64,000 nt of DNA from Burkholderiaceae bacterium. Lineage in GTDB: Bacteria > Pseudomonadota > Gammaproteobacteria > Burkholderiales > Burkholderiaceae_B. Shown here piece by piece: positions 1-64,000 of the stretch. The translations under genes were made by a program, and so were the position numbers. The stretch covers positions 81,664 to 145,663 of the forward strand of contig JAGOAJ010000005.1 in assembly GCA_017983955.1 (NCBI GenBank), written 5' to 3'. The notes beneath the pieces are model-generated. The model saw nothing but the letters and a program-made list of their open reading frames with translations, ran no database searches and was not told the DNA's origin. The stretch's first letter is position 1; every line of letters starts with the position of its first letter.

Positions 1-111
1 TATCGTCTGATCGTTGCTATTGCCTATCGCCTTGGCATCGTCTATGTAAAGTTTATCGGCACCCACGCCGAGTACGACAAGATCGACGCCGAAACTGTAG
101 AAACGGAGTAA
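1..111 (+). CDS. higB: HigB-type mRNA interferase toxin, C-terminal part (5' end outside window)
   Basis: The first 36 codons of the window are open in frame 1 and end with TAA at 109-111. The residues [20 protein letters not shown] and then THAEYDKID match the C-terminus of HigB toxins of the RelE superfamily, which cleave mRNA on the ribosome. The stop lies three bases before the ATG of the next gene, which encodes a HigA antitoxin; the toxin-first order is typical of HigBA. The N-terminal two thirds lie off the window, so it cannot be told whether the toxin is intact. Confidence 0.8.
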
Positions 112-114
112 CTC

Positions 115-486
115 ATGGAAATCCGCCCAATCCGTACCACGGCTGACTACAAGGCCACACTGAAACAGGTTGCTCAACTCATGGAGCAAGACCCCGAACT
201 TGGCACACCCGAAGGTGATTGTCTTGACGTACTTGTCACCTTGGTCCAGTCTTATGAGGCACGACATTACCCAATTGATCTGCCCGATCCCATTGAAGCA
301 ATCAAGTTCAGAATGGAACAAGCGGGCCTGACTGCGAAAGACCTGGAGCCAATGATAGGCCAACGCAACCGCGTTTACGAAATCCTAAATCGCAAGCGCT
401 CGTTAACGTTACCTATGATCTGGAAGTTGCATCAACAACTGGGAATTTCAGCAGAAAGCCTGATAAAGCCACCAGCGCACGCTTAA
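115..486 (+). CDS. higA: HigA-type antitoxin, XRE-family helix-turn-helix
   Basis: This 123-residue protein is the partner of the toxin gene ending three bases upstream. HigA antitoxins bind and neutralise HigB and repress their own operon through a C-terminal helix-turn-helix. Residues about 58-118 (DPIEAIKFRMEQAGLTAKDL, then a recognition-helix-like stretch with ILNRKRSLTLPMI) fit the HigA DNA-binding domain, and the N-terminal half, rich in acidic and Leu residues, is the usual toxin-binding part. The length is normal for the long HigA form. Translation is probably coupled to higB because of the very short gap. The gene ends 144 bp before the convergent end of pnp. Confidence 0.88.
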   Translation: MEIRPIRTTADYKATLKQVAQLMEQDPELGTPEGDCLDVLVTLVQSYEARHYPIDLPDPIEAIKFRMEQAGLTAKDLEPMIGQRNRVYEILNRKRSLTLPMIWKLHQQLGISAESLIKPPAHA

Positions 487-511
487 AAAACAACCACCTA
501 ACCACAAAAAA

Positions 512-583
512 GCCACCCTAATGAACTGACCCCCAAAGGTTGGATGGGTGTCCAACTTTTGGGGGTCAGTTCACTAAGGTGGC
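512..583. terminator. Hairpin terminator between convergent higA and pnp, apparently interrupted
   Basis: GCCACC at 512-517 and GGTGGC at 578-583 are perfect inverted repeats, preceded by a run of A (505-511) and followed by TTT, so they look like the stem of a bidirectional Rho-independent terminator serving higA on one strand and pnp on the other. The loop is abnormally long (60 bp) because it holds a 52-bp palindrome flanked by CTAA on both sides. Without the insert the stem-loop would be GCCACC-CTAA-GGTGGC. The full palindrome can still fold, so termination may be preserved. Confidence 0.55.
522..573. mobile_element. 52-bp palindromic remnant of insertion-sequence ends with 4-bp target duplication
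   Basis: Two 23-bp inverted arms, identical except for one base, start with TGAACTGACCCCCAAA and are separated by only six bases. They are flanked directly by CTAA at 518-521 and CTAA at 574-577. The arm sequence resembles terminal inverted repeats of IS3-family elements (IS150-like), whose insertions duplicate 3-5 bp of target. The simplest reading is an element reduced to its two ends, or a minimal MITE. The family assignment is from memory of the end sequence and is not confirmed. Confidence 0.5.
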
Positions 584-630
584 TTTCTCACTATTAGACC
601 CGCGTAACTACCGCAGGCCTAATTTACGAC

Positions 631-2790
631 TTAAGCCTCAGGAGCAACGGCTGGAGCCGCTTCTGGACCCTGAGGGCCACCCTGGGCTTCAATGCCGCCT
701 ATGGCTTTCATAGACAGACGCAAACGACCCTTGTCGTCGGCTTCTATGACCTTGATGCGCACTACCTGGCCGACTTTCAACACGTCGTTGATGTTGGCGA
801 TGCGGTAGTTGGCGATTTCGGAAATGTGCAGCAAGCCGTCGCGACCAGGCAGAACCTGAACGATGGCGCCGAAGTCCAGCAAGCGCAACACTGGGCCTTC
901 GTATTCCTGACCCACTTCTACATCGGCGGTCAGTTCTTTGATGCGGCGCTCGGCTTCGCGGGCCTTGTCCAGGTCAGCACTAGAGATGGTGATAAGGCCA
1001 TCGTCGCCAATGTCGATCTGGGTGCCGGTTTCTTCGGTCAGGGCGCGTATGGTGGCGCCGCCCTTGCCGATGACATCGCGGATTTTTTCAGGGTTGATCT
1101 TGACGGTGATCATGCGTGGAGCGAATTCGGACAGTTCGGTGCGCGAACCTTCGATAGCTTCCTTCATCTTTTCCAAGATGTGCAGGCGGCCTTCACGGGC
1201 TTGTGCCAATGCAACTTGCATGATGTCTTTGGTGATGCCCTGGATTTTGATGTCCATTTGCAAGGCGGTGATACCATTTTCAGTACCAGCCACTTTGAAG
1301 TCCATATCACCCAGGTGATCTTCGTCGCCCAAGATGTCGGTCAATACGGCGAAACGGCCACCGTCTTTGATCAGGCCCATGGCTACGCCAGCGACGTGGT
1401 CTTTAACAGGAACGCCTGCATCCATCATGGCCAGCGAACCGCCACATACGGACGCCATCGAGGACGAGCCGTTGGATTCAGTGATTTCCGACACGACACG
1501 TATGGTGTATTGGAAGTCTTCAGGTGCGGGCAGCACAGCAACCAGCGAGCGTTTGGCTAAACGGCCGTGGCCGATTTCGCGACGCTTGGTGAAACCAAAA
1601 CGGCCGGTTTCGCCGGTGGAGAATGGAGGGAAGTTGTAATGCAGCAAGAAACGATCACGGTATTCGCCCATGATGGAGTCGATGATTTGCTCGTCTTGCT
1701 TGGTGCCCAAAGTAGCTACTACGATGGCCTGAGTTTCACCACGGGTGAACAAGGCGCTACCGTGCGCGCGGGGCAGTATCCCTAAACGTACGCTGATGGG
1801 ACGCACAGTGCGGGTGTCGCGACCGTCGATACGGGGCTCGCCTGCCAGGATCTGGCTGCGCACAATGTTGGCTTCCAGGTCAAACAGCATGCTGTCAACC
1901 AGAACGCCATCAGGAGCGGCTACGCCTTGGGCTTCAGCTTGCTGGGCAAGCGCAGCTTTGACGCTGGTGTAAACATCACGCACCTGAGTTGTACGGGCTT
2001 GCTTTTCACGAGTCTGGTAAGCGGCTTGCAAACCGGTCAATGCGGCGTCGCTAACGGCAGCTACCAGGGCTTCGTTAACAGGCGCAGGCTGCCAATCCCA
2101 TTCAGGCTTGCCGGCGTCGGCAACCAGGTCGTGTATGGCGTTGATAGCGGCTTGCATTTGCTCGTGACCAAAGACCACACCACCGAGCATGATTTCTTCG
2201 GACAACTGCTGAGCTTCGGATTCCACCATAAGAACAGCGGCTTCGGTACCGGCAACCACCAGATTCAACTTCGATTCTGTCAGTTGGCTAGCTGTGGGGT
2301 TAAGTACGTATTCATTGTTGATGTAACCGACGCGCGCTGCGCCGATAGGGCCATCAAAGGGAATACCGGAAATAGCCAGTGCGGCCGACGCGCCTATCAT
2401 GGCGGGGATATCGGGATCGACTTCGGGGTTAACCGATAGTGTGTGTACGATAACCTGCACTTCGTTGTAGAAGCCCTCGGGGAACAGAGGACGAAGTGGG
2501 CGGTCGATCAAACGCGATGTCAGGGTCTCTTTTTCGGAAGGCTTGCCTTCGCGCTTGAAAAAACCACCGGGAATACGACCCGCAGCATAGGTTTTTTCAA
2601 CGTAGTCTACCGTCAAAGGGAAAAAGTCCTGACCGGCCTTAGCATTTTTGTTAGCTACAACAGTAGCCAGAATTACGGTGTCGTCAACCGAAACCAACAC
2701 AGAGCCCGAGGCCTGACGAGCAATCTCGCCAGTTTCCAGAACCACGGTGTGCTGGCCGTATTGAAACGACTTAGTCACTTTATTAAACAT
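631..2790 (-). CDS. pnp: Polyribonucleotide nucleotidyltransferase (PNPase)
   Basis: This is a phosphorolytic 3'-5' exoribonuclease, a core component of the RNA degradosome. The 719-residue length is standard. Two RNase PH domains (about 10-230 and 320-550) are followed by a KH domain with the [15 protein letters not shown] loop near 565-580 and an S1 RNA-binding domain near 620-690. The active-site region [16 protein letters not shown] in the second PH domain is intact. The ATG at 2788-2790 has AAGGA about ten bases upstream. The gene lies directly downstream of rpsO, the conserved arrangement in which PNPase represses its own mRNA after RNase III cleavage of the leader hairpin. The Ala/Pro/Gly-rich C-terminal tail is short and normal. 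Confidence 0.98.
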
Positions 2791-2810
2791 TGTGGAATAT
2801 CCTTACAATA

Positions 2811-2852
2811 AAAAAACCGTGGACACCACGATAATCATCGTAGTGTCCACGG
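2811..2852 (-). terminator. Rho-independent terminator / leader hairpin between rpsO and pnp
   Basis: The sequence from 2817 to 2852 forms a 16-bp stem with one mismatch around the loop AATC; the outer arm reads CCGTGGACAC. On the minus strand the stem is followed by a run of T (2811-2816), the form of an intrinsic terminator after rpsO. In enterobacteria the equivalent position has a partly read-through terminator and an RNase III-processed hairpin that allows PNPase autoregulation. The same hairpin here lies in the pnp 5' leader, 21 bases before the start codon. Confidence 0.8.
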
Positions 2853-2879
2853 TTGCATCGCGGGGAGCCAGCCCCAATA

Positions 2880-3149
2880 TCACTTACGTAGACCGAGCTT
2901 TTCGATCAGTGCGCGATAAGAGTCAAGATTGCGGCTCTTTAAGTAGTCAAGCAGTTTGCGGCGACGGCTAACCATACGCAGCAGACCACGACGCGAGTGG
3001 TGGTCTTTCATGTGGGCCTTGAAGTGGCCAGTTAATTCGTTGATGCGTGCAGTAAGCAGTGCGACCTGAACTTCAGGTGAACCAGTGTCACCTTGGGCGC
3101 GTTGGAATTCTGCAACGATATCGGATTTTTTGATGTCAGCGACGGACAT
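2880..3149 (-). CDS. rpsO: 30S ribosomal protein S15
   Basis: The 89-residue protein matches S15 throughout, with the signature stretches [19 protein letters not shown] and [21 protein letters not shown]15 binds the central domain of 16S rRNA early in assembly of the small subunit and in many bacteria represses its own translation. The gene is the first of the rpsO-pnp pair, and the spacing to pnp is filled by a terminator-like hairpin. It is divergent from the lipoprotein gene that starts at 3276. Confidence 0.98.
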
Positions 3150-3275
3150 TTGAGCCTCGTAAAAACATGCGACAGGACTGAGGGGTCCTGACGTGATGGG
3201 TGGAAAGCCAAGATTATACCGGAATGCAGGGACTGAGTGTATATTTAGTTAACAACGCGTATTAAAGAGAATGCT

Positions 3276-3800
3276 ATGCAGCTAATAAATCAACTCCCCA
3301 AGAGGTTGCTACCCGCGCTGGCCATGCTGGCCTTGGCAGGCTGCACCACGATGGCCGACCTGCCAGCTGGGACGCCCCTGAACGAGATACAAGCCAAGTA
3401 TGGCCCACCCAGCACGGTCTGCCCTACCCCTGATGGCGAACAGCACCTGATCTGGTCTACCCAGCCGAATGGGCAATATGCCTGGGGCACTACGATCAAT
3501 GCCCAAGGGCAAACTGGCCCTGTCGTGCCGATACTGACTGATGCGCATTTTAGATTGCTGGCCCAAGGCACATGGACCGAAGACCAGGTGATTTGCGAAT
3601 TCGGCCAACCTGCTGAAATTAGTACAGTAGGTTTACCAGGGTCCAGCCAAAAGGTATTCAGTTATCGCTACCGGCAAAGCGGTGCGTGGAATTCCCTGAT
3701 GTACGTGTATTTTGACCGGTACAGCGGTCAGGTAACGCGCTTTCATCCCGGGCCCGACCCGATGTATGACGACAGGGACAGGCTGGGATTTTTCTTTTAA
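3276..3800 (+). CDS. Predicted outer-membrane lipoprotein of unknown function
   Basis: The 174-residue protein begins with a signal peptide and a lipobox LALAGC, placing the lipidated cysteine at residue 23. The mature part has two similar segments: GTPLNEIQAKYGPPSTVCPT near 32-51 and an EDQVICEFGQPAEI region near 107-120. Each resembles the short 'G-x-P' unit of SmpA/BamE-like folds, so it may be a two-repeat protein of that kind. An aromatic-rich segment FSYRYRQSGAWNSLMYVYFD follows. The start has GAGA nine bases upstream of the ATG. The gene ends overlapping the convergent end of pssA by four bases. Membership in the BamE superfamily is inference. Confidence 0.75.
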   Translation: MQLINQLPKRLLPALAMLALAGCTTMADLPAGTPLNEIQAKYGPPSTVCPTPDGEQHLIWSTQPNGQYAWGTTINAQGQTGPVVPILTDAHFRLLAQGTWTEDQVICEFGQPAEISTVGLPGSSQKVFSYRYRQSGAWNSLMYVYFDRYSGQVTRFHPGPDPMYDDRDRLGFFF

Positions 3801-4582
3801 CTATCTGTGCTGTCGCTAGCGCCTTCATGGCGCTGGCGGGTAAGTTGCCTGGCACGACGCACGCGCCAAACCAAAACCACCCAACCTGACAGGCCATACA
3901 CCACAAACAAGCCAAACAAGGCAATAGGCGGGTTGCTGGATACGAACACGAATACTGCCACTAGAACCAGCATGACCCAAAACGGTACGCTACGGCCTAG
4001 AGCAAAACTTTTGCCGCTATAAAACGGCGCATTCGTGACCATGGCAATGCCTGCATATACCGTAATGGCAAACGCAGCCCAGGCGATGGTGTCATCGGCC
4101 AACACCAGTTTATTATCGACCGCCAGCCAGACAAAACCAGCCACCAGCGCCGCTGCTGCCGGACTGGGCAAGCCCTGAAAGAAGCGTTTATCAACCACCG
4201 CAATATTGGTGTTGAAGCGCGCCAGGCGCAAGGCAGCGCCCACCACATAGATAAACGCCGCCAACCAACCCCAACGTCCCAACCCCTGTAGCTGCCAGAT
4301 ATACATGACCAAGGCTGGCGCCATCCCAAAGGAAATCATGTCGGACAACGAATCGTATTGTTCGCCAAACGCCGACTGGGTATTGGTCAGCCTAGCCACC
4401 CGCCCATCCATGCCATCAAACACCATGGCCAGAAAAATAGCGATGGCGGCCATTTCAAAGCGGCCATTCATGGCCTGCACTACCGCGTAGAATCCAGCGA
4501 ACAGATTGGCGGTGGTAAAGGCGTTGGGCAACAAGTATATGCTGCGCCGGCGGTGGTTTTCGTCAGGTGTAAGGTTAGGCAT
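3797..4582 (-). CDS. pssA: CDP-diacylglycerol--serine O-phosphatidyltransferase
   Basis: This membrane enzyme makes phosphatidylserine from CDP-diacylglycerol and serine, the step before phosphatidylethanolamine. The CDP-alcohol phosphotransferase signature is complete: D59-G60, A63-R64, G73, D77 and D81 in the segment VFDGMDGRVARLTNTQS and what follows. The rest is made of about seven hydrophobic segments, and the 261-residue length fits the integral-membrane (type II) subclass, not the E. coli soluble form. It lies three bases downstream of psd, the next enzyme of the pathway, so the two are cotranscribed psd-pssA. The polar C-terminus is rich in Arg. Confidence 0.95.
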   Translation of the reverse strand: MPNLTPDENHRRRSIYLLPNAFTTANLFAGFYAVVQAMNGRFEMAAIAIFLAMVFDGMDGRVARLTNTQSAFGEQYDSLSDMISFGMAPALVMYIWQLQGLGRWGWLAAFIYVVGAALRLARFNTNIAVVDKRFFQGLPSPAAAALVAGFVWLAVDNKLVLADDTIAWAAFAITVYAGIAMVTNAPFYSGKSFALGRSVPFWVMLVLVAVFVFVSSNPPIALFGLFVVYGLSGWVVLVWRVRRARQLTRQRHEGASDSTDS

Positions 4583-4585
4583 AAA

Positions 4586-5257
4586 TTAGTTGATTACTTC
4601 TGCAGTCGGTTCAGGCAGCTCGGCCAGCACCGTACTGGTAGCGCTGACCTTATCGCCTATGGCGACCCGCGGACGACTACCCAGAGGCAGGTAGACATCG
4701 ACCCGCGAACCAAAGCGGATGAATCCATAACGCTGGCCTTGATACAGCTTATCGCCTTCCTGGATGTAGCAAAGTATCCGTTTAGCGACCAAGCCAGCCA
4801 CTTGCACCGCCGTCACAACCTGCCCTTCGGGGGTACGTATAACGGTCGCGTTGCGCTCATTCTGCAACGAAGCCTTGTCCAACGCCGCGTTGAAAAACTT
4901 GCCTGGGAAATAGTTGACAGCAAGCACTGTGCCTTTGACCGGAACCCGGTTGGAATGCACGTTAAATACGTTCATGAACACGCTGATTTTAATGGCATCG
5001 CGATCCGCGTACACATCACGGACTTCTTCGACCGCAACAATACGGCCGTCAGCCGGACTAAGCACATTCAATGCGCCATCGGGCGCAACGCGGCCAGGAT
5101 CGCGGAAAAACTGCAACACAAAAACAGACAGTATCCAGAACGGTATGGATGCCAGACCGGACCAAAAGCTGACCAACAGCGAAATAAGCACGATGCCAGC
5201 CAGGAACGGCCAGCCTTCGCGCGCAATAAGGGGATGAGGATAAGATGGTTTATGCAT
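4586..5257 (-). CDS. psd: Phosphatidylserine decarboxylase proenzyme (short PSD-B/archaetidylserine type)
   Basis: This enzyme decarboxylates phosphatidylserine to phosphatidylethanolamine. It is synthesised as a proenzyme that cleaves itself to make a pyruvoyl cofactor. The 223-residue length and the cleavage site G183-S184 within [16 protein letters not shown] place it in the short subfamily, in contrast to the longer LGST-type enzyme of E. coli. Other conserved stretches are [12 protein letters not shown] (67-78) and the His region [14 protein letters not shown] (93-106). Two hydrophobic segments near 15-55 anchor it in the membrane. It forms an operon with pssA. In related genomes psd commonly lies next to ilvC; here the heme locus sits between them. 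Confidence 0.95.
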
Positions 5258-5321
5258 GATAGGACGAAGAATAACCGAAATGCGTGAAGATGTTTAATCG
5301 ATTAGACGTCTTAAATGCCCG

Positions 5322-6146
5322 CTAGCCGAACACAACCAGCGGTTTGTCGGGCTGACGTGGGTGCGCCATGACATGCACATCCACGCCATATACCTGCTTC
5401 AGGTTGGCTGACGTCAGGACACGGCTAGGCGTATCGCAGGCAAATATCTTGCCTTGCGACAGCAAAGCTATGCGATCGCTCCAGCATGCAGCTAAATTAA
5501 TATCATGCAAAATCACCAGCACACCGACGTCTTGTGTACGGGCAAGTTCACGTACGGTTTTCAGCAAACCTTGTTGATGTAGCGGATCCAGGCTAGCAGT
5601 AGGCTCATCCAGCAGTAAGTATCGCCCCGAAGGATCTGCCTGGCGTTCAGCCAAAATCTGCAGGGTCACCCGGGCAAACTGAACTCGCTGTTGTTCGCCC
5701 CCTGACAGCTCCAAATAACGACGCTGACCCAGTTCCGTAATGTCAGCCCGACTCAGCGACACATCCACCAAGCCATCCACCTGCGCAGACGATAGGCCGC
5801 CAAATGGATACGCGCCCATCGCCACCACTTCCGACACGTGCAAATCAAACGCCAACCCCGGTTTTTGAGGCAGAATGGCGCGCGACCTGGCCTGTTGCGC
5901 TGCGCTCAATGCTGACAAGGCGGTGCCATTCAAGACAACCGCATCCTGCTCGTGGACGCTGGCATCTAGTTTTAGCTCGGCCCCCAAAACACCCATTAAG
6001 GTGGATTTACCGGCGCCATTTGCACCCAGCAAACTAAGAACCTCACCTACACGTATGTCCAGAGACACGCCGCTGAGCACATCACGATGGCCGCGCTGCA
6101 CATTGATGTTGCTAGCTGTCAAGCTTTGCCCTACTAATGTATCCAT
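5322..6146 (-). CDS. hmuV: Heme ABC transporter ATP-binding protein HmuV/BhuV
   Basis: This is the ATPase of the inner-membrane heme importer. Walker A GANGAGKS is at 41-48, the ABC signature LSGGEQQ at 147-153 and Walker B YLLLDEP at 176-182, followed by the switch His in VILHDINLAACWSDR. The 274-residue length and the HmuV-like pattern QKPGLAFDLHVSEVVAMGAYP agree with the heme-type, FecE-like family. The start has a strong AAGGAAGGGG ribosome site. It is the last gene of the receptor-hmuS-hmuT-hmuU-hmuV operon, 27 bp after hmuU. Confidence 0.93.
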   Translation of the reverse strand: MDTLVGQSLTASNINVQRGHRDVLSGVSLDIRVGEVLSLLGANGAGKSTLMGVLGAELKLDASVHEQDAVVLNGTALSALSAAQQARSRAILPQKPGLAFDLHVSEVVAMGAYPFGGLSSAQVDGLVDVSLSRADITELGQRRYLELSGGEQQRVQFARVTLQILAERQADPSGRYLLLDEPTASLDPLHQQGLLKTVRELARTQDVGVLVILHDINLAACWSDRIALLSQGKIFACDTPSRVLTSANLKQVYGVDVHVMAHPRQPDKPLVVFG

Positions 6147-6173
6147 ACCCCTTCCTTGTAAATCCCAGCCTTA

Positions 6174-7184
6174 TTAGACGGGAACACTACGACCACGGCT
6201 AAGCAACCAAAAAAAGAACGGCCCACCAACCAGGCTGGTCACCAACCCTATGGGCAGCTCTGTAGGGCTGGCCACAATGCGCGCCAGCCAATCGGCCAAG
6301 GTAAGCACCAAGGCGCCAGCCAATACAGAAGCAGGCAACAGATAGCGATGGTGTGCGCCCAGCAACATGCGTATTAAATGCGGCACCACCAGCCCGATAA
6401 AGCCAATGCCACCGGTGACCGCCACCAAAGGTCCGATGATTAATGCCGTCACGACGATCAACCTGCGCCGTACTGCAACCAGTTCAAAGCCCAAATGAGC
6501 CGCTTCACGCTCACCCAGCAACAGCGCATTCAAAACGCGCCACTGACTGCATAAGTAGGTCAGCAACACCACTGTCCACGGTGCCAGCGCAAAAAATGCC
6601 GGCCAGTCCGCACCCGCCAAACTCCCCATGCTCCAGAAGGTAAGGTCACGCAACTGTGCGTCGTCAGCCAAATAAGTAAATACGCCTATGGCGCTGCCTG
6701 CGACAGTATTGATGGCTATGCCTGCTAATAACAACCCGGCGACGCCTCGATAACGGCGGCCTATGACGTAGGCCAGGTAGGTGGCCAAGACGCTGCCAAG
6801 AAAAGCCGCACTGGCAATCACGAAAAAGCCACCTGCGGTCAGGACGATGGCGCCCACTGCGCCCAAGGCTGCACCCGACGATATCCCCACCAGCCCAGGC
6901 TCGGCCAATGGGTTACGAAACAGCGCCTGCATCGTGACACCAGTGACCGCCAATGCGGCGCCGGTGATGGCGCTGAATAAAACGCGCGGCAGACGAATGT
7001 CCAATAACACCTTGTGCTGCAACATGTCTTCAGGGGCCAAATCGCCCCACAACAAATGTGGAAAGCTGCCCCAGGGAATAGACATGGCTCCGCTGGCGCT
7101 GGCGGCCAGCGCTGCCAGCGCCAGACCACAGAGCAATAAAGCCAGCACAGGCTGAGGGGCCAATTTACCGGAAAGAGTTCGCAT
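6174..7184 (-). CDS. hmuU: Heme ABC transporter permease HmuU/BhuU
   Basis: This is a FecCD-family permease of 336 residues with about ten hydrophobic segments. The family hallmarks LFRNPLAEPGLVGISSGAAL (111-130) and GGIGFIGLVVPHLIRMLLG are present; the second contains the loop that contacts the ATPase. It forms the channel that moves heme from the periplasmic HmuT to the cytoplasm. It starts 18 bp after hmuT and ends 27 bp before hmuV in the same operon. Nothing in it is unusual. Confidence 0.93.
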   Translation of the reverse strand: MRTLSGKLAPQPVLALLLCGLALAALAASASGAMSIPWGSFPHLLWGDLAPEDMLQHKVLLDIRLPRVLFSAITGAALAVTGVTMQALFRNPLAEPGLVGISSGAALGAVGAIVLTAGGFFVIASAAFLGSVLATYLAYVIGRRYRGVAGLLLAGIAINTVAGSAIGVFTYLADDAQLRDLTFWSMGSLAGADWPAFFALAPWTVVLLTYLCSQWRVLNALLLGEREAAHLGFELVAVRRRLIVVTALIIGPLVAVTGGIGFIGLVVPHLIRMLLGAHHRYLLPASVLAGALVLTLADWLARIVASPTELPIGLVTSLVGGPFFFWLLSRGRSVPV

Positions 7185-7202
7185 ACTTAGGTACCCTGCT
7201 GC

Positions 7203-8030
7203 TTATTTAGCGGCTGTTTTCAACTGGCGTACAGACTGCGCCACCCTGGGACCCAGTCCCAGGATAAGCAAGTCATCCATGGCCACAATACGCCCGGCTT
7301 GTGCCGCTGGTGTACTTCCAATGCCGGCGCTGGCCATGAAAGCATCCATACCACCACTGGCCTTGGCCGACGCATTCGTAATAATGATGAGTTCGGGCGC
7401 CAGCATGGCCAAACCTTCCGCGGACACCGGTTTATAGCCATTTTGTGTAGACAAGACGTTTTCCAAACCCGCAAGATTCAGCAGTTGAGCGGCGGCGGTA
7501 TCGTTCCCCGCCCCCAACATCGGACCCGTTCTATTGACCAAGACCAAAGCACGCCGTACCGGACTAGCAATGGCCTGCGCGGCATCGAGTTCATCCCTGA
7601 CGCGTTCGCTCAGTTGCTGACCTGCTTGAGGTACCTGCAGCGCCTGGGCAATCTGCTGAATACGCTGATATAAGGAATCTAATGATGGCTTATCAGAAAC
7701 CGTATGCACCACAACACCTAGATCCTTCAGGCGCTGCATAGTTTTAGGCGGCCCAGCATTTTCAGAGGCCAGCACCAGATCAGGGCGCTGAGCCACGACC
7801 CCTTCCAGGGATACCGAACGGTAATAACCAACACTGGGTAACAAGGTAGCCGCCTTCGGGTACAGACTAGAGCCATCATCGGCCACCAGGCGTTGGCCTC
7901 GGTCCAGGCCATAAATGATCTCTGTCACGCTACCGCCCAATGACACCACGCGCTGGGCTTCGGGCGGATTTGCGTAGGCCATGCCTGTAGCCAGCAGGCA
8001 AAGGGCCATTACATAGCGCACTGTGTTCAT
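7203..8030 (-). CDS. hmuT: Periplasmic heme-binding protein HmuT/BhuT
   Basis: This is the substrate-binding protein of the heme importer. An upstream in-frame ATG (8051) exists, but the ATG at 8028-8030 overlaps the stop of the previous gene as ATGA, the usual form of translational coupling, so 275 residues is preferred. The new N-terminus MNTVRYVMALCLLATGMAYA is a clean signal peptide. The body has the cluster A-2 binding-protein pattern: RVVSLGGSVTEIIYGL, then YYRSVSLEGVVAQRPDLVLA, where the Tyr region is the usual heme ligand in this family, and a C-terminal lobe with ELIIITNASA. The context in the operon fixes the ligand as heme. Confidence 0.92.
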   Translation of the reverse strand: MNTVRYVMALCLLATGMAYANPPEAQRVVSLGGSVTEIIYGLDRGQRLVADDGSSLYPKAATLLPSVGYYRSVSLEGVVAQRPDLVLASENAGPPKTMQRLKDLGVVVHTVSDKPSLDSLYQRIQQIAQALQVPQAGQQLSERVRDELDAAQAIASPVRRALVLVNRTGPMLGAGNDTAAAQLLNLAGLENVLSTQNGYKPVSAEGLAMLAPELIIITNASAKASGGMDAFMASAGIGSTPAAQAGRIVAMDDLLILGLGPRVAQSVRQLKTAAK

Positions 8031-9073
8031 GCCGCTAAGGGCACGGGACAATACCCCACCAACAGATCACGCCAGGCTGACAATTCAGGCACGCCAGGCT
8101 TACGCGCGCCGAAGAACTGCACGATTAAATCGCCATTCTCGGCATAACACTCCATGGAGGTGACCCAGCCATCGTCAGTGGGCTTGTTCACTATCCAGGT
8201 AGAGACAATTGCCGTGGTGTCCAGATGCAGGTTGAAATGCGGTTCCAGCACGTTAAACCAAGGCCCCATGCGCAATAGCTTTTTGATGGGGCCAGAATGT
8301 ATTTGTATCATCCCTTGATTACCCACAAAGCACATGAAGGAAATATCTTGGGCCGCTACATCCTGCAACATGCGCTCGGCCACATCGTTAGGCAGTTCCT
8401 GTGCCAGATCAGCCCCTGCATGACGCAAAGCACCCAGGCGCGACACCTTGTGTCGTTGCAGCAAACCATAGAACTGATGGGTATCTGTCATGGCCAGCCA
8501 TTCACTACGCAATAGGTCGGGCTGGTCCACCACACTGCCATCCTGTTTGATGTCTAGCGGCGTAATGGACGGCCATACAGGGGTGTCATCAGCAAACTTT
8601 TGAACCAGGGCATGGTAGGCGGACACATTGGTTTCATCCGTCACGTACACCTTGTGTATGGCCTGACCCGCGGCGTCAAAGAACTGTATGCTTAAGCGGC
8701 CGCCATCATTCACTGCCCAGGTGCTTTTCCACGTACTAAAAAACATACGCAAGTCTATGTCCGGACCCAACACGATACCCATGGTTTTACCGGCACGTAT
8801 GTCTTGGTACTCACCATGACGTTCATGTACCGCCCATTCGTTGCGTGTCAGTGCCATAACCCGGCCTAACTCCCCCAATGCCTTAAAAATCTCTTGGGCA
8901 GGTTCGCGCAATAGCGTGGACTGTATGTCCCCACAATTCGCCGCCACAAGTTCCAGTTCGGAAACGCCCATGTCTTGAGCCAGCTTACGTATACGCGCCT
9001 TGGGTTGATCGGCCTTTAGCTGGGCATAACGTTGACGCAAAACTTCAGCACGTTCATTGAATGAGGTGGTCAT
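8027..9073 (-). CDS. hmuS: Cytoplasmic heme-degrading/chaperone protein HmuS/BhuS
   Basis: This 348-residue protein belongs to the HemS/ChuS/ShuS family, which has two similar halves and handles heme inside the cell after import; several members break heme down and release iron. Family stretches include the N-terminal LRQRYAQLKADQPKARIRKL helix region, GELGRVMALTRNEWAVHERHG, and in the second half VGNQGMIQIHSGPIKKL and FNLHLDTTAIVSTWIVNKP. The ATG has AAAGGA nine bases upstream. It is the second gene of the operon, 59 bp after the receptor gene, and overlaps hmuT by four bases. Confidence 0.92.
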   Translation of the reverse strand: MTTSFNERAEVLRQRYAQLKADQPKARIRKLAQDMGVSELELVAANCGDIQSTLLREPAQEIFKALGELGRVMALTRNEWAVHERHGEYQDIRAGKTMGIVLGPDIDLRMFFSTWKSTWAVNDGGRLSIQFFDAAGQAIHKVYVTDETNVSAYHALVQKFADDTPVWPSITPLDIKQDGSVVDQPDLLRSEWLAMTDTHQFYGLLQRHKVSRLGALRHAGADLAQELPNDVAERMLQDVAAQDISFMCFVGNQGMIQIHSGPIKKLLRMGPWFNVLEPHFNLHLDTTAIVSTWIVNKPTDDGWVTSMECYAENGDLIVQFFGARKPGVPELSAWRDLLVGYCPVPLAA

Positions 9074-9132
9074 AAAAGTATTCCTTTAATAATAGAAAAA
9101 CGAATCAAAGTGATAACAATAAGTATTCGTAA

Positions 9133-11379
9133 TTAATATTGATAACTTAACGTTAGTCGTACGCTACGACCCGACTGTGTATAGCTGTCTATAGGGGCGA
9201 CATCCCGTCCACTGGAACGCGGTACATCCAGAGCATTCCAGTACTTCTTGTCAAACACGTTATAAAGACCTGCCTGCAAGCGCACACCCTTGACCGCCGG
9301 CGGCGTCCACCATCCAGTCAAATCCAGCAAGCCGTAACCGGGAGCCTGAAAATCTGGAGTGCTTACCTCGGGGGTTGCTTGTGGGTATTCGACGTGTGAA
9401 CGGCGCTTGGCCAAGGTGGTTATGGCCTCGGCCCCCCACTGATTGGCCCTGTACCCTAAGGCGACCACAGCTTTAAGCGGTGCTACTGAATTCAAATAAC
9501 GTCCGGTGTCTTGGTCACGTCCATGCGACCACGCCAAGGAGCCACGTGTATACCAATTTTGATTAATACCCCAATGGCCGGCTAATTCAGCGCCATAAAT
9601 GCGGACCCGTGAACGGTTCACAAAACCGGATACGCCCATGGGATACAGACCTGTCCAAGCGGGATTCCATTCTGGCGAATTTGCCGTCAAAGTAACATCT
9701 TGGTCAATGAAATCACGATAACGATTGTCAAATACACTAAGGCGGGCCCCTCTGTCATAGTTACCCACTTCCGCACCTAGTTCCCAACCACGGCTGATCT
9801 CAGCCTTCAAGGCAGGATTACCTACCCGCAAGTAGGTGCCCGGCGCACCGTAATTCATGTATAGCTCGGCCGCATTAGGCGCTTTATAGCCGTAACCGTA
9901 TTTGGCGTAGAACATTAGCGCTTCTTGAGGACGATAGCTAGCCAATAAGGACGGCGACACACGCTGGCCACTGCTGGACCCCAGCGTAGTGACTGCTGCA
10001 TTAGGGTTGCTGGTGTAGTCCCCTTCGGCCTGGGGGCGCTGGCGATATGCATCGAAGCGCACGGCCGGGGTCAACGCATACTTGCCCTGATCCCATGAAA
10101 TTTCGTCTTGTGCCCATAACGCCCACTGGCTACCTTTTACAGTAGGCACATCGGCCTGGTTAGTATGGAGCATGCTGCATGGTGGACGGCGGGATGTAAT
10201 CGACGTGCATGTGTCATACCCCGTGGATGCTTGCAGATTACGGTTGCCTACCCATTCCAGCCCAGTCTGCCAGTGCTGTGTCACAACGTCACTAACGATA
10301 TACCCAGCGCCATTCGCAATTACGCCTATATCGGATTCCTGGACGGAGTTAGTCCGGCCAAACCCGCCTAGCGGAGCACTGGTCCGAAAGGCGTCCTGGG
10401 TACTTTCCAAGCTGGAGCGCTGCCAAAAAACGCTAAGCCCTGCTGTGCTTAGCGCGCTTTGGGGGGCTATGGCCTGATAGCTGTATGCCAAAGCTACCCG
10501 TTCACGTTGATTTTGGCTGAAAGTACTGTTTTCGCCCAACGCAAAAGTAGGATTCCCCTGTTGACGCTGGTTATCAATATCTCGGTCGCGACGGAAAAAT
10601 TCGCCGCTTAGGCTAAGCCTGTGTTCTTCGTTCCAATCATGCTGCAACTTAAGCATGACGTTGCGCTGCGTATAGTTCTCGGGGTTGGCTTTTTCTCTGG
10701 TTGCACCATAGCCGCCCACTTCACCCATATTGCGCAGCTCGTGGCCTTTACGCTGACCGGCCTGTAGCAACCAGCTACTGCCTTGCCCCATACGCCCGGC
10801 CAAGGCAGCATCAGCGCCCCAGCTACGGTCCGCGCTATCGTAGCCTGACTTGATCAAGGCCCCTAGATCCTGCCCTGCATCCAATAAGTCATCTGGCAAC
10901 AAGGTATGCAAATCCAGGTACCCGACCAGTGACCCTGATTGGGTTGCGCCAGCCCCACGCACCAAGTCTATGCTGGACAAGCTATTGAAGTTCAAGGAAT
11001 CAAGGCCGCCTTTCTCACCCCGTGCACCATCATTTAACCAGGGCACGCGTATGCCATCGACCCGTGTTACCACGCGATCCTGATCCATACCGCGAATGTT
11101 GATACTGTGATTATTTCGGTTGAAGTTCACGCCAGGCTCACCGCGCTTGGAAAAGTCTTCCCAGTTATCGATGCCACGTTCATCCAAGGCTTCCCGCTGC
11201 AGGACGGTTGCCCCCTGGGGCAACCCAGCTTCCGGTGCCTGGCCCTGAACGCGTAGGGGAGCCAAGGTAGGCACCGCCGTACTGTTTTGCGCAACCACAG
11301 TTGCCTGCCCCTGCGCTAGCGACTGGGAAGCCGCAAGCGCCATCACTACCCCACCCCACCAACATTGCGATTTGATCAT
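9133..11379 (-). CDS. bhuR: TonB-dependent outer-membrane heme/hemoglobin receptor
   Basis: The protein has 748 residues with a signal peptide (cleavage near residue 22), a plug domain with VLQREALDERGIDNWEDFSK and INIRGMDQDRVVTRVDGI, and a long beta-barrel ending in the aromatic residue Y (LTLSYQY). The heme-receptor box motifs are seen as YKAPNAAELYMNYG (FRAP box) and GNPALKAE (NPNL box). It moves heme across the outer membrane at the expense of the TonB system. It heads the receptor-hmuSTUV operon, and a Fur-box-like site lies 31 bp upstream of the ATG. Unlike the Bordetella bhu locus, no extracytoplasmic sigma or anti-sigma pair sits upstream. Confidence 0.92.
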   Translation of the reverse strand: MIKSQCWWGGVVMALAASQSLAQGQATVVAQNSTAVPTLAPLRVQGQAPEAGLPQGATVLQREALDERGIDNWEDFSKRGEPGVNFNRNNHSINIRGMDQDRVVTRVDGIRVPWLNDGARGEKGGLDSLNFNSLSSIDLVRGAGATQSGSLVGYLDLHTLLPDDLLDAGQDLGALIKSGYDSADRSWGADAALAGRMGQGSSWLLQAGQRKGHELRNMGEVGGYGATREKANPENYTQRNVMLKLQHDWNEEHRLSLSGEFFRRDRDIDNQRQQGNPTFALGENSTFSQNQRERVALAYSYQAIAPQSALSTAGLSVFWQRSSLESTQDAFRTSAPLGGFGRTNSVQESDIGVIANGAGYIVSDVVTQHWQTGLEWVGNRNLQASTGYDTCTSITSRRPPCSMLHTNQADVPTVKGSQWALWAQDEISWDQGKYALTPAVRFDAYRQRPQAEGDYTSNPNAAVTTLGSSSGQRVSPSLLASYRPQEALMFYAKYGYGYKAPNAAELYMNYGAPGTYLRVGNPALKAEISRGWELGAEVGNYDRGARLSVFDNRYRDFIDQDVTLTANSPEWNPAWTGLYPMGVSGFVNRSRVRIYGAELAGHWGINQNWYTRGSLAWSHGRDQDTGRYLNSVAPLKAVVALGYRANQWGAEAITTLAKRRSHVEYPQATPEVSTPDFQAPGYGLLDLTGWWTPPAVKGVRLQAGLYNVFDKKYWNALDVPRSSGRDVAPIDSYTQSGRSVRLTLSYQY

Positions 11380-11409
11380 TCTTATTCCAAAGCATCTAAA
11401 TCAAGGAAC

Positions 11410-11428
11410 GAGAATGATAACGATTCCT
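11410..11428 (-). promoter_or_regulatory. Fur-box-like operator upstream of the heme operon
   Basis: GAGAATGATAACGATTCCT matches the 19-bp Fur consensus at 13 positions, with an uninterrupted AATGATAA core. It is 31 bp upstream of the heme receptor start, where Fur-iron would repress. Iron repression of heme uptake operons by Fur is well established in related bacteria; occupancy here is inferred. Confidence 0.65.
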
Positions 11429-11497
11429 ATTTACAAATGCAAATGAAAAATGATCTAAATCAAGTTTTCAAATCATCTTGTCCGTACTCTTGAACGC

Positions 11498-11521
11498 AAA
11501 AAACGCCCCTTAGGGCGTTTT
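11498..11521 (-). terminator. Rho-independent terminator after ilvC
   Basis: AACGCCCC and GGGCGTTT form a short perfect stem around TTA. Read on the minus strand the hairpin is followed by six T residues. It lies about 52 bp after the ilvC stop and closes the ilvBNC transcript before the heme promoter region. Confidence 0.82.
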
Positions 11522-11572
11522 CGTCAAAGACACCAGGTTAGCAAAAGCGGCGCTAACCCGTCTGCAGAAGCT

Positions 11573-12631
<1,059 letters not shown>

Positions 12632-12647
12632 TTACGCCTGCAGGTCA

Positions 12648-13139
12648 TTACAACTTCAGTACGCGCTCGCCACGGCCTATGCCAGATACGCCTGTACGAA
12701 CAGTTTCTAAGATGGCAGTACGGTCCAAAGCCCCGATAAAGGCTTCGATTTTATCCTGGTCACCGGTCAATTCTATGGTGTAGGCCTTGTCAGTGACGTC
12801 TATGATGCGACCACGGAAAATATCCGCCATACGCTTCATTTCCTCGCGCTCCTTGCCCACGGCCCTGACCTTAATTAGCATCAGTTCACGCTCGACATGA
12901 GGCCCTTCGGACAAATCCACCACCTTGACTACATCGACCAGACGGTTCAAATGCTTGGTGATTTGCTCGATGACATCGTCCGACCCTTTGGTGACTATGG
13001 TCATGCGCGACAAGGTACTGTCTTCGGTAGGCGCTACGGTCAACGTTTCAATGTTATATCCACGTGCAGAAAACAGTCCGACCACCCGTGACAAGGCGCC
13101 CGGTTCGTTTTCCAGAAGGATAGAAATTACGTGTTTCAT
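12648..13139 (-). CDS. ilvN: Acetolactate synthase small (regulatory) subunit
   Basis: The 163-residue protein starts MKHVISILLENEPGALSRV at 13139; an upstream ATG would add 25 residues that overlap ilvB and look nothing like the family. An ACT domain at 3-75 binds valine for feedback inhibition and activates the catalytic subunit. The length matches the IlvH type. The gene starts 11 bp after ilvB, so the subunits are made together. Confidence 0.96.
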   Translation of the reverse strand: MKHVISILLENEPGALSRVVGLFSARGYNIETLTVAPTEDSTLSRMTIVTKGSDDVIEQITKHLNRLVDVVKVVDLSEGPHVERELMLIKVRAVGKEREEMKRMADIFRGRIIDVTDKAYTIELTGDQDKIEAFIGALDRTAILETVRTGVSGIGRGERVLKL

Positions 13140-13150
13140 TTCTTGTGTCC

Positions 13151-14872
13151 TTAAAGGTCTTCGGAACCGAGCAGCATCTCGGTCAGGCCGGCGCCAGCTT
13201 TCACCATGGGCCAAACGTTTTCAGTCTGGTCTGTGATGAAATCCATGAAGACCAGCCGGTCTTTATACTTGGTGAAAGCCTCGCGTATAGCGGGCTCGAC
13301 ATCGGCTGGCTTGGTAATTTGCATACCAATGTGGCCGTAGCTCTCCACCAATTTGACGAAGTCCGGTAAGGCATCCACATACGATTCCGAGTAACGCGAA
13401 CCGTATTCTATTTCCTGCCACTGACGCACCATGCCCAGGTAGCGGTTATTCAGGCACAGCACCTTGGGTGTCAGACGATATTGGCTGCACGTGGACAGTT
13501 CCTGAATATTCATCTGTATGGATGCTTCGCCGGTGATGACGGCAATCTGGCTGTCAGGGTTGGCCATTTGCACGCCCATGGCGTAAGGCAAACCTACTCC
13601 CATAGTGCCCAGCCCACCAGAGTTAATCCAGCGCCGCGGTTCGTTAAAACCGTAGTATTGCGCCGCCCACATCTGGTGCTGGCCTACATCGGAAGTAACG
13701 AAAGCATCACCGCCTGTGACTTCCCACAGCTTTTGCACCACATACTGGGGCTTGATGACGGAATCAGAATTCTGATAGACCAGGCATTCCTTGCCGCGCC
13801 AAGTATTGATTTGCTGCCACCAGTTAGCCAGCGATGGCCGCTTGGTTTTGGTCTCGGCCAAAGCCTGACGATACAGTTCATTCAATTCCTGCAACACGTC
13901 CTTGACGTTGCCCACGATGGGGACATCCACGCGCACGCGCTTAGAAATCGACGAGGGGTCAATATCAATATGAACGATTTTGCGCGGATGGCTGGCAAAA
14001 TGCTTGGGGTTGCCGATGACACGGTCATCAAAGCGCGCACCCACGGCGATCAGCACATCACAATGCTGCATGGCCATATTGGCTTCGTAGGTGCCGTGCA
14101 TGCCGGGCATGCCGACGAATTTATCGTCACTGGCTGGGAAAGCGCCCAAACCCATCAGGGTGTTGGTGCATGGCGCGCCAGTCAGCTCAACCAATTCGCG
14201 CAATTCAGTACTGGCGTTGGACAGCACTACCCCGCCGCCCGAGTAAATCATGGGGCGTTCAGCAGCCAGCAGCATTTGCATGGCTTTTTTGATCTGCCCC
14301 TGATGCCCCTTGACCACCGGGGAATACGAACGCATTTTCACTTCGCCTTTTTTGGGCGTGAATTTATACGTGTCAACGGTAATGTCTTTGGGGATATCCA
14401 CCAACACCGGACCGGGACGGCCAGTGGTGGCAATATAAAAGGCACGACGCATGGTTTCGGCCAGGTCTTTGATGTCGCGCACCAGGAAGTTGTGCTTTAC
14501 ACATGGCCGGGTGATACCGACGGTGTCGCATTCCTGGAAGGCATCTTCGCCAATAGCGCGGGTAGGCACCTGACCGCTAAGGATGACCATGGGTATGGAA
14601 TCCATGTATGCCGTTGCAATGCCGGTAACGGCATTCGTCAGGCCAGGACCACTGGTGACCAAGGCCACGCCAACCTTATTGGACGAGCGCGAATACGCGT
14701 CAGCCGCATGCACAGCTGCCTGTTCGTGGCGTACCAGTATGTGTTTGAAACTGTCTTGTTTGTATATTGCGTCGTAGATGTACAGCACCGCGCCGCCCGG
14801 GTAACCAAACACGTGTTCAACACCCTGTTCGGCAAGGCAGCGCACGACGATATCTGCGCCATTGATTTCCAT
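13151..14872 (-). CDS. ilvB: Acetolactate synthase large (catalytic) subunit
   Basis: This thiamine-diphosphate enzyme condenses two pyruvates, or pyruvate and 2-oxobutyrate. The start at 14872 (MEINGADIVVRCLAEQGVEH) has AAAGGAAT eight bases upstream and matches the family; the open frame extends 124 codons further upstream, but that part shows no family resemblance and is leader sequence. The 573-residue protein has the catalytic Glu region HEQAAVHAADAYSR, the FAD-region GMHGTYEANMAM and the TPP-binding GEASIQMNIQELSTCSQY. It is the first gene of ilvBNC. Confidence 0.96.
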   Translation of the reverse strand: MEINGADIVVRCLAEQGVEHVFGYPGGAVLYIYDAIYKQDSFKHILVRHEQAAVHAADAYSRSSNKVGVALVTSGPGLTNAVTGIATAYMDSIPMVILSGQVPTRAIGEDAFQECDTVGITRPCVKHNFLVRDIKDLAETMRRAFYIATTGRPGPVLVDIPKDITVDTYKFTPKKGEVKMRSYSPVVKGHQGQIKKAMQMLLAAERPMIYSGGGVVLSNASTELRELVELTGAPCTNTLMGLGAFPASDDKFVGMPGMHGTYEANMAMQHCDVLIAVGARFDDRVIGNPKHFASHPRKIVHIDIDPSSISKRVRVDVPIVGNVKDVLQELNELYRQALAETKTKRPSLANWWQQINTWRGKECLVYQNSDSVIKPQYVVQKLWEVTGGDAFVTSDVGQHQMWAAQYYGFNEPRRWINSGGLGTMGVGLPYAMGVQMANPDSQIAVITGEASIQMNIQELSTCSQYRLTPKVLCLNNRYLGMVRQWQEIEYGSRYSESYVDALPDFVKLVESYGHIGMQITKPADVEPAIREAFTKYKDRLVFMDFITDQTENVWPMVKAGAGLTEMLLGSEDL

Positions 14873-15308
14873 AATATATTCCTTTCGTAACCGGTACCGA
14901 CATTCCAACTGACCACTATGGTCTGGGATTAGGCCGATGCCAACAACATGATCCGGCGCTTTATGACTCACGGAGCCACGCCACCCGGACACCTTGCCGA
15001 CCCGAACCGTACCCGTCGAAACGTAAGCACGAGCGTTCTGAGAACGCGGGGGAGGTAGAAACGGAAGCTTTGGCAACACACGCTTGTGACGCGGCCAACA
15101 GCAAATTACTACAGGCGCAAAAAACCGGGCGGTTGGCCCGGCAAAAAATGCCTTCTGCACTTTGCCCAGGATAATGAGCAAAGTAAAGGGGTACTTTACC
15201 GCGTTGCAGCACGCGACGCAAATCGGCCTTGCGCCTGCAAGCAATTACCTAAAAAACCACCTGAGCTTCTTCCATAATGTCCTGGAATCCAACAAACGAC
15301 ACCATCAC
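14873..15308 (-). promoter_or_regulatory. Long ilvB leader region with no supported gene
   Basis: The 436 bp between the end of livF and ilvB hold no convincing protein gene. A strong terminator-like hairpin lies in the middle (15119-15148) and a smaller inverted repeat GTAAAG...CTTTAC is at 15184-15200. A tiny open frame MEEAQVVF with an AGGA site lies at 15249-15275. Such a long leader before ilvB is compatible with attenuation control by branched-chain amino acids, but no classical Leu/Ile/Val-rich leader peptide is visible. Confidence 0.45.
15119..15148 (-). terminator. Terminator-like hairpin in the ilvB leader (possible attenuator, or livF end)
   Basis: CCGGGC (15125-15130) and GCCCGG (15136-15141) form a perfect stem around GGTTG, with six A residues on each side in the plus strand. 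On the minus strand the stem is thus followed by TTTTTT. The element is about 250 bp upstream of ilvB and 170 bp downstream of livF. It may simply end the livF transcript, or act as an attenuator if the ilvB promoter lies upstream of it. Confidence 0.7.
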
Positions 15309-16013
15309 TTACGACACCGATAGATAACGATGCTGGATTTCGATATTATTGGCAAGGTCTTGGCTGGTTGATTCATGCACTATCGTGCCCTTTTCCAAGA
15401 TATACGCCCGACTGGCATGTTTGAGCGCGAAATGCACGCTTTGATCGGTAAACAAGATAGTGGTGGTTTTTGATAATTGGTCTATCAGCTCGCCAATTTG
15501 CTTGACGATAACCGGCGCGAGGCCTTCGTTGGGCTCATCGAGTAAAAGCAATAAAGGCTCGCTCATGAGCGACCGGGCAACGGCCAGCATTTGCTGCTGC
15601 CCACCCGACAGTGTGCTGCCATCCTGGTTGGCCAGCTCGGCAAGCATGGGGTATTCGTCGAAAATCCGTTCTATGCTCCAGTGCCGACTGATCCCCGGCC
15701 TGGTGTATTGGGCGATTTCAAGGTTTTCCCGAACGCTAAGGCCAGGGAATATTCGCCGGTCTTCAGGCACCAGCCCTATACCCTGGCGGGCTATGCGGTA
15801 AGCCGGCTGGCCAGCAATATCTTGACCGTTAAAGACCACGCGGCCCTTGCTGGGCGCAGACCACCCGATAATGCTACGCAAGGTGGTGCTTTTACCCGCA
15901 CCATTGCGGCCCAGCAAGCACACCACTTCGCCCTTGTCTAGCTTAAGCGAAACCCCTTGCAAAGCGTGGCTTTCATCATAGTAGGTATGTATATTATCGA
16001 CTTCAAGCATCAT
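15309..16013 (-). CDS. livF: Branched-chain-type ABC transporter ATP-binding protein LivF (system 1)
   Basis: The 234-residue ATPase has Walker A GRNGAGKS near 34-41, signature LSGGQQQMLAVARSL and Walker B LLLLLDEPNEGLAP, the LivF form. The start overlaps the livG stop as ATGA. It is the last gene of the binding protein-livH-livM-livG-livF set. Many such sets in betaproteobacteria carry amides, urea or aromatic acids, so branched-chain amino acids are not certain substrates. Confidence 0.9.
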   Translation of the reverse strand: MMLEVDNIHTYYDESHALQGVSLKLDKGEVVCLLGRNGAGKSTTLRSIIGWSAPSKGRVVFNGQDIAGQPAYRIARQGIGLVPEDRRIFPGLSVRENLEIAQYTRPGISRHWSIERIFDEYPMLAELANQDGSTLSGGQQQMLAVARSLMSEPLLLLLDEPNEGLAPVIVKQIGELIDQLSKTTTILFTDQSVHFALKHASRAYILEKGTIVHESTSQDLANNIEIQHRYLSVS

Positions 16014-16780
16014 GGCGTGATTTCCTCTGCGGCATCGCCCAGATAGGCACGTCTGACTTCGGGATTGACCTTGACTTCTTGCGGCGTTCCCAGCACCAAC
16101 GTCTGACCACGATGCATGACCAGGATGCGGTCGGCCACATCAAATACCACTCCCATATCGTGCTCGGTGATCAGGAAAGTGTAGTCGCCGCTGGACGCCA
16201 GCGACTTGATTAAGCTGGTGACCCTGTGGGTTTCATCGGGCGTCATGCCTGCCGTGGGTTCGTCAAGCAAGACCAGATGGGGTCGCGTCGCCAGCACCAT
16301 GGCAATTTCTACCAGGCGCTTATCGCCATAGCTGATCACCCCTGCCCTGCGCCCGGCCAGATCACCCAAGGCAAGGCGTTCAAGCAAGGTGTCGGCTTCT
16401 TGCTGAATAGGCCGATTACGCGAAGCGATGTTGGCCCAGCGCCGGCTTTGGCCATGGTAGGCAGTAAGCGCGACTTCGATATTTTCGCGTACGCTCATTT
16501 CGTTGAAGATATTATTGATTTGAAATGAACGCGATATTCCCAGCCGGCTGATACGGTGCTGCGGCAAGCCGGTTATGTCGCGCCCTTCAAAAAGGATGTT
16601 CCCTTCGGTGGGCACCATGCGCCCCGACAGCAAGTTGTAAAAAGTGGTTTTACCTGCGCCGTTGGGGCCGATAATAGCCAGCGTTTCGTGTGGCACCACA
16701 TCGAACGAAATGTTGGATACTGCTGCAACACCGCCAAAACGTTTACTTAAATTACTTATTTGTAAAATTGGCTGGGTCAT
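16010..16780 (-). CDS. livG: Branched-chain-type ABC transporter ATP-binding protein LivG (system 1)
   Basis: The 256-residue ATPase has Walker A GPNGAGKT, a Q-loop region ISRSFQINNIF, the degenerate signature VISYGDKRLVEIAMVLATRP and Walker B LVLLDEPTAGM; the C-terminal LGTPQEVKVNPEVRRAYLG is typical of LivG. The signature lacks the standard LSGGQ, as is usual in the LivG subfamily. The gene overlaps its neighbours on both sides by four bases. Confidence 0.9.
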   Translation of the reverse strand: MTQPILQISNLSKRFGGVAAVSNISFDVVPHETLAIIGPNGAGKTTFYNLLSGRMVPTEGNILFEGRDITGLPQHRISRLGISRSFQINNIFNEMSVRENIEVALTAYHGQSRRWANIASRNRPIQQEADTLLERLALGDLAGRRAGVISYGDKRLVEIAMVLATRPHLVLLDEPTAGMTPDETHRVTSLIKSLASSGDYTFLITEHDMGVVFDVADRILVMHRGQTLVLGTPQEVKVNPEVRRAYLGDAAEEITP

Positions 16781-17721
16781 TTGCGCTCCTGCAGGCGGTC
16801 AAGAAACGTGCCCAGCACCCCGCGCCGGAAAAACATCACCATCAAGGCCAGAATAATACCCAGCACCAGCATCCAGGAGTGTGTCATGCTGGTAATCCAG
16901 GTTTCCAGCAATACAAACATGCCTGCGCCAAAAAAAGGCCCAAGAAAATACCCGGTACCGCCCAATATGGACATTAATATCGGTTCGGCCGACATGGACC
17001 AATGCACTAGCTCGGGGCTGGCGATACGCAGAAACGGCGCCATCAGCCCACCAGCCAAGCCAGCAAACGCCCCCGAAATGGTAAACGCCGCCAGCCGGTA
17101 ACTTTTGACGTTCAAGCCACAAAAAGCCACACGTTCAGGATTTTGCCTGATGGCACGCAAAATAAGGCCAAAAGATGAACGACAGATCAGGTACAAAATG
17201 GCGGTAGCAAGCAGCACGATAACCAGCACGACATAATAGTAAACACTGGGGTTGCCCAGGACCAGATCAAAGCCCAAGCCCAGCGACCCCATCTGGAAGC
17301 CTGCTATGCCGTCGCTACCGTTGGTCACCGAGCGCCACTGATGCACCACCGCAAAAACCATCATGCCAAAAGCCAGTGTCAGCATGGAAAAATACACTTC
17401 ATTTAATCTGACACTGAAAAAGCCGATGATTAGCGCAAGTACGGCCCCCGCCACAACCGCCACCAACAAGCAGGCCAGCAACGGCCATTGCATGCTGCTT
17501 AACAGCATGGCTGTAGCATAGGCCCCGACGCCGTAAAACGCCGCATGTCCAAAGCTGAGCATGCCGGTATAGCCAAAAACAAGGTTGAAGCTGGCCGCAA
17601 ACAGGCCCAGTATCAAGATTTCAGTGGCGATGAAAATATAAAAATACGGCGTGATCCACGGCAAAGCCAACAAAGCGGCCACTATCACCAGCAATGCCAA
17701 AGGCGTCAGATAGTTTTTCAT
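16777..17721 (-). CDS. livM: Branched-chain-type ABC transporter permease LivM (system 1)
   Basis: The 314-residue membrane protein has about nine hydrophobic segments and the LivM hallmarks FNLVFGYTGMLSFGHAAFYG and FGLILRAIRQNPERVAFCG, the latter being the coupling loop to the ATPases. The stop overlaps livG by four bases and the start overlaps livH in the same way, so translation of the whole set is coupled. Confidence 0.9.
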   Translation of the reverse strand: MKNYLTPLALLVIVAALLALPWITPYFYIFIATEILILGLFAASFNLVFGYTGMLSFGHAAFYGVGAYATAMLLSSMQWPLLACLLVAVVAGAVLALIIGFFSVRLNEVYFSMLTLAFGMMVFAVVHQWRSVTNGSDGIAGFQMGSLGLGFDLVLGNPSVYYYVVLVIVLLATAILYLICRSSFGLILRAIRQNPERVAFCGLNVKSYRLAAFTISGAFAGLAGGLMAPFLRIASPELVHWSMSAEPILMSILGGTGYFLGPFFGAGMFVLLETWITSMTHSWMLVLGIILALMVMFFRRGVLGTFLDRLQERK

Positions 17722-18590
17722 GATGTTGCCTTTTTACCCATCAGTCCGTGCGGCTTGATCAGCAACACAATCGCCATGCCCAAAAAAGGCAGAATCAGGT
17801 TTACCTCGGGAAAGAAGCGTCCGCCAAAGCCGTAGATCAAGCCCAGCACGATGGCGCCCAGAAAAGTGCCAGGAAAGCTGCCCAAGCCGCCTATGACCAC
17901 GACGATAAAGCTTTCGATAATGATTTTGTCGCCCATACCGGGATCTATGGCGCGCATGGGCGCCGCAATCACGCCCCCTACCGCCGCCAGCCACGCCCCA
18001 AAGGCAAACACCCCGGTGATGACCAGTTTAGTGTTGATACAAAGCGCCTGTGCCATTTCGCGGTCAAGCGCTGCAGCGCGCATAATTTTCCCGACTCGCG
18101 TGCGATTGAACAGCAGCCATAGCGCACACACAACGATCAAGCCGACAATGACCACAAAGAGACTGTAGATGGGATACGTAATACCCCCAGGCAAGGTGGC
18201 CGTGCCTTGCAACAAGACTGGAGGATCTATAACGTATATACCCGTACCCCAGATCAAGCGCACGGATTCATTCAAAATCAGCAATAAGGCGAACGTAAGC
18301 AGCAGGCTGTCGGAGATTTCGCGCTGATAAATAAAGCGCAACATAAGTCGGTCGATAAGTACCGCCAGAGCCGCCACCCCCAAAGGCGCAATCAACAAGG
18401 TCAGCCAGAACGACATCCCCAGCATGATCATGCAGGTATACGCCAGATACGCACCCAGCATATATAGCGCACCATGGGCGAAGTTAATGACGTTGAGCAC
18501 GCCAAAGACTATGTTCAGCCCAACGGCAATAATAAACAGCAACAGCCCGATATCCAGGCTATTGAGCAACGCCATTCCCAAACTGCTCAT
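17718..18590 (-). CDS. livH: Branched-chain-type ABC transporter permease LivH (system 1)
   Basis: The preferred start is the ATG at 18590 (MSSLGMALLNSLDIGLLLF), which has GGGGG six bases upstream; an earlier in-frame ATG at 18647 lacks a ribosome site and adds a polar extension. The 290-residue protein shows VFGVLNVINFAHGALYMLGA and the coupling-loop region GKIMRAAALDREMAQALCIN, both LivH hallmarks. It starts 81 bp after the binding-protein gene. Confidence 0.9.
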   Translation of the reverse strand: MSSLGMALLNSLDIGLLLFIIAVGLNIVFGVLNVINFAHGALYMLGAYLAYTCMIMLGMSFWLTLLIAPLGVAALAVLIDRLMLRFIYQREISDSLLLTFALLLILNESVRLIWGTGIYVIDPPVLLQGTATLPGGITYPIYSLFVVIVGLIVVCALWLLFNRTRVGKIMRAAALDREMAQALCINTKLVITGVFAFGAWLAAVGGVIAAPMRAIDPGMGDKIIIESFIVVVIGGLGSFPGTFLGAIVLGLIYGFGGRFFPEVNLILPFLGMAIVLLIKPHGLMGKKATS

Positions 18591-18671
18591 GATGCCCCCT
18601 TTATTATTCGTAGTCCCTCTGGCAAGCAGGTGCCAGAGGGTTACCACATCTTTTCGAAGAACCTGAACCGG

Positions 18672-19892
18672 CTACAGCTTGCAAGCAGGATCAACGGGCG
18701 GAGTGATTTTCTCGCCGTCAAAGAACTGCACTTCGGTTAGCGAGCGAATTTTGTCCTTGGCATTCATGGCCGCTGTTTTTCCCCAGGTGGGGCCTATCAG
18801 GGCCTGGTTGTCGCCTGTGCGAAAGGTCAGGGTTCCGGTGGGCGCGGGAATGCTTAACCCGGAAAGCGCCTTGGCTACTGCCTTGCCATCAGTATTGCCT
18901 GCCTTTTCCATGGCTGCCTTGATGGCGTACACAGCCACATAGCCCCCTTCGGCGTTATAGCTGGGTGGCGTGCCATAGTTTTTTTCGTAGGACGCAACAA
19001 ACTTTTTGTTCAGGTCGTTGTCGTGAGCGTCATACCAGTAACGGGTGCCCAGCCATACGCCTTCGGGCATCTGGTCGCCCAGCGCCGCAAGCACTTCAGT
19101 GGCCGCCCCCACAGTTAGCAACACTTCGAAGCCTTGCTTGAAGAATCCACGGTTATTGGCTTGGCGTATGAAGTTGACCAAGTCGCCGCCCCACAAGGAA
19201 ATTAGTACGCCATCGGGCTTGGATTCCATAACCCCATTAATAAAGGGGGTGAAGTCTTCAGCGCCAAAGCGAGGAAAGGCGGTTTCGGTCATGAGCACGG
19301 CATCGGGCGATTTTTCTTTCAGATATTTACTGAAGAATTCCCAGGACTGGTGACCGAAGGCGTAGTCCGGACCTATGGTCGTCCACTTCTTGGCGCCGGT
19401 TTTGGCTGCGATGGCTGCCGCACCCTCCATGTTCTGATGCACATTGACGCTGACCCGATAGGTATACGAGTTGCATAGCTTGCCGGTGACATCGGGCGTA
19501 GCCGCGTGGGTGATAATAAAAGGCTTACCCAATTCGGGCAGCACTGGCACCAAGCCTTGCGCCACACCAGAGCTATCCAGACCCATCAGGACATCGGACT
19601 TATCCTGGTAAACCAGCTTACGGGCCGCCTGTATGGCCACGGCAGCTTTACCCTGACCGTCTTCCAGTGTCAAAGCCAGTTGACGCCCCAAAACGCCGCC
19701 TGCGGCATTGATTTCATTCATGGCCAGCTCTATGCCCTGTTGAGCGAACTTGCCATAAGAGGCCGCGCTGCCCGACATGATGTAGATGGCACCTATGCGT
19801 ATGGGTTCCTGGGCGGCATGTGCGGGAGCAAGCGTGAATGCGCCGGCAATTGCCAATGAAAGTAAAGGCCGTTTAGCGAAGATAGTAAACAT
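18672..19892 (-). CDS. Periplasmic substrate-binding protein of Liv-type ABC transporter (system 1)
   Basis: This type 1 periplasmic binding protein of 406 residues has a signal peptide (MFTIFAKRPLLSLAIAGAFT, cleavage after AHA near residue 26). The body starts IRIGAIYIMSGSAASYGKFA and contains the hinge-type stretches found in LivJ/K and amide-binding relatives (Peripla_BP_6). A single CKL at the C-terminus is odd but not informative. The ATG has AAGGAG eight bases upstream. It is the first gene of transporter system 1. The ligand cannot be read from sequence. Confidence 0.88.
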   Translation of the reverse strand: MFTIFAKRPLLSLAIAGAFTLAPAHAAQEPIRIGAIYIMSGSAASYGKFAQQGIELAMNEINAAGGVLGRQLALTLEDGQGKAAVAIQAARKLVYQDKSDVLMGLDSSGVAQGLVPVLPELGKPFIITHAATPDVTGKLCNSYTYRVSVNVHQNMEGAAAIAAKTGAKKWTTIGPDYAFGHQSWEFFSKYLKEKSPDAVLMTETAFPRFGAEDFTPFINGVMESKPDGVLISLWGGDLVNFIRQANNRGFFKQGFEVLLTVGAATEVLAALGDQMPEGVWLGTRYWYDAHDNDLNKKFVASYEKNYGTPPSYNAEGGYVAVYAIKAAMEKAGNTDGKAVAKALSGLSIPAPTGTLTFRTGDNQALIGPTWGKTAAMNAKDKIRSLTEVQFFDGEKITPPVDPACKL

Positions 19893-20022
19893 GGGTGTTT
19901 CTCCTTGAGGAACAGTGCGCCGACAGCGTTGTCGGCATCGAATCAGGTGTTTCGAGTCTGCATGTTTGCTGCATTGCTTGCCGGATTACCCGCTGCGCGC
20001 GTCATCCGATCTAAGAAACGCA

Positions 20023-21654
20023 TCACGGCGGTCGCTCACCCGACAAGGTATCCCGCAAAATGTTTTTGCGGATTTTGCCTGTAGACGTTTTAGGCAACTC
20101 GCCGAAAACGATATGCTTGGGGGCCTTGAACGACGCCATGTGCTTTTTACAGAATGCAATGAACTCTTGTTCGCTGGTCTGTCGCGAACCCTCTTTCAAG
20201 GCAATAAACGCACAAGGAACCTCACCCCATTTGTCATCCACCATGGCCACTACCGCCGCCTCGAACACCATGGGGTGGCGGTACAAGACCTCTTCGATTT
20301 CCTGACTGGAAATATTTTCGCCTCCGGAAATAATGATGTCTTTGGAGCGGTCTTTAACTTCAACATAGCCGTCTGGATGCACAACGGCCAGATCACCCGT
20401 ATGAAACCAACCGTCCTTGAACGCTTCCCGAGTACCTGCTTCGTTTTTCAAGTAGCCCATCATGAGAGTGTTGCCGCGCAACAGCAATTCGCCCAGGGTA
20501 ACGCCATCGAAAGGCACATAGCCCTCGCCGTCCAGGCAGCCCACGCTTACACCATCAATGCCCAACAGGCCCACGCCCTGCCTGGCCATTTTCTGAGCGA
20601 GCTCATCGGGCGACAGGTCTTGCCAGCTGTCTTGCCATACGCACAAGGCTGATGGTCCGTAGGATTCAGTCAGGCCGTATAAATGCGTAATCTGAAAACC
20701 GATTTCTTGTGCACGGCTGATGACCGGACTGGGCGGCGCTGCCCCACCCAAGGCAAACTGCACTGGCGTCTTCAAGGCCAGCCCCTGTTTATGGAAATCA
20801 CCCAACAACATATTCAACACAATAGGCGCGCCGCACATATGTGTAACCTGGTGCGCGTTGATGCGCTCTAGTACCTGATCGGCCTGGACCTTGCGCAGGC
20901 AGACATGGGTTCCGCCCACCGCTGTTACTGCCCAGGGATAGCACCAGCCATTACAATGAAACATGGGCAAGGTCCACAAGTAGACCGTATCCGCCGTCAT
21001 GTTGAAGGCCATGGCGTTGCTAAGCGCAGCCAGGTAGGCACCGCGATGGTGGTAGACGACGCCCTTGGGATTGCCAGTGGTGCCCGACGTGTAGTTAAGC
21101 GCAATGGCGTCCCATTCGTCGGCCACTTTCGTCCAAGTGTAATTAGGGTCGCCACTGGCCAGCAGGCTTTCATACAGCAAGGTGGAAGACGACTGCGGCG
21201 CGTCGCCCAGCCGGGTAATGGCGACTAGCACAGGCGGCGACGCCATGGCCGCGACTACCTGCCCAACTAGTTCCTCGAATTCGGTGTCGTACAACAAGAG
21301 GCGCGATTCACCATGCTCAAGAATAAAAGCCAGCGTGCCGGCGTCCAAACGCGTGTTCAGGGCATTGAGTACAGCGCCAATCATGGGAACGGAGTAATGG
21401 CTTTCCAGCAGTTCATGCGTGTTAAAACACAGCGCTGATACCGTATCGCCCGCCCCTATGCCTAATGTATGCAACGCCGAAGCCATGCTGCAGCAGCGAC
21501 GATACAAATCGCGGTAGCTCAGGACCATGTCGTCGTCAATGGCGGCGGTCTTGTCTGGAAATATATACGCGGATCGCTGCAACAAACTAACCGGCGTCAA
21601 ACTAGAGTAATTGGCCGGCTGCTTATCCAGGCCAAGCTGATACTTACCGCTCAT
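20023..21654 (-). CDS. Acyl-CoA synthetase / AMP-dependent ligase (AlkK/DmdB-like)
   Basis: This adenylate-forming enzyme of 543 residues activates a carboxylic acid as its CoA thioester. Motifs: the P-loop-like YTSGTTGNPKG near 178-188, THLYGLTESYGPS, the GDLAV/DRSKDIIISGGENISS region and the C-terminal catalytic Lys in PKTSTGKIRKN. The overall form matches medium- or long-chain acyl-CoA ligases of the AlkK group. It lies between the two Liv transporters, 97 bp after the RidA-like gene and 130 bp before the system 1 binding protein, so it may serve either. The substrate is unknown; an aromatic or short-chain acid is possible. Confidence 0.85.
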   Translation of the reverse strand: MSGKYQLGLDKQPANYSSLTPVSLLQRSAYIFPDKTAAIDDDMVLSYRDLYRRCCSMASALHTLGIGAGDTVSALCFNTHELLESHYSVPMIGAVLNALNTRLDAGTLAFILEHGESRLLLYDTEFEELVGQVVAAMASPPVLVAITRLGDAPQSSSTLLYESLLASGDPNYTWTKVADEWDAIALNYTSGTTGNPKGVVYHHRGAYLAALSNAMAFNMTADTVYLWTLPMFHCNGWCYPWAVTAVGGTHVCLRKVQADQVLERINAHQVTHMCGAPIVLNMLLGDFHKQGLALKTPVQFALGGAAPPSPVISRAQEIGFQITHLYGLTESYGPSALCVWQDSWQDLSPDELAQKMARQGVGLLGIDGVSVGCLDGEGYVPFDGVTLGELLLRGNTLMMGYLKNEAGTREAFKDGWFHTGDLAVVHPDGYVEVKDRSKDIIISGGENISSQEIEEVLYRHPMVFEAAVVAMVDDKWGEVPCAFIALKEGSRQTSEQEFIAFCKKHMASFKAPKHIVFGELPKTSTGKIRKNILRDTLSGERPP

Positions 21655-21751
21655 GCAAATACCTCATTTTTCCAGACATTTCGGGTTGGTAATAGCAAGC
21701 TTGACCTGTGTCAGTAACAAAAGCAATCGTGCAAAACCCCACAACACGACA

Positions 21752-22144
21752 TTAATTAGCTTTGAACGCTACGGCTTCAACTTCGACCTTCCATTCGGCA
21801 CGCGCCAAAGCGTTAACAACCACTAACGTGGCCGCCGGACGCGCGTCCTGAAGGTACTGTAAGCGCACCGGCGCCAGTAAGGGCACATCAGCGGCATCGA
21901 CTATATAGGTGACGACCTTAACAAGATGCGAGCTATCCATACCCGCTTCGTTCAGCACATGAATCAGGTTCTGCCAGGCAAGGTCAGCTTGCTCGGAAAA
22001 AGACCCGCCCAACAAACCATCCTGGGTCATGCCTATTTGCCCCGCAATATGCAGCCATGCACCCGAACCCTGGGTCAAAATTCCCTGGCTATAGGGTCCA
22101 ACAGGCAAACATACTTTTTCAGGGTTCAATATTTTTTGTGACAT
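21752..22144 (-). CDS. RidA/YjgF-family protein (imine/enamine deaminase-like)
   Basis: The 130-residue protein shows the RidA pattern: PVGPYSQGI (15-22), AGQIGMT, NLIHVLNEAGMDSSHLVKVV and the C-terminal ARPAATLVVV with R102 in the position of the catalytic arginine, followed by VEVEA with the conserved Glu. RidA proteins hydrolyse reactive enamines or imines, and subfamilies take part in breakdown of nitrogen compounds (for example RutC). It lies 18 bp after the hydrolase gene, in the AT-richer accessory operon, so a dedicated role on an imine intermediate is more likely than general housekeeping. This last point is inference. Confidence 0.85.
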   Translation of the reverse strand: MSQKILNPEKVCLPVGPYSQGILTQGSGAWLHIAGQIGMTQDGLLGGSFSEQADLAWQNLIHVLNEAGMDSSHLVKVVTYIVDAADVPLLAPVRLQYLQDARPAATLVVVNALARAEWKVEVEAVAFKAN

Positions 22145-22162
22145 TTTTAATTTTCCAATAAT

Positions 22163-23053
22163 TTATTTAGACTGAAGCTTGAATAGCTCTAAGACTTTAT
22201 TAAACAGATGGTTAGACGGGTCAAACATTGCCGAGAAATCAGCCAGCAAATCAAAATGATTTCTTTGTGGAACAGTAATATTTTCTATATTATGACCATA
22301 TTTTTTCAATGCCAAAAAGAAATCTAAGCTTTGATTTAAAAACCCTGATGTTTCATTGCCACCAGCGGCTAAAACCATAGGAACCTCAAAAAACTCGTCA
22401 CTGTGGAAGCCAAGATTTTTAGCTTCATTTTTTGACATATTAAGATCTAAATTAATGCTAGTTAAAAGCAACGGCTCAAGATCAAACAAAGAACTCAACC
22501 CGACATAGCCAATCACTTTATCCTGTAGTTCTGGCATAACATTTCTGCATATCATTTTTGCAGCCATATGACCACCAGCAGAATGGCCTGAGATAATAAT
22601 TTTATTATCATCATAATTCCAGAAATCACCATTTCTGGATAGCCAGGAAACAGACTCGGCTACCTCAGTCACTATCTCGCTAACTGTCGCTTTAGGCGCC
22701 AAGTTATAGTTCGGAATAGCTACAGCTATGCCTCTTGATACGTACTCATCTGCAATAAATGAAAAAATACTTTTATCTAAAGCCCGCCAGTAGCCGCCAT
22801 GAATAAATATCAACAATGGTGATGGTTCGTTTGATTCAGGAATAAACAAATCAAGCAAGCTTGTCTCGTTTTTACCATAAGGGACATCTAGTTTCGCATA
22901 ATTTCTGGCACGCGTAATCACGCTTCTTTCTGCATAATCACGATATACTTCTGTGCGCTCTGGGTGCCTAATACGCAGATTATATTCAGCCTCAAAGGAT
23001 GGATCAATAAAATCATCCTGAATGGCATCTATACTAAAATCAACATTACTCAT
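22163..23053 (-). CDS. Alpha/beta hydrolase, arylformamidase (kynurenine formamidase)-like
   Basis: The 296-residue enzyme starts at 23053 (MSNVDFSIDAIQDDF), one base after the livF stop. The oxyanion motif HGGYW (85-89), nucleophile motif GHSAGG with S158, an acidic residue E234 in GGNETSGFLNQS and H266 in PQRNHFD form a complete triad in the order used by KynB-like arylformamidases and related esterases. It probably hydrolyses an amide or ester product of the pathway served by the upstream transporter and diiron proteins. Codon use is AT-rich like its upstream neighbours. No kynurenine genes are nearby, so the true substrate is open. Confidence 0.82.
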   Translation of the reverse strand: MSNVDFSIDAIQDDFIDPSFEAEYNLRIRHPERTEVYRDYAERSVITRARNYAKLDVPYGKNETSLLDLFIPESNEPSPLLIFIHGGYWRALDKSIFSFIADEYVSRGIAVAIPNYNLAPKATVSEIVTEVAESVSWLSRNGDFWNYDDNKIIISGHSAGGHMAAKMICRNVMPELQDKVIGYVGLSSLFDLEPLLLTSINLDLNMSKNEAKNLGFHSDEFFEVPMVLAAGGNETSGFLNQSLDFFLALKKYGHNIENITVPQRNHFDLLADFSAMFDPSNHLFNKVLELFKLQSK

Positions 23054-23054
23054 T

Positions 23055-23768
23055 TCAAACTCCCAAATAGGCTGATTTAACACGAGAGTCTGCGCGCAAA
23101 TAGTCTGCTTCCCCAGAAAACAAAACGGTTCCATCTTGGATTATGTAGCCATAATCAGCGACATTCAATGTTGACATAGCATTCTGTTCAGCGATCAGTA
23201 GCGTCAACCCTTCTTTTTGTAAATTTTTTATTGATGAGAATATATCCTTTACTACCAGGGGCGCTAAACCCATTGATGGCTCATCCAGCATTAAGAATCT
23301 GGGACTGCTCATCAAGGCTCGTCCAATAGCCAACATCTGCTGCTCTCCGCCGGAAAGCGTACCTGCCGCCTGATTAGAACGCTCGGCCAAACGTGGAAAA
23401 AGGTTAAGGACGTGGTCCATGTTGCGCCTGAATTCAGAGTTGCGACGACTACGCAATAAAGAATACCCGCCCATCTCCAGATTATCCTTAACGGATAAAG
23501 GGGAGAAAACCCGCCTGCCCTCGGGAACCTGAACAATTCCCCTAGCAACAATCTTATCGGGTGACAACGTAGTAATGGACTCACCCTCGAAACGGATCTC
23601 TCCGCGGATGGGACGCAATAAACCATTGACGCTACGCATCGTTGTGGACTTGCCGGCGCCATTAGCACCTAATAAACAAATGATTTTCCCTAGAGGTACG
23701 CGTAACGACAAGCTACGCAGCACATCACCTGCACCATAAGAGGCACACAACCCATCGATTTCAAGCAT
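23055..23768 (-). CDS. livF: Liv-type ABC transporter ATP-binding protein LivF (system 2)
   Basis: The 237-residue ATPase has Walker A GANGAGKS near 34-41, signature LSGGEQQMLAIGRALM, Walker B FLMLDEPSMGLAP and the LivF-type C-terminus. It overlaps livG of the same system by eight bases and ends one base before the hydrolase start. It is clearly a different copy from the system 1 LivF at 15309, with lower GC content. Confidence 0.9.
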   Translation of the reverse strand: MLEIDGLCASYGAGDVLRSLSLRVPLGKIICLLGANGAGKSTTMRSVNGLLRPIRGEIRFEGESITTLSPDKIVARGIVQVPEGRRVFSPLSVKDNLEMGGYSLLRSRRNSEFRRNMDHVLNLFPRLAERSNQAAGTLSGGEQQMLAIGRALMSSPRFLMLDEPSMGLAPLVVKDIFSSIKNLQKEGLTLLIAEQNAMSTLNVADYGYIIQDGTVLFSGEADYLRADSRVKSAYLGV

Positions 23769-24537
23769 TTTCCGTGTCCTCGCCTAAGTAAGCCTTCAAG
23801 ACCTCCGGGTCACTACGCATCGCCTGGGCTGTGCCTTCTCCAATTTTCTTACCGTAATTCAGCACAACGATATCGTCACATAACTGCATAACAAAATTCA
23901 TATTGTGTTCAACCAATAGAACGCTGATTCCTTCCCGATTGATATCCCTGATGACGTCAGAAACATGAGCCACTTCAGCATGAGGAACCCCTGCTACCGG
24001 CTCGTCCAGCAACAGCAAGTCGGGACCAGAAGCTAATGCACGTGCTATTTCAAGGATTTTTGCTTCACCAAAGCTCAAGTTTTCTGCAATCGTATATGCC
24101 TGCTTTGCCAATCCTAAAAGCTCTAGCTTTTCGTAGGCAATTGCACGTATTTTCTTTTCTTCAGAGCGTTGCAAGGGCGAAGAAAACATTGCGCCCAAAA
24201 AACCAGATCGAAAGCGGGAATGACAACCTACCATGACGTTTTCCAGCACTGTCAAATTATTAAATATTTGCAGATTTTGAAATGTACGAGCCAAACCAAG
24301 ATTTACTCGCTGAAAAGAAGGCAGTTTATGAATTTCATGATTATTCAGTTTAATAGTGCCAGTCATGGGGGAAAGCACACCCGCTATGATATTAAACATC
24401 GTGCTTTTTCCAGCACCGTTAGGTCCTATCAATCCCTTTATTTCACCTTTTTTCATGTTAAAAGAAAGATCTGACAATGCTGCCAATCCACCAAAGCTTA
24501 AGCCGATATTTTTTACTTCTAATATATTATCAACCAT
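23761..24537 (-). CDS. livG: Liv-type ABC transporter ATP-binding protein LivG (system 2)
   Basis: The 258-residue ATPase has Walker A GPNGAGKS, the Q-loop LARTFQNLQIFNNLTVLENV, signature LSFGEAKILEIARALASGP and Walker B LLLLDEPVAGVPHAE, a LivG pattern. It overlaps livM and livF by eight bases each, so the whole set is translationally coupled. Confidence 0.9.
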   Translation of the reverse strand: MVDNILEVKNIGLSFGGLAALSDLSFNMKKGEIKGLIGPNGAGKSTMFNIIAGVLSPMTGTIKLNNHEIHKLPSFQRVNLGLARTFQNLQIFNNLTVLENVMVGCHSRFRSGFLGAMFSSPLQRSEEKKIRAIAYEKLELLGLAKQAYTIAENLSFGEAKILEIARALASGPDLLLLDEPVAGVPHAEVAHVSDVIRDINREGISVLLVEHNMNFVMQLCDDIVVLNYGKKIGEGTAQAMRSDPEVLKAYLGEDTENA

Positions 24538-25540
24538 TTTTTGCCTCTACTTTTTGCAACAGCTCAGAATGATTATTTTTCTTACTTTTTGGAAACCTTA
24601 TCTTTTTGAAAATCGCTGCAATACCACCTGGATAAAACATTAAAACAATAATCATGCTAAAGCCAAATATGAATAGCTCCAGGTCATGAAATGAGCGCAG
24701 CAATTCTGGTACTACAGTAAAAACGATCGCGCCGAAAAATGGGCCCCAGTAACTACCCCAACCTCCTAGTGCGACCATCATTACCAACATCACTGATGTA
24801 AAAAACCCAAAGGTTTCTGGCGAGGCAAATTGATTATAGTGAGTATATAAAGCACCGGATAATGCCGCTATCGATGCCGACAAAACAAAAACCTTCACCT
24901 TCATCATATAGGTATTAACACCTAAGCTGGCTGCCCCTATTTCACTAGTGGCCACACTAGTCATAGCACGCCCGACTCTGGAGTTAACCAAGTTGAATAT
25001 TACCCACATAACCAATAGTGATACTGCCCAGGCAACATAAAAAAATGATTTATTACTTTCAAATGACAACCCGAAAAGCGTGATCGGGGGTATACCGGAT
25101 AACCCGTTAGGACCTCCGGTAATGTCCACTAACTCTACAAATAATACAGATAAAATGACACCAAATCCAAGTGTTGCCATCGCCAGGTAATGCCCCCTAA
25201 GCCTTAAGGTAGGCAGGGCTACTATTAACGATGAAAGCGCTGCTATGGCCACCGCACTAAACACACCAAAAACCACTGGAAAGCCATACTTAGCGGATAT
25301 AACACCACTAACATAAGCACCTAAACCAAAAAACCCACCGTGACACAAAGATATTTGGCCACAATATCCCATAACCAGGTTCAAACTAGAAATAAGCATA
25401 ATATTTATGCAAAACATTATTCCTAGACTTGTAATATACCCATTGGGCGAAACCCATGGAAATATCAAAAAAACCAACCACATAAGAAATAGAAGACGTA
25501 GCGTGGATTTGTTACCCATCTGCTGATTCATATCGTTCAT
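24530..25540 (-). CDS. livM: Liv-type ABC transporter permease LivM (system 2)
   Basis: The 336-residue membrane protein has LivM hallmarks LNLVMGYCGQISLCHGGFFGL and the coupling-loop region NSRVGRAMTSVATSEIGAAS. About nine hydrophobic segments are visible. A Lys-rich C-terminal tail (KKIRFPKSKKNNH) extends into the cytoplasm. The first codons include two possible ATG starts (25540 and a few codons in); neither has a strong ribosome site. It lies 59 bp after livH. Confidence 0.88.
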   Translation of the reverse strand: MNDMNQQMGNKSTLRLLFLMWLVFLIFPWVSPNGYITSLGIMFCINIMLISSLNLVMGYCGQISLCHGGFFGLGAYVSGVISAKYGFPVVFGVFSAVAIAALSSLIVALPTLRLRGHYLAMATLGFGVILSVLFVELVDITGGPNGLSGIPPITLFGLSFESNKSFFYVAWAVSLLVMWVIFNLVNSRVGRAMTSVATSEIGAASLGVNTYMMKVKVFVLSASIAALSGALYTHYNQFASPETFGFFTSVMLVMMVALGGWGSYWGPFFGAIVFTVVPELLRSFHDLELFIFGFSMIIVLMFYPGGIAAIFKKIRFPKSKKNNHSELLQKVEAKNG

Positions 25541-25599
25541 CCAGTGAATTTTAAAAAAGCAATTAAAATGAAGAAATAAAAAAACAACATTTAATTACG

Positions 25600-26484
25600 T
25601 CAAACCTTCGTAACGTCTGCTTTTCCTAATATTCCTTTTGGCCGCAAGAACAACACAAGCAACAGCAAGACAAAAGAGACGGCCTCTTTGAAATGGGATG
25701 AAATCAAACCTCCGGCAAGCGACTCGACTATCCCTAACAACAGCCCCCCCAGAAGTGCACCATGCAAGCTACCCAAGCCGCCTAACATTGCGGCGCTAAA
25801 CCCCTTGAATCCCAGCAAAGTGCCTTGGTCAAAAGAAGTTAATGTCAGCGGCGTAATAGCAACACCGGCCAAACCACCCGCCAGAGCGGCAAAAACAAAT
25901 GCCCACATTACCGTCCGCTTCACATTGATGCCCACCAATGCTGCGGCTTCACGGTCAACTGCAGTAGTTCGCATTGCCTTTCCAAGCAGGGTCTTTTCAA
26001 AGAAGAATTGCGTAAACAGCATGAACAACAATGCAATGCCAAATACCCATATGCTTTGTGGCTGAATGCTTACATCACCGATAGCAACCGAAGCATCCCC
26101 GGATAACGCGGGATAGCCCATGGGCGTTTTCCCCAGCGTCAGCATCACCAGACTTTTCGTACAAATAGCCAACCCGATACTTAACAAAGTAATTAACATC
26201 GGCGTAGGCTTTTTCAACGGATTAATGATCAAACGCTCAGAGAGCCCTCCGACCATACCCACCACTACGATAGCTATCAAACAAGCAGCCCAAACAGGCA
26301 AGGCTTCGGCGGCATAAATTGTTGCCGCAACCATACCCCCCATCATTACCCATTCACCTTGGGCAAAGTTTATTGAGTCTGTACTTTTAAAGATAACGTT
26401 AAAACCTACAGCCACAATGGCATACATGCTGCCAGTCGTAATGCCTGCTATTAGTAGTTGAAGAACCTGCACTGAGACACTCAT
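25600..26484 (-). CDS. livH: Liv-type ABC transporter permease LivH (system 2)
   Basis: The 294-residue membrane protein begins MSVSVQVLQLLIAGITTGSM and has the LivH features VGFNVIFKSTDSINFAQGEW and GKAMRTTAVDREAAALVGIN (coupling loop). The ATG has GAGGT seven bases upstream. It follows the second ferritin-like gene by 35 bp and so sits in the same operon as the diiron proteins, tying them to the transporter. Confidence 0.9.
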   Translation of the reverse strand: MSVSVQVLQLLIAGITTGSMYAIVAVGFNVIFKSTDSINFAQGEWVMMGGMVAATIYAAEALPVWAACLIAIVVVGMVGGLSERLIINPLKKPTPMLITLLSIGLAICTKSLVMLTLGKTPMGYPALSGDASVAIGDVSIQPQSIWVFGIALLFMLFTQFFFEKTLLGKAMRTTAVDREAAALVGINVKRTVMWAFVFAALAGGLAGVAITPLTLTSFDQGTLLGFKGFSAAMLGGLGSLHGALLGGLLLGIVESLAGGLISSHFKEAVSFVLLLLVLFLRPKGILGKADVTKV

Positions 26485-26519
26485 ACCAACCTCGTCTTTT
26501 TGCGCGCATTACACGGCGG

Positions 26520-27425
26520 TTAAAGTGTTCCTAATTCAGGATGAGTCAACTCAGCCAAGGGGATACCAATATTCCTTAGGTCTTCTCGCAGCTGGGTAAT
26601 GTAGGTTTTAAAGACCACTGCCTCAGTTGCCTGCGTAACAGCACCTAAACCAGCCTTTGCTGTAATGTCAGCAGCTTGCGCTTCCTGCCCCTGAGGATCG
26701 CCAAGCCAAGCACAGTGATAGCCATTTAGCTCTATGTCTTGTAAATAGCTATGCACGCCACTCCCGACCGCCACACATTGCTCTGGGCTCCATTGCGCAG
26801 CGCGCTTAGTCATATATAACCAGGCAAAGCTCACATTTCGTTGCTTTGCTTTGACGCTTTTCGTTAGAATTTGCTTCGCTACTGGTTCAGTAGTGCCAGC
26901 CAAATAAGCTTCAAAAAGTGCCAACTCCAGGCCGTCCTCGGCAACGGAATAAACCGCAAACAAAACATCCACATTCTGTTCTGCGTCTAATACGTGGCGA
27001 TGACGATATTGATTAAAAATTTTCTCGGTGGCCGCTAAGGGGGAACTGTCTACGTAACCACCCAGAGCCTGGGCATAGCGGTGATAACAGTCAATTTGCC
27101 ATGCCTCTTCTGTATTACGAACCGTCAGAAAGTACTTAGGGTCTGCCTCACGGCCCAACTCTAAACACAACCTAACCAACAGTGCTGGGGTTTCACACAG
27201 ACCTGCGTACTCGACCCAGGCCCGACGACTCCAGGTCAACCGGGCAGCCTCTAGTATGTCTGCGTCGTATTTGCCAAGATCCAACGTCTTCCAAAGTATG
27301 TCTACCTCTGGATTCCAGCGCTCTTGTTTGCCGCAGTCATAAAGCTCGCGTATAGGCGTAATAGTCTCTGTCAGGCTGACTGGGAAACGGCGTTCATCTA
27401 GTATTTTTGTTGTCGTTGCTTGCAC
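26520..27425 (-). CDS. Ferritin-like paralog with lost diiron ligands (predicted non-catalytic partner subunit)
   Basis: The 301-residue protein starts with GTG at 27425 (AGGAGC six bases upstream). It aligns along its whole length with its upstream neighbour: WNPEVDILW vs WDPRVDIDW, WSRRAWVEY vs WSRRAWSEY, ELNGYHCAWL vs ELNGYHSPWL. In the neighbour the four-helix diiron ligands are complete; here only the Glu residues at 78, 107 and 163 remain. The EXXH His is Q110, and the second EXXH is replaced by K194 and N197. This is the pattern of a catalytic/structural subunit pair, as in the alpha and beta subunits of bacterial multicomponent monooxygenases. No exact family name is claimed. Confidence 0.7.
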   Translation of the reverse strand: MQATTTKILDERRFPVSLTETITPIRELYDCGKQERWNPEVDILWKTLDLGKYDADILEAARLTWSRRAWVEYAGLCETPALLVRLCLELGREADPKYFLTVRNTEEAWQIDCYHRYAQALGGYVDSSPLAATEKIFNQYRHRHVLDAEQNVDVLFAVYSVAEDGLELALFEAYLAGTTEPVAKQILTKSVKAKQRNVSFAWLYMTKRAAQWSPEQCVAVGSGVHSYLQDIELNGYHCAWLGDPQGQEAQAADITAKAGLGAVTQATEAVVFKTYITQLREDLRNIGIPLAELTHPELGTL

Positions 27426-27438
27426 GGTTTGCTCCTAG

Positions 27439-28368
27439 TTAAAACTTACCAATTTTTGGATGAGAAAAAATGGGAAGATTTACGCCCCAAGGTTCCATCT
27501 GACGCCTGATCCGCTGAACCGTGCTTACAAATATAGGCTTCTCCAGTTCCTCTACGGTGGCACCTAATCCTGCCTCCCAGGTAATGCGATCAACATCCAT
27601 TTCAGCTTGAGATGCAGGATTGCTTGGGGCCAACCAAGGGCTGTGGTAACCGTTCAACTCAACCTTTTCCATCATTGATATAACGGCATCCTCTACTTGT
27701 TGAATTTCCTGCTTCGACATTTGAGGAATACGATAGTCAAGATAGCGCCAACCGAATGCGCAATGCCTAACCTCGTCGCGCATAATATGAGTACAAATTT
27801 GCTTGGCAACAGGATCTGGGGTTATATCAACCAGATGTCGAAATACATCAAAAGCGATTTCTTCAGCAGCGCACACCAAAGCAGCCAAAATTGCTTCGAT
27901 GGACATATAGGGGTCTAGCGCCATCTTACGAACACCATGCGTGGCAACAGAACCTTGAAAACCGGATTGCACAGGCTGCTCCATATAGCCGCCCAACAAC
28001 TCAGCCATACGCACGCAAACCTCGGCATGTCGACTTTCCTCTTGCGTACGAATAGCAAAAAATAGCGGTAAATCAGGTGGGCAATCATCGTGGCAAAAGC
28101 GAATTTGAAGGATGGGGCTTTCTGCTAAAGCACCATACTCACTCCATGCACGCCGACTCCAGTATTGCCTACCGGCATAACGCTGCTCTTCGGTGTATTT
28201 TGAAATATCAAATGCAGCCCAATCAATATCAACCCTTGGGTCCCACTGTTTGATAGTAGCCAATTGATATAGGTCACGAATTTTTGGTATGCGGACACCC
28301 AAATCTAATGGAAAGAAAGGTTTCTCGGTATCTAAAATTGTTCTTGGATGCTCAATTACTGCGCTCAT
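27439..28368 (-). CDS. Ferritin-like diiron protein, predicted oxygenase catalytic subunit
   Basis: This 309-residue, mainly helical protein carries a complete diiron ligand set: E83 (LAES), E111 with H114 (EESRH), E169/E170 (AAEEIAFD) and E199 with H202 (RDEVRH), the E...EXXH...E...EXXH pattern of non-heme diiron oxygenases and desaturase-like enzymes. It has no transmembrane segment or signal peptide. The ATG has GAGGTGG upstream. It follows the transporter binding-protein gene by 47 bp and precedes its degenerate paralog by 13 bp. It most likely hydroxylates or N-oxygenates the imported compound. Its reductase is not encoded nearby; the reductase at 50008 belongs to another operon. Confidence 0.72.
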   Translation of the reverse strand: MSAVIEHPRTILDTEKPFFPLDLGVRIPKIRDLYQLATIKQWDPRVDIDWAAFDISKYTEEQRYAGRQYWSRRAWSEYGALAESPILQIRFCHDDCPPDLPLFFAIRTQEESRHAEVCVRMAELLGGYMEQPVQSGFQGSVATHGVRKMALDPYMSIEAILAALVCAAEEIAFDVFRHLVDITPDPVAKQICTHIMRDEVRHCAFGWRYLDYRIPQMSKQEIQQVEDAVISMMEKVELNGYHSPWLAPSNPASQAEMDVDRITWEAGLGATVEELEKPIFVSTVQRIRRQMEPWGVNLPIFSHPKIGKF

Positions 28369-28415
28369 AAACCACCTCTATTATTTATTAATAAATATCT
28401 AAATAAATAGCAAGT

Positions 28416-29588
28416 TTAATAATCTTCCAGGCGAAACTCACCATCTTGATATTTCAACATTACGATATCGCTTTTGGATAGTCCAGAATGTCGTTCTTTA
28501 GAAAAGTTAAAGACTCCACCCAAGCCTTTATAATTAGTTAATTGGCTTAGCTCTTGACTAACTTTCGTTTTATTAGCATTGGATTTTTCCACGGCTGTTC
28601 GTGCCAACATGATTGCATCATAGGTTTGCGCAACATACTGATTAGGCTTACGGCCATACTTCTCTTCAAAACGCGCACTTAGTTTCTGTATTGTTTGCTT
28701 AATCGGATCAGCATCCGGCAAGTCATTGGCTACTGGAAACTTTACACTGACTAAGACCAAATCTTTTACAGAGCTTCCTGCTAACTTCATATATCTATGA
28801 TCCACAAATCCATAACTATGGATTAGCGTAAGGTCGCCTAATCCAAGCTGATCTGCCTGCTTTATAAAAACAACACCGGCCGGCGTCACTGTCCAGCAAA
28901 TAATTGCCTTCGCCCCACTATTTTTTATATTTGTCAGTTGCGGAGTAAGATCCGTATCTGCAGGGTTGAATGACTCGTATATAAATTCAAAATTTCTTTC
29001 TGCAGCCAGTTTTTTTGCTTGCTCTACAGCACTTTGACCAAAACCGCTACTATCTGCCAAAAGGGCAACCTTGTTTATTCCTTTTTTCTCTAGATAATCA
29101 AGAACCCTATTAATAACTTGGTCGTCATCAACTGTACTTTTAAAAACATTCTGTCGGCTTTCAACAGGATTTATTATCTGCATGCTTCCTTCAGTTGAAA
29201 TAAAAGGAATTTCTGCTCTTTCAATAATTGGTGCCATGGCCATAGCAATGCCACTCATATTTCCGCCGCCAACCATTATGTCAACGCCATCTTGAGACAA
29301 AAGGCGTCGTGTCGCGTTAATTGCTTTTGCTGTTTGACTTTCGGCATCGTAAAATGTCCACTTGACATTCTCACCAAGGATGCCACCCGAGGCATTAATG
29401 TCCTCTATGGCCATTTCCATGCCTGCCTTCATATCTTCGCCTAAAAAGGCACCGGGACCTGTTAATGACAAAATAGATCCTATATGAGTAGGCTTTGCCT
29501 GCGCCACCTGGACAGAACCGAACATGACCCCTGCAGATACAACACAAGCAGTCATTAAATTTGTATATTTATTTTTTATCCAAAGCAT
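28416..29588 (-). CDS. Periplasmic substrate-binding protein of Liv-type ABC transporter (system 2)
   Basis: The ATG at 29588 (MLWIKNKYTNLMTACVVSAG) is preferred over the TTG four codons earlier because GGAGAT is positioned six bases upstream. The signal peptide ends near residue 31 (AQA). The mature protein is a Peripla_BP_6 type, with THIGSILSLTGPGAFLGEDM and the typical EDINASGGILG motif. It captures the substrate for permeases LivH and LivM of system 2. It is 28 bp downstream of the GntR gene, so the regulator and the transport/catabolic genes form one transcript. Confidence 0.88.
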   Translation of the reverse strand: MLWIKNKYTNLMTACVVSAGVMFGSVQVAQAKPTHIGSILSLTGPGAFLGEDMKAGMEMAIEDINASGGILGENVKWTFYDAESQTAKAINATRRLLSQDGVDIMVGGGNMSGIAMAMAPIIERAEIPFISTEGSMQIINPVESRQNVFKSTVDDDQVINRVLDYLEKKGINKVALLADSSGFGQSAVEQAKKLAAERNFEFIYESFNPADTDLTPQLTNIKNSGAKAIICWTVTPAGVVFIKQADQLGLGDLTLIHSYGFVDHRYMKLAGSSVKDLVLVSVKFPVANDLPDADPIKQTIQKLSARFEEKYGRKPNQYVAQTYDAIMLARTAVEKSNANKTKVSQELSQLTNYKGLGGVFNFSKERHSGLSKSDIVMLKYQDGEFRLEDY

Positions 29589-29616
29589 GTTTATCTCCAA
29601 ATATTAATTTAATTAT

Positions 29617-30459
29617 TTATACAGCACGAATTACTTGCTTTTTGAATTCCAACTTATCAGTTATTTTATTTTCTGCAACACTATTTTCACTTAACGGAAC
29701 ATGAATCGAGTACCTAACTTGATCAGACCTGTAATATGATGTTCCAGACATTACCGGTCTGTTTTCCACATCGTAATAAATCAAACTTCTTCGCAATATA
29801 GGATCACCGGTAATAAGGTCAAGATAGTCAGCATGCTCAACCTGAACAGCAGCAGCCTCTACCGTCAGCTTTCCATAGGACAAATCAATATGATTATTCA
29901 TCAGCCCAAGCAATGAGCCCGCCGAAACTTGTTTTTTACTCAATGAATCTATTATTTTTACTGGGATGAAACGGTAATCTATAGAAATAGGAACTTGTTT
30001 TACTTTTCGCAGCCGAATAATGCTCCAGACCAGTTCATCGCTTTGCAGTTGCAGCTCTTCGGACACATGCACAGGACAGGGCTGTTTTACACAGGCCAGT
30101 ACCTTAAGCTTCAGCAATTGACCGGCATCCGCCCACTGATCAACAAAGTCCTTAGTCAAGCTAAACCGTTCTTCAACTTTCTTTCCGCACACGAAAGTAC
30201 CCGAGCCGCGGGCACGCCTTAAGTACCCCCCATCCACCAACTCCTGAACAGCCTGCCGCACTGTCATGCGGCTGACACCAAAATATTCGCTAAGCTCCTG
30301 GTCTGTGTAGAAGCGATCACTCGCGTCTTTCCAATTAAGCACAACCGAAAGAAGACGGCGCTTTACCTGTTCGTACAAAGGCAAAGGCGATTGACGATCC
30401 AACGTAATAATTTGCTTATGCATAGACCCCTCGCCATCCATGTGTTTGACTTGATCCAT
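29617..30459 (-). CDS. GntR/HutC-family transcriptional regulator of the diiron-transporter cluster
   Basis: The protein has an N-terminal winged helix (PLPLYEQVKRRLLSVVLNWK, then the recognition part FGVSRMTVRQAVQELVDGGY) and a UTRA-type ligand-binding C-domain. The 280-residue form starts at 30459; an internal ATG at 30423 has GAGGGG just upstream and gives 268 residues, so the start is uncertain. It is the first gene of the minus-strand operon and faces the unknown gene at 30538 across a 78-bp region that holds a 14-bp palindrome, a plausible operator. It probably senses the substrate or an intermediate. Confidence 0.87.
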   Translation of the reverse strand: MDQVKHMDGEGSMHKQIITLDRQSPLPLYEQVKRRLLSVVLNWKDASDRFYTDQELSEYFGVSRMTVRQAVQELVDGGYLRRARGSGTFVCGKKVEERFSLTKDFVDQWADAGQLLKLKVLACVKQPCPVHVSEELQLQSDELVWSIIRLRKVKQVPISIDYRFIPVKIIDSLSKKQVSAGSLLGLMNNHIDLSYGKLTVEAAAVQVEHADYLDLITGDPILRRSLIYYDVENRPVMSGTSYYRSDQVRYSIHVPLSENSVAENKITDKLEFKKQVIRAV

Positions 30460-30494
30460 CTTGATTTTTCCGTCGCAAAGTTGTCTAATTGTCT

Positions 30495-30511
30495 ATATCT
30501 TAAGATATCTT
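30495..30511. promoter_or_regulatory. Overlapping palindromes, candidate operator of the GntR regulator
   Basis: ATATCTTAAGATAT (30495-30508) is a perfect 14-bp palindrome and overlaps a second one, AAGATATCTT (30502-30511). Just upstream TTGTCTA occurs twice (30481-30487 and 30489-30495). The site lies between the divergent GntR and unknown genes, 13 bases from the ribosome site of the latter, where a repressor could control both directions. Confidence 0.5.
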
Positions 30512-30537
30512 AAAAATAGCGTCAAGGAGATCCTCAA

Positions 30538-31893
30538 GTGAACATTGCGACCATAGGCTTGGCCCATCACTGCCTAACGCCCCCATCAATTTTGCAGCTT
30601 TCGTTCATGGAACCGGCAGAGCTAGGGGATATCGATACAGTTGTCTGGAACATAGAGGCCTTACTACCAGCTATTCAAAATGACCTAGAACAAACCAACC
30701 CTAAGGTTTTAAGCGTCAAGGGATCCGAACAGCTTTTAGCCAAGTCACGTCACTGGAGGTATCAGTTTGAAAAGCTGCTGCTAAAAGGCGGCACTATCAT
30801 TGCTTTTTTGCCTCCTGCTGAAGAAATAGGCATACATACACTGCAAGAAATAATGCCCTACGAGCTGCTGGAACCTTTACCGTCAGTAAGGCTAGAGACC
30901 TTCCCTATAGAAGGCGCCTTACTTAGCTGCACCGCCGGTGAACCCTTTCGCTCACTGTTCGAAAGCATTAGTCCGCTGCTTATGCCTATTGTTGCTTTGA
31001 ACAATCATCCAGGAACATCCATCCTGCATGACACAGAAGGACAGGTTCTGGCCTGCTACCACGCACTAACACCAGGGCGAATTATTTTTCTTCCAGCCCT
31101 AAACCAATCAATGTGGGCCGAAGGCACGCTCTGCTCCGAGTTTTTCACCTCTGTGCAGCGCTGCATAGAGCGGTTTGGCCAAACCGTTGGGATAAGCAAT
31201 GCACGATGGTTAAATGATTACGCTCTTGATGCTGAACAAGCTCTTTTTCTTGAACGATCAGCATCCATTCGAAAGCTGGGACTATTACAAGAACAAATAC
31301 AAAACATAGAAGTAAAGATTAGTCAGCAAAGCTTCTTTAAGCAGCTTATTGGCGGCGAAGGACCCGGTGTCTACACTGCCGTTGCCGAACTATTTCGTCG
31401 CCAAGGGGCATTTGTTCAATCAGACTGGATTTCTGACAAGCTATTAATTGTGGAGCTTACTGATAGCTACCTGGCAGTACAAATGCGACTGGCTGACGAA
31501 CCCATCGACCAGGACTACCTAAAAAACCTAGGCAGCGCGCAAGCCAGGATCAGCGATTATTTTGGTCGTCCAGTAAAGATACTGGTGGCTGACTTCTCAC
31601 AAAATGGCCTTGCACTGCCTGATCGCAGGCCCCTAAAAGACGAATCACAGAAAACTCAACAGCATGGTTTTTTATTTATTGAAGGGTCTCAGCTTTATGG
31701 ATGGCATCTGGAGCCAGAAAAACAAGGTATTGATCGCTGGGTAAGTCGCCTTCGCGAACACGACTCAAGCTACACCGAACAGCTATCAGCCATTGTGAAA
31801 TTCAATTTAGTACCCGCTAAGGTTTTAGCTCCGCACCTAACAGCCAAGACGAGTCACCACACTATGCCCGCCTACGATACTTTTGAACGATAG
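30538..31893 (+). CDS. Protein of unknown function, two-domain (amidotransferase-like plus nuclease-fold-like)
   Basis: I do not recognise this 451-residue protein. It starts with GTG, with AAGGAG seven bases before it. The first 225 residues look like a class I glutamine-amidotransferase-type fold (TVVWNIEALLPAI, LLKGGTIIAFLPP, TPGRIIFLPAL) without an evident catalytic Cys-His pair. Residues about 235-265 form a helical, possibly coiled-coil linker. The rest alternates beta and alpha elements (DKLLIVELTDSYLAVQ, GRPVKILVADFSQNGLALPD) in a way that recalls restriction-endonuclease-like domains, but the catalytic Lys motif is not seen. It is divergent from the GntR gene and shares its AT-rich composition, so it probably belongs to the same system. 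Confidence 0.6.
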   Translation: MNIATIGLAHHCLTPPSILQLSFMEPAELGDIDTVVWNIEALLPAIQNDLEQTNPKVLSVKGSEQLLAKSRHWRYQFEKLLLKGGTIIAFLPPAEEIGIHTLQEIMPYELLEPLPSVRLETFPIEGALLSCTAGEPFRSLFESISPLLMPIVALNNHPGTSILHDTEGQVLACYHALTPGRIIFLPALNQSMWAEGTLCSEFFTSVQRCIERFGQTVGISNARWLNDYALDAEQALFLERSASIRKLGLLQEQIQNIEVKISQQSFFKQLIGGEGPGVYTAVAELFRRQGAFVQSDWISDKLLIVELTDSYLAVQMRLADEPIDQDYLKNLGSAQARISDYFGRPVKILVADFSQNGLALPDRRPLKDESQKTQQHGFLFIEGSQLYGWHLEPEKQGIDRWVSRLREHDSSYTEQLSAIVKFNLVPAKVLAPHLTAKTSHHTMPAYDTFER

Positions 31894-31923
31894 AAGCAAC
31901 TTTTTAACCAATTACAGGATACG

Positions 31924-31995
31924 ATGAAGCCTATATTTATTCTTCTAGCCTATCCTGATGTTGCACGGTTCCCAGTTACAGCGCTTTTTCCATAG
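31924..31995 (+). CDS. Small open frame overlapping the start of the FUSC gene
   Basis: ATG at 31924 has AGGA five bases upstream and opens a 23-codon frame (MKPIFILLAYPDVARFPVTA and three more residues) that ends inside the FUSC gene in another frame. The FUSC ATG at 31958 has no ribosome site of its own, so translation of this small frame may bring ribosomes to it. There is no homology argument for the peptide, and it could be chance. Confidence 0.25.
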   Translation: MKPIFILLAYPDVARFPVTALFP

Positions 31996-34132
31996 CCACT
32001 ACTTTTTCAGCGGTCTGCGTCAAGCCATAGGCGTGTTGTTGCCCGCCCTGTCTCTTAGCTGGCTATTCAACCTATACAGCGTAGGCATTATTGCCTCCGT
32101 GGGCGCCGCCTGTGTCGCTATCCTGGATCAGCCTGGCGGGCCGCGACGCTATGGCACCAATGGCATGCTGGGCGCTATATTGCTGGGCTCGGTAACCGCC
32201 GCCATCACTGGCCTGGCGTCTTCGCATCACATTGCCATCTGGATGCTGGTGCCCCTACTGTGCTTTCTATTTTCTATGTTCACGGTGTTTGGCAAACAAG
32301 GCGGCCTGCTGGGCCTAGCCTGTTTGCTGATCATGACCCTGACCATGCGCACGCCTCTGACGCCGCATGATGTCTTTCTGCACACCATCTGGTCGTTTCT
32401 GGGCGGCCTGTTCTACTTTGGCTACAGCTATTTGCTGCACCGCCTGTTCTGGCACCGCGAGGAACAACAAGCACTATCTGTCGCCTTGTTCGCCACGGCT
32501 GACTACATTGCTACCCGATCCACCTTCTACGACATGGACAGCGATCTGGAGGATAGTTATCGTCGTCTGATACCCAGCCAGTCCGCCATGACAGAAAGCC
32601 ACCAAGCGGCACGGGAGATGATATTACGCGAACTACCGCGAGGCCAGCAGCGCTGGAAGCGCTTCCAGGTATCGTCCCTGAATGTGTTTATTGACATGGT
32701 CGCCCTGATGGACACCATGGTAGCTACACATACAGACTACGCCACCCTGCGCCGTGCACTGCCCGACAGCGATGTTCTGATGTTTGCCCGCGATGCCTTG
32801 CAAAAAACGGCTGATAACGTCGCCGAGATTGCACTGACCATAGCCCGCAACCGGGTCGTTAAACTGCGTAGCGGCGTCAAGGCCGAGCTGCGTGCTATTG
32901 AATACGAGCTGGAAAAATACAAACGCAAGGGTCTGGCCGAAACCGAGCCCGAGGTCTACGCCCTGCTGGTGCAAATACTGCGCCGCCTGCGCAACGCCGC
33001 ACGCATTGTGGCTCGCATGGCGACCCATACCCATAGCGCCACAGCCACCACCTTGGTAGACGAGCGGTTGGACAAATCCTTGGGCCGTTTTTTATCGCGT
33101 CAGGAATTTCGTCCCGGCCTGCTAACCAGCAACCTGCGCCTGGATTCACCACACTTTCGCTATGCCCTTAGGGTGGCCTCTGCAGCACTATTGGCCATGA
33201 CCTTAAGTGCCGTACTGACCCAGCAAGAGGTAGTGCAAAAATTTGTCCCAGGCATGACCTCGCATAGCTACTGGATCATACTGACCATTATTATCATTAT
33301 GAAACCGGGCTTTGCGCTGACACGTCAGCGCAATGGCAAGCGACTGGCAGGCACCCTTATAGGGTGCGGCCTGGCGTTAGTCCTGTTTAACGTCACGGAC
33401 AACCTGGACATTTATCTACTGGTGCTAGTCGTTACCAGCATACTGGGCTACAGCCTGATCCAGTTGAACTACATGATTTCCGGGATCTTCAACACCCTGT
33501 TTGTCTTGCTGGTGTTTCACTTTTTATCGCCGGGCTCGAACTTTGTGATTGGCGAGCGTCTGATGGACACGTTTATAGGCTGCATGCTGGCCTTGCTATG
33601 CAGCTACATACTGCCATGGTGGGAATATAATTTTATGGCATCGCTGGCTGCCGCAGCCAAAAAAGCCAATCATGAATTCCTGAAAACCGGCTTGCAGTAC
33701 GCCGAATTAAGCCGTGAAAAGACACCCTTGGACCCCGAGCTGCACGAGGCCGACATGCGCTGGCGCGTTGCCCGCAAAAATGCCTACATCGCCTTCAGCA
33801 ACTTTGCCTCGGCCTTTTATCGCATGATGGACGAGCCCATACGGCGCCAGCACCATGTCCCCGAACTAAACCATTTGCTTATACAGAATCACGTACTGGC
33901 ATCCCAAATTAGCGCTGCCGTACCTATCTTGGCCACCTTGCCCACCGTGCCTGAAGGCATCGCAAAATCCCTGGAAGCCATAGAGCTTTATATGCAGGAC
34001 CAGGACGCCGATCCGCCAGCCTCCATAGAGACCCAAGGCGAACTGGCCACCCTGGCCTACCCAATGCGACAAATGGTCAAGGCCGCGCAGTTAATACGTC
34101 AGGAAATGCGCGGGCTAGGACAGATGACCTGA
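31958..34132 (+). CDS. FUSC-family inner-membrane protein (aromatic acid exporter-like, YccS/AaeB group)
   Basis: The 724-residue protein consists of two copies of the FUSC unit: a hydrophobic block of about six segments (20-165), a long helical soluble region (180-400) and a second membrane block with HSYWIILTIIIIMKPGFALT (about 435-555), then a soluble C-terminus. Related AaeB proteins export hydroxylated aromatic acids; YccS proteins are uncharacterised. The start at 31958 is the only ATG available before an in-frame stop at 31946, though no ribosome site is evident. GC content returns to the genome norm here, marking the edge of the AT-rich cluster. Confidence 0.82.
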   Translation: MLHGSQLQRFFHSHYFFSGLRQAIGVLLPALSLSWLFNLYSVGIIASVGAACVAILDQPGGPRRYGTNGMLGAILLGSVTAAITGLASSHHIAIWMLVPLLCFLFSMFTVFGKQGGLLGLACLLIMTLTMRTPLTPHDVFLHTIWSFLGGLFYFGYSYLLHRLFWHREEQQALSVALFATADYIATRSTFYDMDSDLEDSYRRLIPSQSAMTESHQAAREMILRELPRGQQRWKRFQVSSLNVFIDMVALMDTMVATHTDYATLRRALPDSDVLMFARDALQKTADNVAEIALTIARNRVVKLRSGVKAELRAIEYELEKYKRKGLAETEPEVYALLVQILRRLRNAARIVARMATHTHSATATTLVDERLDKSLGRFLSRQEFRPGLLTSNLRLDSPHFRYALRVASAALLAMTLSAVLTQQEVVQKFVPGMTSHSYWIILTIIIIMKPGFALTRQRNGKRLAGTLIGCGLALVLFNVTDNLDIYLLVLVVTSILGYSLIQLNYMISGIFNTLFVLLVFHFLSPGSNFVIGERLMDTFIGCMLALLCSYILPWWEYNFMASLAAAAKKANHEFLKTGLQYAELSREKTPLDPELHEADMRWRVARKNAYIAFSNFASAFYRMMDEPIRRQHHVPELNHLLIQNHVLASQISAAVPILATLPTVPEGIAKSLEAIELYMQDQDADPPASIETQGELATLAYPMRQMVKAAQLIRQEMRGLGQMT

Positions 34133-34167
34133 AAGCCAGTGCAGCACAAGTCTATGCGGATTCGCAG

Positions 34168-34965
34168 TTAATCCGCAGCCAGCGCCCGGCGAAATACCAA
34201 TCTATCAGGGGTAGACTGTGATGCCTCCCAGGCATACCCTGCACTATCGAAGCCTTGCAGCCCCTTGGGGTCAGTGATTTTGTGATCGATGGCGTAGCGC
34301 GCCATCAAGCCACGCGCCCGCTTGGCATGGAAACTGATGATTTTCCACACACCATTTTTATAATCCTGAAATACACACTGAACCACGCGCGCCTGTAGCG
34401 CCTTCAGGTCTACCGCCTTGAAGTATTCCTCGGAGGCCAGGTTCAAAACGACGGGCTGAGCAGAGGATGAGCGGCCAGGATTCTGCTGCAAATGCTGATT
34501 CAGGTAGTCGGCGATTGTGGTGCCCCACCAGCTATACAAACCCACGCCAGCGTCTGTGTGTAGCCGTGTACCCATTTCCAGTCGATAAGGCTGCATCAGA
34601 TCCAGCGGACGCAATACACCATATAAGCCACTAAGTATGGCTAGATGCTGTTGCGCCCACTGCAGCTGCTTGTCAGATAAGCTTGAAGCGTCCAGACCAG
34701 CGTACACATCGCCATTAAACGCCAGGATGGCCTGACGCGAATTCGTTAGATTAAATTCTGGCACCCATGCGGCGTAACGCTGGGCATTGAGTTGCGCCAG
34801 CGGCTCGCTAAGCTTCATCAAGCTGGCAATTTCGGATGCAGGCTTTTGCTTGAGCACCTTGATTAGCCCTTGCGCCTGTTCAACAAACTGAGGCTGGCTA
34901 TGCAAAGTGGTACGCACCACCGAGTCGTAGTCCAGTTTCTTGGCGGGGGATAACAGAATCAACAT
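34168..34965 (-). CDS. yaaA: Peroxide stress protein YaaA (UPF0246)
   Basis: The 265-residue protein starts MLILLSPAKKLDYDS, the family signature, and contains FNGDVYAGLDASSLS, LSGLYGVLRPLDLMQPYRLEMG and FHAKRARGLMARY. E. coli YaaA limits free iron under peroxide stress and binds DNA. The gene stands alone, convergent with FUSC. No unusual feature is seen. Confidence 0.93.
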   Translation of the reverse strand: MLILLSPAKKLDYDSVVRTTLHSQPQFVEQAQGLIKVLKQKPASEIASLMKLSEPLAQLNAQRYAAWVPEFNLTNSRQAILAFNGDVYAGLDASSLSDKQLQWAQQHLAILSGLYGVLRPLDLMQPYRLEMGTRLHTDAGVGLYSWWGTTIADYLNQHLQQNPGRSSSAQPVVLNLASEEYFKAVDLKALQARVVQCVFQDYKNGVWKIISFHAKRARGLMARYAIDHKITDPKGLQGFDSAGYAWEASQSTPDRLVFRRALAAD

Positions 34966-34995
34966 GCAATACCTTTTAAATCAACACTTAAACAC

Positions 34996-35034
34996 AGCCA
35001 CGTGGGGCGCAATCTGTTTGTGCCCCACGTGGCT
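34996..35034 (-). terminator. Strong hairpin downstream of the 3-hydroxybutyrate dehydrogenase gene
   Basis: Two 13-base arms (AGCCACGTGGGGC and its exact complement) pair perfectly and extend by two more pairs including one G-U, with a nine-base loop. The stem lies 33 bp after the dehydrogenase stop and 30 bp before the yaaA start. On the minus strand it is followed only by TGTGTTT, a weak U-tract, so it may be a terminator or a processing/stability element. Each arm contains CACGTG, itself a palindrome. Confidence 0.5.
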
Positions 35035-35067
35035 TACCGCGCTTTAGCCTAGGAACCATGACCACGT

Positions 35068-35850
35068 CTAGCGGGCCGTCCAGCCGCCATCTAACGTCAG
35101 CGTAGTACCTGTCATCTGATCGGCTACTTCCGAGGCCAGAAACACCGCTGCGCCACCCAGTTGCCCAGGCGTCACGAACTGCAGCGAAGGCTGTTTTTCA
35201 GCCAGCAAGTCACGGGCGGCGGTTTCAATATCTGTGCCATTCTTTTGGGCCAACGCCTGAATTTGAGCCTCGACCAAAGGTGTACGCACCCAGCCAGGAC
35301 AAATGGCGTTACAAGTAACGCCATTACCCGCATTTTCCAAGGCGGTTACCTTGGTCAAGCCCACTACGCCATGTTTGGCTGCCACATAGGCCGACTTGTT
35401 GACCGAGGCCACCTGGCCATGCACCGAGGCAATATTGATAATGCGTCCCCAACCTTGCTTTTGCATATAGGGCAAAGCGGCGGCCGTACCATGGAATACC
35501 GCAGACAAGTTCAAGGCAATAATGGCATCCCAGCGATCAACGGGGAAGTCTTCTATGGGGCTAACGTGCTGAATACCTGCATTGTTCACCAGAATATCTA
35601 TGCTGCCCAAGGCTTTTACAGCATCATCAATAAAGTGACGCGTAGCCTCTGGCTGCATCAGGTCGGCATTGATGTAAACCGCCTTCACGGCGAATTCCAG
35701 CTCGATGTTGATGCGTTCTTTTTCTATGACCGCCGGATCACCAAAGCCATTTAGCACCACGTTGGCTCCGTTGGATGCCAGTTCACGCGCAACGGCCAAG
35801 CCAATACCACTGGTTGAGCCTGTAATGACTGCATTCTTACCTGTAAGCAT
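35068..35850 (-). CDS. bdhA: D-3-hydroxybutyrate dehydrogenase (short-chain dehydrogenase)
   Basis: The 260-residue NAD-dependent enzyme interconverts 3-hydroxybutyrate and acetoacetate. The Rossmann motif ITGSTSGIGLAVARELASNG (9-28), the NNAG motif (LVNNAGIQHVSPIEDFP) and the catalytic Ser and YVAAK (INIASVHGQVASVNKSAYVA) are present. The pattern HVSPIEDFP and the C-terminal GGAAVFLASEVADQMTGTTL are typical of HbdH, giving better than general SDR assignment. It stands alone between a strong hairpin and the tRNA gene. Confidence 0.88.
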   Translation of the reverse strand: MLTGKNAVITGSTSGIGLAVARELASNGANVVLNGFGDPAVIEKERINIELEFAVKAVYINADLMQPEATRHFIDDAVKALGSIDILVNNAGIQHVSPIEDFPVDRWDAIIALNLSAVFHGTAAALPYMQKQGWGRIINIASVHGQVASVNKSAYVAAKHGVVGLTKVTALENAGNGVTCNAICPGWVRTPLVEAQIQALAQKNGTDIETAARDLLAEKQPSLQFVTPGQLGGAAVFLASEVADQMTGTTLTLDGGWTAR

Positions 35851-35954
35851 GTTCTTCCTTTCCTATGTGGTCCAAAATAGCGTACACCGTAGTGTACCGC
35901 CACCCTGGTTCCAAGTGCCCGGGATATGGATTAGGAGTTTTTTAGTTTTTTTGC

Positions 35955-35967
35955 TAGAATTGCGGCC
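35955..35967 (+). promoter_or_regulatory. Candidate -10 element of the tRNA-Ser gene
   Basis: TAGAAT (35955-35960) is followed by the GC-rich discriminator TGCGGCC, a pattern common at stable-RNA promoters, 68 bp before the mature tRNA 5' end. No good -35 hexamer is seen at the ideal distance, so the call is weak. Confidence 0.3.
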
Positions 35968-36027
35968 TTACTTGCCCAGCAAGCCACCTTCGACCCGGTG
36001 ATTTGCATTTGTAGTCAGGCAAGCTTA

Positions 36028-36117
36028 GGACAGGTGGCAGAGTGGTCGAATGCGCTGGACTCGAAATCCAGTGTACGTTTAGGCGTACCGTGAGTTCGAA
36101 TCTCACCCTGTCCGCCA
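36028..36117 (+). tRNA. tRNA-Ser (anticodon CGA)
   Basis: The 90-nt gene folds as a class II tRNA: acceptor arms GGACAGG and CCTGTCC pair fully, discriminator G and CCA are encoded (115-117 of the last line). The anticodon stem CTGGA/TCCAG encloses CTCGAAA with anticodon CGA, which reads UCG. The long variable arm (GTGTACGTTTAGGCGTACC region) and the T-arm GTTCGAATC are typical of serine tRNAs. Confidence 0.95.
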
Positions 36118-36129
36118 CTCAGATTACGC

Positions 36130-36166
36130 AAAACCCGCACAGCCAAAGGCTTTGCGGGTTTTTTTA
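36130..36166 (+). terminator. Rho-independent terminator after tRNA-Ser
   Basis: AAAACCCGCA and TGCGGGTTTT pair around a 12-base interior that can itself fold (AGCC..GGCT), followed by seven T residues. It lies 13 bp after the CCA end of the tRNA. Confidence 0.85.
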
Positions 36167-36438
36167 TGGGCGCCACCGGCTTCACTTTGCATGTAAATAG
36201 CGCACATACAGGCCTATCTTTACAACACAACGATCATTTTTAATATCAGTAGAAACACCCATATAAATAGGCGGGTGCCGACTGTTGACATCAAGAACTG
36301 TAGTCCTATATAGTTCTAGCCGTAAGTACTGCAGTTCGCTAGTCAACACCACAAACAGTGGCACAAACGCCATCTCTACAAACGACGCGACACCACCAAA
36401 GCTCATCAAAATAGCCATCCCCACCGGAGGAGAACACC
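36167..36438 (+). promoter_or_regulatory. Intergenic region before the TRAP operon
   Basis: No gene is supported in these 272 bp. The region carries the TRAP promoter at 36285-36312 with an operator-like motif inside it, and a strong GGAGGAG ribosome site just before the GTG at 36439. The transcript leader would be about 120 bases. Confidence 0.6.
36285..36317 (+). promoter_or_regulatory. TRAP-operon promoter with embedded operator
   Basis: TTGACA (36285-36290) and TATATA (36307-36312) are near-consensus -35 and -10 boxes with a 16-bp spacer. Inside lies GAACTGTAGTCCTAT (36295-36309), which differs by one base in 15 from GAACTATAGTCCTAT in the aldehyde dehydrogenase promoter at 54005-54019. 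Inverted arms AGAACT and AGTTCT (36294-36317) straddle the -10 box. A repressor bound here would block RNA polymerase. Confidence 0.65.
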
Positions 36439-37449
36439 GTGATTTTGAAGTATCTAGGGAAGAATTTGGCAATCGCAGCAATTAGCTCAGCCTGCTTGCT
36501 GTCCGCCACCGCCGGTAGCGCCATCGCCGCCGAATTTACCGTGAAAGTAGCAAACGTTATGGCGCCCAGCCATGACACCAGTATCGCGGCCAACCACTTT
36601 GCCAAACTTGTAGCGGAAAAGTCTGAAGGCAAAATCAAAGTTCAGCACTACCCCGGTGGTCAATTGGGCAGTGACAAGGAAACCTTTGAAGCCGCCCAAC
36701 AAGGCATGCTGCAGATCGCCAGTGGATCATCAGCCAACCTAGTCACCATTACCCGTGCTTTTGAAGTACTACACCTGCCTTTTATCTTCGACGATCTAGA
36801 CCAGGTTCATAATGCTTTGAATTCACAGAAAGTGAAAGATCACATCAACGCCGAACTGGCCGACGTCGGTTTGCGTTGGCTGTTTACTTTCGATTATGGC
36901 TTCCGCGATATCAACACCTCGGAAAAGCAAGTCACCATGCCTGCCGACATGGCTGGCCTGAAGATACGCGCCTCGCGTTCTCCTTTGGAGCTGGCCGGTG
37001 TTAAGGCCTTTGGTGGCAGCGCCATCACAGTGGACTGGCCTGAAGTCTATAACGCCCTGCGTTTCAAGGTTGTGGACGGCGAAGCCCAACCATTTGGTAC
37101 CTTGGTCAGCGCCCGTCACCACGAAATCATCAAGAAAACAGTGGACGTAGATTGGCAATATTATGGTTTTGTTGGTGTCATCAGCACCAAGCAATGGGAA
37201 AAATACCCAGGGTGGGTAAAAGAAATCCTGGAAAGCGCAGCTAAAGAATCTGAAGCCTACCATAGACAAATTTGGGCTGAGGAAGATAAAAAAGCCCAGG
37301 AAGTTTATCTGAAAGCAGGCGGCGCCATCACCGAACTTACGCCAGATCAACGCGCAGAATGGATCAAACTGGGCAAAAGCACCTGGGCTGACTCAGGCGT
37401 TGCACAGACAACCATAGACTTGGTGCGTGAAGCCGCAACCGGCAAGTAG
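36439..37449 (+). CDS. dctP: TRAP transporter periplasmic solute-binding protein (DctP family)
   Basis: The 336-residue protein starts at GTG 36439, preceded by GGAGGAG. The signal peptide ends near residue 31 (AIAA before EFTVKVAN). The DctP pattern is clear: HYPGGQLGSDKETFEAAQQG, and GLKIRASRSP with the arginine that binds the carboxylate of ligands, followed by AGVKAFGGSAITVDWPEVYNA. TRAP systems import organic acids using the sodium gradient. It is the first gene of a three-gene TRAP operon whose promoter shares an operator with the catabolic operon to the right, so it probably imports that pathway's substrate. Confidence 0.93.
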   Translation: MILKYLGKNLAIAAISSACLLSATAGSAIAAEFTVKVANVMAPSHDTSIAANHFAKLVAEKSEGKIKVQHYPGGQLGSDKETFEAAQQGMLQIASGSSANLVTITRAFEVLHLPFIFDDLDQVHNALNSQKVKDHINAELADVGLRWLFTFDYGFRDINTSEKQVTMPADMAGLKIRASRSPLELAGVKAFGGSAITVDWPEVYNALRFKVVDGEAQPFGTLVSARHHEIIKKTVDVDWQYYGFVGVISTKQWEKYPGWVKEILESAAKESEAYHRQIWAEEDKKAQEVYLKAGGAITELTPDQRAEWIKLGKSTWADSGVAQTTIDLVREAATGK

Positions 37450-37535
37450 TCTTTTGAAGCAGCAAAGCGGCATAGCACCGCTTTGCTGACTGCGTCCACT
37501 GCTACGCACACACTTCCGTCAAGGATATTTAGATT

Positions 37536-38099
37536 ATGAACGTCAACACCGCAAGCTTACCTGTCGCTCCTGCTGTCGCAGCCATCAGTCTGCCCGAAAT
37601 CCCCGACTTGGCCATTGAGAAAATCATCACCCGAACAACCGGAGCAGCCGTTATTGGCTTAATAGGCGCCATGGTTGTTGTCATTTGGATTTCGGTTTAT
37701 ACCCGTTATGTTTCTTCTGCACCAATCTCCTGGGGCGAACAGGTCGCCAAATACCTAATGATATGGGCTGCTTTTTTGGGCGCCAGCTTGGGCCTACGGG
37801 AAGGCGCCCACATTTCAGTCAATATGCTGGTCGATATGCTGCCCGCCAAAGGCAGAAAGTTTTGTGCCGCCTGTGTAGTTCTGCTGAACATGATTTTCCT
37901 AAGCGTTTGCCTATATTACGGCACCATCTTCAGCTACAACGTCCGTAGCCACACAGACCCTCTGGTATGGGACATCAGCATGAGCCTGCCCTACGCTGCT
38001 ATTCCCGTAGGCTGCGCATTGATGATCTTGCAACTGCTGTTTGTCGTCAGAAAAGGCGTAGACAATGCGCTATCCAAAGATACCGCTAGCCTGTCCTGA
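37536..38099 (+). CDS. dctQ: TRAP transporter small permease (DctQ family)
   Basis: The 187-residue membrane protein has four hydrophobic segments; the motif ISWGEQVAKYLMIWAAFLGA (second and third segments, 71-90) and the LREGAHISVNML stretch are DctQ hallmarks. It forms the stator subunit together with DctM. An unusually long soluble N-terminus of about 38 residues rich in Ala, Val and Pro precedes the first segment. It starts 86 bp after the binding protein. Confidence 0.92.
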   Translation: MNVNTASLPVAPAVAAISLPEIPDLAIEKIITRTTGAAVIGLIGAMVVVIWISVYTRYVSSAPISWGEQVAKYLMIWAAFLGASLGLREGAHISVNMLVDMLPAKGRKFCAACVVLLNMIFLSVCLYYGTIFSYNVRSHTDPLVWDISMSLPYAAIPVGCALMILQLLFVVRKGVDNALSKDTASLS

Positions 38100-38183
38100 T
38101 TCCAGGCAGGTATTAGCACACACTTATCAACTTCAATTCAAGTCGGTATCGCGCCTCAAGGCTGCAATACCCCAGGAGGTATC

Positions 38184-39467
38184 ATGGGCATAGCTCTGAT
38201 AATCACATTCTTCACCGCATTGTCCCTGGCAGTCCCGGTCGCATTCGCGTTAGGCCTTGCCACCATTGTGGTCTTCATATTAATCGACCCTGAATTTCTA
38301 CTGCTGGTGCCTCAGCGCATTTTCACCGGCATCGACATGTTCGCACTGGTCGCCATTCCGTTCTTTATTCTGGCTGGCGAGCTGATGGGTGGATCCGGCA
38401 TACTGGATCGCATCCTGAACTTTGCACGCATGTCGGTAGGCCGTGTCCGTGGCAGCATGGGCCAGGTCACTGTTCTGGTTAGCATGATCTTTGGCTGGAT
38501 CAACGGCTCCGGCGTTGCCGGCGCCAGCGCTGTGGGCTCCATGTTGATCCCCAAAATGGCCAAGGAATATAAAAACCCTGGCTTTGCCTGTGCAGTAACT
38601 GCCTGTTCATCCACGGTTGGCCCTATCATTCCACCCAGCGTGCCGATGATCATTTATGCTCTGGTCGCCCAGAACGTTTCCGTAGGCGCGATGTTTGCCG
38701 CTGGCGTGGTTCCAGGCCTGATGATAGGCATAGGTATTATGGTTATCGTGTACTTCATTGCACGCAAGCGCGGCTACCCGGCTGATTCTGGCAACTACAC
38801 CTGGCGTGACAGGTTCGTGATCACCCAACGCTTCATGGTTGCCGCCTTTCTACCCGTCATCATGGTAGGCGGTATTATCCTAGGGATATTTACGCCGGTT
38901 GAGGCAGGCGCCGTAGCCGTGCTGTACGCCATCCTAGTGGGTCTGTTTGTTACGCGGTCTCTAAATTTTTCCATGATATGTGGGGCACTGCGCCGTACAG
39001 GCGTGATCTCGTCAGTCGTGTTCCTGATGATGGGCCTGGCCAACGTCGCCAGTTGGATATTGACCACAGAGCAAATCCCGCAAGTTGCCGCCGATGCTCT
39101 GTCCTCAATTACGTCTAACCCGCTAATTTTTCTGTTGCTGGTTAACGTGATTCTACTGATTGTCGGCCTATTTTTCGACACCGTAGCAGCGATGGTCATG
39201 TTTGGCCCACTGCTTATCCCTATGGCTGAAGCCTACGGCATAGACCCTCTGCAATTTGGCATGATTTTCACCGTCAACCTGATCATAGGCATGGTGACGC
39301 CACCAGTAGGATTGTGCCTGTTCATTGCGGCAGGTATAGGTAAGACACCGATAGAGCAAGTTATCAAAGAAAGTCTGCCATTTCTGGCCTGGCTACTGAC
39401 AGTACTGATGATAGTGACCTATGTACCATCGACTTATATGTGGGTGCCACGCATGCTGGGATACTAA
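38184..39467 (+). CDS. dctM: TRAP transporter large permease (DctM family)
   Basis: The 427-residue protein has about twelve hydrophobic segments and DctM hallmarks: FFILAGELMGGSGILDRILN, INGSGVAGASAVGSMLIPKM, CSSTVGPIIPPSVPMIIYAL and, in the second half, a matching repeat with GMVTPPVGLCLFIAAGI. It is the transport channel. AGGAGGT precedes the ATG. A bidirectional terminator follows the stop. Confidence 0.94.
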   Translation: MGIALIITFFTALSLAVPVAFALGLATIVVFILIDPEFLLLVPQRIFTGIDMFALVAIPFFILAGELMGGSGILDRILNFARMSVGRVRGSMGQVTVLVSMIFGWINGSGVAGASAVGSMLIPKMAKEYKNPGFACAVTACSSTVGPIIPPSVPMIIYALVAQNVSVGAMFAAGVVPGLMIGIGIMVIVYFIARKRGYPADSGNYTWRDRFVITQRFMVAAFLPVIMVGGIILGIFTPVEAGAVAVLYAILVGLFVTRSLNFSMICGALRRTGVISSVVFLMMGLANVASWILTTEQIPQVAADALSSITSNPLIFLLLVNVILLIVGLFFDTVAAMVMFGPLLIPMAEAYGIDPLQFGMIFTVNLIIGMVTPPVGLCLFIAAGIGKTPIEQVIKESLPFLAWLLTVLMIVTYVPSTYMWVPRMLGY

Positions 39468-39491
39468 GCGCCCAACATCAGGTACAAAACT

Positions 39492-39526
39492 AAAAAGCCA
39501 TGCCGTTTTTGCGGTATGGCTTTTTT
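39492..39526. terminator. Bidirectional terminator between the TRAP operon and the long minus-strand operon
   Basis: AAAAAGCCATGCCG pairs with CGGTATGGCTTTTTT (one mismatch) around a T-rich loop, with A-run before and T-run after, so it works in both directions. It ends the TRAP operon on the plus strand and the transcript that finishes with the GntR gene on the minus strand. Confidence 0.85.
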
Positions 39527-39529
39527 ATA

Positions 39530-40306
39530 CTAATCAGTCAGTTGACTAGGTATGCTTAATGTTCTTTCTGTGGGGGGAATAAAAAACCGTTGGAAGTAAA
39601 TGCACTTATCCAAGCCCATATAAGCCGCTACTGTAAGACACATGCCCATGGAACCAGGCTGGACACTAGTATGGCGGGCCACATCCTCATCAAAGCCTAC
39701 CATCCTTATAGAATGGTCCACCCTGGTAATGGGCATATTTAGTTCTTTGGTAATTTGTCGTTTGAAATTCAAGCCCTTGAGTTTTTCCAATGGCGTGTCC
39801 CATAACAAGGGAAACATATTTTTATGGATATAAAACCGTGTAAAGACGTTGAATTCGTCGTTGATATTGATTATCCGTTCAATTAGGGCTAATGGCCCAT
39901 CAGCAGGGTCAAAATAACGGGTTAGCTCGCCCTTATCTGGCACATAGTCACGGCTAAGAATAGTAGAGTAAACCGGTAAAAAACTGACGCCATCATCGGC
40001 AATAAAACGACAATGCCAAGGGTCTTGCACCTGCAGTTGGCGTCCTGCGACAAAGGTGCCCAGACCGTGTTGCCTGATAACGACGCCCTGATCAACCAGT
40101 ATGCGCAGCGCACGCTGCACGGTTCCCAGACTAAAAGGGGTAAGCTGCACTAGCTCGTCTTCGGTAGGCAGTTTATCGCCGGCCTTCCAAAGGCCGGACG
40201 TAATGCCTTCCATGATGGCATTCAATACCAGACGGTATTTTGGAATCCCTGAATGATTAACCCTGAACAAAGGGCTAAAAACATCAGGTTGCTGGTTTTC
40301 AATCAT
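39530..40306 (-). CDS. GntR-family regulator, paralog of the one at 47608
   Basis: The 258-residue regulator has an N-terminal winged helix (ELVQLTPFSLGTVQRALRIL as recognition region, near 49-68) and a UTRA-like effector domain with DPWHCRFIADDGVSFLPVYS. It shares blocks with the regulator at 47608, such as VQLTPFSLGTVQRALR, RQHGLGxFVA and PWHCRFxADDGV, so the two arose by duplication. It is the last gene of the minus-strand run, 121 bp after glcF and just before the terminator. The ribosome site is weak. The effector is probably an intermediate of the pathway. Confidence 0.85.
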   Translation of the reverse strand: MIENQQPDVFSPLFRVNHSGIPKYRLVLNAIMEGITSGLWKAGDKLPTEDELVQLTPFSLGTVQRALRILVDQGVVIRQHGLGTFVAGRQLQVQDPWHCRFIADDGVSFLPVYSTILSRDYVPDKGELTRYFDPADGPLALIERIININDEFNVFTRFYIHKNMFPLLWDTPLEKLKGLNFKRQITKELNMPITRVDHSIRMVGFDEDVARHTSVQPGSMGMCLTVAAYMGLDKCIYFQRFFIPPTERTLSIPSQLTD

Positions 40307-40427
40307 TTTCCACCACGCTATAAAAGTCTGGCTAACCTACCATCAACCCAATAGTAACAATCGCCACAGAAAGTTATCACATCCTGTGGGTTATTGGGGC
40401 TAGGGCATAGCCCAATTGCCAACTGGA

Positions 40428-41663
40428 TCAATTGGCCAAACGTGTGTCCAACAACTCTATCCAATGCCGAACCGGTGTACTGGTCCCCCCTTGCAAATGA
40501 GAAATACACCCTATATTGGCCGACGCTATCATAGCTCCACCGCCTTGGTGCAAGGCATGCAACTTATTTTGGCGCAGCGTTTTAGACATTTCAGGTTGAA
40601 AAATGGAGTAGGTTCCCGCCGACCCACAGCACAAATGCGCATCTTGGACAGGAGTCAGACGATAGTTCGCCGCCTTAAGCAGGTTTTCAACCGTGCCGGT
40701 GATTTTCAAGCCGTGCTGCAACGTACAGGGTGAGTGCCAGGCGACCGTTATTTCTTCATGCTGACGGGTCTGTAGTAAGTCGAGCAAAGCCGAGGCTTCA
40801 GCCGCAACAACCTGGCTGATGTCCAAAGTGAGTTCGCTAATGCGAGCTGCCTTGGCGGCATAAGCCGGATCATGCTGCAGCAGATGTCCATAGTCCTTAA
40901 CCTGCACGCCACAGCCTGACGCTGTCATGACCAACGCTTCTACCTGCTGGCTTTCAATCAATGGCCACCAGGCATCAATATTGCTGCGTGCGTTACCGCG
41001 CGCGCCATCATGATCATCCAGGTGAAAGCGCACCGCGCCGCAACAACCAGCGCCTGCAGCAGTCACCAATGAAACGCCCAGTGCATCAAGTACGCGTGCT
41101 GCCGCGGTATTAATACCCGGCTCCATGCTGGGTTGTACGCAACCCGCCAGCGCCAGCATCTTGCGAGCATGCCTGGCCTTAGGCCACAATCCAGCATCAC
41201 GCGCAACAGGCACTTTTTCTTTAAGTGCAGCAGGTAAAGCGCTGCGGGTTATCCTGCCAGCCTGCATTGCAGCGCCAAACAGCGCCGGACGCGCCACCAA
41301 CTCACGCACCGCCCAACGCAAAGCACGATCAGGCAAGGGCCGTTCTACCTGTTGGTCAACCACATGGCGGCCAATATCCGCCAGGCGACTGTAGTGCACA
41401 CCGGACGGGCATGTGGTTTCACAGGCACGACAGGTCAGACAACTATCCAGATGGCCTTGGGTGATGCTGGTGACCGCCTCACCTTCCAGCAGTTGTTTAA
41501 TCAGATAGATACGCCCACGCGGTCCGTCCAGTTCATCACCCGTCAACTGATAGGTAGGGCAAGTGGCCATGCAGAATCCGCAGTGCACACATTTATTAAT
41601 GATTTCTTCCGCCTCGGCGCCTTCAGGCGTATAGCGTATAAATTCAGCGAGTTGTGTTTGCAT
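40428..41663 (-). CDS. glcF: Glycolate oxidase iron-sulfur subunit
   Basis: The 411-residue protein has two 4Fe-4S ferredoxin motifs, C25-x2-C28-x2-C31-x3-C35 (CVHCGFCMATCPTY) and C75-x2-C78-x2-C81-x3-C85 (CLTCRACETTCPSG), followed by two CCG domains (AGCCGAVRFHLDD and HLCCGSAGTYSIF). It passes electrons from the flavin subunits to the membrane. The start lies two bases after the glcE stop with AAGGA inside glcE. It is part of glcDEF within the long operon. Confidence 0.93.
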   Translation of the reverse strand: MQTQLAEFIRYTPEGAEAEEIINKCVHCGFCMATCPTYQLTGDELDGPRGRIYLIKQLLEGEAVTSITQGHLDSCLTCRACETTCPSGVHYSRLADIGRHVVDQQVERPLPDRALRWAVRELVARPALFGAAMQAGRITRSALPAALKEKVPVARDAGLWPKARHARKMLALAGCVQPSMEPGINTAAARVLDALGVSLVTAAGAGCCGAVRFHLDDHDGARGNARSNIDAWWPLIESQQVEALVMTASGCGVQVKDYGHLLQHDPAYAAKAARISELTLDISQVVAAEASALLDLLQTRQHEEITVAWHSPCTLQHGLKITGTVENLLKAANYRLTPVQDAHLCCGSAGTYSIFQPEMSKTLRQNKLHALHQGGGAMIASANIGCISHLQGGTSTPVRHWIELLDTRLAN

Positions 41664-41665
41664 GC

Positions 41666-42772
41666 TTACAGTCCTTGATAAATTCGTCCGGGATTAAACA
41701 CGCCTGCAGGATCAAACGCCTGCTTAAGCTTACGGTGCAAAACCAACATACCGGGCTCCAGTGGATGAAAGACATCGCCCGCCCTGTCCTGCCCGCGAAA
41801 GCAGGTCGCATGGCCGCCCAGTTGCGTAGCACGCTGACGTATGATTTCCAAGTTTTGAGGGCCGGAAACCCAGCGTAAGGCGCCACCCCATTCGATAAGT
41901 TGCGAGCCCGGCAAACCCAGGCTGCCAGCAACGCTAGGCACTGACACCCGCCATATTTCCGTATCAGCATGCTTATTGAACCAGTCATGGCGTTGTTCCC
42001 GCACACCACGCCAGAACAGGTCAGCTTCGGTTCTGGCGATTAGTTCGCCGCCCAGTTGTTCTCGGGCCAGACGGGTAGCGGATTCAGCCCCAGACAACCT
42101 TAGCGTCAGTACATCATCGACCCAGACAGACGCTGAAATAGGCAAAGGACGACCACCCCAGGTATTCAGGCTGTGTATTGCCTGTTCCTCGGTCATGGCC
42201 AACCTCAAGGTCAGTTCAGATACAGGACGCGGCAGCACTTTTAGCGACACGTCCAGAACAATGCCCAAAGTTCCCAGGCTGCCCGCGATCAGACGCGAAA
42301 CGTCATAACCGGCCACGTTTTTCATAACCTGCCCGCCAAAGGTCTGTACGTCGCCCCTACCGTCCATCAGCTTGACGCCCAGTACAAAATCACGCACGGC
42401 GCCCACTGCCATGCGACGCGGACCAGACAGGCCAGCAGCCAAGCAACCCGCTACCGTGGCATCTTCGCCAAAATGCGGTGGTTCGAAAGCCAAAAACTGA
42501 TTCTGTCCGGCCAGCACTGCTTCAAGCTCGGCCAGCGAAGTCCCACCCTTTACCGTGATGACTAGCTCGGAGGGCTCATAGTCTTTGATGCCAGCATGCT
42601 GTCTGGTATCCAGAGGCTGTCCTTTCAGACAACGTCCATAAAAATCTTTTGTGCCGCCGCCACGCAGGCAGACTGAGCTGCCCTGAGCAGCTGCAGCCTG
42701 AACCACGTCAGACCACTGCTGGATAATGTCCATATTTTTGCTCATGATTTTGCTGGAGGCTGGTTGCCTCAT
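41666..42772 (-). CDS. glcE: Glycolate oxidase FAD-binding subunit
   Basis: The protein is 368 residues if started at 42772; MSKNMDII at 42745 is an alternative start and neither has a clear ribosome site. A PCMH-type FAD-binding domain spans about 20-195, with LRGGGTKDFYG (37-47), FGEDATVAGCLAAGLSGPRR and GGQVMKNVAGYDVSRLIAGS. GlcE is a short relative of GlcD needed for activity. It lies 45 bp after glcD. Confidence 0.92.
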   Translation of the reverse strand: MRQPASSKIMSKNMDIIQQWSDVVQAAAAQGSSVCLRGGGTKDFYGRCLKGQPLDTRQHAGIKDYEPSELVITVKGGTSLAELEAVLAGQNQFLAFEPPHFGEDATVAGCLAAGLSGPRRMAVGAVRDFVLGVKLMDGRGDVQTFGGQVMKNVAGYDVSRLIAGSLGTLGIVLDVSLKVLPRPVSELTLRLAMTEEQAIHSLNTWGGRPLPISASVWVDDVLTLRLSGAESATRLAREQLGGELIARTEADLFWRGVREQRHDWFNKHADTEIWRVSVPSVAGSLGLPGSQLIEWGGALRWVSGPQNLEIIRQRATQLGGHATCFRGQDRAGDVFHPLEPGMLVLHRKLKQAFDPAGVFNPGRIYQGL

Positions 42773-42817
42773 AAAGTTAGGTATGTCGCGCCATGGCGAT
42801 ACACCACGTGGAAATGC

Positions 42818-44335
42818 TCAGAATCTGGGCAGTTCAGGGTGGGACAACTGCCCGGCATGCACATGCATGCTGCCAAATTCCGCGCAACGATTCAGGGTAG
42901 GAATCAGTTTTCCAGGGTTAAGCAAGCCACGCGCATCAAATGCCGTCTTGATACGAAAAAATTGCAAGCGTTCTTTTTCGCCAAACTGGGCACACATCTG
43001 ATTGATCTTTTCGATACCTACTCCATGCTCGCCAGTAATGGTGCCGCCCAACTGTACCGACAGCTCAAGAATTTCGCCGCCAAACGCTTCAGCACGCTGC
43101 AGCTCATCGCCCTTGCTGGCATCAAACAGTATCAGCGGATGCATATTCCCATCGCCCGCATGAAATACATTCAGGCAGCGCAGTCCGTATTTCTCTTCCA
43201 TGGCGTGTATGGCTGTCAGCATGTCACCCAAACGTTTCCGGGGAATGGTGCCGTCCATGCAGTAATAGTCCGGTGACAACCTACCCGCAGCAGGGAAAGC
43301 CGCCTTGCGCCCGGCCCAAAATCTGAGCCGTTCTTCTTCGCTATTGGACACAGTGAATTTTGTTGCGCCACTGTCTTCCAGAACACGGCAGACTCGAGCA
43401 ATTTCTTCTTCTACTTCGTCAGGCGTACCATCTGATTCACACAACAGTATGGCTTTTGCATCTAAAGGATAGCCTGCCTTTACGAATTCCTCGACTGCCA
43501 CCGTAGCGGCCTGATCCATCATTTCCAGGCCTGCCGGTATGATGCCGGCCGCAATAATGGACGCAACCGCCTGCCCTGCCTTGACTTCGCTATCGAAGCT
43601 GGCCAACACGCAGCGCGCTGCCTGAGGCTTAGGAATCAGCTTGACGGTAATCTCGGTCATGACTGCCAACATACCTTCTGAACCCGTCATTAGCGCCAGC
43701 AAATCATAGCCAGGAGCGTCCAAGGCATGGTTACCCACCTCGATGATCTCACCTTCTATGGTGACTGCCCGTACCCGCAACAGATTATGCACAGTCAGCC
43801 CATACTTCAGACAATGAACGCCACCGGCATTCTCCGCTACGTTACCGCCAATGGAACAGGCGATTTGCGACGACGGATCGGGCGCATAATACAGATCATA
43901 GGGCGCAGCAGCCTGGGAAATGGCCAAATTACGCACCCCAGGCTGAACCACTGCTGTGCGTGCATGAGGATCAAGGTGCACTATCTTGTTAAAGCGCGCC
44001 ATAGACAGCAACACACCATGCGCATGGGGCATGGCTCCACCTGATAAACCCGTACCCGCACCACGCGCCACCACGGGGACACCCAAGCGCTCACATATCT
44101 TAAGCACAGCCACCACCTGAGCCTCGGTTTCAGGGATAGCTACCGCCAAGGGCAGCATACGATAAGCCGCAAGGCCGTCACATTCGTAAGGACGCAGCGC
44201 CTCGTCATGATGCAACAAGCAGCGTTCGTCCAATACCGCTGCCAGCTCGCGTATCAGCTCGGCCTTGTTCACATATGAAAAATCGTGCTCTATTTCGCCA
44301 TTGATGGCGGCCGTGCGCAACTGGCTTGCTTGCAT
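42818..44335 (-). CDS. glcD: Glycolate oxidase catalytic subunit (FAD-linked)
   Basis: The 505-residue flavoenzyme oxidises glycolate, and often D-lactate, to the 2-oxo acid. FAD-binding motifs VPVVARGAGTGLSGGAMPHA (90-109) and CSIGGNVAENAGGVHCLKYG are clear, and the C-terminal domain has NVFHAGDGNMHPLILFD and GGTITGEHGVGIEK, which hold the metal- and substrate-binding His residues. GGAGAT precedes the ATG. It starts 11 bp after the SulP permease and so is cotranscribed with the sulfatase. Confidence 0.94.
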   Translation of the reverse strand: MQASQLRTAAINGEIEHDFSYVNKAELIRELAAVLDERCLLHHDEALRPYECDGLAAYRMLPLAVAIPETEAQVVAVLKICERLGVPVVARGAGTGLSGGAMPHAHGVLLSMARFNKIVHLDPHARTAVVQPGVRNLAISQAAAPYDLYYAPDPSSQIACSIGGNVAENAGGVHCLKYGLTVHNLLRVRAVTIEGEIIEVGNHALDAPGYDLLALMTGSEGMLAVMTEITVKLIPKPQAARCVLASFDSEVKAGQAVASIIAAGIIPAGLEMMDQAATVAVEEFVKAGYPLDAKAILLCESDGTPDEVEEEIARVCRVLEDSGATKFTVSNSEEERLRFWAGRKAAFPAAGRLSPDYYCMDGTIPRKRLGDMLTAIHAMEEKYGLRCLNVFHAGDGNMHPLILFDASKGDELQRAEAFGGEILELSVQLGGTITGEHGVGIEKINQMCAQFGEKERLQFFRIKTAFDARGLLNPGKLIPTLNRCAEFGSMHVHAGQLSHPELPRF

Positions 44336-44346
44336 AATGATCTCCT

Positions 44347-46083
44347 TTACCTATCGACCAGGGACTCAGCGCTGCCACCTGGCCTGCTTGCGCATTCACG
44401 AAACACCCTGGCTGTACACGTCAGGCAGATATCCGGATCCAACCTGGGCACTATCGTGTTAAGCGCCTTATCCTTGGTTGGAAAAATATTCTGCTCTGTT
44501 AATTCTTCCAGCATGCCAATACGCTGCAAGGCCTCGAGCACGCGAGTACGTGGCCTGTGCAGATACAGGTCGCCTCCGGTTTGGCGGCGTATCTGCAGCT
44601 CGCGCCACCATAAGCGCACTGCCGCCAGATCGACCGAATTCATGCTTCTGGCCATGATCAGCAAATGCTTTTGTCCAGGATACATACGGCGGTATTCTTT
44701 CAACTGATGCTCAACATGTTGTGCCGCCCCAAAGTAGACCTCACCTTCCATGCGCACCAACTTCAGTTGGGGGCACTCAAGCACGGTGTGTCCAATTTCA
44801 CTCAAGGGAACAAAGCGACGATCTGGGCCATGCAGCATCATGGCTCGCACTAGCGGCCGCGCCGTCTGGTGCAAATAAAACAATAGCGACACCCCCACGC
44901 CAAGCAAAATAGCGAGCTCCAGGGGTATCAGCATGGTTGCCGCCCACGTCGACGCCATGCATATGGCCTCTTGTCGACTAAAGCGAATAATTTCACGTAT
45001 GCGCGGAACATTGATCAGCGTCCAAGCCACATAAAGCAGCAAGGCGTCTATCGCCACCAGCGGCAACCGCTCTAGCATGCCTGCGCTTAATCCGGCCAAC
45101 GCCAGCACCAGCAGCGAGGCAAATACCGCCGCCAACGGGGTGCGAGCGCCCGCTTCAAAATTCGGCATAGAACGGTTCAAGGAACCGCAAGATAAATAAG
45201 AAGAAAAAAAGCTGCCCACCACATTGGACATGCCTTGGCCAAAAAACTCGCGGTCGGCGTCTATGCTTTGTCCAGAACGCTCGGCCACTGCCTTGGCGAT
45301 CGAAATCGACTGTCCTACCGCTACCAAGGTAAGCGCCAGTGCAATGCCAAAAAGCTGAGAGAATCGATCAGCAGAAAGTTCAGGGATGCTGATGGGCGGT
45401 ATCACCGATGGAAACACACCCAGCTGCGCCAAAGTCAGACCAGTCAGCGCGCTGCCAGCGGCAGCGGCAATATAAGCAGCCAACAACCCCAACAGCATGG
45501 CAGGCCAGCGTTTACGCCAGCGCGCAACCAGCACCGTAACGACAATAACCAGAGCACCAACGGCCAGTTCCAGCAGATTGAAGCCTTGGGTTGAAAACAC
45601 CAGACTGCGCATGTGCAACAAGGCGTGGTAGGCAATCAAACAGGCTGCGCCAGCCATAAAACCCAGCAGCACAGACGGAGAAATAAAATTAGCCAACGCG
45701 CCCAAACGAAAGCGCGCTATCAAGACCTGCAATACCCCCACCATAAAGGTAGTGGTAAGCACTAAGCCTATATATTCAGGGCTGCCCGCCACCGCCAGTG
45801 GCGACAACATGGCAAACAAGGCCAAAGAATTCGCATTCGTGGGGCCGGTCATGACATGCCGACTAGAACCCAGCAAGGCCGCCACGATGCAAGGGACGAT
45901 GGCCGAATAGATGCCGTACACCGGCGGCATGCCTGCCAGTTGCGCAAAGGCTACCCCTTGAGGCAGCACCAGCAGCGCACCCAGCAAGCCCGCCATCAAG
46001 TCGGCCCTGATATCGCCCACCGTCAAGCCGCGCCACCACTTGTGCGTAGTCCCCGGTATAAAGGCAGCAAAAAAAGAGGACAT
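44347..46083 (-). CDS. SulP-family anion (sulfate) permease with STAS domain
   Basis: The 578-residue protein has about twelve hydrophobic segments with the SulP motif DLMAGLLGALLVLPQGVAFA (28-47), SPSVLLGFMAGAACLIAY and the NVVGSFFSSYLSCGSLNRS region. A STAS domain follows at about 430-545 (MEGEVYFGAAQHVEHQLKEY; MARSMNSVDLAAVRLW). The last 30 residues carry DPDICLTCTARVFREC, a small cysteine cluster that I do not recognise as a standard part of the family. It starts 21 bp after the sulfatase, which suggests that it moves the released sulfate or imports an anion. Confidence 0.88.
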   Translation of the reverse strand: MSSFFAAFIPGTTHKWWRGLTVGDIRADLMAGLLGALLVLPQGVAFAQLAGMPPVYGIYSAIVPCIVAALLGSSRHVMTGPTNANSLALFAMLSPLAVAGSPEYIGLVLTTTFMVGVLQVLIARFRLGALANFISPSVLLGFMAGAACLIAYHALLHMRSLVFSTQGFNLLELAVGALVIVVTVLVARWRKRWPAMLLGLLAAYIAAAAGSALTGLTLAQLGVFPSVIPPISIPELSADRFSQLFGIALALTLVAVGQSISIAKAVAERSGQSIDADREFFGQGMSNVVGSFFSSYLSCGSLNRSMPNFEAGARTPLAAVFASLLVLALAGLSAGMLERLPLVAIDALLLYVAWTLINVPRIREIIRFSRQEAICMASTWAATMLIPLELAILLGVGVSLLFYLHQTARPLVRAMMLHGPDRRFVPLSEIGHTVLECPQLKLVRMEGEVYFGAAQHVEHQLKEYRRMYPGQKHLLIMARSMNSVDLAAVRLWWRELQIRRQTGGDLYLHRPRTRVLEALQRIGMLEELTEQNIFPTKDKALNTIVPRLDPDICLTCTARVFRECASRPGGSAESLVDR

Positions 46084-46104
46084 AAGGCGGGCGGCTCCTG
46101 CCCC

Positions 46105-47562
46105 TTAGTTAAACTTATGCTCGGCGCCAGGTGCTGGACTGAAGCCCAGATCACCACGCGCTACAACAGCTTCACGTCCGCCGTTAGCTTCCAGCAGTTC
46201 GCTTTGACGCGCACGGGCACGCTGATCGACTTCGACTGGATCGCACATCGCGTAAAGTTTTTGTTTGCTTTCAGCGATAACTGCCGCGTACTCGGGGTTA
46301 GCGGCCAGGTCTTTCAGCTCTTCAGGATCGGCTTCCAAATCGAAAAGCTGCTCTGGGTAATGCACATAGTAAATATACTTGTACTTGCCATTACGTATCA
46401 TGAACGCGCCTGTGACCGAACCCATGCCGTGATATTCAGTCATGACGTTGCGTTCTGGCACTTCGCCTTCGGCAATCTGGAACAAGGATATACCAGGCAG
46501 TCCGTCTTTCAGGCTAGGATCTGTTTCACCCACGGCGTCATAAACAAAAGGCATTACGTCGACATGGCTGACAGGCGTCGTAATGACCTTGCCTTCAGGG
46601 ATGCCCTTGCCTGTAATGATCAGGGGCACGCCAGCGGCTTCCTCGAACATGGTGGACTTACCCCACATTCCACGACTGCCCAGGTTATCTCCGTGATCCG
46701 ATGTATACACAATGCGCGTATCGTCGGTCAGATTCAAATCATCCAGCGTAGTCAGCAATTTACCTACGTTCTCGTCCAGGAAAGAACACAAACCGTAGTA
46801 GCCAGCCAAAGCTTTTTTACGCTTTTCAGCATCGAAGTAATCGTCGTAGTTAAAGCTGTTGCGATAATCGTTCTGATAAGGGTGATCCGGCCTTTCCGAT
46901 TTTTCATACAGTTTGGGCAACGGCAAATCACGGTTGTAATATTTATAGAAATGCTCGGGCGGCGCAGTCAGCGGAAAATGCGGACTGACCAATGAGACAA
47001 ACAGCACCCAGGGCTTATCGGTATAACGCGGTGCTTCCTCGCGCAACCAAATCTGCGCGCGCGATATAATTTCGCGATCATAGAACGTGTATTGGCTTTC
47101 ACCGGGGCCGGCCATGTCAGCCATTTTGTATGCACCCTGGCGTACCGGCAGATCGCTACGAACCAAACCCATCAAGTCGCCCTTGCCGCCAACGATGTGC
47201 ATGGGCACTATTTCTTCGCTAAAACCGTGATCGCCGCCGTAGTCGCGAAAGTGCAGTTTACCGATAGACACCACACGGTGATCACGCTCGCGCAGCTTAT
47301 GATGCCAGCTGGGTATAGCACCATCGTAGGCGTCGGCATTATCCCAATAACCAATCTGATGGATATACTTACCCGTCGCAAACGACGCGCGCGCCGGTAT
47401 GCACACAGGACTGGCACAGTAGGCTGATGAAAAACGCGTACCGCGTGCAGCCAGCGAATCCAGATTGGGGGTTTCTACAAACTCATGCCCATAACAACCC
47501 AGCGCCTTGGGCGAGTGTTCGTCCGACATGATGATCAGAAGGTTCTGTCCTGAAATATCCAT
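46105..47562 (-). CDS. Type I sulfatase (choline-sulfatase-like)
   Basis: The 485-residue enzyme hydrolyses sulfate esters. The formylglycine signature C54-I-P-A-R58 sits in YCASPVCIPARASFATGKYI, so the cysteine form needs a formylglycine-generating enzyme, which is not in this window. Metal-site residues are seen in IIMSDEHSPKALGCYGHEF and YTSDHGDNLGSRGMWGKSTM. The start at 47562 (MDISGQN) has GAGGA eight bases upstream; an earlier TTG-type start is less likely. There is no signal peptide, so it acts in the cytoplasm. The general form is that of choline-O-sulfatase (BetC) relatives, but no betaine genes accompany it. Confidence 0.85.
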   Translation of the reverse strand: MDISGQNLLIIMSDEHSPKALGCYGHEFVETPNLDSLAARGTRFSSAYCASPVCIPARASFATGKYIHQIGYWDNADAYDGAIPSWHHKLRERDHRVVSIGKLHFRDYGGDHGFSEEIVPMHIVGGKGDLMGLVRSDLPVRQGAYKMADMAGPGESQYTFYDREIISRAQIWLREEAPRYTDKPWVLFVSLVSPHFPLTAPPEHFYKYYNRDLPLPKLYEKSERPDHPYQNDYRNSFNYDDYFDAEKRKKALAGYYGLCSFLDENVGKLLTTLDDLNLTDDTRIVYTSDHGDNLGSRGMWGKSTMFEEAAGVPLIITGKGIPEGKVITTPVSHVDVMPFVYDAVGETDPSLKDGLPGISLFQIAEGEVPERNVMTEYHGMGSVTGAFMIRNGKYKYIYYVHYPEQLFDLEADPEELKDLAANPEYAAVIAESKQKLYAMCDPVEVDQRARARQSELLEANGGREAVVARGDLGFSPAPGAEHKFN

Positions 47563-47607
47563 TGTTCTGTCCTCTAGATACAACAACAAAAATGATTAAT
47601 CTGGCGC

Positions 47608-48390
47608 TTAAAGCGACACAGGTGTTCTTTCAAAAAACTGCAACGAGCGCTGACCAGGCGGTATATAAAACTCCTGGTAGTACACGGTCAGGTTGCTGCC
47701 GGCACGCGCAATCGCTTGCATGAACATGCCGCTGGAACCTGGTTCAAGGCCTATCATCTGACACGCCTCGTCATCAAAGCGATCAATACGTGTTTGATGC
47801 ACAATTTCAGTGATGGGCAACTGGCATTGCGCGGCTATCATTTTCTTGACGTTGGCGCCGTGCAATTGCTCCATGGGTATATCCCACAGCATCTTCAACA
47901 GCATGGAACTGCCATAAAAGCGGCTGAATATATCGAACTCGTCCGCAATATTAATAATGCGATCCAGTTGTATGACCACGGTATCGTCTATACTCAGATG
48001 CTGGCTCCAAGGGCCGGAATGGCTAACCAGCTCACGCCGTATGGCTTTCGAATAAATTGGCACGGTACCGACGCCATCATCGGCCACAAACCGGCAGTGC
48101 CAAGGGTTCTCCAGACGACGCGGGCTTTGCGCCACGAAACTTCCCAGGCCATGCTGGCGCACCACTAGTCCCTGATTCACCAGGTCGCGTAAAGCGCGTT
48201 GCACAGTACCCAGACTAAAGGGCGTCAGCTGCACAAACTCCTCTTCGGCCGGAAGTCGATCACCAGGCCCCCAAACACCTTCCCGTATCGCTTCAAGCAC
48301 GGCATTGACCACCCGCTGATACTTGGGAAGACCAGTCCGTTCAGACTGCCACAGGGCGGCAAAAATTTCTTGTTGCCGTTGGGCTGTCAT
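47608..48390 (-). CDS. GntR-family regulator, paralog of the one at 39530
   Basis: The 260-residue protein has the winged helix with EFVQLTPFSLGTVQRALRDL and the effector domain with NPWHCRFVADDGVGTVPIYS. It is similar to the regulator at the far end of the operon over the full length. Its start overlaps the end of the GMC oxidoreductase gene by four bases, so it is made with the operon it may control. Confidence 0.86.
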   Translation of the reverse strand: MTAQRQQEIFAALWQSERTGLPKYQRVVNAVLEAIREGVWGPGDRLPAEEEFVQLTPFSLGTVQRALRDLVNQGLVVRQHGLGSFVAQSPRRLENPWHCRFVADDGVGTVPIYSKAIRRELVSHSGPWSQHLSIDDTVVIQLDRIINIADEFDIFSRFYGSSMLLKMLWDIPMEQLHGANVKKMIAAQCQLPITEIVHQTRIDRFDDEACQMIGLEPGSSGMFMQAIARAGSNLTVYYQEFYIPPGQRSLQFFERTPVSL

Positions 48391-49988
48391 GACGCCGGCC
48401 CTGCATTAAGGATCAAATCAGCGGCCTTTTCACCAATAACCATGGATCCGGCATTCGTGTTGCCTGATAACAGCAAGGGCATGATAGAAGCGTCCGCCAC
48501 GCGTAAACCCGCTATCCCCCTGACACGCAAGCTAGTGTCAACAACCGAGTCCGCGTCATTACCCATGCGGCAAGTGCCCACCGGATGGAATATTGTGGTG
48601 CCCTGCTCGCGAACAAACCGTATCATGTCCTCGTCAGTCTTCATCGAAGGACCGGGACGAAACTCTTCGGCAATATAGGGCTGCATCGCCGACGACTCTA
48701 CCAAGCGACGGGTCAGCTGGATACCCGCCAACATGGTGTCGCGGTCTTCCTGCTCGGAAAAATAATTTGGCTGTATCAAAGGTGCGGCCAAAGGATCAGC
48801 CGACTTCAAGCCGACATAACCACGACTTTTTGGCCGCAACTGGCACATAGAAATCGTGAAGCCCGAAAAATCGTGAGGCTTGCCAGCCGCCATATCAGCG
48901 CTGATCGTGCCAAAGTGAAACTGCACATCTGGACGTGTTGCCTCGGGGCGCGCGCGAGCGAACATGCCACCCAACTGTATGCCCGCAGCCACCGGACCTG
49001 CTTTAAAAAATATCCAACGCATGCCAATAAGCGCCTGTCCCCACCAAGTGCGCACGCTGTCATTGGTTGTGATCGGTTTAGTGCATTTGTAGATCAACCG
49101 GACCTGTAAGTGATCCTGTAAGTTCTTACCCACCTGCGGCAAATCATGTACCAGGGGGATATCAAATTTAGCGAGCTCATCAGCGGCGCCTATGCCTGAC
49201 AGCATCAACAACTGTGGCGACTGGAAAGCGCCGGCTGAGAGTATGACTTCTTTGGCGGCACGCGCTTCGACCACCTTGCCATTTTGCATGTAACGCACGC
49301 CAACAGCACGTCTGCCTTCCATGATCAGCCCCAAGGCACGTGCCTCGGTCTCGATAGTCAGGTCTGGATTTCCACGCAAGGGCCGCAAATACCCTTTGGC
49401 CGACGAGCAGCGCAAGCCATTGCGGGTGGTCAACTGGTAATAACCAACACCTTCTTGCTTAGCGCCATTAAAGTCGTCAGTTCTGGGTATGCCGTTCTCT
49501 TCACCAGCACGGATAAACGCCTCGACCAGCTCGTGCTTGCCGCGTATATTGGATACACCCAGACGACCATCACCACCATGGTATTCACTGGCGCCACGTT
49601 CATTTCGCTCGGAGCGCTTGAACAGAGGCAGAATATCGCGCCATCCCCAGCCGTCGTTGCCCAATTTTTCCCAGTCGTCGAAGTCCTCGGCCTGACCCCG
49701 CACGTACACCAATCCATTGATAGAGCTTGAACCACCCAGGGTCTTGCCTCGTGGCTGATACACATTACGGCCATTTAGCTCTGGAACCGGTTCGGACTCG
49801 AACTGCCAGTTGTAGTTGGGATTGAACATCGTCTTGCCATAGCCTATGGGGATATGCACCCAGATGTTCTTGTCCGCAGGACCTGCCTCAAGCAGCAGCA
49901 CAGAGCCACCGCCATTTTCAACCAAACGTCCGGCCAGGGCACAGCCTGCAGAACCAGCGCCTACAACAATATAGTCAAATGTACGCAT
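48387..49988 (-). CDS. GMC-family FAD-dependent alcohol dehydrogenase (choline dehydrogenase-like)
   Basis: The start is set at 49988 (MRTFDYIVVGAGSAGCALAG): GGAGTAG is eight bases upstream and the FAD motif GAGSAG is at its normal place; an upstream extension of 64 residues has no family character. GMC signatures GKTLGGSSSINGLVYVRG and GAFQSPQLLMLSGIG are complete, and the catalytic His is in FHPVGTCRMG with the partner Asn in GNTNAGSMVIGEKA. The 533-residue enzyme oxidises a primary alcohol to the aldehyde. It is preceded by the Rieske reductase and followed by a regulator. Confidence 0.9.
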   Translation of the reverse strand: MRTFDYIVVGAGSAGCALAGRLVENGGGSVLLLEAGPADKNIWVHIPIGYGKTMFNPNYNWQFESEPVPELNGRNVYQPRGKTLGGSSSINGLVYVRGQAEDFDDWEKLGNDGWGWRDILPLFKRSERNERGASEYHGGDGRLGVSNIRGKHELVEAFIRAGEENGIPRTDDFNGAKQEGVGYYQLTTRNGLRCSSAKGYLRPLRGNPDLTIETEARALGLIMEGRRAVGVRYMQNGKVVEARAAKEVILSAGAFQSPQLLMLSGIGAADELAKFDIPLVHDLPQVGKNLQDHLQVRLIYKCTKPITTNDSVRTWWGQALIGMRWIFFKAGPVAAGIQLGGMFARARPEATRPDVQFHFGTISADMAAGKPHDFSGFTISMCQLRPKSRGYVGLKSADPLAAPLIQPNYFSEQEDRDTMLAGIQLTRRLVESSAMQPYIAEEFRPGPSMKTDEDMIRFVREQGTTIFHPVGTCRMGNDADSVVDTSLRVRGIAGLRVADASIMPLLLSGNTNAGSMVIGEKAADLILNAGPAS

Positions 49989-50007
49989 TTTTTGTCTACT
50001 CCAATTC

Positions 50008-50967
50008 TTATAAATCCAGCAATAGCGCTTCTGTGCCTGGGCCTGCGCAGCAAACCAGCACATATTCATTTTTTTCTTCTTCGGATAGGACAAAGTCGTT
50101 ATGGTCGGGCTTGCCACTGAAATAGCGTACTTTGCACGTCCCACATAAGCCGGATTCACAGGAAGACTCGCACGCAACACCCGCTTGCCTGATAGCGGCC
50201 AGTATGGTTTGACCCGGCTCTACCGTAAGCACCTTGTCGGATTTGGCTAAACGTATCTGCACCCCTTCAGAAGGGGCGCTGGCAGCCAATTTTTCGGCAA
50301 GCGATGGATCCACCCCAAAATATTCGTAGTGCACGGCATGCTCGGGCCAATGCGCAGCCGCCTTTTGCACGGCCTTCATGAATCCAGGCGGGCCGCAAAA
50401 ATAAAGATGTACGCCTTCTTCATATTTTTCTAGTTTGGTGACAATATCCAAGCCGTTTTTAGGGTCTCCGCCATCATGGTGCAGAAAAGCCTGGTCGCCA
50501 GCGACCAATGACTGCAAACGCGAACGGAACGCCGTACGCTCTGGTTTCTGGGTGCAATAATGCAACTCGAAACTTTGCTGGTCGCGTTGCAACTGATCCA
50601 CCATAGACAGCAAGGGCGTTATGCCTATACCGCCGGCCAGCAACACGTTATGCCGCGCACCCGGTTTCAAAGGGAACAAATTGCGCGGTTCGGACACATC
50701 CAACATGTCGCCGGCACGCAGACTGGCGTGCATGGCTTTGGACCCGCCCCGACCCGCGTGGTCCTCCAGCACCGCGATACGATAATGCTTGCGACTACCA
50801 GGAGAGTCACAAAGCGAGTATTGCCTTGTCAACCCTCCTGGCACACTGACATCAATGTGCGCTCCCGCCTCGAAGGGTGGAAGATCTTTACCAGAGGGAT
50901 CAACCAATTCGAACGACCGTATATTCTCCGCTTCATACGTAATAGAGCGTACAAGTAATGTCAACAT
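50008..50967 (-). CDS. Oxygenase reductase with C-terminal 2Fe-2S ferredoxin (VanB/PDR type)
   Basis: The 319-residue protein has a flavin-binding domain (HIDVSVPGGLTRQYSLCDSP near 37-56), an NAD domain (LLAGGIGITPLLSMVDQL) and a C-terminal plant-type ferredoxin with CESSCESGLCGTC and a fourth Cys near the end. This order is typical of phthalate dioxygenase reductase and vanillate demethylase reductase. It starts 18 bp after the Rieske oxygenase gene and supplies its electrons. Confidence 0.92.
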   Translation of the reverse strand: MLTLLVRSITYEAENIRSFELVDPSGKDLPPFEAGAHIDVSVPGGLTRQYSLCDSPGSRKHYRIAVLEDHAGRGGSKAMHASLRAGDMLDVSEPRNLFPLKPGARHNVLLAGGIGITPLLSMVDQLQRDQQSFELHYCTQKPERTAFRSRLQSLVAGDQAFLHHDGGDPKNGLDIVTKLEKYEEGVHLYFCGPPGFMKAVQKAAAHWPEHAVHYEYFGVDPSLAEKLAASAPSEGVQIRLAKSDKVLTVEPGQTILAAIRQAGVACESSCESGLCGTCKVRYFSGKPDHNDFVLSEEEKNEYVLVCCAGPGTEALLLDL

Positions 50968-50985
50968 GGCTATTTACTCCTGTGC

Positions 50986-52419
50986 TTAAACGGCGAGACT
51001 GGCGGCGTTTCTTTCAGCTTCTTTACCTACGCCATCATCAACTTCGTCCAACTTAGCGCGCACAAAAGCATCACGTTGCGCAGTAGGCAGATCGTCAGCA
51101 CTGCGCATGATATCCATGACTACTTTGCCCAAGTCCAAGATGACCTTACGGTCTTCAGCTGGGTTTCCCTTGGTGGGCGCATGCAGCACAGAGTCTTGCG
51201 TATATAGCGAAAGAGGCTCGCCGGCAGTCAGCCATTCCTGCTGTTTGGCATCGGGGGCGGTTTTTCCTTGCACCGCATCACGCAACAGTTTGCGGAACAT
51301 ATAGACACCAACATCAGAGGTACCTGGGTTTTCCAGTGCATGAACGGCGATTGGACGCTGGCTGGTCAACGCTTCCCAGTCACCTGGCGCGCGTTGGCCT
51401 TCTTCGTAAGTACGATCACCAGTCTGACCGACGATAAAGTCAATTTTGTCCACACCACAGTCTTCTATGGTGCCCACGCCTTCTGGGTCCACTTCGCTGT
51501 TGTAATGACGCCAGCCAAAAATAATCATGTTCGTGTCATCAACAGGCACGTGCCAACGGGTGCAACTGGAGGTAGAGTGACGTACATACAGCGCGCTAGG
51601 AACAAGCGAGCCAATTTGCAAGTAGTTGGGCAGATTCATTTCTGTCATCCGCACCCACACCTTGTCATTTTCCAGACGTCGGCCAGCAATAAAAGCAATT
51701 CCGTTACCGCTGCGCGTAGTCTGCCACTGCATAATAGGCAGGGATTCCATACCCACTATCGACGTGCCTTCAGCCGCAGCATCCACACCATCCGCAACCA
51801 TGCTGTTGTGCAATACGGCGGTATGCATGTGATCCATGATGTTCTCGTGAACCTGCAACCAGTTACATGGATAGACGTTCGAGAATGCAGCTAACTTAGT
51901 ACCCTTGGGCAAGGAGTAAGAGTCGTACTCTGGGAAGGGTGGGCACTTCTCAGGAGGGCCCATATAGGCAAACACCAAGCCATCACGCTCAAAAGCGGGA
52001 TAAGCACCTTGGCTGACCGTTTCCTTCAAGCGCGTATCATCAAGCTCACAGGGCGCCTCAAGCAGAGTCCCGTCTACATCGAAATGCCAGCCGTGATAGC
52101 AACAAGAGATACCTACGTCACGGATAACCCCATATTCCAGCGATGCGCCACGGTGCGCGCAATGGCGGTGCAGCACACCAACCGTACCCCTTTTATCCCT
52201 AAAGGCAACCAGGTCCTCACCCATAATACGAATGGCCTTGGGCACATTGGTCAGCTCTTCAGATAAACATACGGGCTGCCAGTACAGGCGCATGTACTCG
52301 CCCATCGGCGTGTTCGGCATAGTGCTTGAAAGTTCGGTATCGTGTTTCGGAACTTCACGCTTACGGTATCCGGAAAACTTCAATTGTTGCTCGACCATGG
52401 GGGCGCTTGCATTGCTCAT
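50986..52419 (-). CDS. Rieske non-heme iron oxygenase, alpha subunit (phthalate dioxygenase-like class)
   Basis: The 477-residue protein starts at 52419 (MSNASAPMVEQQ) with AAGGAGAT upstream. The Rieske 2Fe-2S ligands are C87-x-H89 and C106-x2-H109, and the mononuclear iron ligands are H199 and H204 in MDHMHTAVLH, with D196 as the bridging Asp. Conserved GEDLVAFRD and CPPFPEYD regions place it in the phthalate-type, alpha-only class that performs ring hydroxylation or O- and N-dealkylation. With the reductase 18 bp downstream it forms a two-component system. The substrate is unknown; a demethylase or ether-cleaving role fits the neighbouring alcohol and glycolate oxidases. Confidence 0.9.
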   Translation of the reverse strand: MSNASAPMVEQQLKFSGYRKREVPKHDTELSSTMPNTPMGEYMRLYWQPVCLSEELTNVPKAIRIMGEDLVAFRDKRGTVGVLHRHCAHRGASLEYGVIRDVGISCCYHGWHFDVDGTLLEAPCELDDTRLKETVSQGAYPAFERDGLVFAYMGPPEKCPPFPEYDSYSLPKGTKLAAFSNVYPCNWLQVHENIMDHMHTAVLHNSMVADGVDAAAEGTSIVGMESLPIMQWQTTRSGNGIAFIAGRRLENDKVWVRMTEMNLPNYLQIGSLVPSALYVRHSTSSCTRWHVPVDDTNMIIFGWRHYNSEVDPEGVGTIEDCGVDKIDFIVGQTGDRTYEEGQRAPGDWEALTSQRPIAVHALENPGTSDVGVYMFRKLLRDAVQGKTAPDAKQQEWLTAGEPLSLYTQDSVLHAPTKGNPAEDRKVILDLGKVVMDIMRSADDLPTAQRDAFVRAKLDEVDDGVGKEAERNAASLAV

Positions 52420-52512
52420 TGATATCTCCTTTGTAGATAGCATTGCGATATTTCAATAGTTTTTTAGACTGCGGTTTACACTCTGGACGCCGCAAACAGA
52501 GCGGCGCCCTGC

Positions 52513-53967
52513 TTACATCTCGACGTTCAACTGGCTGACAAAACGGGAATGCAGATAAGCATCCAGTCCCTCGGGGCCACCTTCGTAACCCAGACCGCTT
52601 TCTTTCATTCCACCTATAGGCGCATCAGCCAGCGCGGGCACAAAGTTGTTGATGCCTATCCATCCGGCCTCGATACGCTCTGAAAATTCGGCCGAGCGCT
52701 CCATGCGATTCGTGAATGCGTACGCTGCCAGGCCCAGATCCTTTTTATTGGCCTGTGCAATTACCTCTTCGAACGATTCGAAGGTCATGATGGGCGCGAT
52801 CGGGCAGAATGGTTCTTCATGCAACACCTCGGCGCCAGCAGGAACCTGGCTTAATACCGTGGGTGCAAAGTAGTGGCCGACATCGCCAACGCGGGCTCCG
52901 CCGTGCTGGATACGAGCGCCAGTGTCGCAGGCCTGCTCGACAAATCTCTGAGCAGCCTGCAGACGCCGCACGTTGTTCAGCGGCCCCATCTGCACACCCT
53001 GCTGCATGCCATCGCCCACCTGAATTTGCGACGCATACTTCACAAACGACTCAGTAAAGGCTGTGGCAAGACTGGCATGCACGTAAAAGCGGCTGGGCGA
53101 CAAACACACCTGACCCGCATTGCGGTACTTGAATGCCACGCACATGCGCGCTACGCGATCAGCGTCCACATCGTCAAAAACAACGACAGGCGCATGACCG
53201 CCAAGCTCCATGGTTACAGGCTTGAGCTGCTGGGCGGCCAGCGTGGCCAACAGTCGACCAACCCCCACCGAACCGGTAAACGACACTTTGCGTATAACAG
53301 GCGATTTGATGACACGCTCGGAGATCTCCGCAGGAACGCCATACAGCAAATTCACCACGCCAGCGGGTACGCCAGCGTCCGCGAACGCCCGTACCAGCTC
53401 AATACATATGGCCGGCGTTTCTTCGGCGGGCTTGAGCACCACAGTACAGCCTGCAGCCAAGGCGGCAGCCAGTTTGCGGGCAGCCAGCACAGCAGGAAAG
53501 TTCCAGGGCACGAAAGCGGCCACCGGGCCAATAGCCCGTTTAATTGAGGACTGCGACAACAGCGGCTCACGCGGTGGAAGAACCCGCCCGTAAGCACGCT
53601 TACCCTCTTCAGCACACCAGAGTATGGTCTCAATGACACGGTCCAGTTCGCCGTGTGAGTCTGCCAGCGGCTTGCCGTTTTCCAATGTCAACATGACGGC
53701 AAGACGATCCCGACGCTGATCAATAAGACCTGCAGCGCGCTTCAGGATGGCCTCGCGAGCCCAGGCACTGGTTGCTGACCAGGCAGCAAACGTCGAGTCG
53801 GCTGCGCTTAGTGCATCATCAATGTCAGCGGCGGTAGCCATGGGCAACTGACCCAGGATTTGCCCCGTTGACGGGTTAACAACGGCCAAAGTGTTACGGC
53901 CTTCGACGCCACGCCACTCACCGGCGACGTAAAGCTCAAGCTGTTGGGGATATTGCGCTGTATTCAT
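52513..53967 (-). CDS. NAD(P)-dependent aldehyde dehydrogenase (succinate-semialdehyde-type)
   Basis: The 484-residue enzyme has the ALDH motifs PWNFPAVLAARKLAAALAAG, FTGSVGVGRLLATLAAQQLK, the Glu in ELGGHAPVVVFDDVD and the catalytic Cys in NAGQVCLSPSRFYV. The general pattern is that of the succinate-semialdehyde/glycolaldehyde group. In context it oxidises the aldehyde made by the GMC enzyme. It is the first gene of the long minus-strand run, 93 bp before the Rieske gene, and its promoter carries a 26-bp inverted repeat. Confidence 0.93.
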   Translation of the reverse strand: MNTAQYPQQLELYVAGEWRGVEGRNTLAVVNPSTGQILGQLPMATAADIDDALSAADSTFAAWSATSAWAREAILKRAAGLIDQRRDRLAVMLTLENGKPLADSHGELDRVIETILWCAEEGKRAYGRVLPPREPLLSQSSIKRAIGPVAAFVPWNFPAVLAARKLAAALAAGCTVVLKPAEETPAICIELVRAFADAGVPAGVVNLLYGVPAEISERVIKSPVIRKVSFTGSVGVGRLLATLAAQQLKPVTMELGGHAPVVVFDDVDADRVARMCVAFKYRNAGQVCLSPSRFYVHASLATAFTESFVKYASQIQVGDGMQQGVQMGPLNNVRRLQAAQRFVEQACDTGARIQHGGARVGDVGHYFAPTVLSQVPAGAEVLHEEPFCPIAPIMTFESFEEVIAQANKKDLGLAAYAFTNRMERSAEFSERIEAGWIGINNFVPALADAPIGGMKESGLGYEGGPEGLDAYLHSRFVSQLNVEM

Positions 53968-54004
53968 GACAGGTGGGCCTCTGTTATTGCATTAACGTAT
54001 GGTC

Positions 54005-54035
54005 GAACTATAGTCCTATGAAGGACTATAGTCAA
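54005..54035 (-). promoter_or_regulatory. Promoter of the catabolic operon with perfect inverted repeat
   Basis: Read on the minus strand, TTGACT and TATAGT form a promoter with a 17-bp spacer. Exactly across it lies a perfect inverted repeat, 54007-54032, with arms ACTATAGTCCT and AGGACTATAGT and a four-base loop; each arm contains the palindrome ACTATAGT. It is 40 bp upstream of the aldehyde dehydrogenase start. The 15-base portion GAACTATAGTCCTAT recurs with one change in the TRAP promoter. Confidence 0.7.
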
Positions 54036-54131
54036 TGGCTTTTAACCACTATTATGAAAATGCAAACAACAGGGATTTATCTAGATAAATATCAGCATTG
54101 CCCAGTGATTTCAGTCAGCCTAGCAATCAAC

Positions 54132-54155
54132 TTGTATTGACACGTATTAATACAA
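54132..54155. promoter_or_regulatory. Second inverted repeat, candidate operator/promoter of the GntR-acnX operon
   Basis: TTGTATT and AATACAA (54132-54138 and 54149-54155) are inverted, and the interior contains the palindrome GTATTAATAC (54144-54153). TTGACA at 54137-54142 could be the -35 box for the GntR gene 44 bp downstream, though no ideal -10 is seen. Confidence 0.4.
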
Positions 54156-54198
54156 CATGCAAAAATAATGGCTTGAAGATACTCCCTGGCAGCCACCC

Positions 54199-54972
54199 AT
54201 GACTGAACTAAACAAGAACTCCGAAACCGCGCTTTATGTGCAGATAGCAGATATTCTGGCTCGCCAGATTGATAGCAAGCTATGGCTACCTTCAGAAAAG
54301 CTGCCCTCGGAACAAGTGCTAATGGATCAATTCAAGGTCAGCCGTGTCACAGCCAGACAGGCAATGCGCACCTTGGCTGAACGTGGCTTGGTCACAGCCA
54401 AGCAAGGCAAAGGTGTTTATGTCACCGGACCCACGGTCAACCAGGAGCTGAATGAGTTACGAGGTTTCTACGACAGCCTGCTGGCACAGGGTCATGAGCC
54501 AGAAACCCAGTTGCTGAACTTTGATTTTGTACCCGTCCACGCGGCTGATGGCACTAGCGAGGACGCCGATAATTGTTATTGCTTCAAACGGTTATACAAA
54601 ATCAATAATTTGGTGATTGCTATTGCTGACGCCACCATTCCTGAATCAGGACGCCCTATCACGCGTGCCCAAGCCGAGCTTATGCCCGTCTATTCCTTGA
54701 TTACCAATATTCAGCGACACAAAGTCATACGTGCCAGTACCGAGATACGGTCAGGAAAGCCTCCAGCAGCCATCGCCAAACTTATGGGGCTGAAAAAAAA
54801 CAACTACCTGCTAGAGATGCTACGTACCTCTTATGACAGCACAGGCCACCGCCTGGAGACCACCCGTTTCTATATACAGCCCGATTATTTTGCATTTCAT
54901 CTGGACGTAGCCGGCCCCCTGCAGATTGCACCATCCATACGTCCAGTACACGACGCGGACCCTAGGTCCTAA
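54199..54972 (+). CDS. GntR/HutC-family regulator
   Basis: The 257-residue regulator has an N-terminal winged helix (ALYVQIADILARQIDSKLWL and QFKVSRVTARQAMRTLAERG) and a UTRA effector domain ending with LRTSYDSTGHRLETTRFYIQ. It is divergent from the aldehyde dehydrogenase and forms an operon with the aconitase-X-like pair 46 bp downstream. It is the most likely protein to bind the inverted repeat at 54007-54032, a common arrangement for this family. It is not a close paralog of the two GntR proteins at 39530 and 47608. No clear ribosome site is seen before the ATG. Confidence 0.87.
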   Translation: MTELNKNSETALYVQIADILARQIDSKLWLPSEKLPSEQVLMDQFKVSRVTARQAMRTLAERGLVTAKQGKGVYVTGPTVNQELNELRGFYDSLLAQGHEPETQLLNFDFVPVHAADGTSEDADNCYCFKRLYKINNLVIAIADATIPESGRPITRAQAELMPVYSLITNIQRHKVIRASTEIRSGKPPAAIAKLMGLKKNNYLLEMLRTSYDSTGHRLETTRFYIQPDYFAFHLDVAGPLQIAPSIRPVHDADPRS

Positions 54973-55018
54973 CCCGCTATTTCAATATCACTTACCTTAA
55001 GACCCATCAGGAGCAACC

Positions 55019-56260
55019 ATGAATTTGACTGATACTGAACGAGCCATGCTGGCTGGCGAACACGGTAAGGCCGTACAGGCAGCCTTACAGTTTCAAATAG
55101 AAGTAGGTTCCTTTTTCGGCGCCGAAAAATTTGTACCCATAACCAACGCTCATGTCATGGGCGATATCGAAGTCATGGGCGACGGCGGTCTGGGTCTGCT
55201 CAAGACCATGCGCCAGGAAAAAGGCCGCTGCGCCGTGCCCACAACCAGTAATGCTCGCTGCATGCACTTTGAATCCCACCCTCACCTACGGGCCGACGCC
55301 TGCGAAGTCAGTAAAGAAAAAGAACTAATCGCCGAGTTACGTGGGATGAACATCAACACCACTGACACCTGCATCAATTATCAAACGGTATATCAGCCCA
55401 AACTGGGCGAGCACGTTGCCTGGGGCGATACGGGCACGGTCATCTATGCCAACTCCGTGTTCGGCGCCCGAACCAACTTCGAAGCTGGAAAATCCAGTTT
55501 CGCGGCAGCCCTGACCGGGCGCACGCCTGCCTATGGATTTCATCTGAATGAACATCGCAAGGGAACAATTGCTGTCACGGTCAACGCCGAGATGAAGGAT
55601 TTAGCCGACTGGGGTGCACTGGGCAAGATAGTAGGCCACCCAAATCAGGATTATTTCGCTGTTCCTGTGTTCGAGGGCATCACCAGCGTCCCTATGTCAG
55701 ATTCCCTGAAACACCTGGGCGCGTCACTGGCAAGCTATGGCTCGATGGCCATGTTTCACATCGTAGGCATTACCCCCGAAGCGCCTACGGCGCAGGCAGC
55801 ATTCAACGGCAATATTCCCACCAGCACTTTGACTATCAGCGATACGGACATACAGGCGGTCTACGATGCCTACCGCTACGTAGACGGCGCAAAGAACATC
55901 GTAGTATTTTCCGGTCCACAACAATCTCTATTCGAAATGCAAAGCCTTGCGGAACTCTTCCAGGGACGGCAGCTGGCACCAGGCATGGCATGCGTCATCA
56001 CGACCAGCCACGCCGTACATAGTGATGCGGCACGATTAGGCTATATCGACATCCTGGAAAAAGCCGGAGCCACCATACTGCAAGGGGTATGCTTCTACAT
56101 TCTGCAAAGACTCACCCAAATCCGGGCAGAAAACGAGTGGGCCAATCTAATATCTAACTCGGCCAAGATCGTCAATACCATTACCGCCCACCGCTTCAAT
56201 ACGGTACTGCGCAGAACCGCCGACTGTGTCGACATTGCCTGCACAGGAGAACTGAAATGA
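55019..56260 (+). CDS. Aconitase X-type dehydratase, catalytic (large) subunit
   Basis: The 413-residue protein matches the large subunit of aconitase X (AcnX, DUF521), a family that includes cis-3-hydroxy-L-proline dehydratase and archaeal mevalonate 5-phosphate dehydratase. Typical stretches are MLAGEHGKAVQAALQFQIEV, YANSVFGARTNFEAGKSSFA, ALTGRTPAYGFHLNEHRKGT and a C-terminal GVCFYILQ. The loop after EHVAW reads GDTGTV, where family members I recall read ESSAV-like, so the active site may differ. AGGAGC precedes the ATG. The stop overlaps the small-subunit start as ATGA. It probably dehydrates a hydroxy acid of the local pathway. Confidence 0.83.
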   Translation: MNLTDTERAMLAGEHGKAVQAALQFQIEVGSFFGAEKFVPITNAHVMGDIEVMGDGGLGLLKTMRQEKGRCAVPTTSNARCMHFESHPHLRADACEVSKEKELIAELRGMNINTTDTCINYQTVYQPKLGEHVAWGDTGTVIYANSVFGARTNFEAGKSSFAAALTGRTPAYGFHLNEHRKGTIAVTVNAEMKDLADWGALGKIVGHPNQDYFAVPVFEGITSVPMSDSLKHLGASLASYGSMAMFHIVGITPEAPTAQAAFNGNIPTSTLTISDTDIQAVYDAYRYVDGAKNIVVFSGPQQSLFEMQSLAELFQGRQLAPGMACVITTSHAVHSDAARLGYIDILEKAGATILQGVCFYILQRLTQIRAENEWANLISNSAKIVNTITAHRFNTVLRRTADCVDIACTGELK

Positions 56261-56670
56261 GCACCGTCATCCACGTGAACCGCGCCTGGGGACCCACGGT
56301 CACTGGACCAGCTCTGATCATGAACGAAGGCTTTAGCCCACGATACGATCTTGATCGAACCACCGGCATTATCTCCCGTATAGGTCACAGCGCTGAAGGC
56401 CTATCAGTCAAAGGCCGCATTCTGGTCATACCAACGTCAAAAGGCGGAGTGGCCGGTGGTTGGGCTTTCTTTGACTTGCTGCATAAGGGGATAGCCCCTA
56501 TGGCCATGGTGTTTGGCCGACTTAACCCCGTCATGGTGCAAGGTGCGGTGTTGGCCAATATGCCCATCACCGAAGGATGGGATCATGACATGACCGCCAT
56601 GTTAAAGAATGGAGCCCGCCTTACAGTAGACCCAGCAAGTCGGCGTATCGTCTGTGAAACCATGGGCTAA
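56257..56670 (+). CDS. Aconitase X-type dehydratase, small (swivelling) subunit, DUF126
   Basis: The 137-residue protein fits the AcnX small subunit: GPALIMNEGFSPRYDLDRTT, SVKGRILVIPTSKGGVAGGW and a C-terminal DMTAMLKNGARLTVDPASRR. The PTSKGG stretch is the position of the conserved substrate-binding Ser loop. Two-subunit AcnX enzymes are the bacterial and archaeal form; eukaryotic and some bacterial ones are fused. The overlap of four bases with the large subunit ensures equal synthesis. Confidence 0.85.
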   Translation: MSTVIHVNRAWGPTVTGPALIMNEGFSPRYDLDRTTGIISRIGHSAEGLSVKGRILVIPTSKGGVAGGWAFFDLLHKGIAPMAMVFGRLNPVMVQGAVLANMPITEGWDHDMTAMLKNGARLTVDPASRRIVCETMG

Positions 56671-56704
56671 ACCAGCCGCATAACAACCCGCCCCTTGGAG
56701 TGCG

Positions 56705-56848
56705 ATGCAGGCCGCAGATGGCTACTTCCGCACTCTCGGTCGAATTGACGATGCCATCAACGTTTCCGGCCACCGCCTTGGCACTAAGGAGATCGAATCT
56801 GCCATGGAACAGATATCATTAGCGAACATTCGAAATTCTGATATCTGA
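56705..56848 (+). pseudogene. 3'-region fragment of an acetyl/propionyl-CoA synthetase gene
   Basis: This 47-codon open stretch reads [20 protein letters not shown] followed by [10 protein letters not shown], the conserved C-terminal hinge and catalytic-domain region of acetyl- and propionyl-CoA synthetases. Upstream there is no trace of the rest of the protein, and downstream the reading continues with unrelated residues to TGA at 56848. A complete gene of this family has over 600 codons. It is a relic, probably left by a deletion or insertion at the right edge of the accessory region. Confidence 0.75.
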
Positions 56849-56900
56849 TGAGGTGGCGGCATAATTATCACCTTCAGTAATTTTCCAGGGAGCCAATGCC

Positions 56901-57041
56901 CTAGTTGCCATTACCCGTAGACGGGATTTGCCAACTGGCGTGGTTCCCTGCGTTTGCCTGAGGGTCAGCAGACCCTTGACCGTATGTTCCGCAGCCCGAC
57001 AAGGCAGCAAACATCATCGCAATCAATAGCACTTTCATCAT
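56901..57041 (-). CDS. Small predicted lipoprotein (46 residues)
   Basis: The minus strand codes MMKVLLIAMMFAALSGCGTY and about 26 more residues up to TAG at 56901. The positively charged start, hydrophobic core and lipobox LSGC are those of a small exported lipoprotein; the mature part is only about 30 residues, Gly, Asn and Ser rich. AAGGAGCT sits right before the two ATG codons; the second (57038) is better spaced. I do not recognise a family. It is an isolated gene. Confidence 0.5.
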   Translation of the reverse strand: MMKVLLIAMMFAALSGCGTYGQGSADPQANAGNHASWQIPSTGNGN

Positions 57042-57336
57042 AGCTCCTTAGTTCTTAACTACTTCACTGCACTTTTAATTCTAGAACTATGGCGTCTGTC
57101 ATTGCCTTGCAAACGGTAACGACGCGAATCACTGGAAAACCATCGTGATTCCCGGTCTATAAGACCGCATCAGGACCGCATCAGCGTCTTACTCCCATCC
57201 CCTTTAAAGCACTTGACAATACTTGACTATTTTCGACAAATCTTTTGCATATCAATCGCTTAGAATAATGTAACGTTACGTGAAATATAAAACAAAATGC
57301 GTATGGAGAGCGGAGTCAAGTTAACTAGGGAGCTTT

Positions 57337-57540
57337 ATGATTGAATGGATACTTGTGCGTAGCGAGCTGCTGCCTACAATTATTTTAATGGCTGGCGTCA
57401 CGATGGTGTTTTTTTGCTTTATATGGCTATTTCTGGAATACCTGATGGCGAAACACAACTCTCTCTCCACGGCACCAAAAAACACTAAGCCAAAAAGTTG
57501 GTTTTTGCATAAGTTTCAATGCAAAAAATCACGTAAGTAA
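57337..57540 (+). CDS. Small membrane protein of unknown function (67 residues)
   Basis: GGGAGC lies seven bases before the ATG. One long hydrophobic segment (about 10-36, ELLPTIILMAGVTMVFFCFI and more) is followed by a strongly basic tail ending KFQCKKSRK, which would lie in the cytoplasm. No family is recognised. It precedes the EF-hand-like membrane protein by 103 bp on the same strand. Confidence 0.5.
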   Translation: MIEWILVRSELLPTIILMAGVTMVFFCFIWLFLEYLMAKHNSLSTAPKNTKPKSWFLHKFQCKKSRK

Positions 57541-57643
57541 CCTGTCATTGCCAACAGCAACGCTTAAGCTTATAGTTAAATCGTAGTGAGCATGCTGGTT
57601 TCTGGTTCGGGCTTGGCCCGACTGGCTTTGCAAGGGGTCCGCT

Positions 57644-58078
57644 ATGAAGATCGAAGCACTTAACTTCTATATCGACATTAATGGCGACGGCCGCTATAAC
57701 GGCTGGGAAATATGGGAAGCCGTCAAGTGGGTTTATCGCCTTCCTGGCAACCTATTGATCGAAGGCGTGGGCAATGTGCCGTTTCTTGCTGGCCTGTTAA
57801 ATATACAGGCCTCTGAAGCCACAGGCTATGCCAGCTTCAACAATTGGATGGTCGTTGGTTTTTCTTTATTGTTCTGGCTGGCCTTATTGATGTTCCTGGC
57901 CTCATTCAAGCATGATACTGACGATGCGCCAGCACAGGCACAAGCACAAGCACAAGCTGAAACACCTACGCAGTTGCGCTTATCGGATGAACGCAAAGTA
58001 AAGTCATTGCTGGAAAACAAAAAAGCACATCACAGACACCACCATGGTCATCCCATGGCGGGTCATCACTTTAAATAG
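57644..58078 (+). CDS. Membrane protein with EF-hand-like loop and histidine-rich tail
   Basis: The 144-residue protein has three visible parts. Residues 11-22 (DINGDGRYNGWE) fit the EF-hand calcium loop with Asp at 11, 13 and 15 positions and Glu at the end. A hydrophobic segment at about 69-90 (NWMVVGFSLLFWLALLMFLA) is a membrane anchor. The C-terminus has an AQ dipeptide repeat (AQAQAQAQA), a charged stretch and a His-rich end HHRHHHGHPMAGHHFK, likely to bind transition metals. The start is the first ATG after a run of GC-rich sequence with AAGGGG nearby. I do not recognise a named family. Confidence 0.6.
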   Translation: MKIEALNFYIDINGDGRYNGWEIWEAVKWVYRLPGNLLIEGVGNVPFLAGLLNIQASEATGYASFNNWMVVGFSLLFWLALLMFLASFKHDTDDAPAQAQAQAQAETPTQLRLSDERKVKSLLENKKAHHRHHHGHPMAGHHFK

Positions 58079-58093
58079 TCTGCTTAAAACGCG

Positions 58094-60845
<2,752 letters not shown>

Positions 60846-60848
60846 AGT

Positions 60849-61481
60849 CTACATCTTGACCACATCCACGCCTGGGGGTGGAGTGAACGTGAATTCGCTG
60901 GCAGACAAATCAGGATTTTCCACAATATTGTCCAGGGCAATCCGTGTGGTTTGGCCAAAGGAGTCCAATAAATCCAGCCGTACAGGCAGCCCCTGCTTGA
61001 AACCAATATCCACATGAGTGAAACCGGCATCGGCATTGCGTGGGGTAGCGCGCAATAGGTCCAGACCATCCTGGGCAGGTAGATCAGTCAAAGTAAAGGC
61101 ATCTTCCAGAGCGCCGGAACCAAACAATATAGCCGCAGGCGATGCGCCTATGGACTGATCAACAGGACGCTGAGTCACCTGAGCCAAGTCGGGATCGTAT
61201 TGGTAAACCTGCTTGCCATCCGACAGTATCAATTGTTCGTAAGGCTTTTTAACGTCCCAGCGAAATTGCCCAGGCCGCTTGAAGGCGAAAGTGCCGCTTT
61301 GTCCTGCCTGGCCTGCATCGGGTGCACCCAGGCGCTGCTGCTGAAACTGGCCAGTAGCGGCGGGAACCTTACTAATAAATTGCCGTAGCTGTTCAGTGGC
61401 GCTAGCCGACCAGGCCAACACCGGGCTAGTTGCCAGCAACACCGCTGCCAGCCAGTACTTGGGTTTCATGAGTATCTGCAT
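60849..61481 (-). CDS. lolA: Outer-membrane lipoprotein carrier protein LolA
   Basis: The 210-residue periplasmic chaperone carries lipoproteins from LolCDE to LolB. The signal peptide is [20 protein letters not shown], cleaved near residue 27 (SASA). The mature part has [20 protein letters not shown] and the typical [24 protein letters not shown] lies nine bases before the first ATG (61481); a second ATG at 61469 is possible. It follows ftsK by 39 bp. Confidence 0.95.
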
Positions 61482-61520
61482 CTGTGTAAACCTTGCTGTG
61501 GCGGTTGATAAAGTAAACGC

Positions 61521-63884
61521 CTAATCGGCATCGGCCGTATTGCCTGCTGGCACCAAAATTTCACGGTTGCCGTTGGACTGCATGGGCGATACCAAACCGG
61601 ATTGCTCCATTTGTTCCAACAAGCGGGCAGCCCGGTTATAGCCTATACGCAAATGACGTTGTACCGAAGATATAGAAGCCCGTCGATTCTTCAATATGAC
61701 TTCCACCGCCTGATCGTACAAGGGATCGGATTCGGCATCGGCAAAGCCAGTTACACCGCTCACGCCGTCACCGGTTTCCCCTTCTACTGTACCTTCCAGC
61801 AAGCCATCGACATAGTTGGGCTCGCCCTCGAGTTTCAAGGCGTCCACCACGCGGTGGACTTCGTCATCATGGACGAACGCACCATGCACCCGAGCGGGCA
61901 AGCCTGAACCAGGTGGCAAATACAGCATATCGCCCTGACCCAGCAATGTTTCCGCACCCATTTGATCCAATATGGTGCGTGAGTCAATTTTTGACGACAC
62001 TTGGAAAGCGATGCGCGTGGGAATATTCGCCTTGATCAGCCCGGTAATCACATCCACGCTAGGACGCTGGGTAGCCAGTATCAAGTGTATGCCCGCGGCC
62101 CTGGCCTTCTGCGCCAAGCGTGCGATCAACTCTTCGATTTTCTTGCCCACCACCATCATCAAGTCGGCAAGCTCGTCGATCACCACAACGATCATGGGCA
62201 AGGTGGTCAACGGTTCAGGAGCATCTGGCGTCAGCGAAAATGGATTAGGTATAGGCTGCTCGTTCTTGATCCCCTCGCGGATTTTGGCGTTATATCCCGC
62301 CAGGTTGCGCACGCCCATTTTGCTTAACAGGCGATAGCGTTTTTCCATTTCACCCACGCACCAGTTCAAAGCGTTGGCTGCATGGCGCATATCAGTAACC
62401 ACAGGCGCCAACAAATGCGGTATGCCTTCGTAGACACTCATTTCCAACATTTTCGGGTCTATCAGTATCAGACGCACCTGACTGGCATCGGCCTTGTACA
62501 GCAAGGACAAGATCATGGCGTTAATACCCACGGACTTACCCGAACCGGTCGTTCCGGCCACCAGCAAGTGCGGCATTTTGGCCAGATCAGCCACTACCGG
62601 GTTACCCGCGATGTCTTTACCCAGCGCCATAGTCAACAAAGACGGACTGGCATGGTAGGTTTGTGAACCTATGATTTCCGACAGGCTGACCATTTGACGC
62701 CTGGGATTAGGCAATTCCAGGCCCATCAGATTTTTACCCGGTATGGTTTCCACCACCCGTATGCTGACCAGGCTAAGCGCCCGCGCCAGGTCTTTGGCCA
62801 GGTTCACGATCTGGCTGCCTTTAACGCCGGTGGCGGGTTCAATTTCATATCGCGTAATAACCGGCCCCGACTGGGCTGCCACCACGGTGGCTTTAACACC
62901 AAAATCAGAAAGCTTTTTCTCGATCAGGCGGGACGTGAACTCTATGGTTTCTGCGGACACGGTTTCGGGCCGTTCACCAGGCATATCCAACAAACTGATA
63001 GCGGGTAAATCGCCTGATCGTCCTGAGTCCGCTGGCGCCGTAAACAGTATCTGCTGACGTTCTTTTTCAGCCCTGACCGACTTAGGCACCACAGTAATGG
63101 CTGGCTCTATGCGCACGGGCTGATCGTGGACCAACTCTTCTTGCTTGGCGACCACGGTCACGTCACGCTTGGCCTTGCTGACTTGCCCGACCTTACGGTC
63201 TTCGTAGGCTGTTTTCAGTTCCACCACACGTTTAAAGGTTTTCTCAAGAAAAACACCTACGCGTTCCGATACATTCAGCCAGGAAAAACGGAAGAATAAA
63301 CTAGCGCCCACAGCCACCAACACCAGTAGCAGCAAGGTGCAACCAGCATTGCCCAAGGCGGCTTCTAGGAAGTCCGCCAGCAAATGCCCTAGCTGCCCAC
63401 CAGCGCCCGCCGGCAGCCCAGCATCCATACCGGTTTGCTTAAACCGTAAGGCTTCCAGCCCCATAATGCCCAGGAACAACAGAAAGAACCCTATGCCAAC
63501 TTCCCAATGGACGCGTGGCAAGGCCTGTTCTTTGGGTTTGGGCATCAGCAAACTGGTCAGGCGATAAAACCCCTGAACCACGCGCTGCACCAACAAGACC
63601 ACCCATAACCAAGCGGAAAAGCCAAACAGAAATAGCAGGAAATCGGAAATATGCGCGCCCAGCGTCCCCCCGCGATTCAGGGTGGACGACGCTTCGACAG
63701 AATGCGACCATGCCGGATCGGCAGGGTCCCAACTGACCAGCACTAATGCCAGCCATGCTGCCAGTGCGGCGAACAGTATCCAGCGTGCTTCCCGGAGTAA
63801 ACCTGACAGTTTTGACTGCAGGGGCGAAGGTCCGTTTCGCACGTTGCGCGAGGACCGTGGAGATGTAGCAGGAATTCTAGCCAT
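61521..63884 (-). CDS. ftsK: DNA translocase FtsK
   Basis: The 787-residue protein starts [14 protein letters not shown] at 63884; an upstream extension lacks family character. The N-terminus has about four transmembrane segments (35-190) anchoring it at the division septum. The motor domain has Walker [18 protein letters not shown] and Walker [15 protein letters not shown] with [20 protein letters not shown]. The C-terminal winged-helix gamma domain ([20 protein letters not shown]) reads KOPS sites. The linker is short, as in SpoIIIE-like and betaproteobacterial forms. It is divergent from trxB. Confidence 0.97.
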
Positions 63885-63927
63885 AGACTCATTATAATTG
63901 GCTGTTAACTTTTTCGGATTAATTGTG

Positions 63928-64000
63928 ATGACGACACCAAAACACGCCAATGTTCTGATTCTTGGATCAGGTCCTGCTGGCTACAGTGCCGCCGTCTATG
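63928..64000 (+). CDS. trxB: Thioredoxin reductase, N-terminal part (3' end outside window)
   Basis: The first 24 codons read [20 protein letters not shown] then AAVY, with the FAD-binding GSGPAG motif expected at the start of thioredoxin reductase. The trxB-ftsK divergent arrangement is common in betaproteobacteria and supports the call. The rest lies beyond the window. Confidence 0.85.

Follow-up and report, generated by a model that had tools for sequence, protein, structure and literature searches.

In the stretch of Burkholderiaceae DNA analyzed here (64,000 nucleotides, hereafter the window), the promoters of a TRAP uptake operon and of a catabolic operon each carry a copy of one operator, ACTATAGTCCTATATAGT, and its conservation and co-occurrence with a clade of GntR proteins strongly support a shared control of uptake and catabolism. 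The operator would most likely be read by GntR1, GntR2 or both, a pair of sister regulators encoded with the catabolic genes, and not by a third GntR protein of the locus, GntR3. The first-pass annotation had proposed a single repressor for both operons and named the GntR encoded at 54199; the shared control is borne out across species, while the choice of regulator is not. The locus comprises the following genes:

36439-39467, plus strand: TRAP operon dctP-dctQ-dctM (36439-37449, 37536-38099 and 38184-39467)
39530-40306, minus strand: GntR1, HutC-type (GntR HTH plus UTRA), recognition helix SLGTVQRA; candidate repressor of both operons
40428-46083, minus strand: glcF, glcE, glcD and sulP of the catabolic operon
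46105-47589, minus strand: S1-type sulfatase, choline-sulfatase-like
47608-48390, minus strand: GntR2, paralog of GntR1, recognition helix likewise SLGTVQRA; also a candidate repressor of the two operons
48387-53967, minus strand: head of the catabolic operon (ALDH/Rieske/reductase/GMC), in the same order in six relatives
54199-54972, plus strand: GntR3, HutC-type, recognition helix SRVTARQA; assigned here to the aconitase-X genes
55019-56670, plus strand: aconitase X large and swivel subunits, downstream of GntR3

The head of the catabolic operon encodes an aldehyde dehydrogenase (ALDH, 52513-53967), a Rieske oxygenase (50986-52443), a reductase (50008-50967) and a GMC oxidoreductase (about 48387-50012), an order common to the genomes designated G101, G052, G208, G210, G211 and G235; no relatives of glcF, glcE, glcD or sulP were found in the matching region of G101. 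The closest solved structure to the TRAP receptor is an isethionate-binding DctP. The gap preceding gntR1 (40307-40427, 121 bp) could hold a separate promoter for this gene.

The promoters and operator copies are located as follows:

36285-36314, plus strand: TRAP operon promoter, TTGACA-N18-TATAGT (promoter scan, 11/12)
36297-36314, plus strand: operator copy 1, ACTGTAGTCCTATATAGT, kept in the TRAP promoters of G101 and G052
54007-54032, no strand assigned: operator copy 2, ACTATAGTCCT-ATGA-AGGACTATAGT
54007-54035, minus strand: catabolic operon promoter, TTGACT-N17-TATAGT (promoter scan, 10/12)

Both sites had been placed within promoters, and the promoter scan recovers both; the TRAP promoter had been given as TTGACA-N16-TATATA, an alternative reading of the bases that the scan resolves as N18-TATAGT. 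Both operators overlap the promoter spacer and the -10 element, and the -10 hexamer of the TRAP promoter constitutes the last 6 bases of copy 1. At this copy the outer arms AGAACTGTA and TATAGTTCT (36294-36302 and 36309-36317) are 89% complementary. At the ALDH promoter, the conserved form is part of a fuller palindrome, described earlier as a perfect 26-bp inverted repeat; it consists of two perfect 11-bp arms (54007-54017 and 54022-54032) with four unpaired bases between them, and it differs from the ideal palindrome ACTATAGTCCTATATAGGACTATAGT in 2 of 26 positions, whereas the TRAP site follows only the left half and center of this palindrome. The layouts of the two sites are thus unlike (an 18-bp dyad at TRAP, a 26-bp dyad at ALDH).

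Within these sites, GAACTGTAGTCCTAT at 36295-36309 and GAACTATAGTCCTAT at 54005-54019 agree in 14 of 15 bases at a distance of 17.7 kb, as reported in the first-pass annotation, which overstated the match in taking it alone as strong evidence. A count over the whole window gives 424 pairs of 15-mers that lie 1 kb or more apart and share at least 14 of 15 bases, and four intergenic pairs are this good (one being 36295/54005), compared to a mean of 0.5 and a maximum of 2 in 60 simulations, for an intergenic set (29 segments, 4,486 bases) taken from a hand-picked ORF list. Taken alone, the match is therefore weak evidence, suggestive rather than strong, and we rejected a claim of significance based on it. 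A scan of the source genome (3.32 Mb, 62 contigs) for further copies of GAACTRTAGTCCTAT with at most two mismatches returned the two promoter sites and one extra match, inside a 302-aa ORF (LysR-type by eye), that we rejected as chance; the reversed control pattern returned 17 matches. The 18-mer with at most three mismatches is found in the source genome only at the TRAP and ALDH promoters.

Comparison with related genomes carries the argument further. The same two promoters bear the operator in two other species, G101 and G052, in which a -35-like box precedes it in the TRAP promoter; in the G101 counterpart of the catabolic promoter, TTGACA-N18-TATAGT is readable by eye. Elsewhere the operator stands before a catabolic operon that starts with an MFS gene, and it is also found upstream of tctC genes and of an unlinked sulfatase gene. 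The MFS arrangement (MFS-ALDH-Rieske-reductase-GMC-GntR2-sulfatase) is that of G208, G210, G211 and G235, each with one clade regulator. In G052, the unlinked sulfatase gene (72% identical product) and a tctC gene both carry the operator, the former on a contig other than that of the regulators, and no relative of the window's regulators was detected in the 20-kb stretch that holds these sites.

Of the 268 family genomes, 10 contain sites with 0-1 mismatch, at 14 places overall. We limited the evidence to these sites because at up to three mismatches the reversed control pattern outnumbers the operator matches in the family genomes; at two mismatches, the GntR1/GntR2 clade is present in G091 and G270 and absent from G001 and G280. 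A weight matrix built from 14 other-species sites, leaving out near-duplicates (G210, G211, G115) and the weaker sites of more distant relatives, scored the window sites at 30.4, 22.0 and 19.8, with the next match at 4.6 and the best of 200 random windows at 15.3; the other-species sites were found with window-derived patterns, and these scores thus convey rarity and agreement rather than a blind prediction.

These results bear on the proposal that the shared letters reflect no more than the resemblance of two sigma-70 promoters (the TATAGT -10 and the -35 boxes) combined with chance, as could be argued from the TATAGT that ends both operators and from the four equally good intergenic pairs. 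We regard this as hardly credible: the GTCCTA that separates the half-sites persists from genus to genus, whichever way it faces relative to transcription, and the nine exact 18-mers in the family all lie in genomes with a clade GntR. To our knowledge, GTCCTA corresponds to no promoter element.

GntR1 and GntR2 are 45% identical and have equal recognition helices. Both exceed the cut-off of 27 bits for the GntR winged-helix domain PF00392 (51.3 and 54.1 bits, respectively); for UTRA (PF07702, cut-off 23.8), GntR1 scores 28.7 bits, and GntR2 is borderline at 22.8 bits, just under the cut-off, over the same region (E 8.8e-5). Their relatives (E<=1e-30) are found in 21 of the 268 family genomes, and all 10 genomes with a 0-1 mismatch site fall within these 21 (Fisher p 8e-13); counted by genus, the five site carriers all fall within the 13 of 43 genera that bear the clade (p 0.0013), in statistics that count related genomes. 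Against this, no recognizable adjacent site accompanies the clade GntR of G063 or the second clade matches of G014 (contig C11), G042 and G065 (contig C91). The regulator tree left out G211, G095, G261 and the second G270 match. In further searches, a contig search with GntR2 identified one locus only, in Allopusillimonas ginsengisoli SBSA; 6 of 72,556 plasmid records match at 28-33% identity; and an order-wide search matched 7 of 399 genomes, adding only four distant genomes from one genus of another family. Dyads of the AATACTATGAAGTATT type lie near three of the four regulators of this genus, and a 4-mismatch site lies near the fourth.

The divergent neighbor GntR3, a HutC-type protein encoded 231 bp from the catabolic operon, is the regulator that position alone would single out to bind both sites and control both operons. 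Its relatives (E<=1e-45) occur in 5 of the 268 genomes, the source genome included, and in every case aconitase X follows downstream, directly in the source genome and after about 1.1 kb in the other four. The two are adjacent in the window, and upstream of them lies a dyad of a different kind:

54132-54155, no strand assigned: separate operator TTGTATTGACAC/GTATTAATACAA, arms 83% complementary, in the GntR3-acnX promoter

Similar sequence, of the TTGTATTGAC...TTAATACAA type, is present upstream of all four other GntR3 relatives, and none of these upstream regions contains the shared operator, the best 18-mer match within 300 bp showing 7-9 mismatches. This dyad is thus a putative GntR3 site, and GntR3 and aconitase X would form a separate regulon. 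Furthermore, the operator is present around the catabolic operon in G101, G052, G208, G210, G211 and G235, where no GntR3 relative was found in the fetched stretches, and in G052 the two families are split between contigs, and each has an operator to itself. The recognition helices differ as well (SRVTARQA vs SLGTVQRA). We therefore rejected GntR3 as the reader of the shared operator, a role that we consider very improbable for this protein.

Taken together, these data lead us to favor, with considerable confidence, a single local regulon in which GntR1 and/or GntR2 would bind both operators and repress uptake and catabolism. The HutC-type repressor would bind ACTATAGTCCTAT-ATAG, cover the -10 hexamer and the spacer in each of the two sigma-70 promoters, and keep off TRAP uptake as well as the catabolic genes (ALDH, Rieske, reductase, GMC, sulfatase and the genes after it) until it is released by a substrate or intermediate that occupies its UTRA domain. 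Transcription of both gntR1 and gntR2 probably starts at the catabolic promoter, and the circuit would have negative feedback, its repressors being encoded among their presumed targets. An activator acting at both sites is compatible with the sequence but improbable, given that the operator lies over the spacer and -10 of both promoters, a place for steric repression, and that the HutC member NagR is described as blocking transcription (PMC4333415).

GntR1 and GntR2 might also act jointly, either by forming a heterodimer or as rival inputs at one operator, to yield a two-signal regulon. The paralogs share a recognition helix, they occur together in one locus in the source genome, G101, G052 and G091, and the middle of the 18-bp operator is not palindromic. 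However, G208, G210, G211 and G235 have a single GntR2-like member together with an exact 18-mer, and G095 and G115 have one clade match each. The existence of single-regulator genomes weakens the heterodimer as a necessity, and we deem joint action unlikely. In a related and still doubtful scheme, paralogs diverged in their UTRA domains would share a non-canonical, SdhR-like operator, so that one element integrates two different metabolite signals by competition or heterodimer formation; if true, the single-copy relatives would represent a one-signal form of the circuit.

Among known GntR systems, the closest layout is the compound palindrome of SdhR, a HutC-subfamily member whose operator is given as TCTTATGTCTTATATAAGACATAAGA (PMC4494728). 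As in SdhR, the ALDH site is a 26-bp compound palindrome centered on a TAT/ATA step (24/26). In contrast, the SdhR half-site shares just 8 of its 13 letters with ACTATAGTCCTAT, so that the two are not the same operator, and the source genome has a separate SdhR-like gene (contig C46, GntR plus UTRA). The GntR beside the SdhR-type site has the helix SQGTVRKA, compared to SLGTVQRA, and is the best GntR2 match in the source genome after GntR1 (31% over 92 residues). SdhR-type sites in this genome lie upstream of isocitrate lyase, aconitase B and the regulator's own gene, whereas the targets of the operator in the window are uptake and catabolic genes close by, and not those of central metabolism.

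The canonical HutC-subfamily operator, as in HutC, PhnF and NagR, is GTMTAKAC (PMC4494728). GntR1 and GntR2 resemble these proteins in combining a GntR winged helix with UTRA and in the local control of uptake and catabolic genes, but their associated operator, ACTATAGTCCTATATAGT, lacks the GT-N4-AC core, and the SLGTVQ of their helices corresponds to SRVTAR in GntR3. Since SdhR, FarR and NagQ are also listed there as exceptions to GTMTAKAC, this mismatch does not exclude the HutC subfamily. Some GntR operators are described in that text as having an extra half-site 7-12 nt from the center; likewise, an outer ACTA/TAGT box is centered here 9 bp from the central CTAT/ATAG, although the conservation of the left outer box roughly equals that of the center, and is not weaker. 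In the open-access literature that was searched, we found no paper with ACTATATAGT together with GntR, none joining five of the six among sulfatase, Rieske, aldehyde dehydrogenase, GMC oxidoreductase, TRAP transporter and GntR, and no paper that brings up heterodimers and paralogs together with UTRA-type GntR repressors and their operators.

These results correct a neighbor-based guess, in that the divergent regulator is probably not the reader of the shared operator, and they illustrate how the upstream regions of other genomes can separate two GntR systems in one 231-bp intergenic stretch. They define a motif, open to test, for a GntR clade whose operator departs from the canonical form, and tie an uncharacterized sulfatase/Rieske/GMC/ALDH pathway to its transporters (TRAP here, and TRAP, MFS, TctC or ABC genes in relatives). 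Furthermore, the locus may be a natural example of one operator shared between paralogous repressors, here two in number.

The two 15-mers that the first-pass annotation had placed in the promoters of the TRAP operon (dctP-dctQ-dctM) and of the aldehyde dehydrogenase (ALDH) catabolic operon lie at 36295-36309 and 54005-54019 and differ at one base, and a promoter scan confirmed that each sits inside a sigma-70-like promoter.

Features of the two promoters and their surroundings
36028-36117: tRNA-Ser gene (anticodon CGA), directly preceding the TRAP promoter; may mark an island boundary
36285-36314: TRAP promoter, TTGACA-N18-TATAGT, 11 of 12 consensus letters
36294-36302 / 36309-36317: arms of the TRAP site, 9 bp, one mismatch, 6 bases between
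36295-36307 / 36325-36337: second, weaker inverted copy 3' of the TRAP operator (13-nt arms, 85% complementary), which may be an auxiliary half-site
54035-54007, minus strand: ALDH promoter, TTGACT-N17-TATAGT, 10 of 12 consensus letters
54007-54032: ALDH-side site, 11-bp arms, both perfect, 4 bases between
54132-54155: dyad on the GntR3 side, TTGTATTGACAC/GTATTAATACAA, in the same intergenic stretch as the shared operator and about 100 bp away from it

Across the whole window, 424 pairs of 15-mers separated by 1 kb or more agree at 14 or more positions; over the 29 segments treated as intergenic there are four such pairs, the shared operator being one, where 60 simulations gave 0.5 on average and never more than 2. 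A scan of the 3.32-Mb genome with GAACTRTAGTCCTAT at up to two mismatches returned, besides both promoters, a single copy inside an ORF that, read by eye, we take to be LysR-type; the reversed control gave 17 matches. These counts show that "strong internal evidence" was too strong a wording for the window match, which taken alone barely exceeds chance.

Relatives were found through the window GntR gene at 47608 (14 of 200 at E<=1e-30), among them genomes G101 and G052, in both of which the element is present in the counterpart TRAP and ALDH promoters. Its conserved form there is ACTATAGTCCTATATAGT, with the variant ACTATAGTCCTATGCAGG in the G101 ALDH promoter. Scanning 268 family genomes with this 18-mer at up to three mismatches gave matches in 58, and since the reversed control was commoner at that limit, only sites with 0-1 mismatch were counted. 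These occupy 14 places in 10 genomes, nine of them exact.

Genes or operons that sites with 0-1 mismatch precede or adjoin (MFS, TctC and ABC names assigned by Pfam)
TRAP operon: own genome, G101, G052
ALDH operon: G052
tctC gene: G101, G052
Sulfatase gene: G052
ABC transporter region: G091
gntR gene of the GntR1/GntR2 clade: G095, G115
MFS gene heading an MFS-ALDH-Rieske-reductase-GMC-GntR2-sulfatase operon: G208, G210, G211, G235

The sulfatase and tctC copies of G052 have the appearance of an unlinked regulon, since nothing related to any of the three window regulators was detected in that 20-kb stretch. In G091 (L078 6418-7534), a two-mismatch copy lies 38 bp before a remnant that matches ALDH over residues 1-58 only and continues into a transposase ORF of IS481 type; the same transposase ORF adjoins GntR1 in the fetched stretch L035. 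The sulP and glcDEF genes (40428-46083), located between the sulfatase gene and gntR1 in the window, found no relative in the matching G101 region, and were apparently either inserted into the operon or lost from it.

The operator can be read either as an 18-bp dyad, ACTATA-GTCCTA-TATAGT, or as a 26-bp palindrome, ACTATAGTCCTAT/ATAGGACTATAGT, with which the ALDH site agrees at 24 of 26 positions and of which the TRAP site has the left half (12/13) and the centre. The G101 tctC copy (L032 8630-8667), with 16-bp arms perfectly paired around GTCCTA and longer than those at both window sites, speaks for the 18-bp dyad. In remoter relatives, which have the regulator and a sulfatase gene in divergent orientation, the centre reads ACTATATAGT or a close form. 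In the published account of SdhR (PMC4494728), the operator, TCTTATGTCTTATATAAGACATAAGA, has the layout of the 26-bp palindrome and shares 8 of 13 half-site letters with the window operator; the same paper describes an extra half-site 7-12 nt from the centre of GntR sites, a range that includes the extra outer box of the window operator, 9 bp from its centre. SdhR-type palindromes in the own genome (G000:C46:31782, C18:30108, C10:5032) lie upstream of the isocitrate lyase and aconitase B genes and beside or upstream of a separate GntR-UTRA gene.

The GntR at 54199 (GntR3) had been proposed as the shared regulator. Its relatives occur in five of 268 genomes at E<=1e-45, own genome included, all with aconitase X (acnX) downstream on the same strand (immediately in the own genome, at about 1.1 kb in the other four) and a TTGTATTGAC...TTAATACAA-type dyad upstream. 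The dyads before the relatives in G061, G022, G052 and G070 resemble that at 54132-54155, which is a putative second operator, unrelated to the shared one. Within 300 bp upstream of these four relatives, even the closest sequence departs from the shared operator at 7-9 positions, and the fetched stretches around the operons of G101, G052, G208, G210, G211 and G235 yielded no relative of GntR3 or acnX. GntR3 also carries the recognition helix SRVTARQA, versus SLGTVQRA common to GntR1 and GntR2. The proposal is thus very probably incorrect.

The paralogs GntR1 (39530-40306, minus strand) and GntR2 (47608-48390, minus strand), singly or together, most likely take its place as candidate regulators, judging from co-occurrence. 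Their clade (E<=1e-30) is present in 21 of 268 genomes, including all 10 with a 0-1 mismatch site (Fisher p 8e-13); because genomes are related, the fairer figure is by genus (5/5 site-bearing genera among the 13 of 43 genera that have the clade, p 0.0013). Ten of the other 11 clade genomes have a weaker operator variant adjoining the regulator under lenient limits (up to four mismatches or a 12-mer core), which revealed none in G063; the additional, remoter matches of G014 (C11), G042 and G065 (C91) have no adjoining site. Two-mismatch sites split evenly, with the clade present in G091 and G270 and absent in G001 and G280. Four genomes combine operon and operator with a single GntR2-like copy.

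A weight matrix derived from 14 other-species sites scored 30.4 at 36297, 22.0 at 54007 and 19.8 at 54015 (other strand), versus 4.6 at the next-best window position and 15.3 in the best of 200 random windows. Because its sites were originally found with window-derived patterns, these scores measure agreement and rarity, not blind prediction, a weakness of which the co-occurrence test is free.

The operator fills the spacer and -10 of both promoters, which argues for simple occlusion as the most likely mode of repression. The GntR2 and GMC genes overlap by 4 bases and 121 bp separate the glc genes from GntR1 downstream, so that both regulators would probably be made from the promoter they would repress, yielding negative feedback; alternatively, gntR1 may be transcribed from a separate promoter. 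The best solved relatives of the TRAP receptor and the sulfatase (isethionate-binding DctP and choline sulfatase), and the two best matches of the Rieske protein (labelled Rieske domain protein and phthalate 4,5-dioxygenase), may serve as leads to the substrate, no more. With the element kept in both promoters in G101 and G052, joint control of uptake and catabolism through a shared operator is better supported than the first-pass annotation could know. The system is a regulon of ordinary kind whose operator is non-canonical and SdhR-like and whose candidate regulators are a pair of paralogs.
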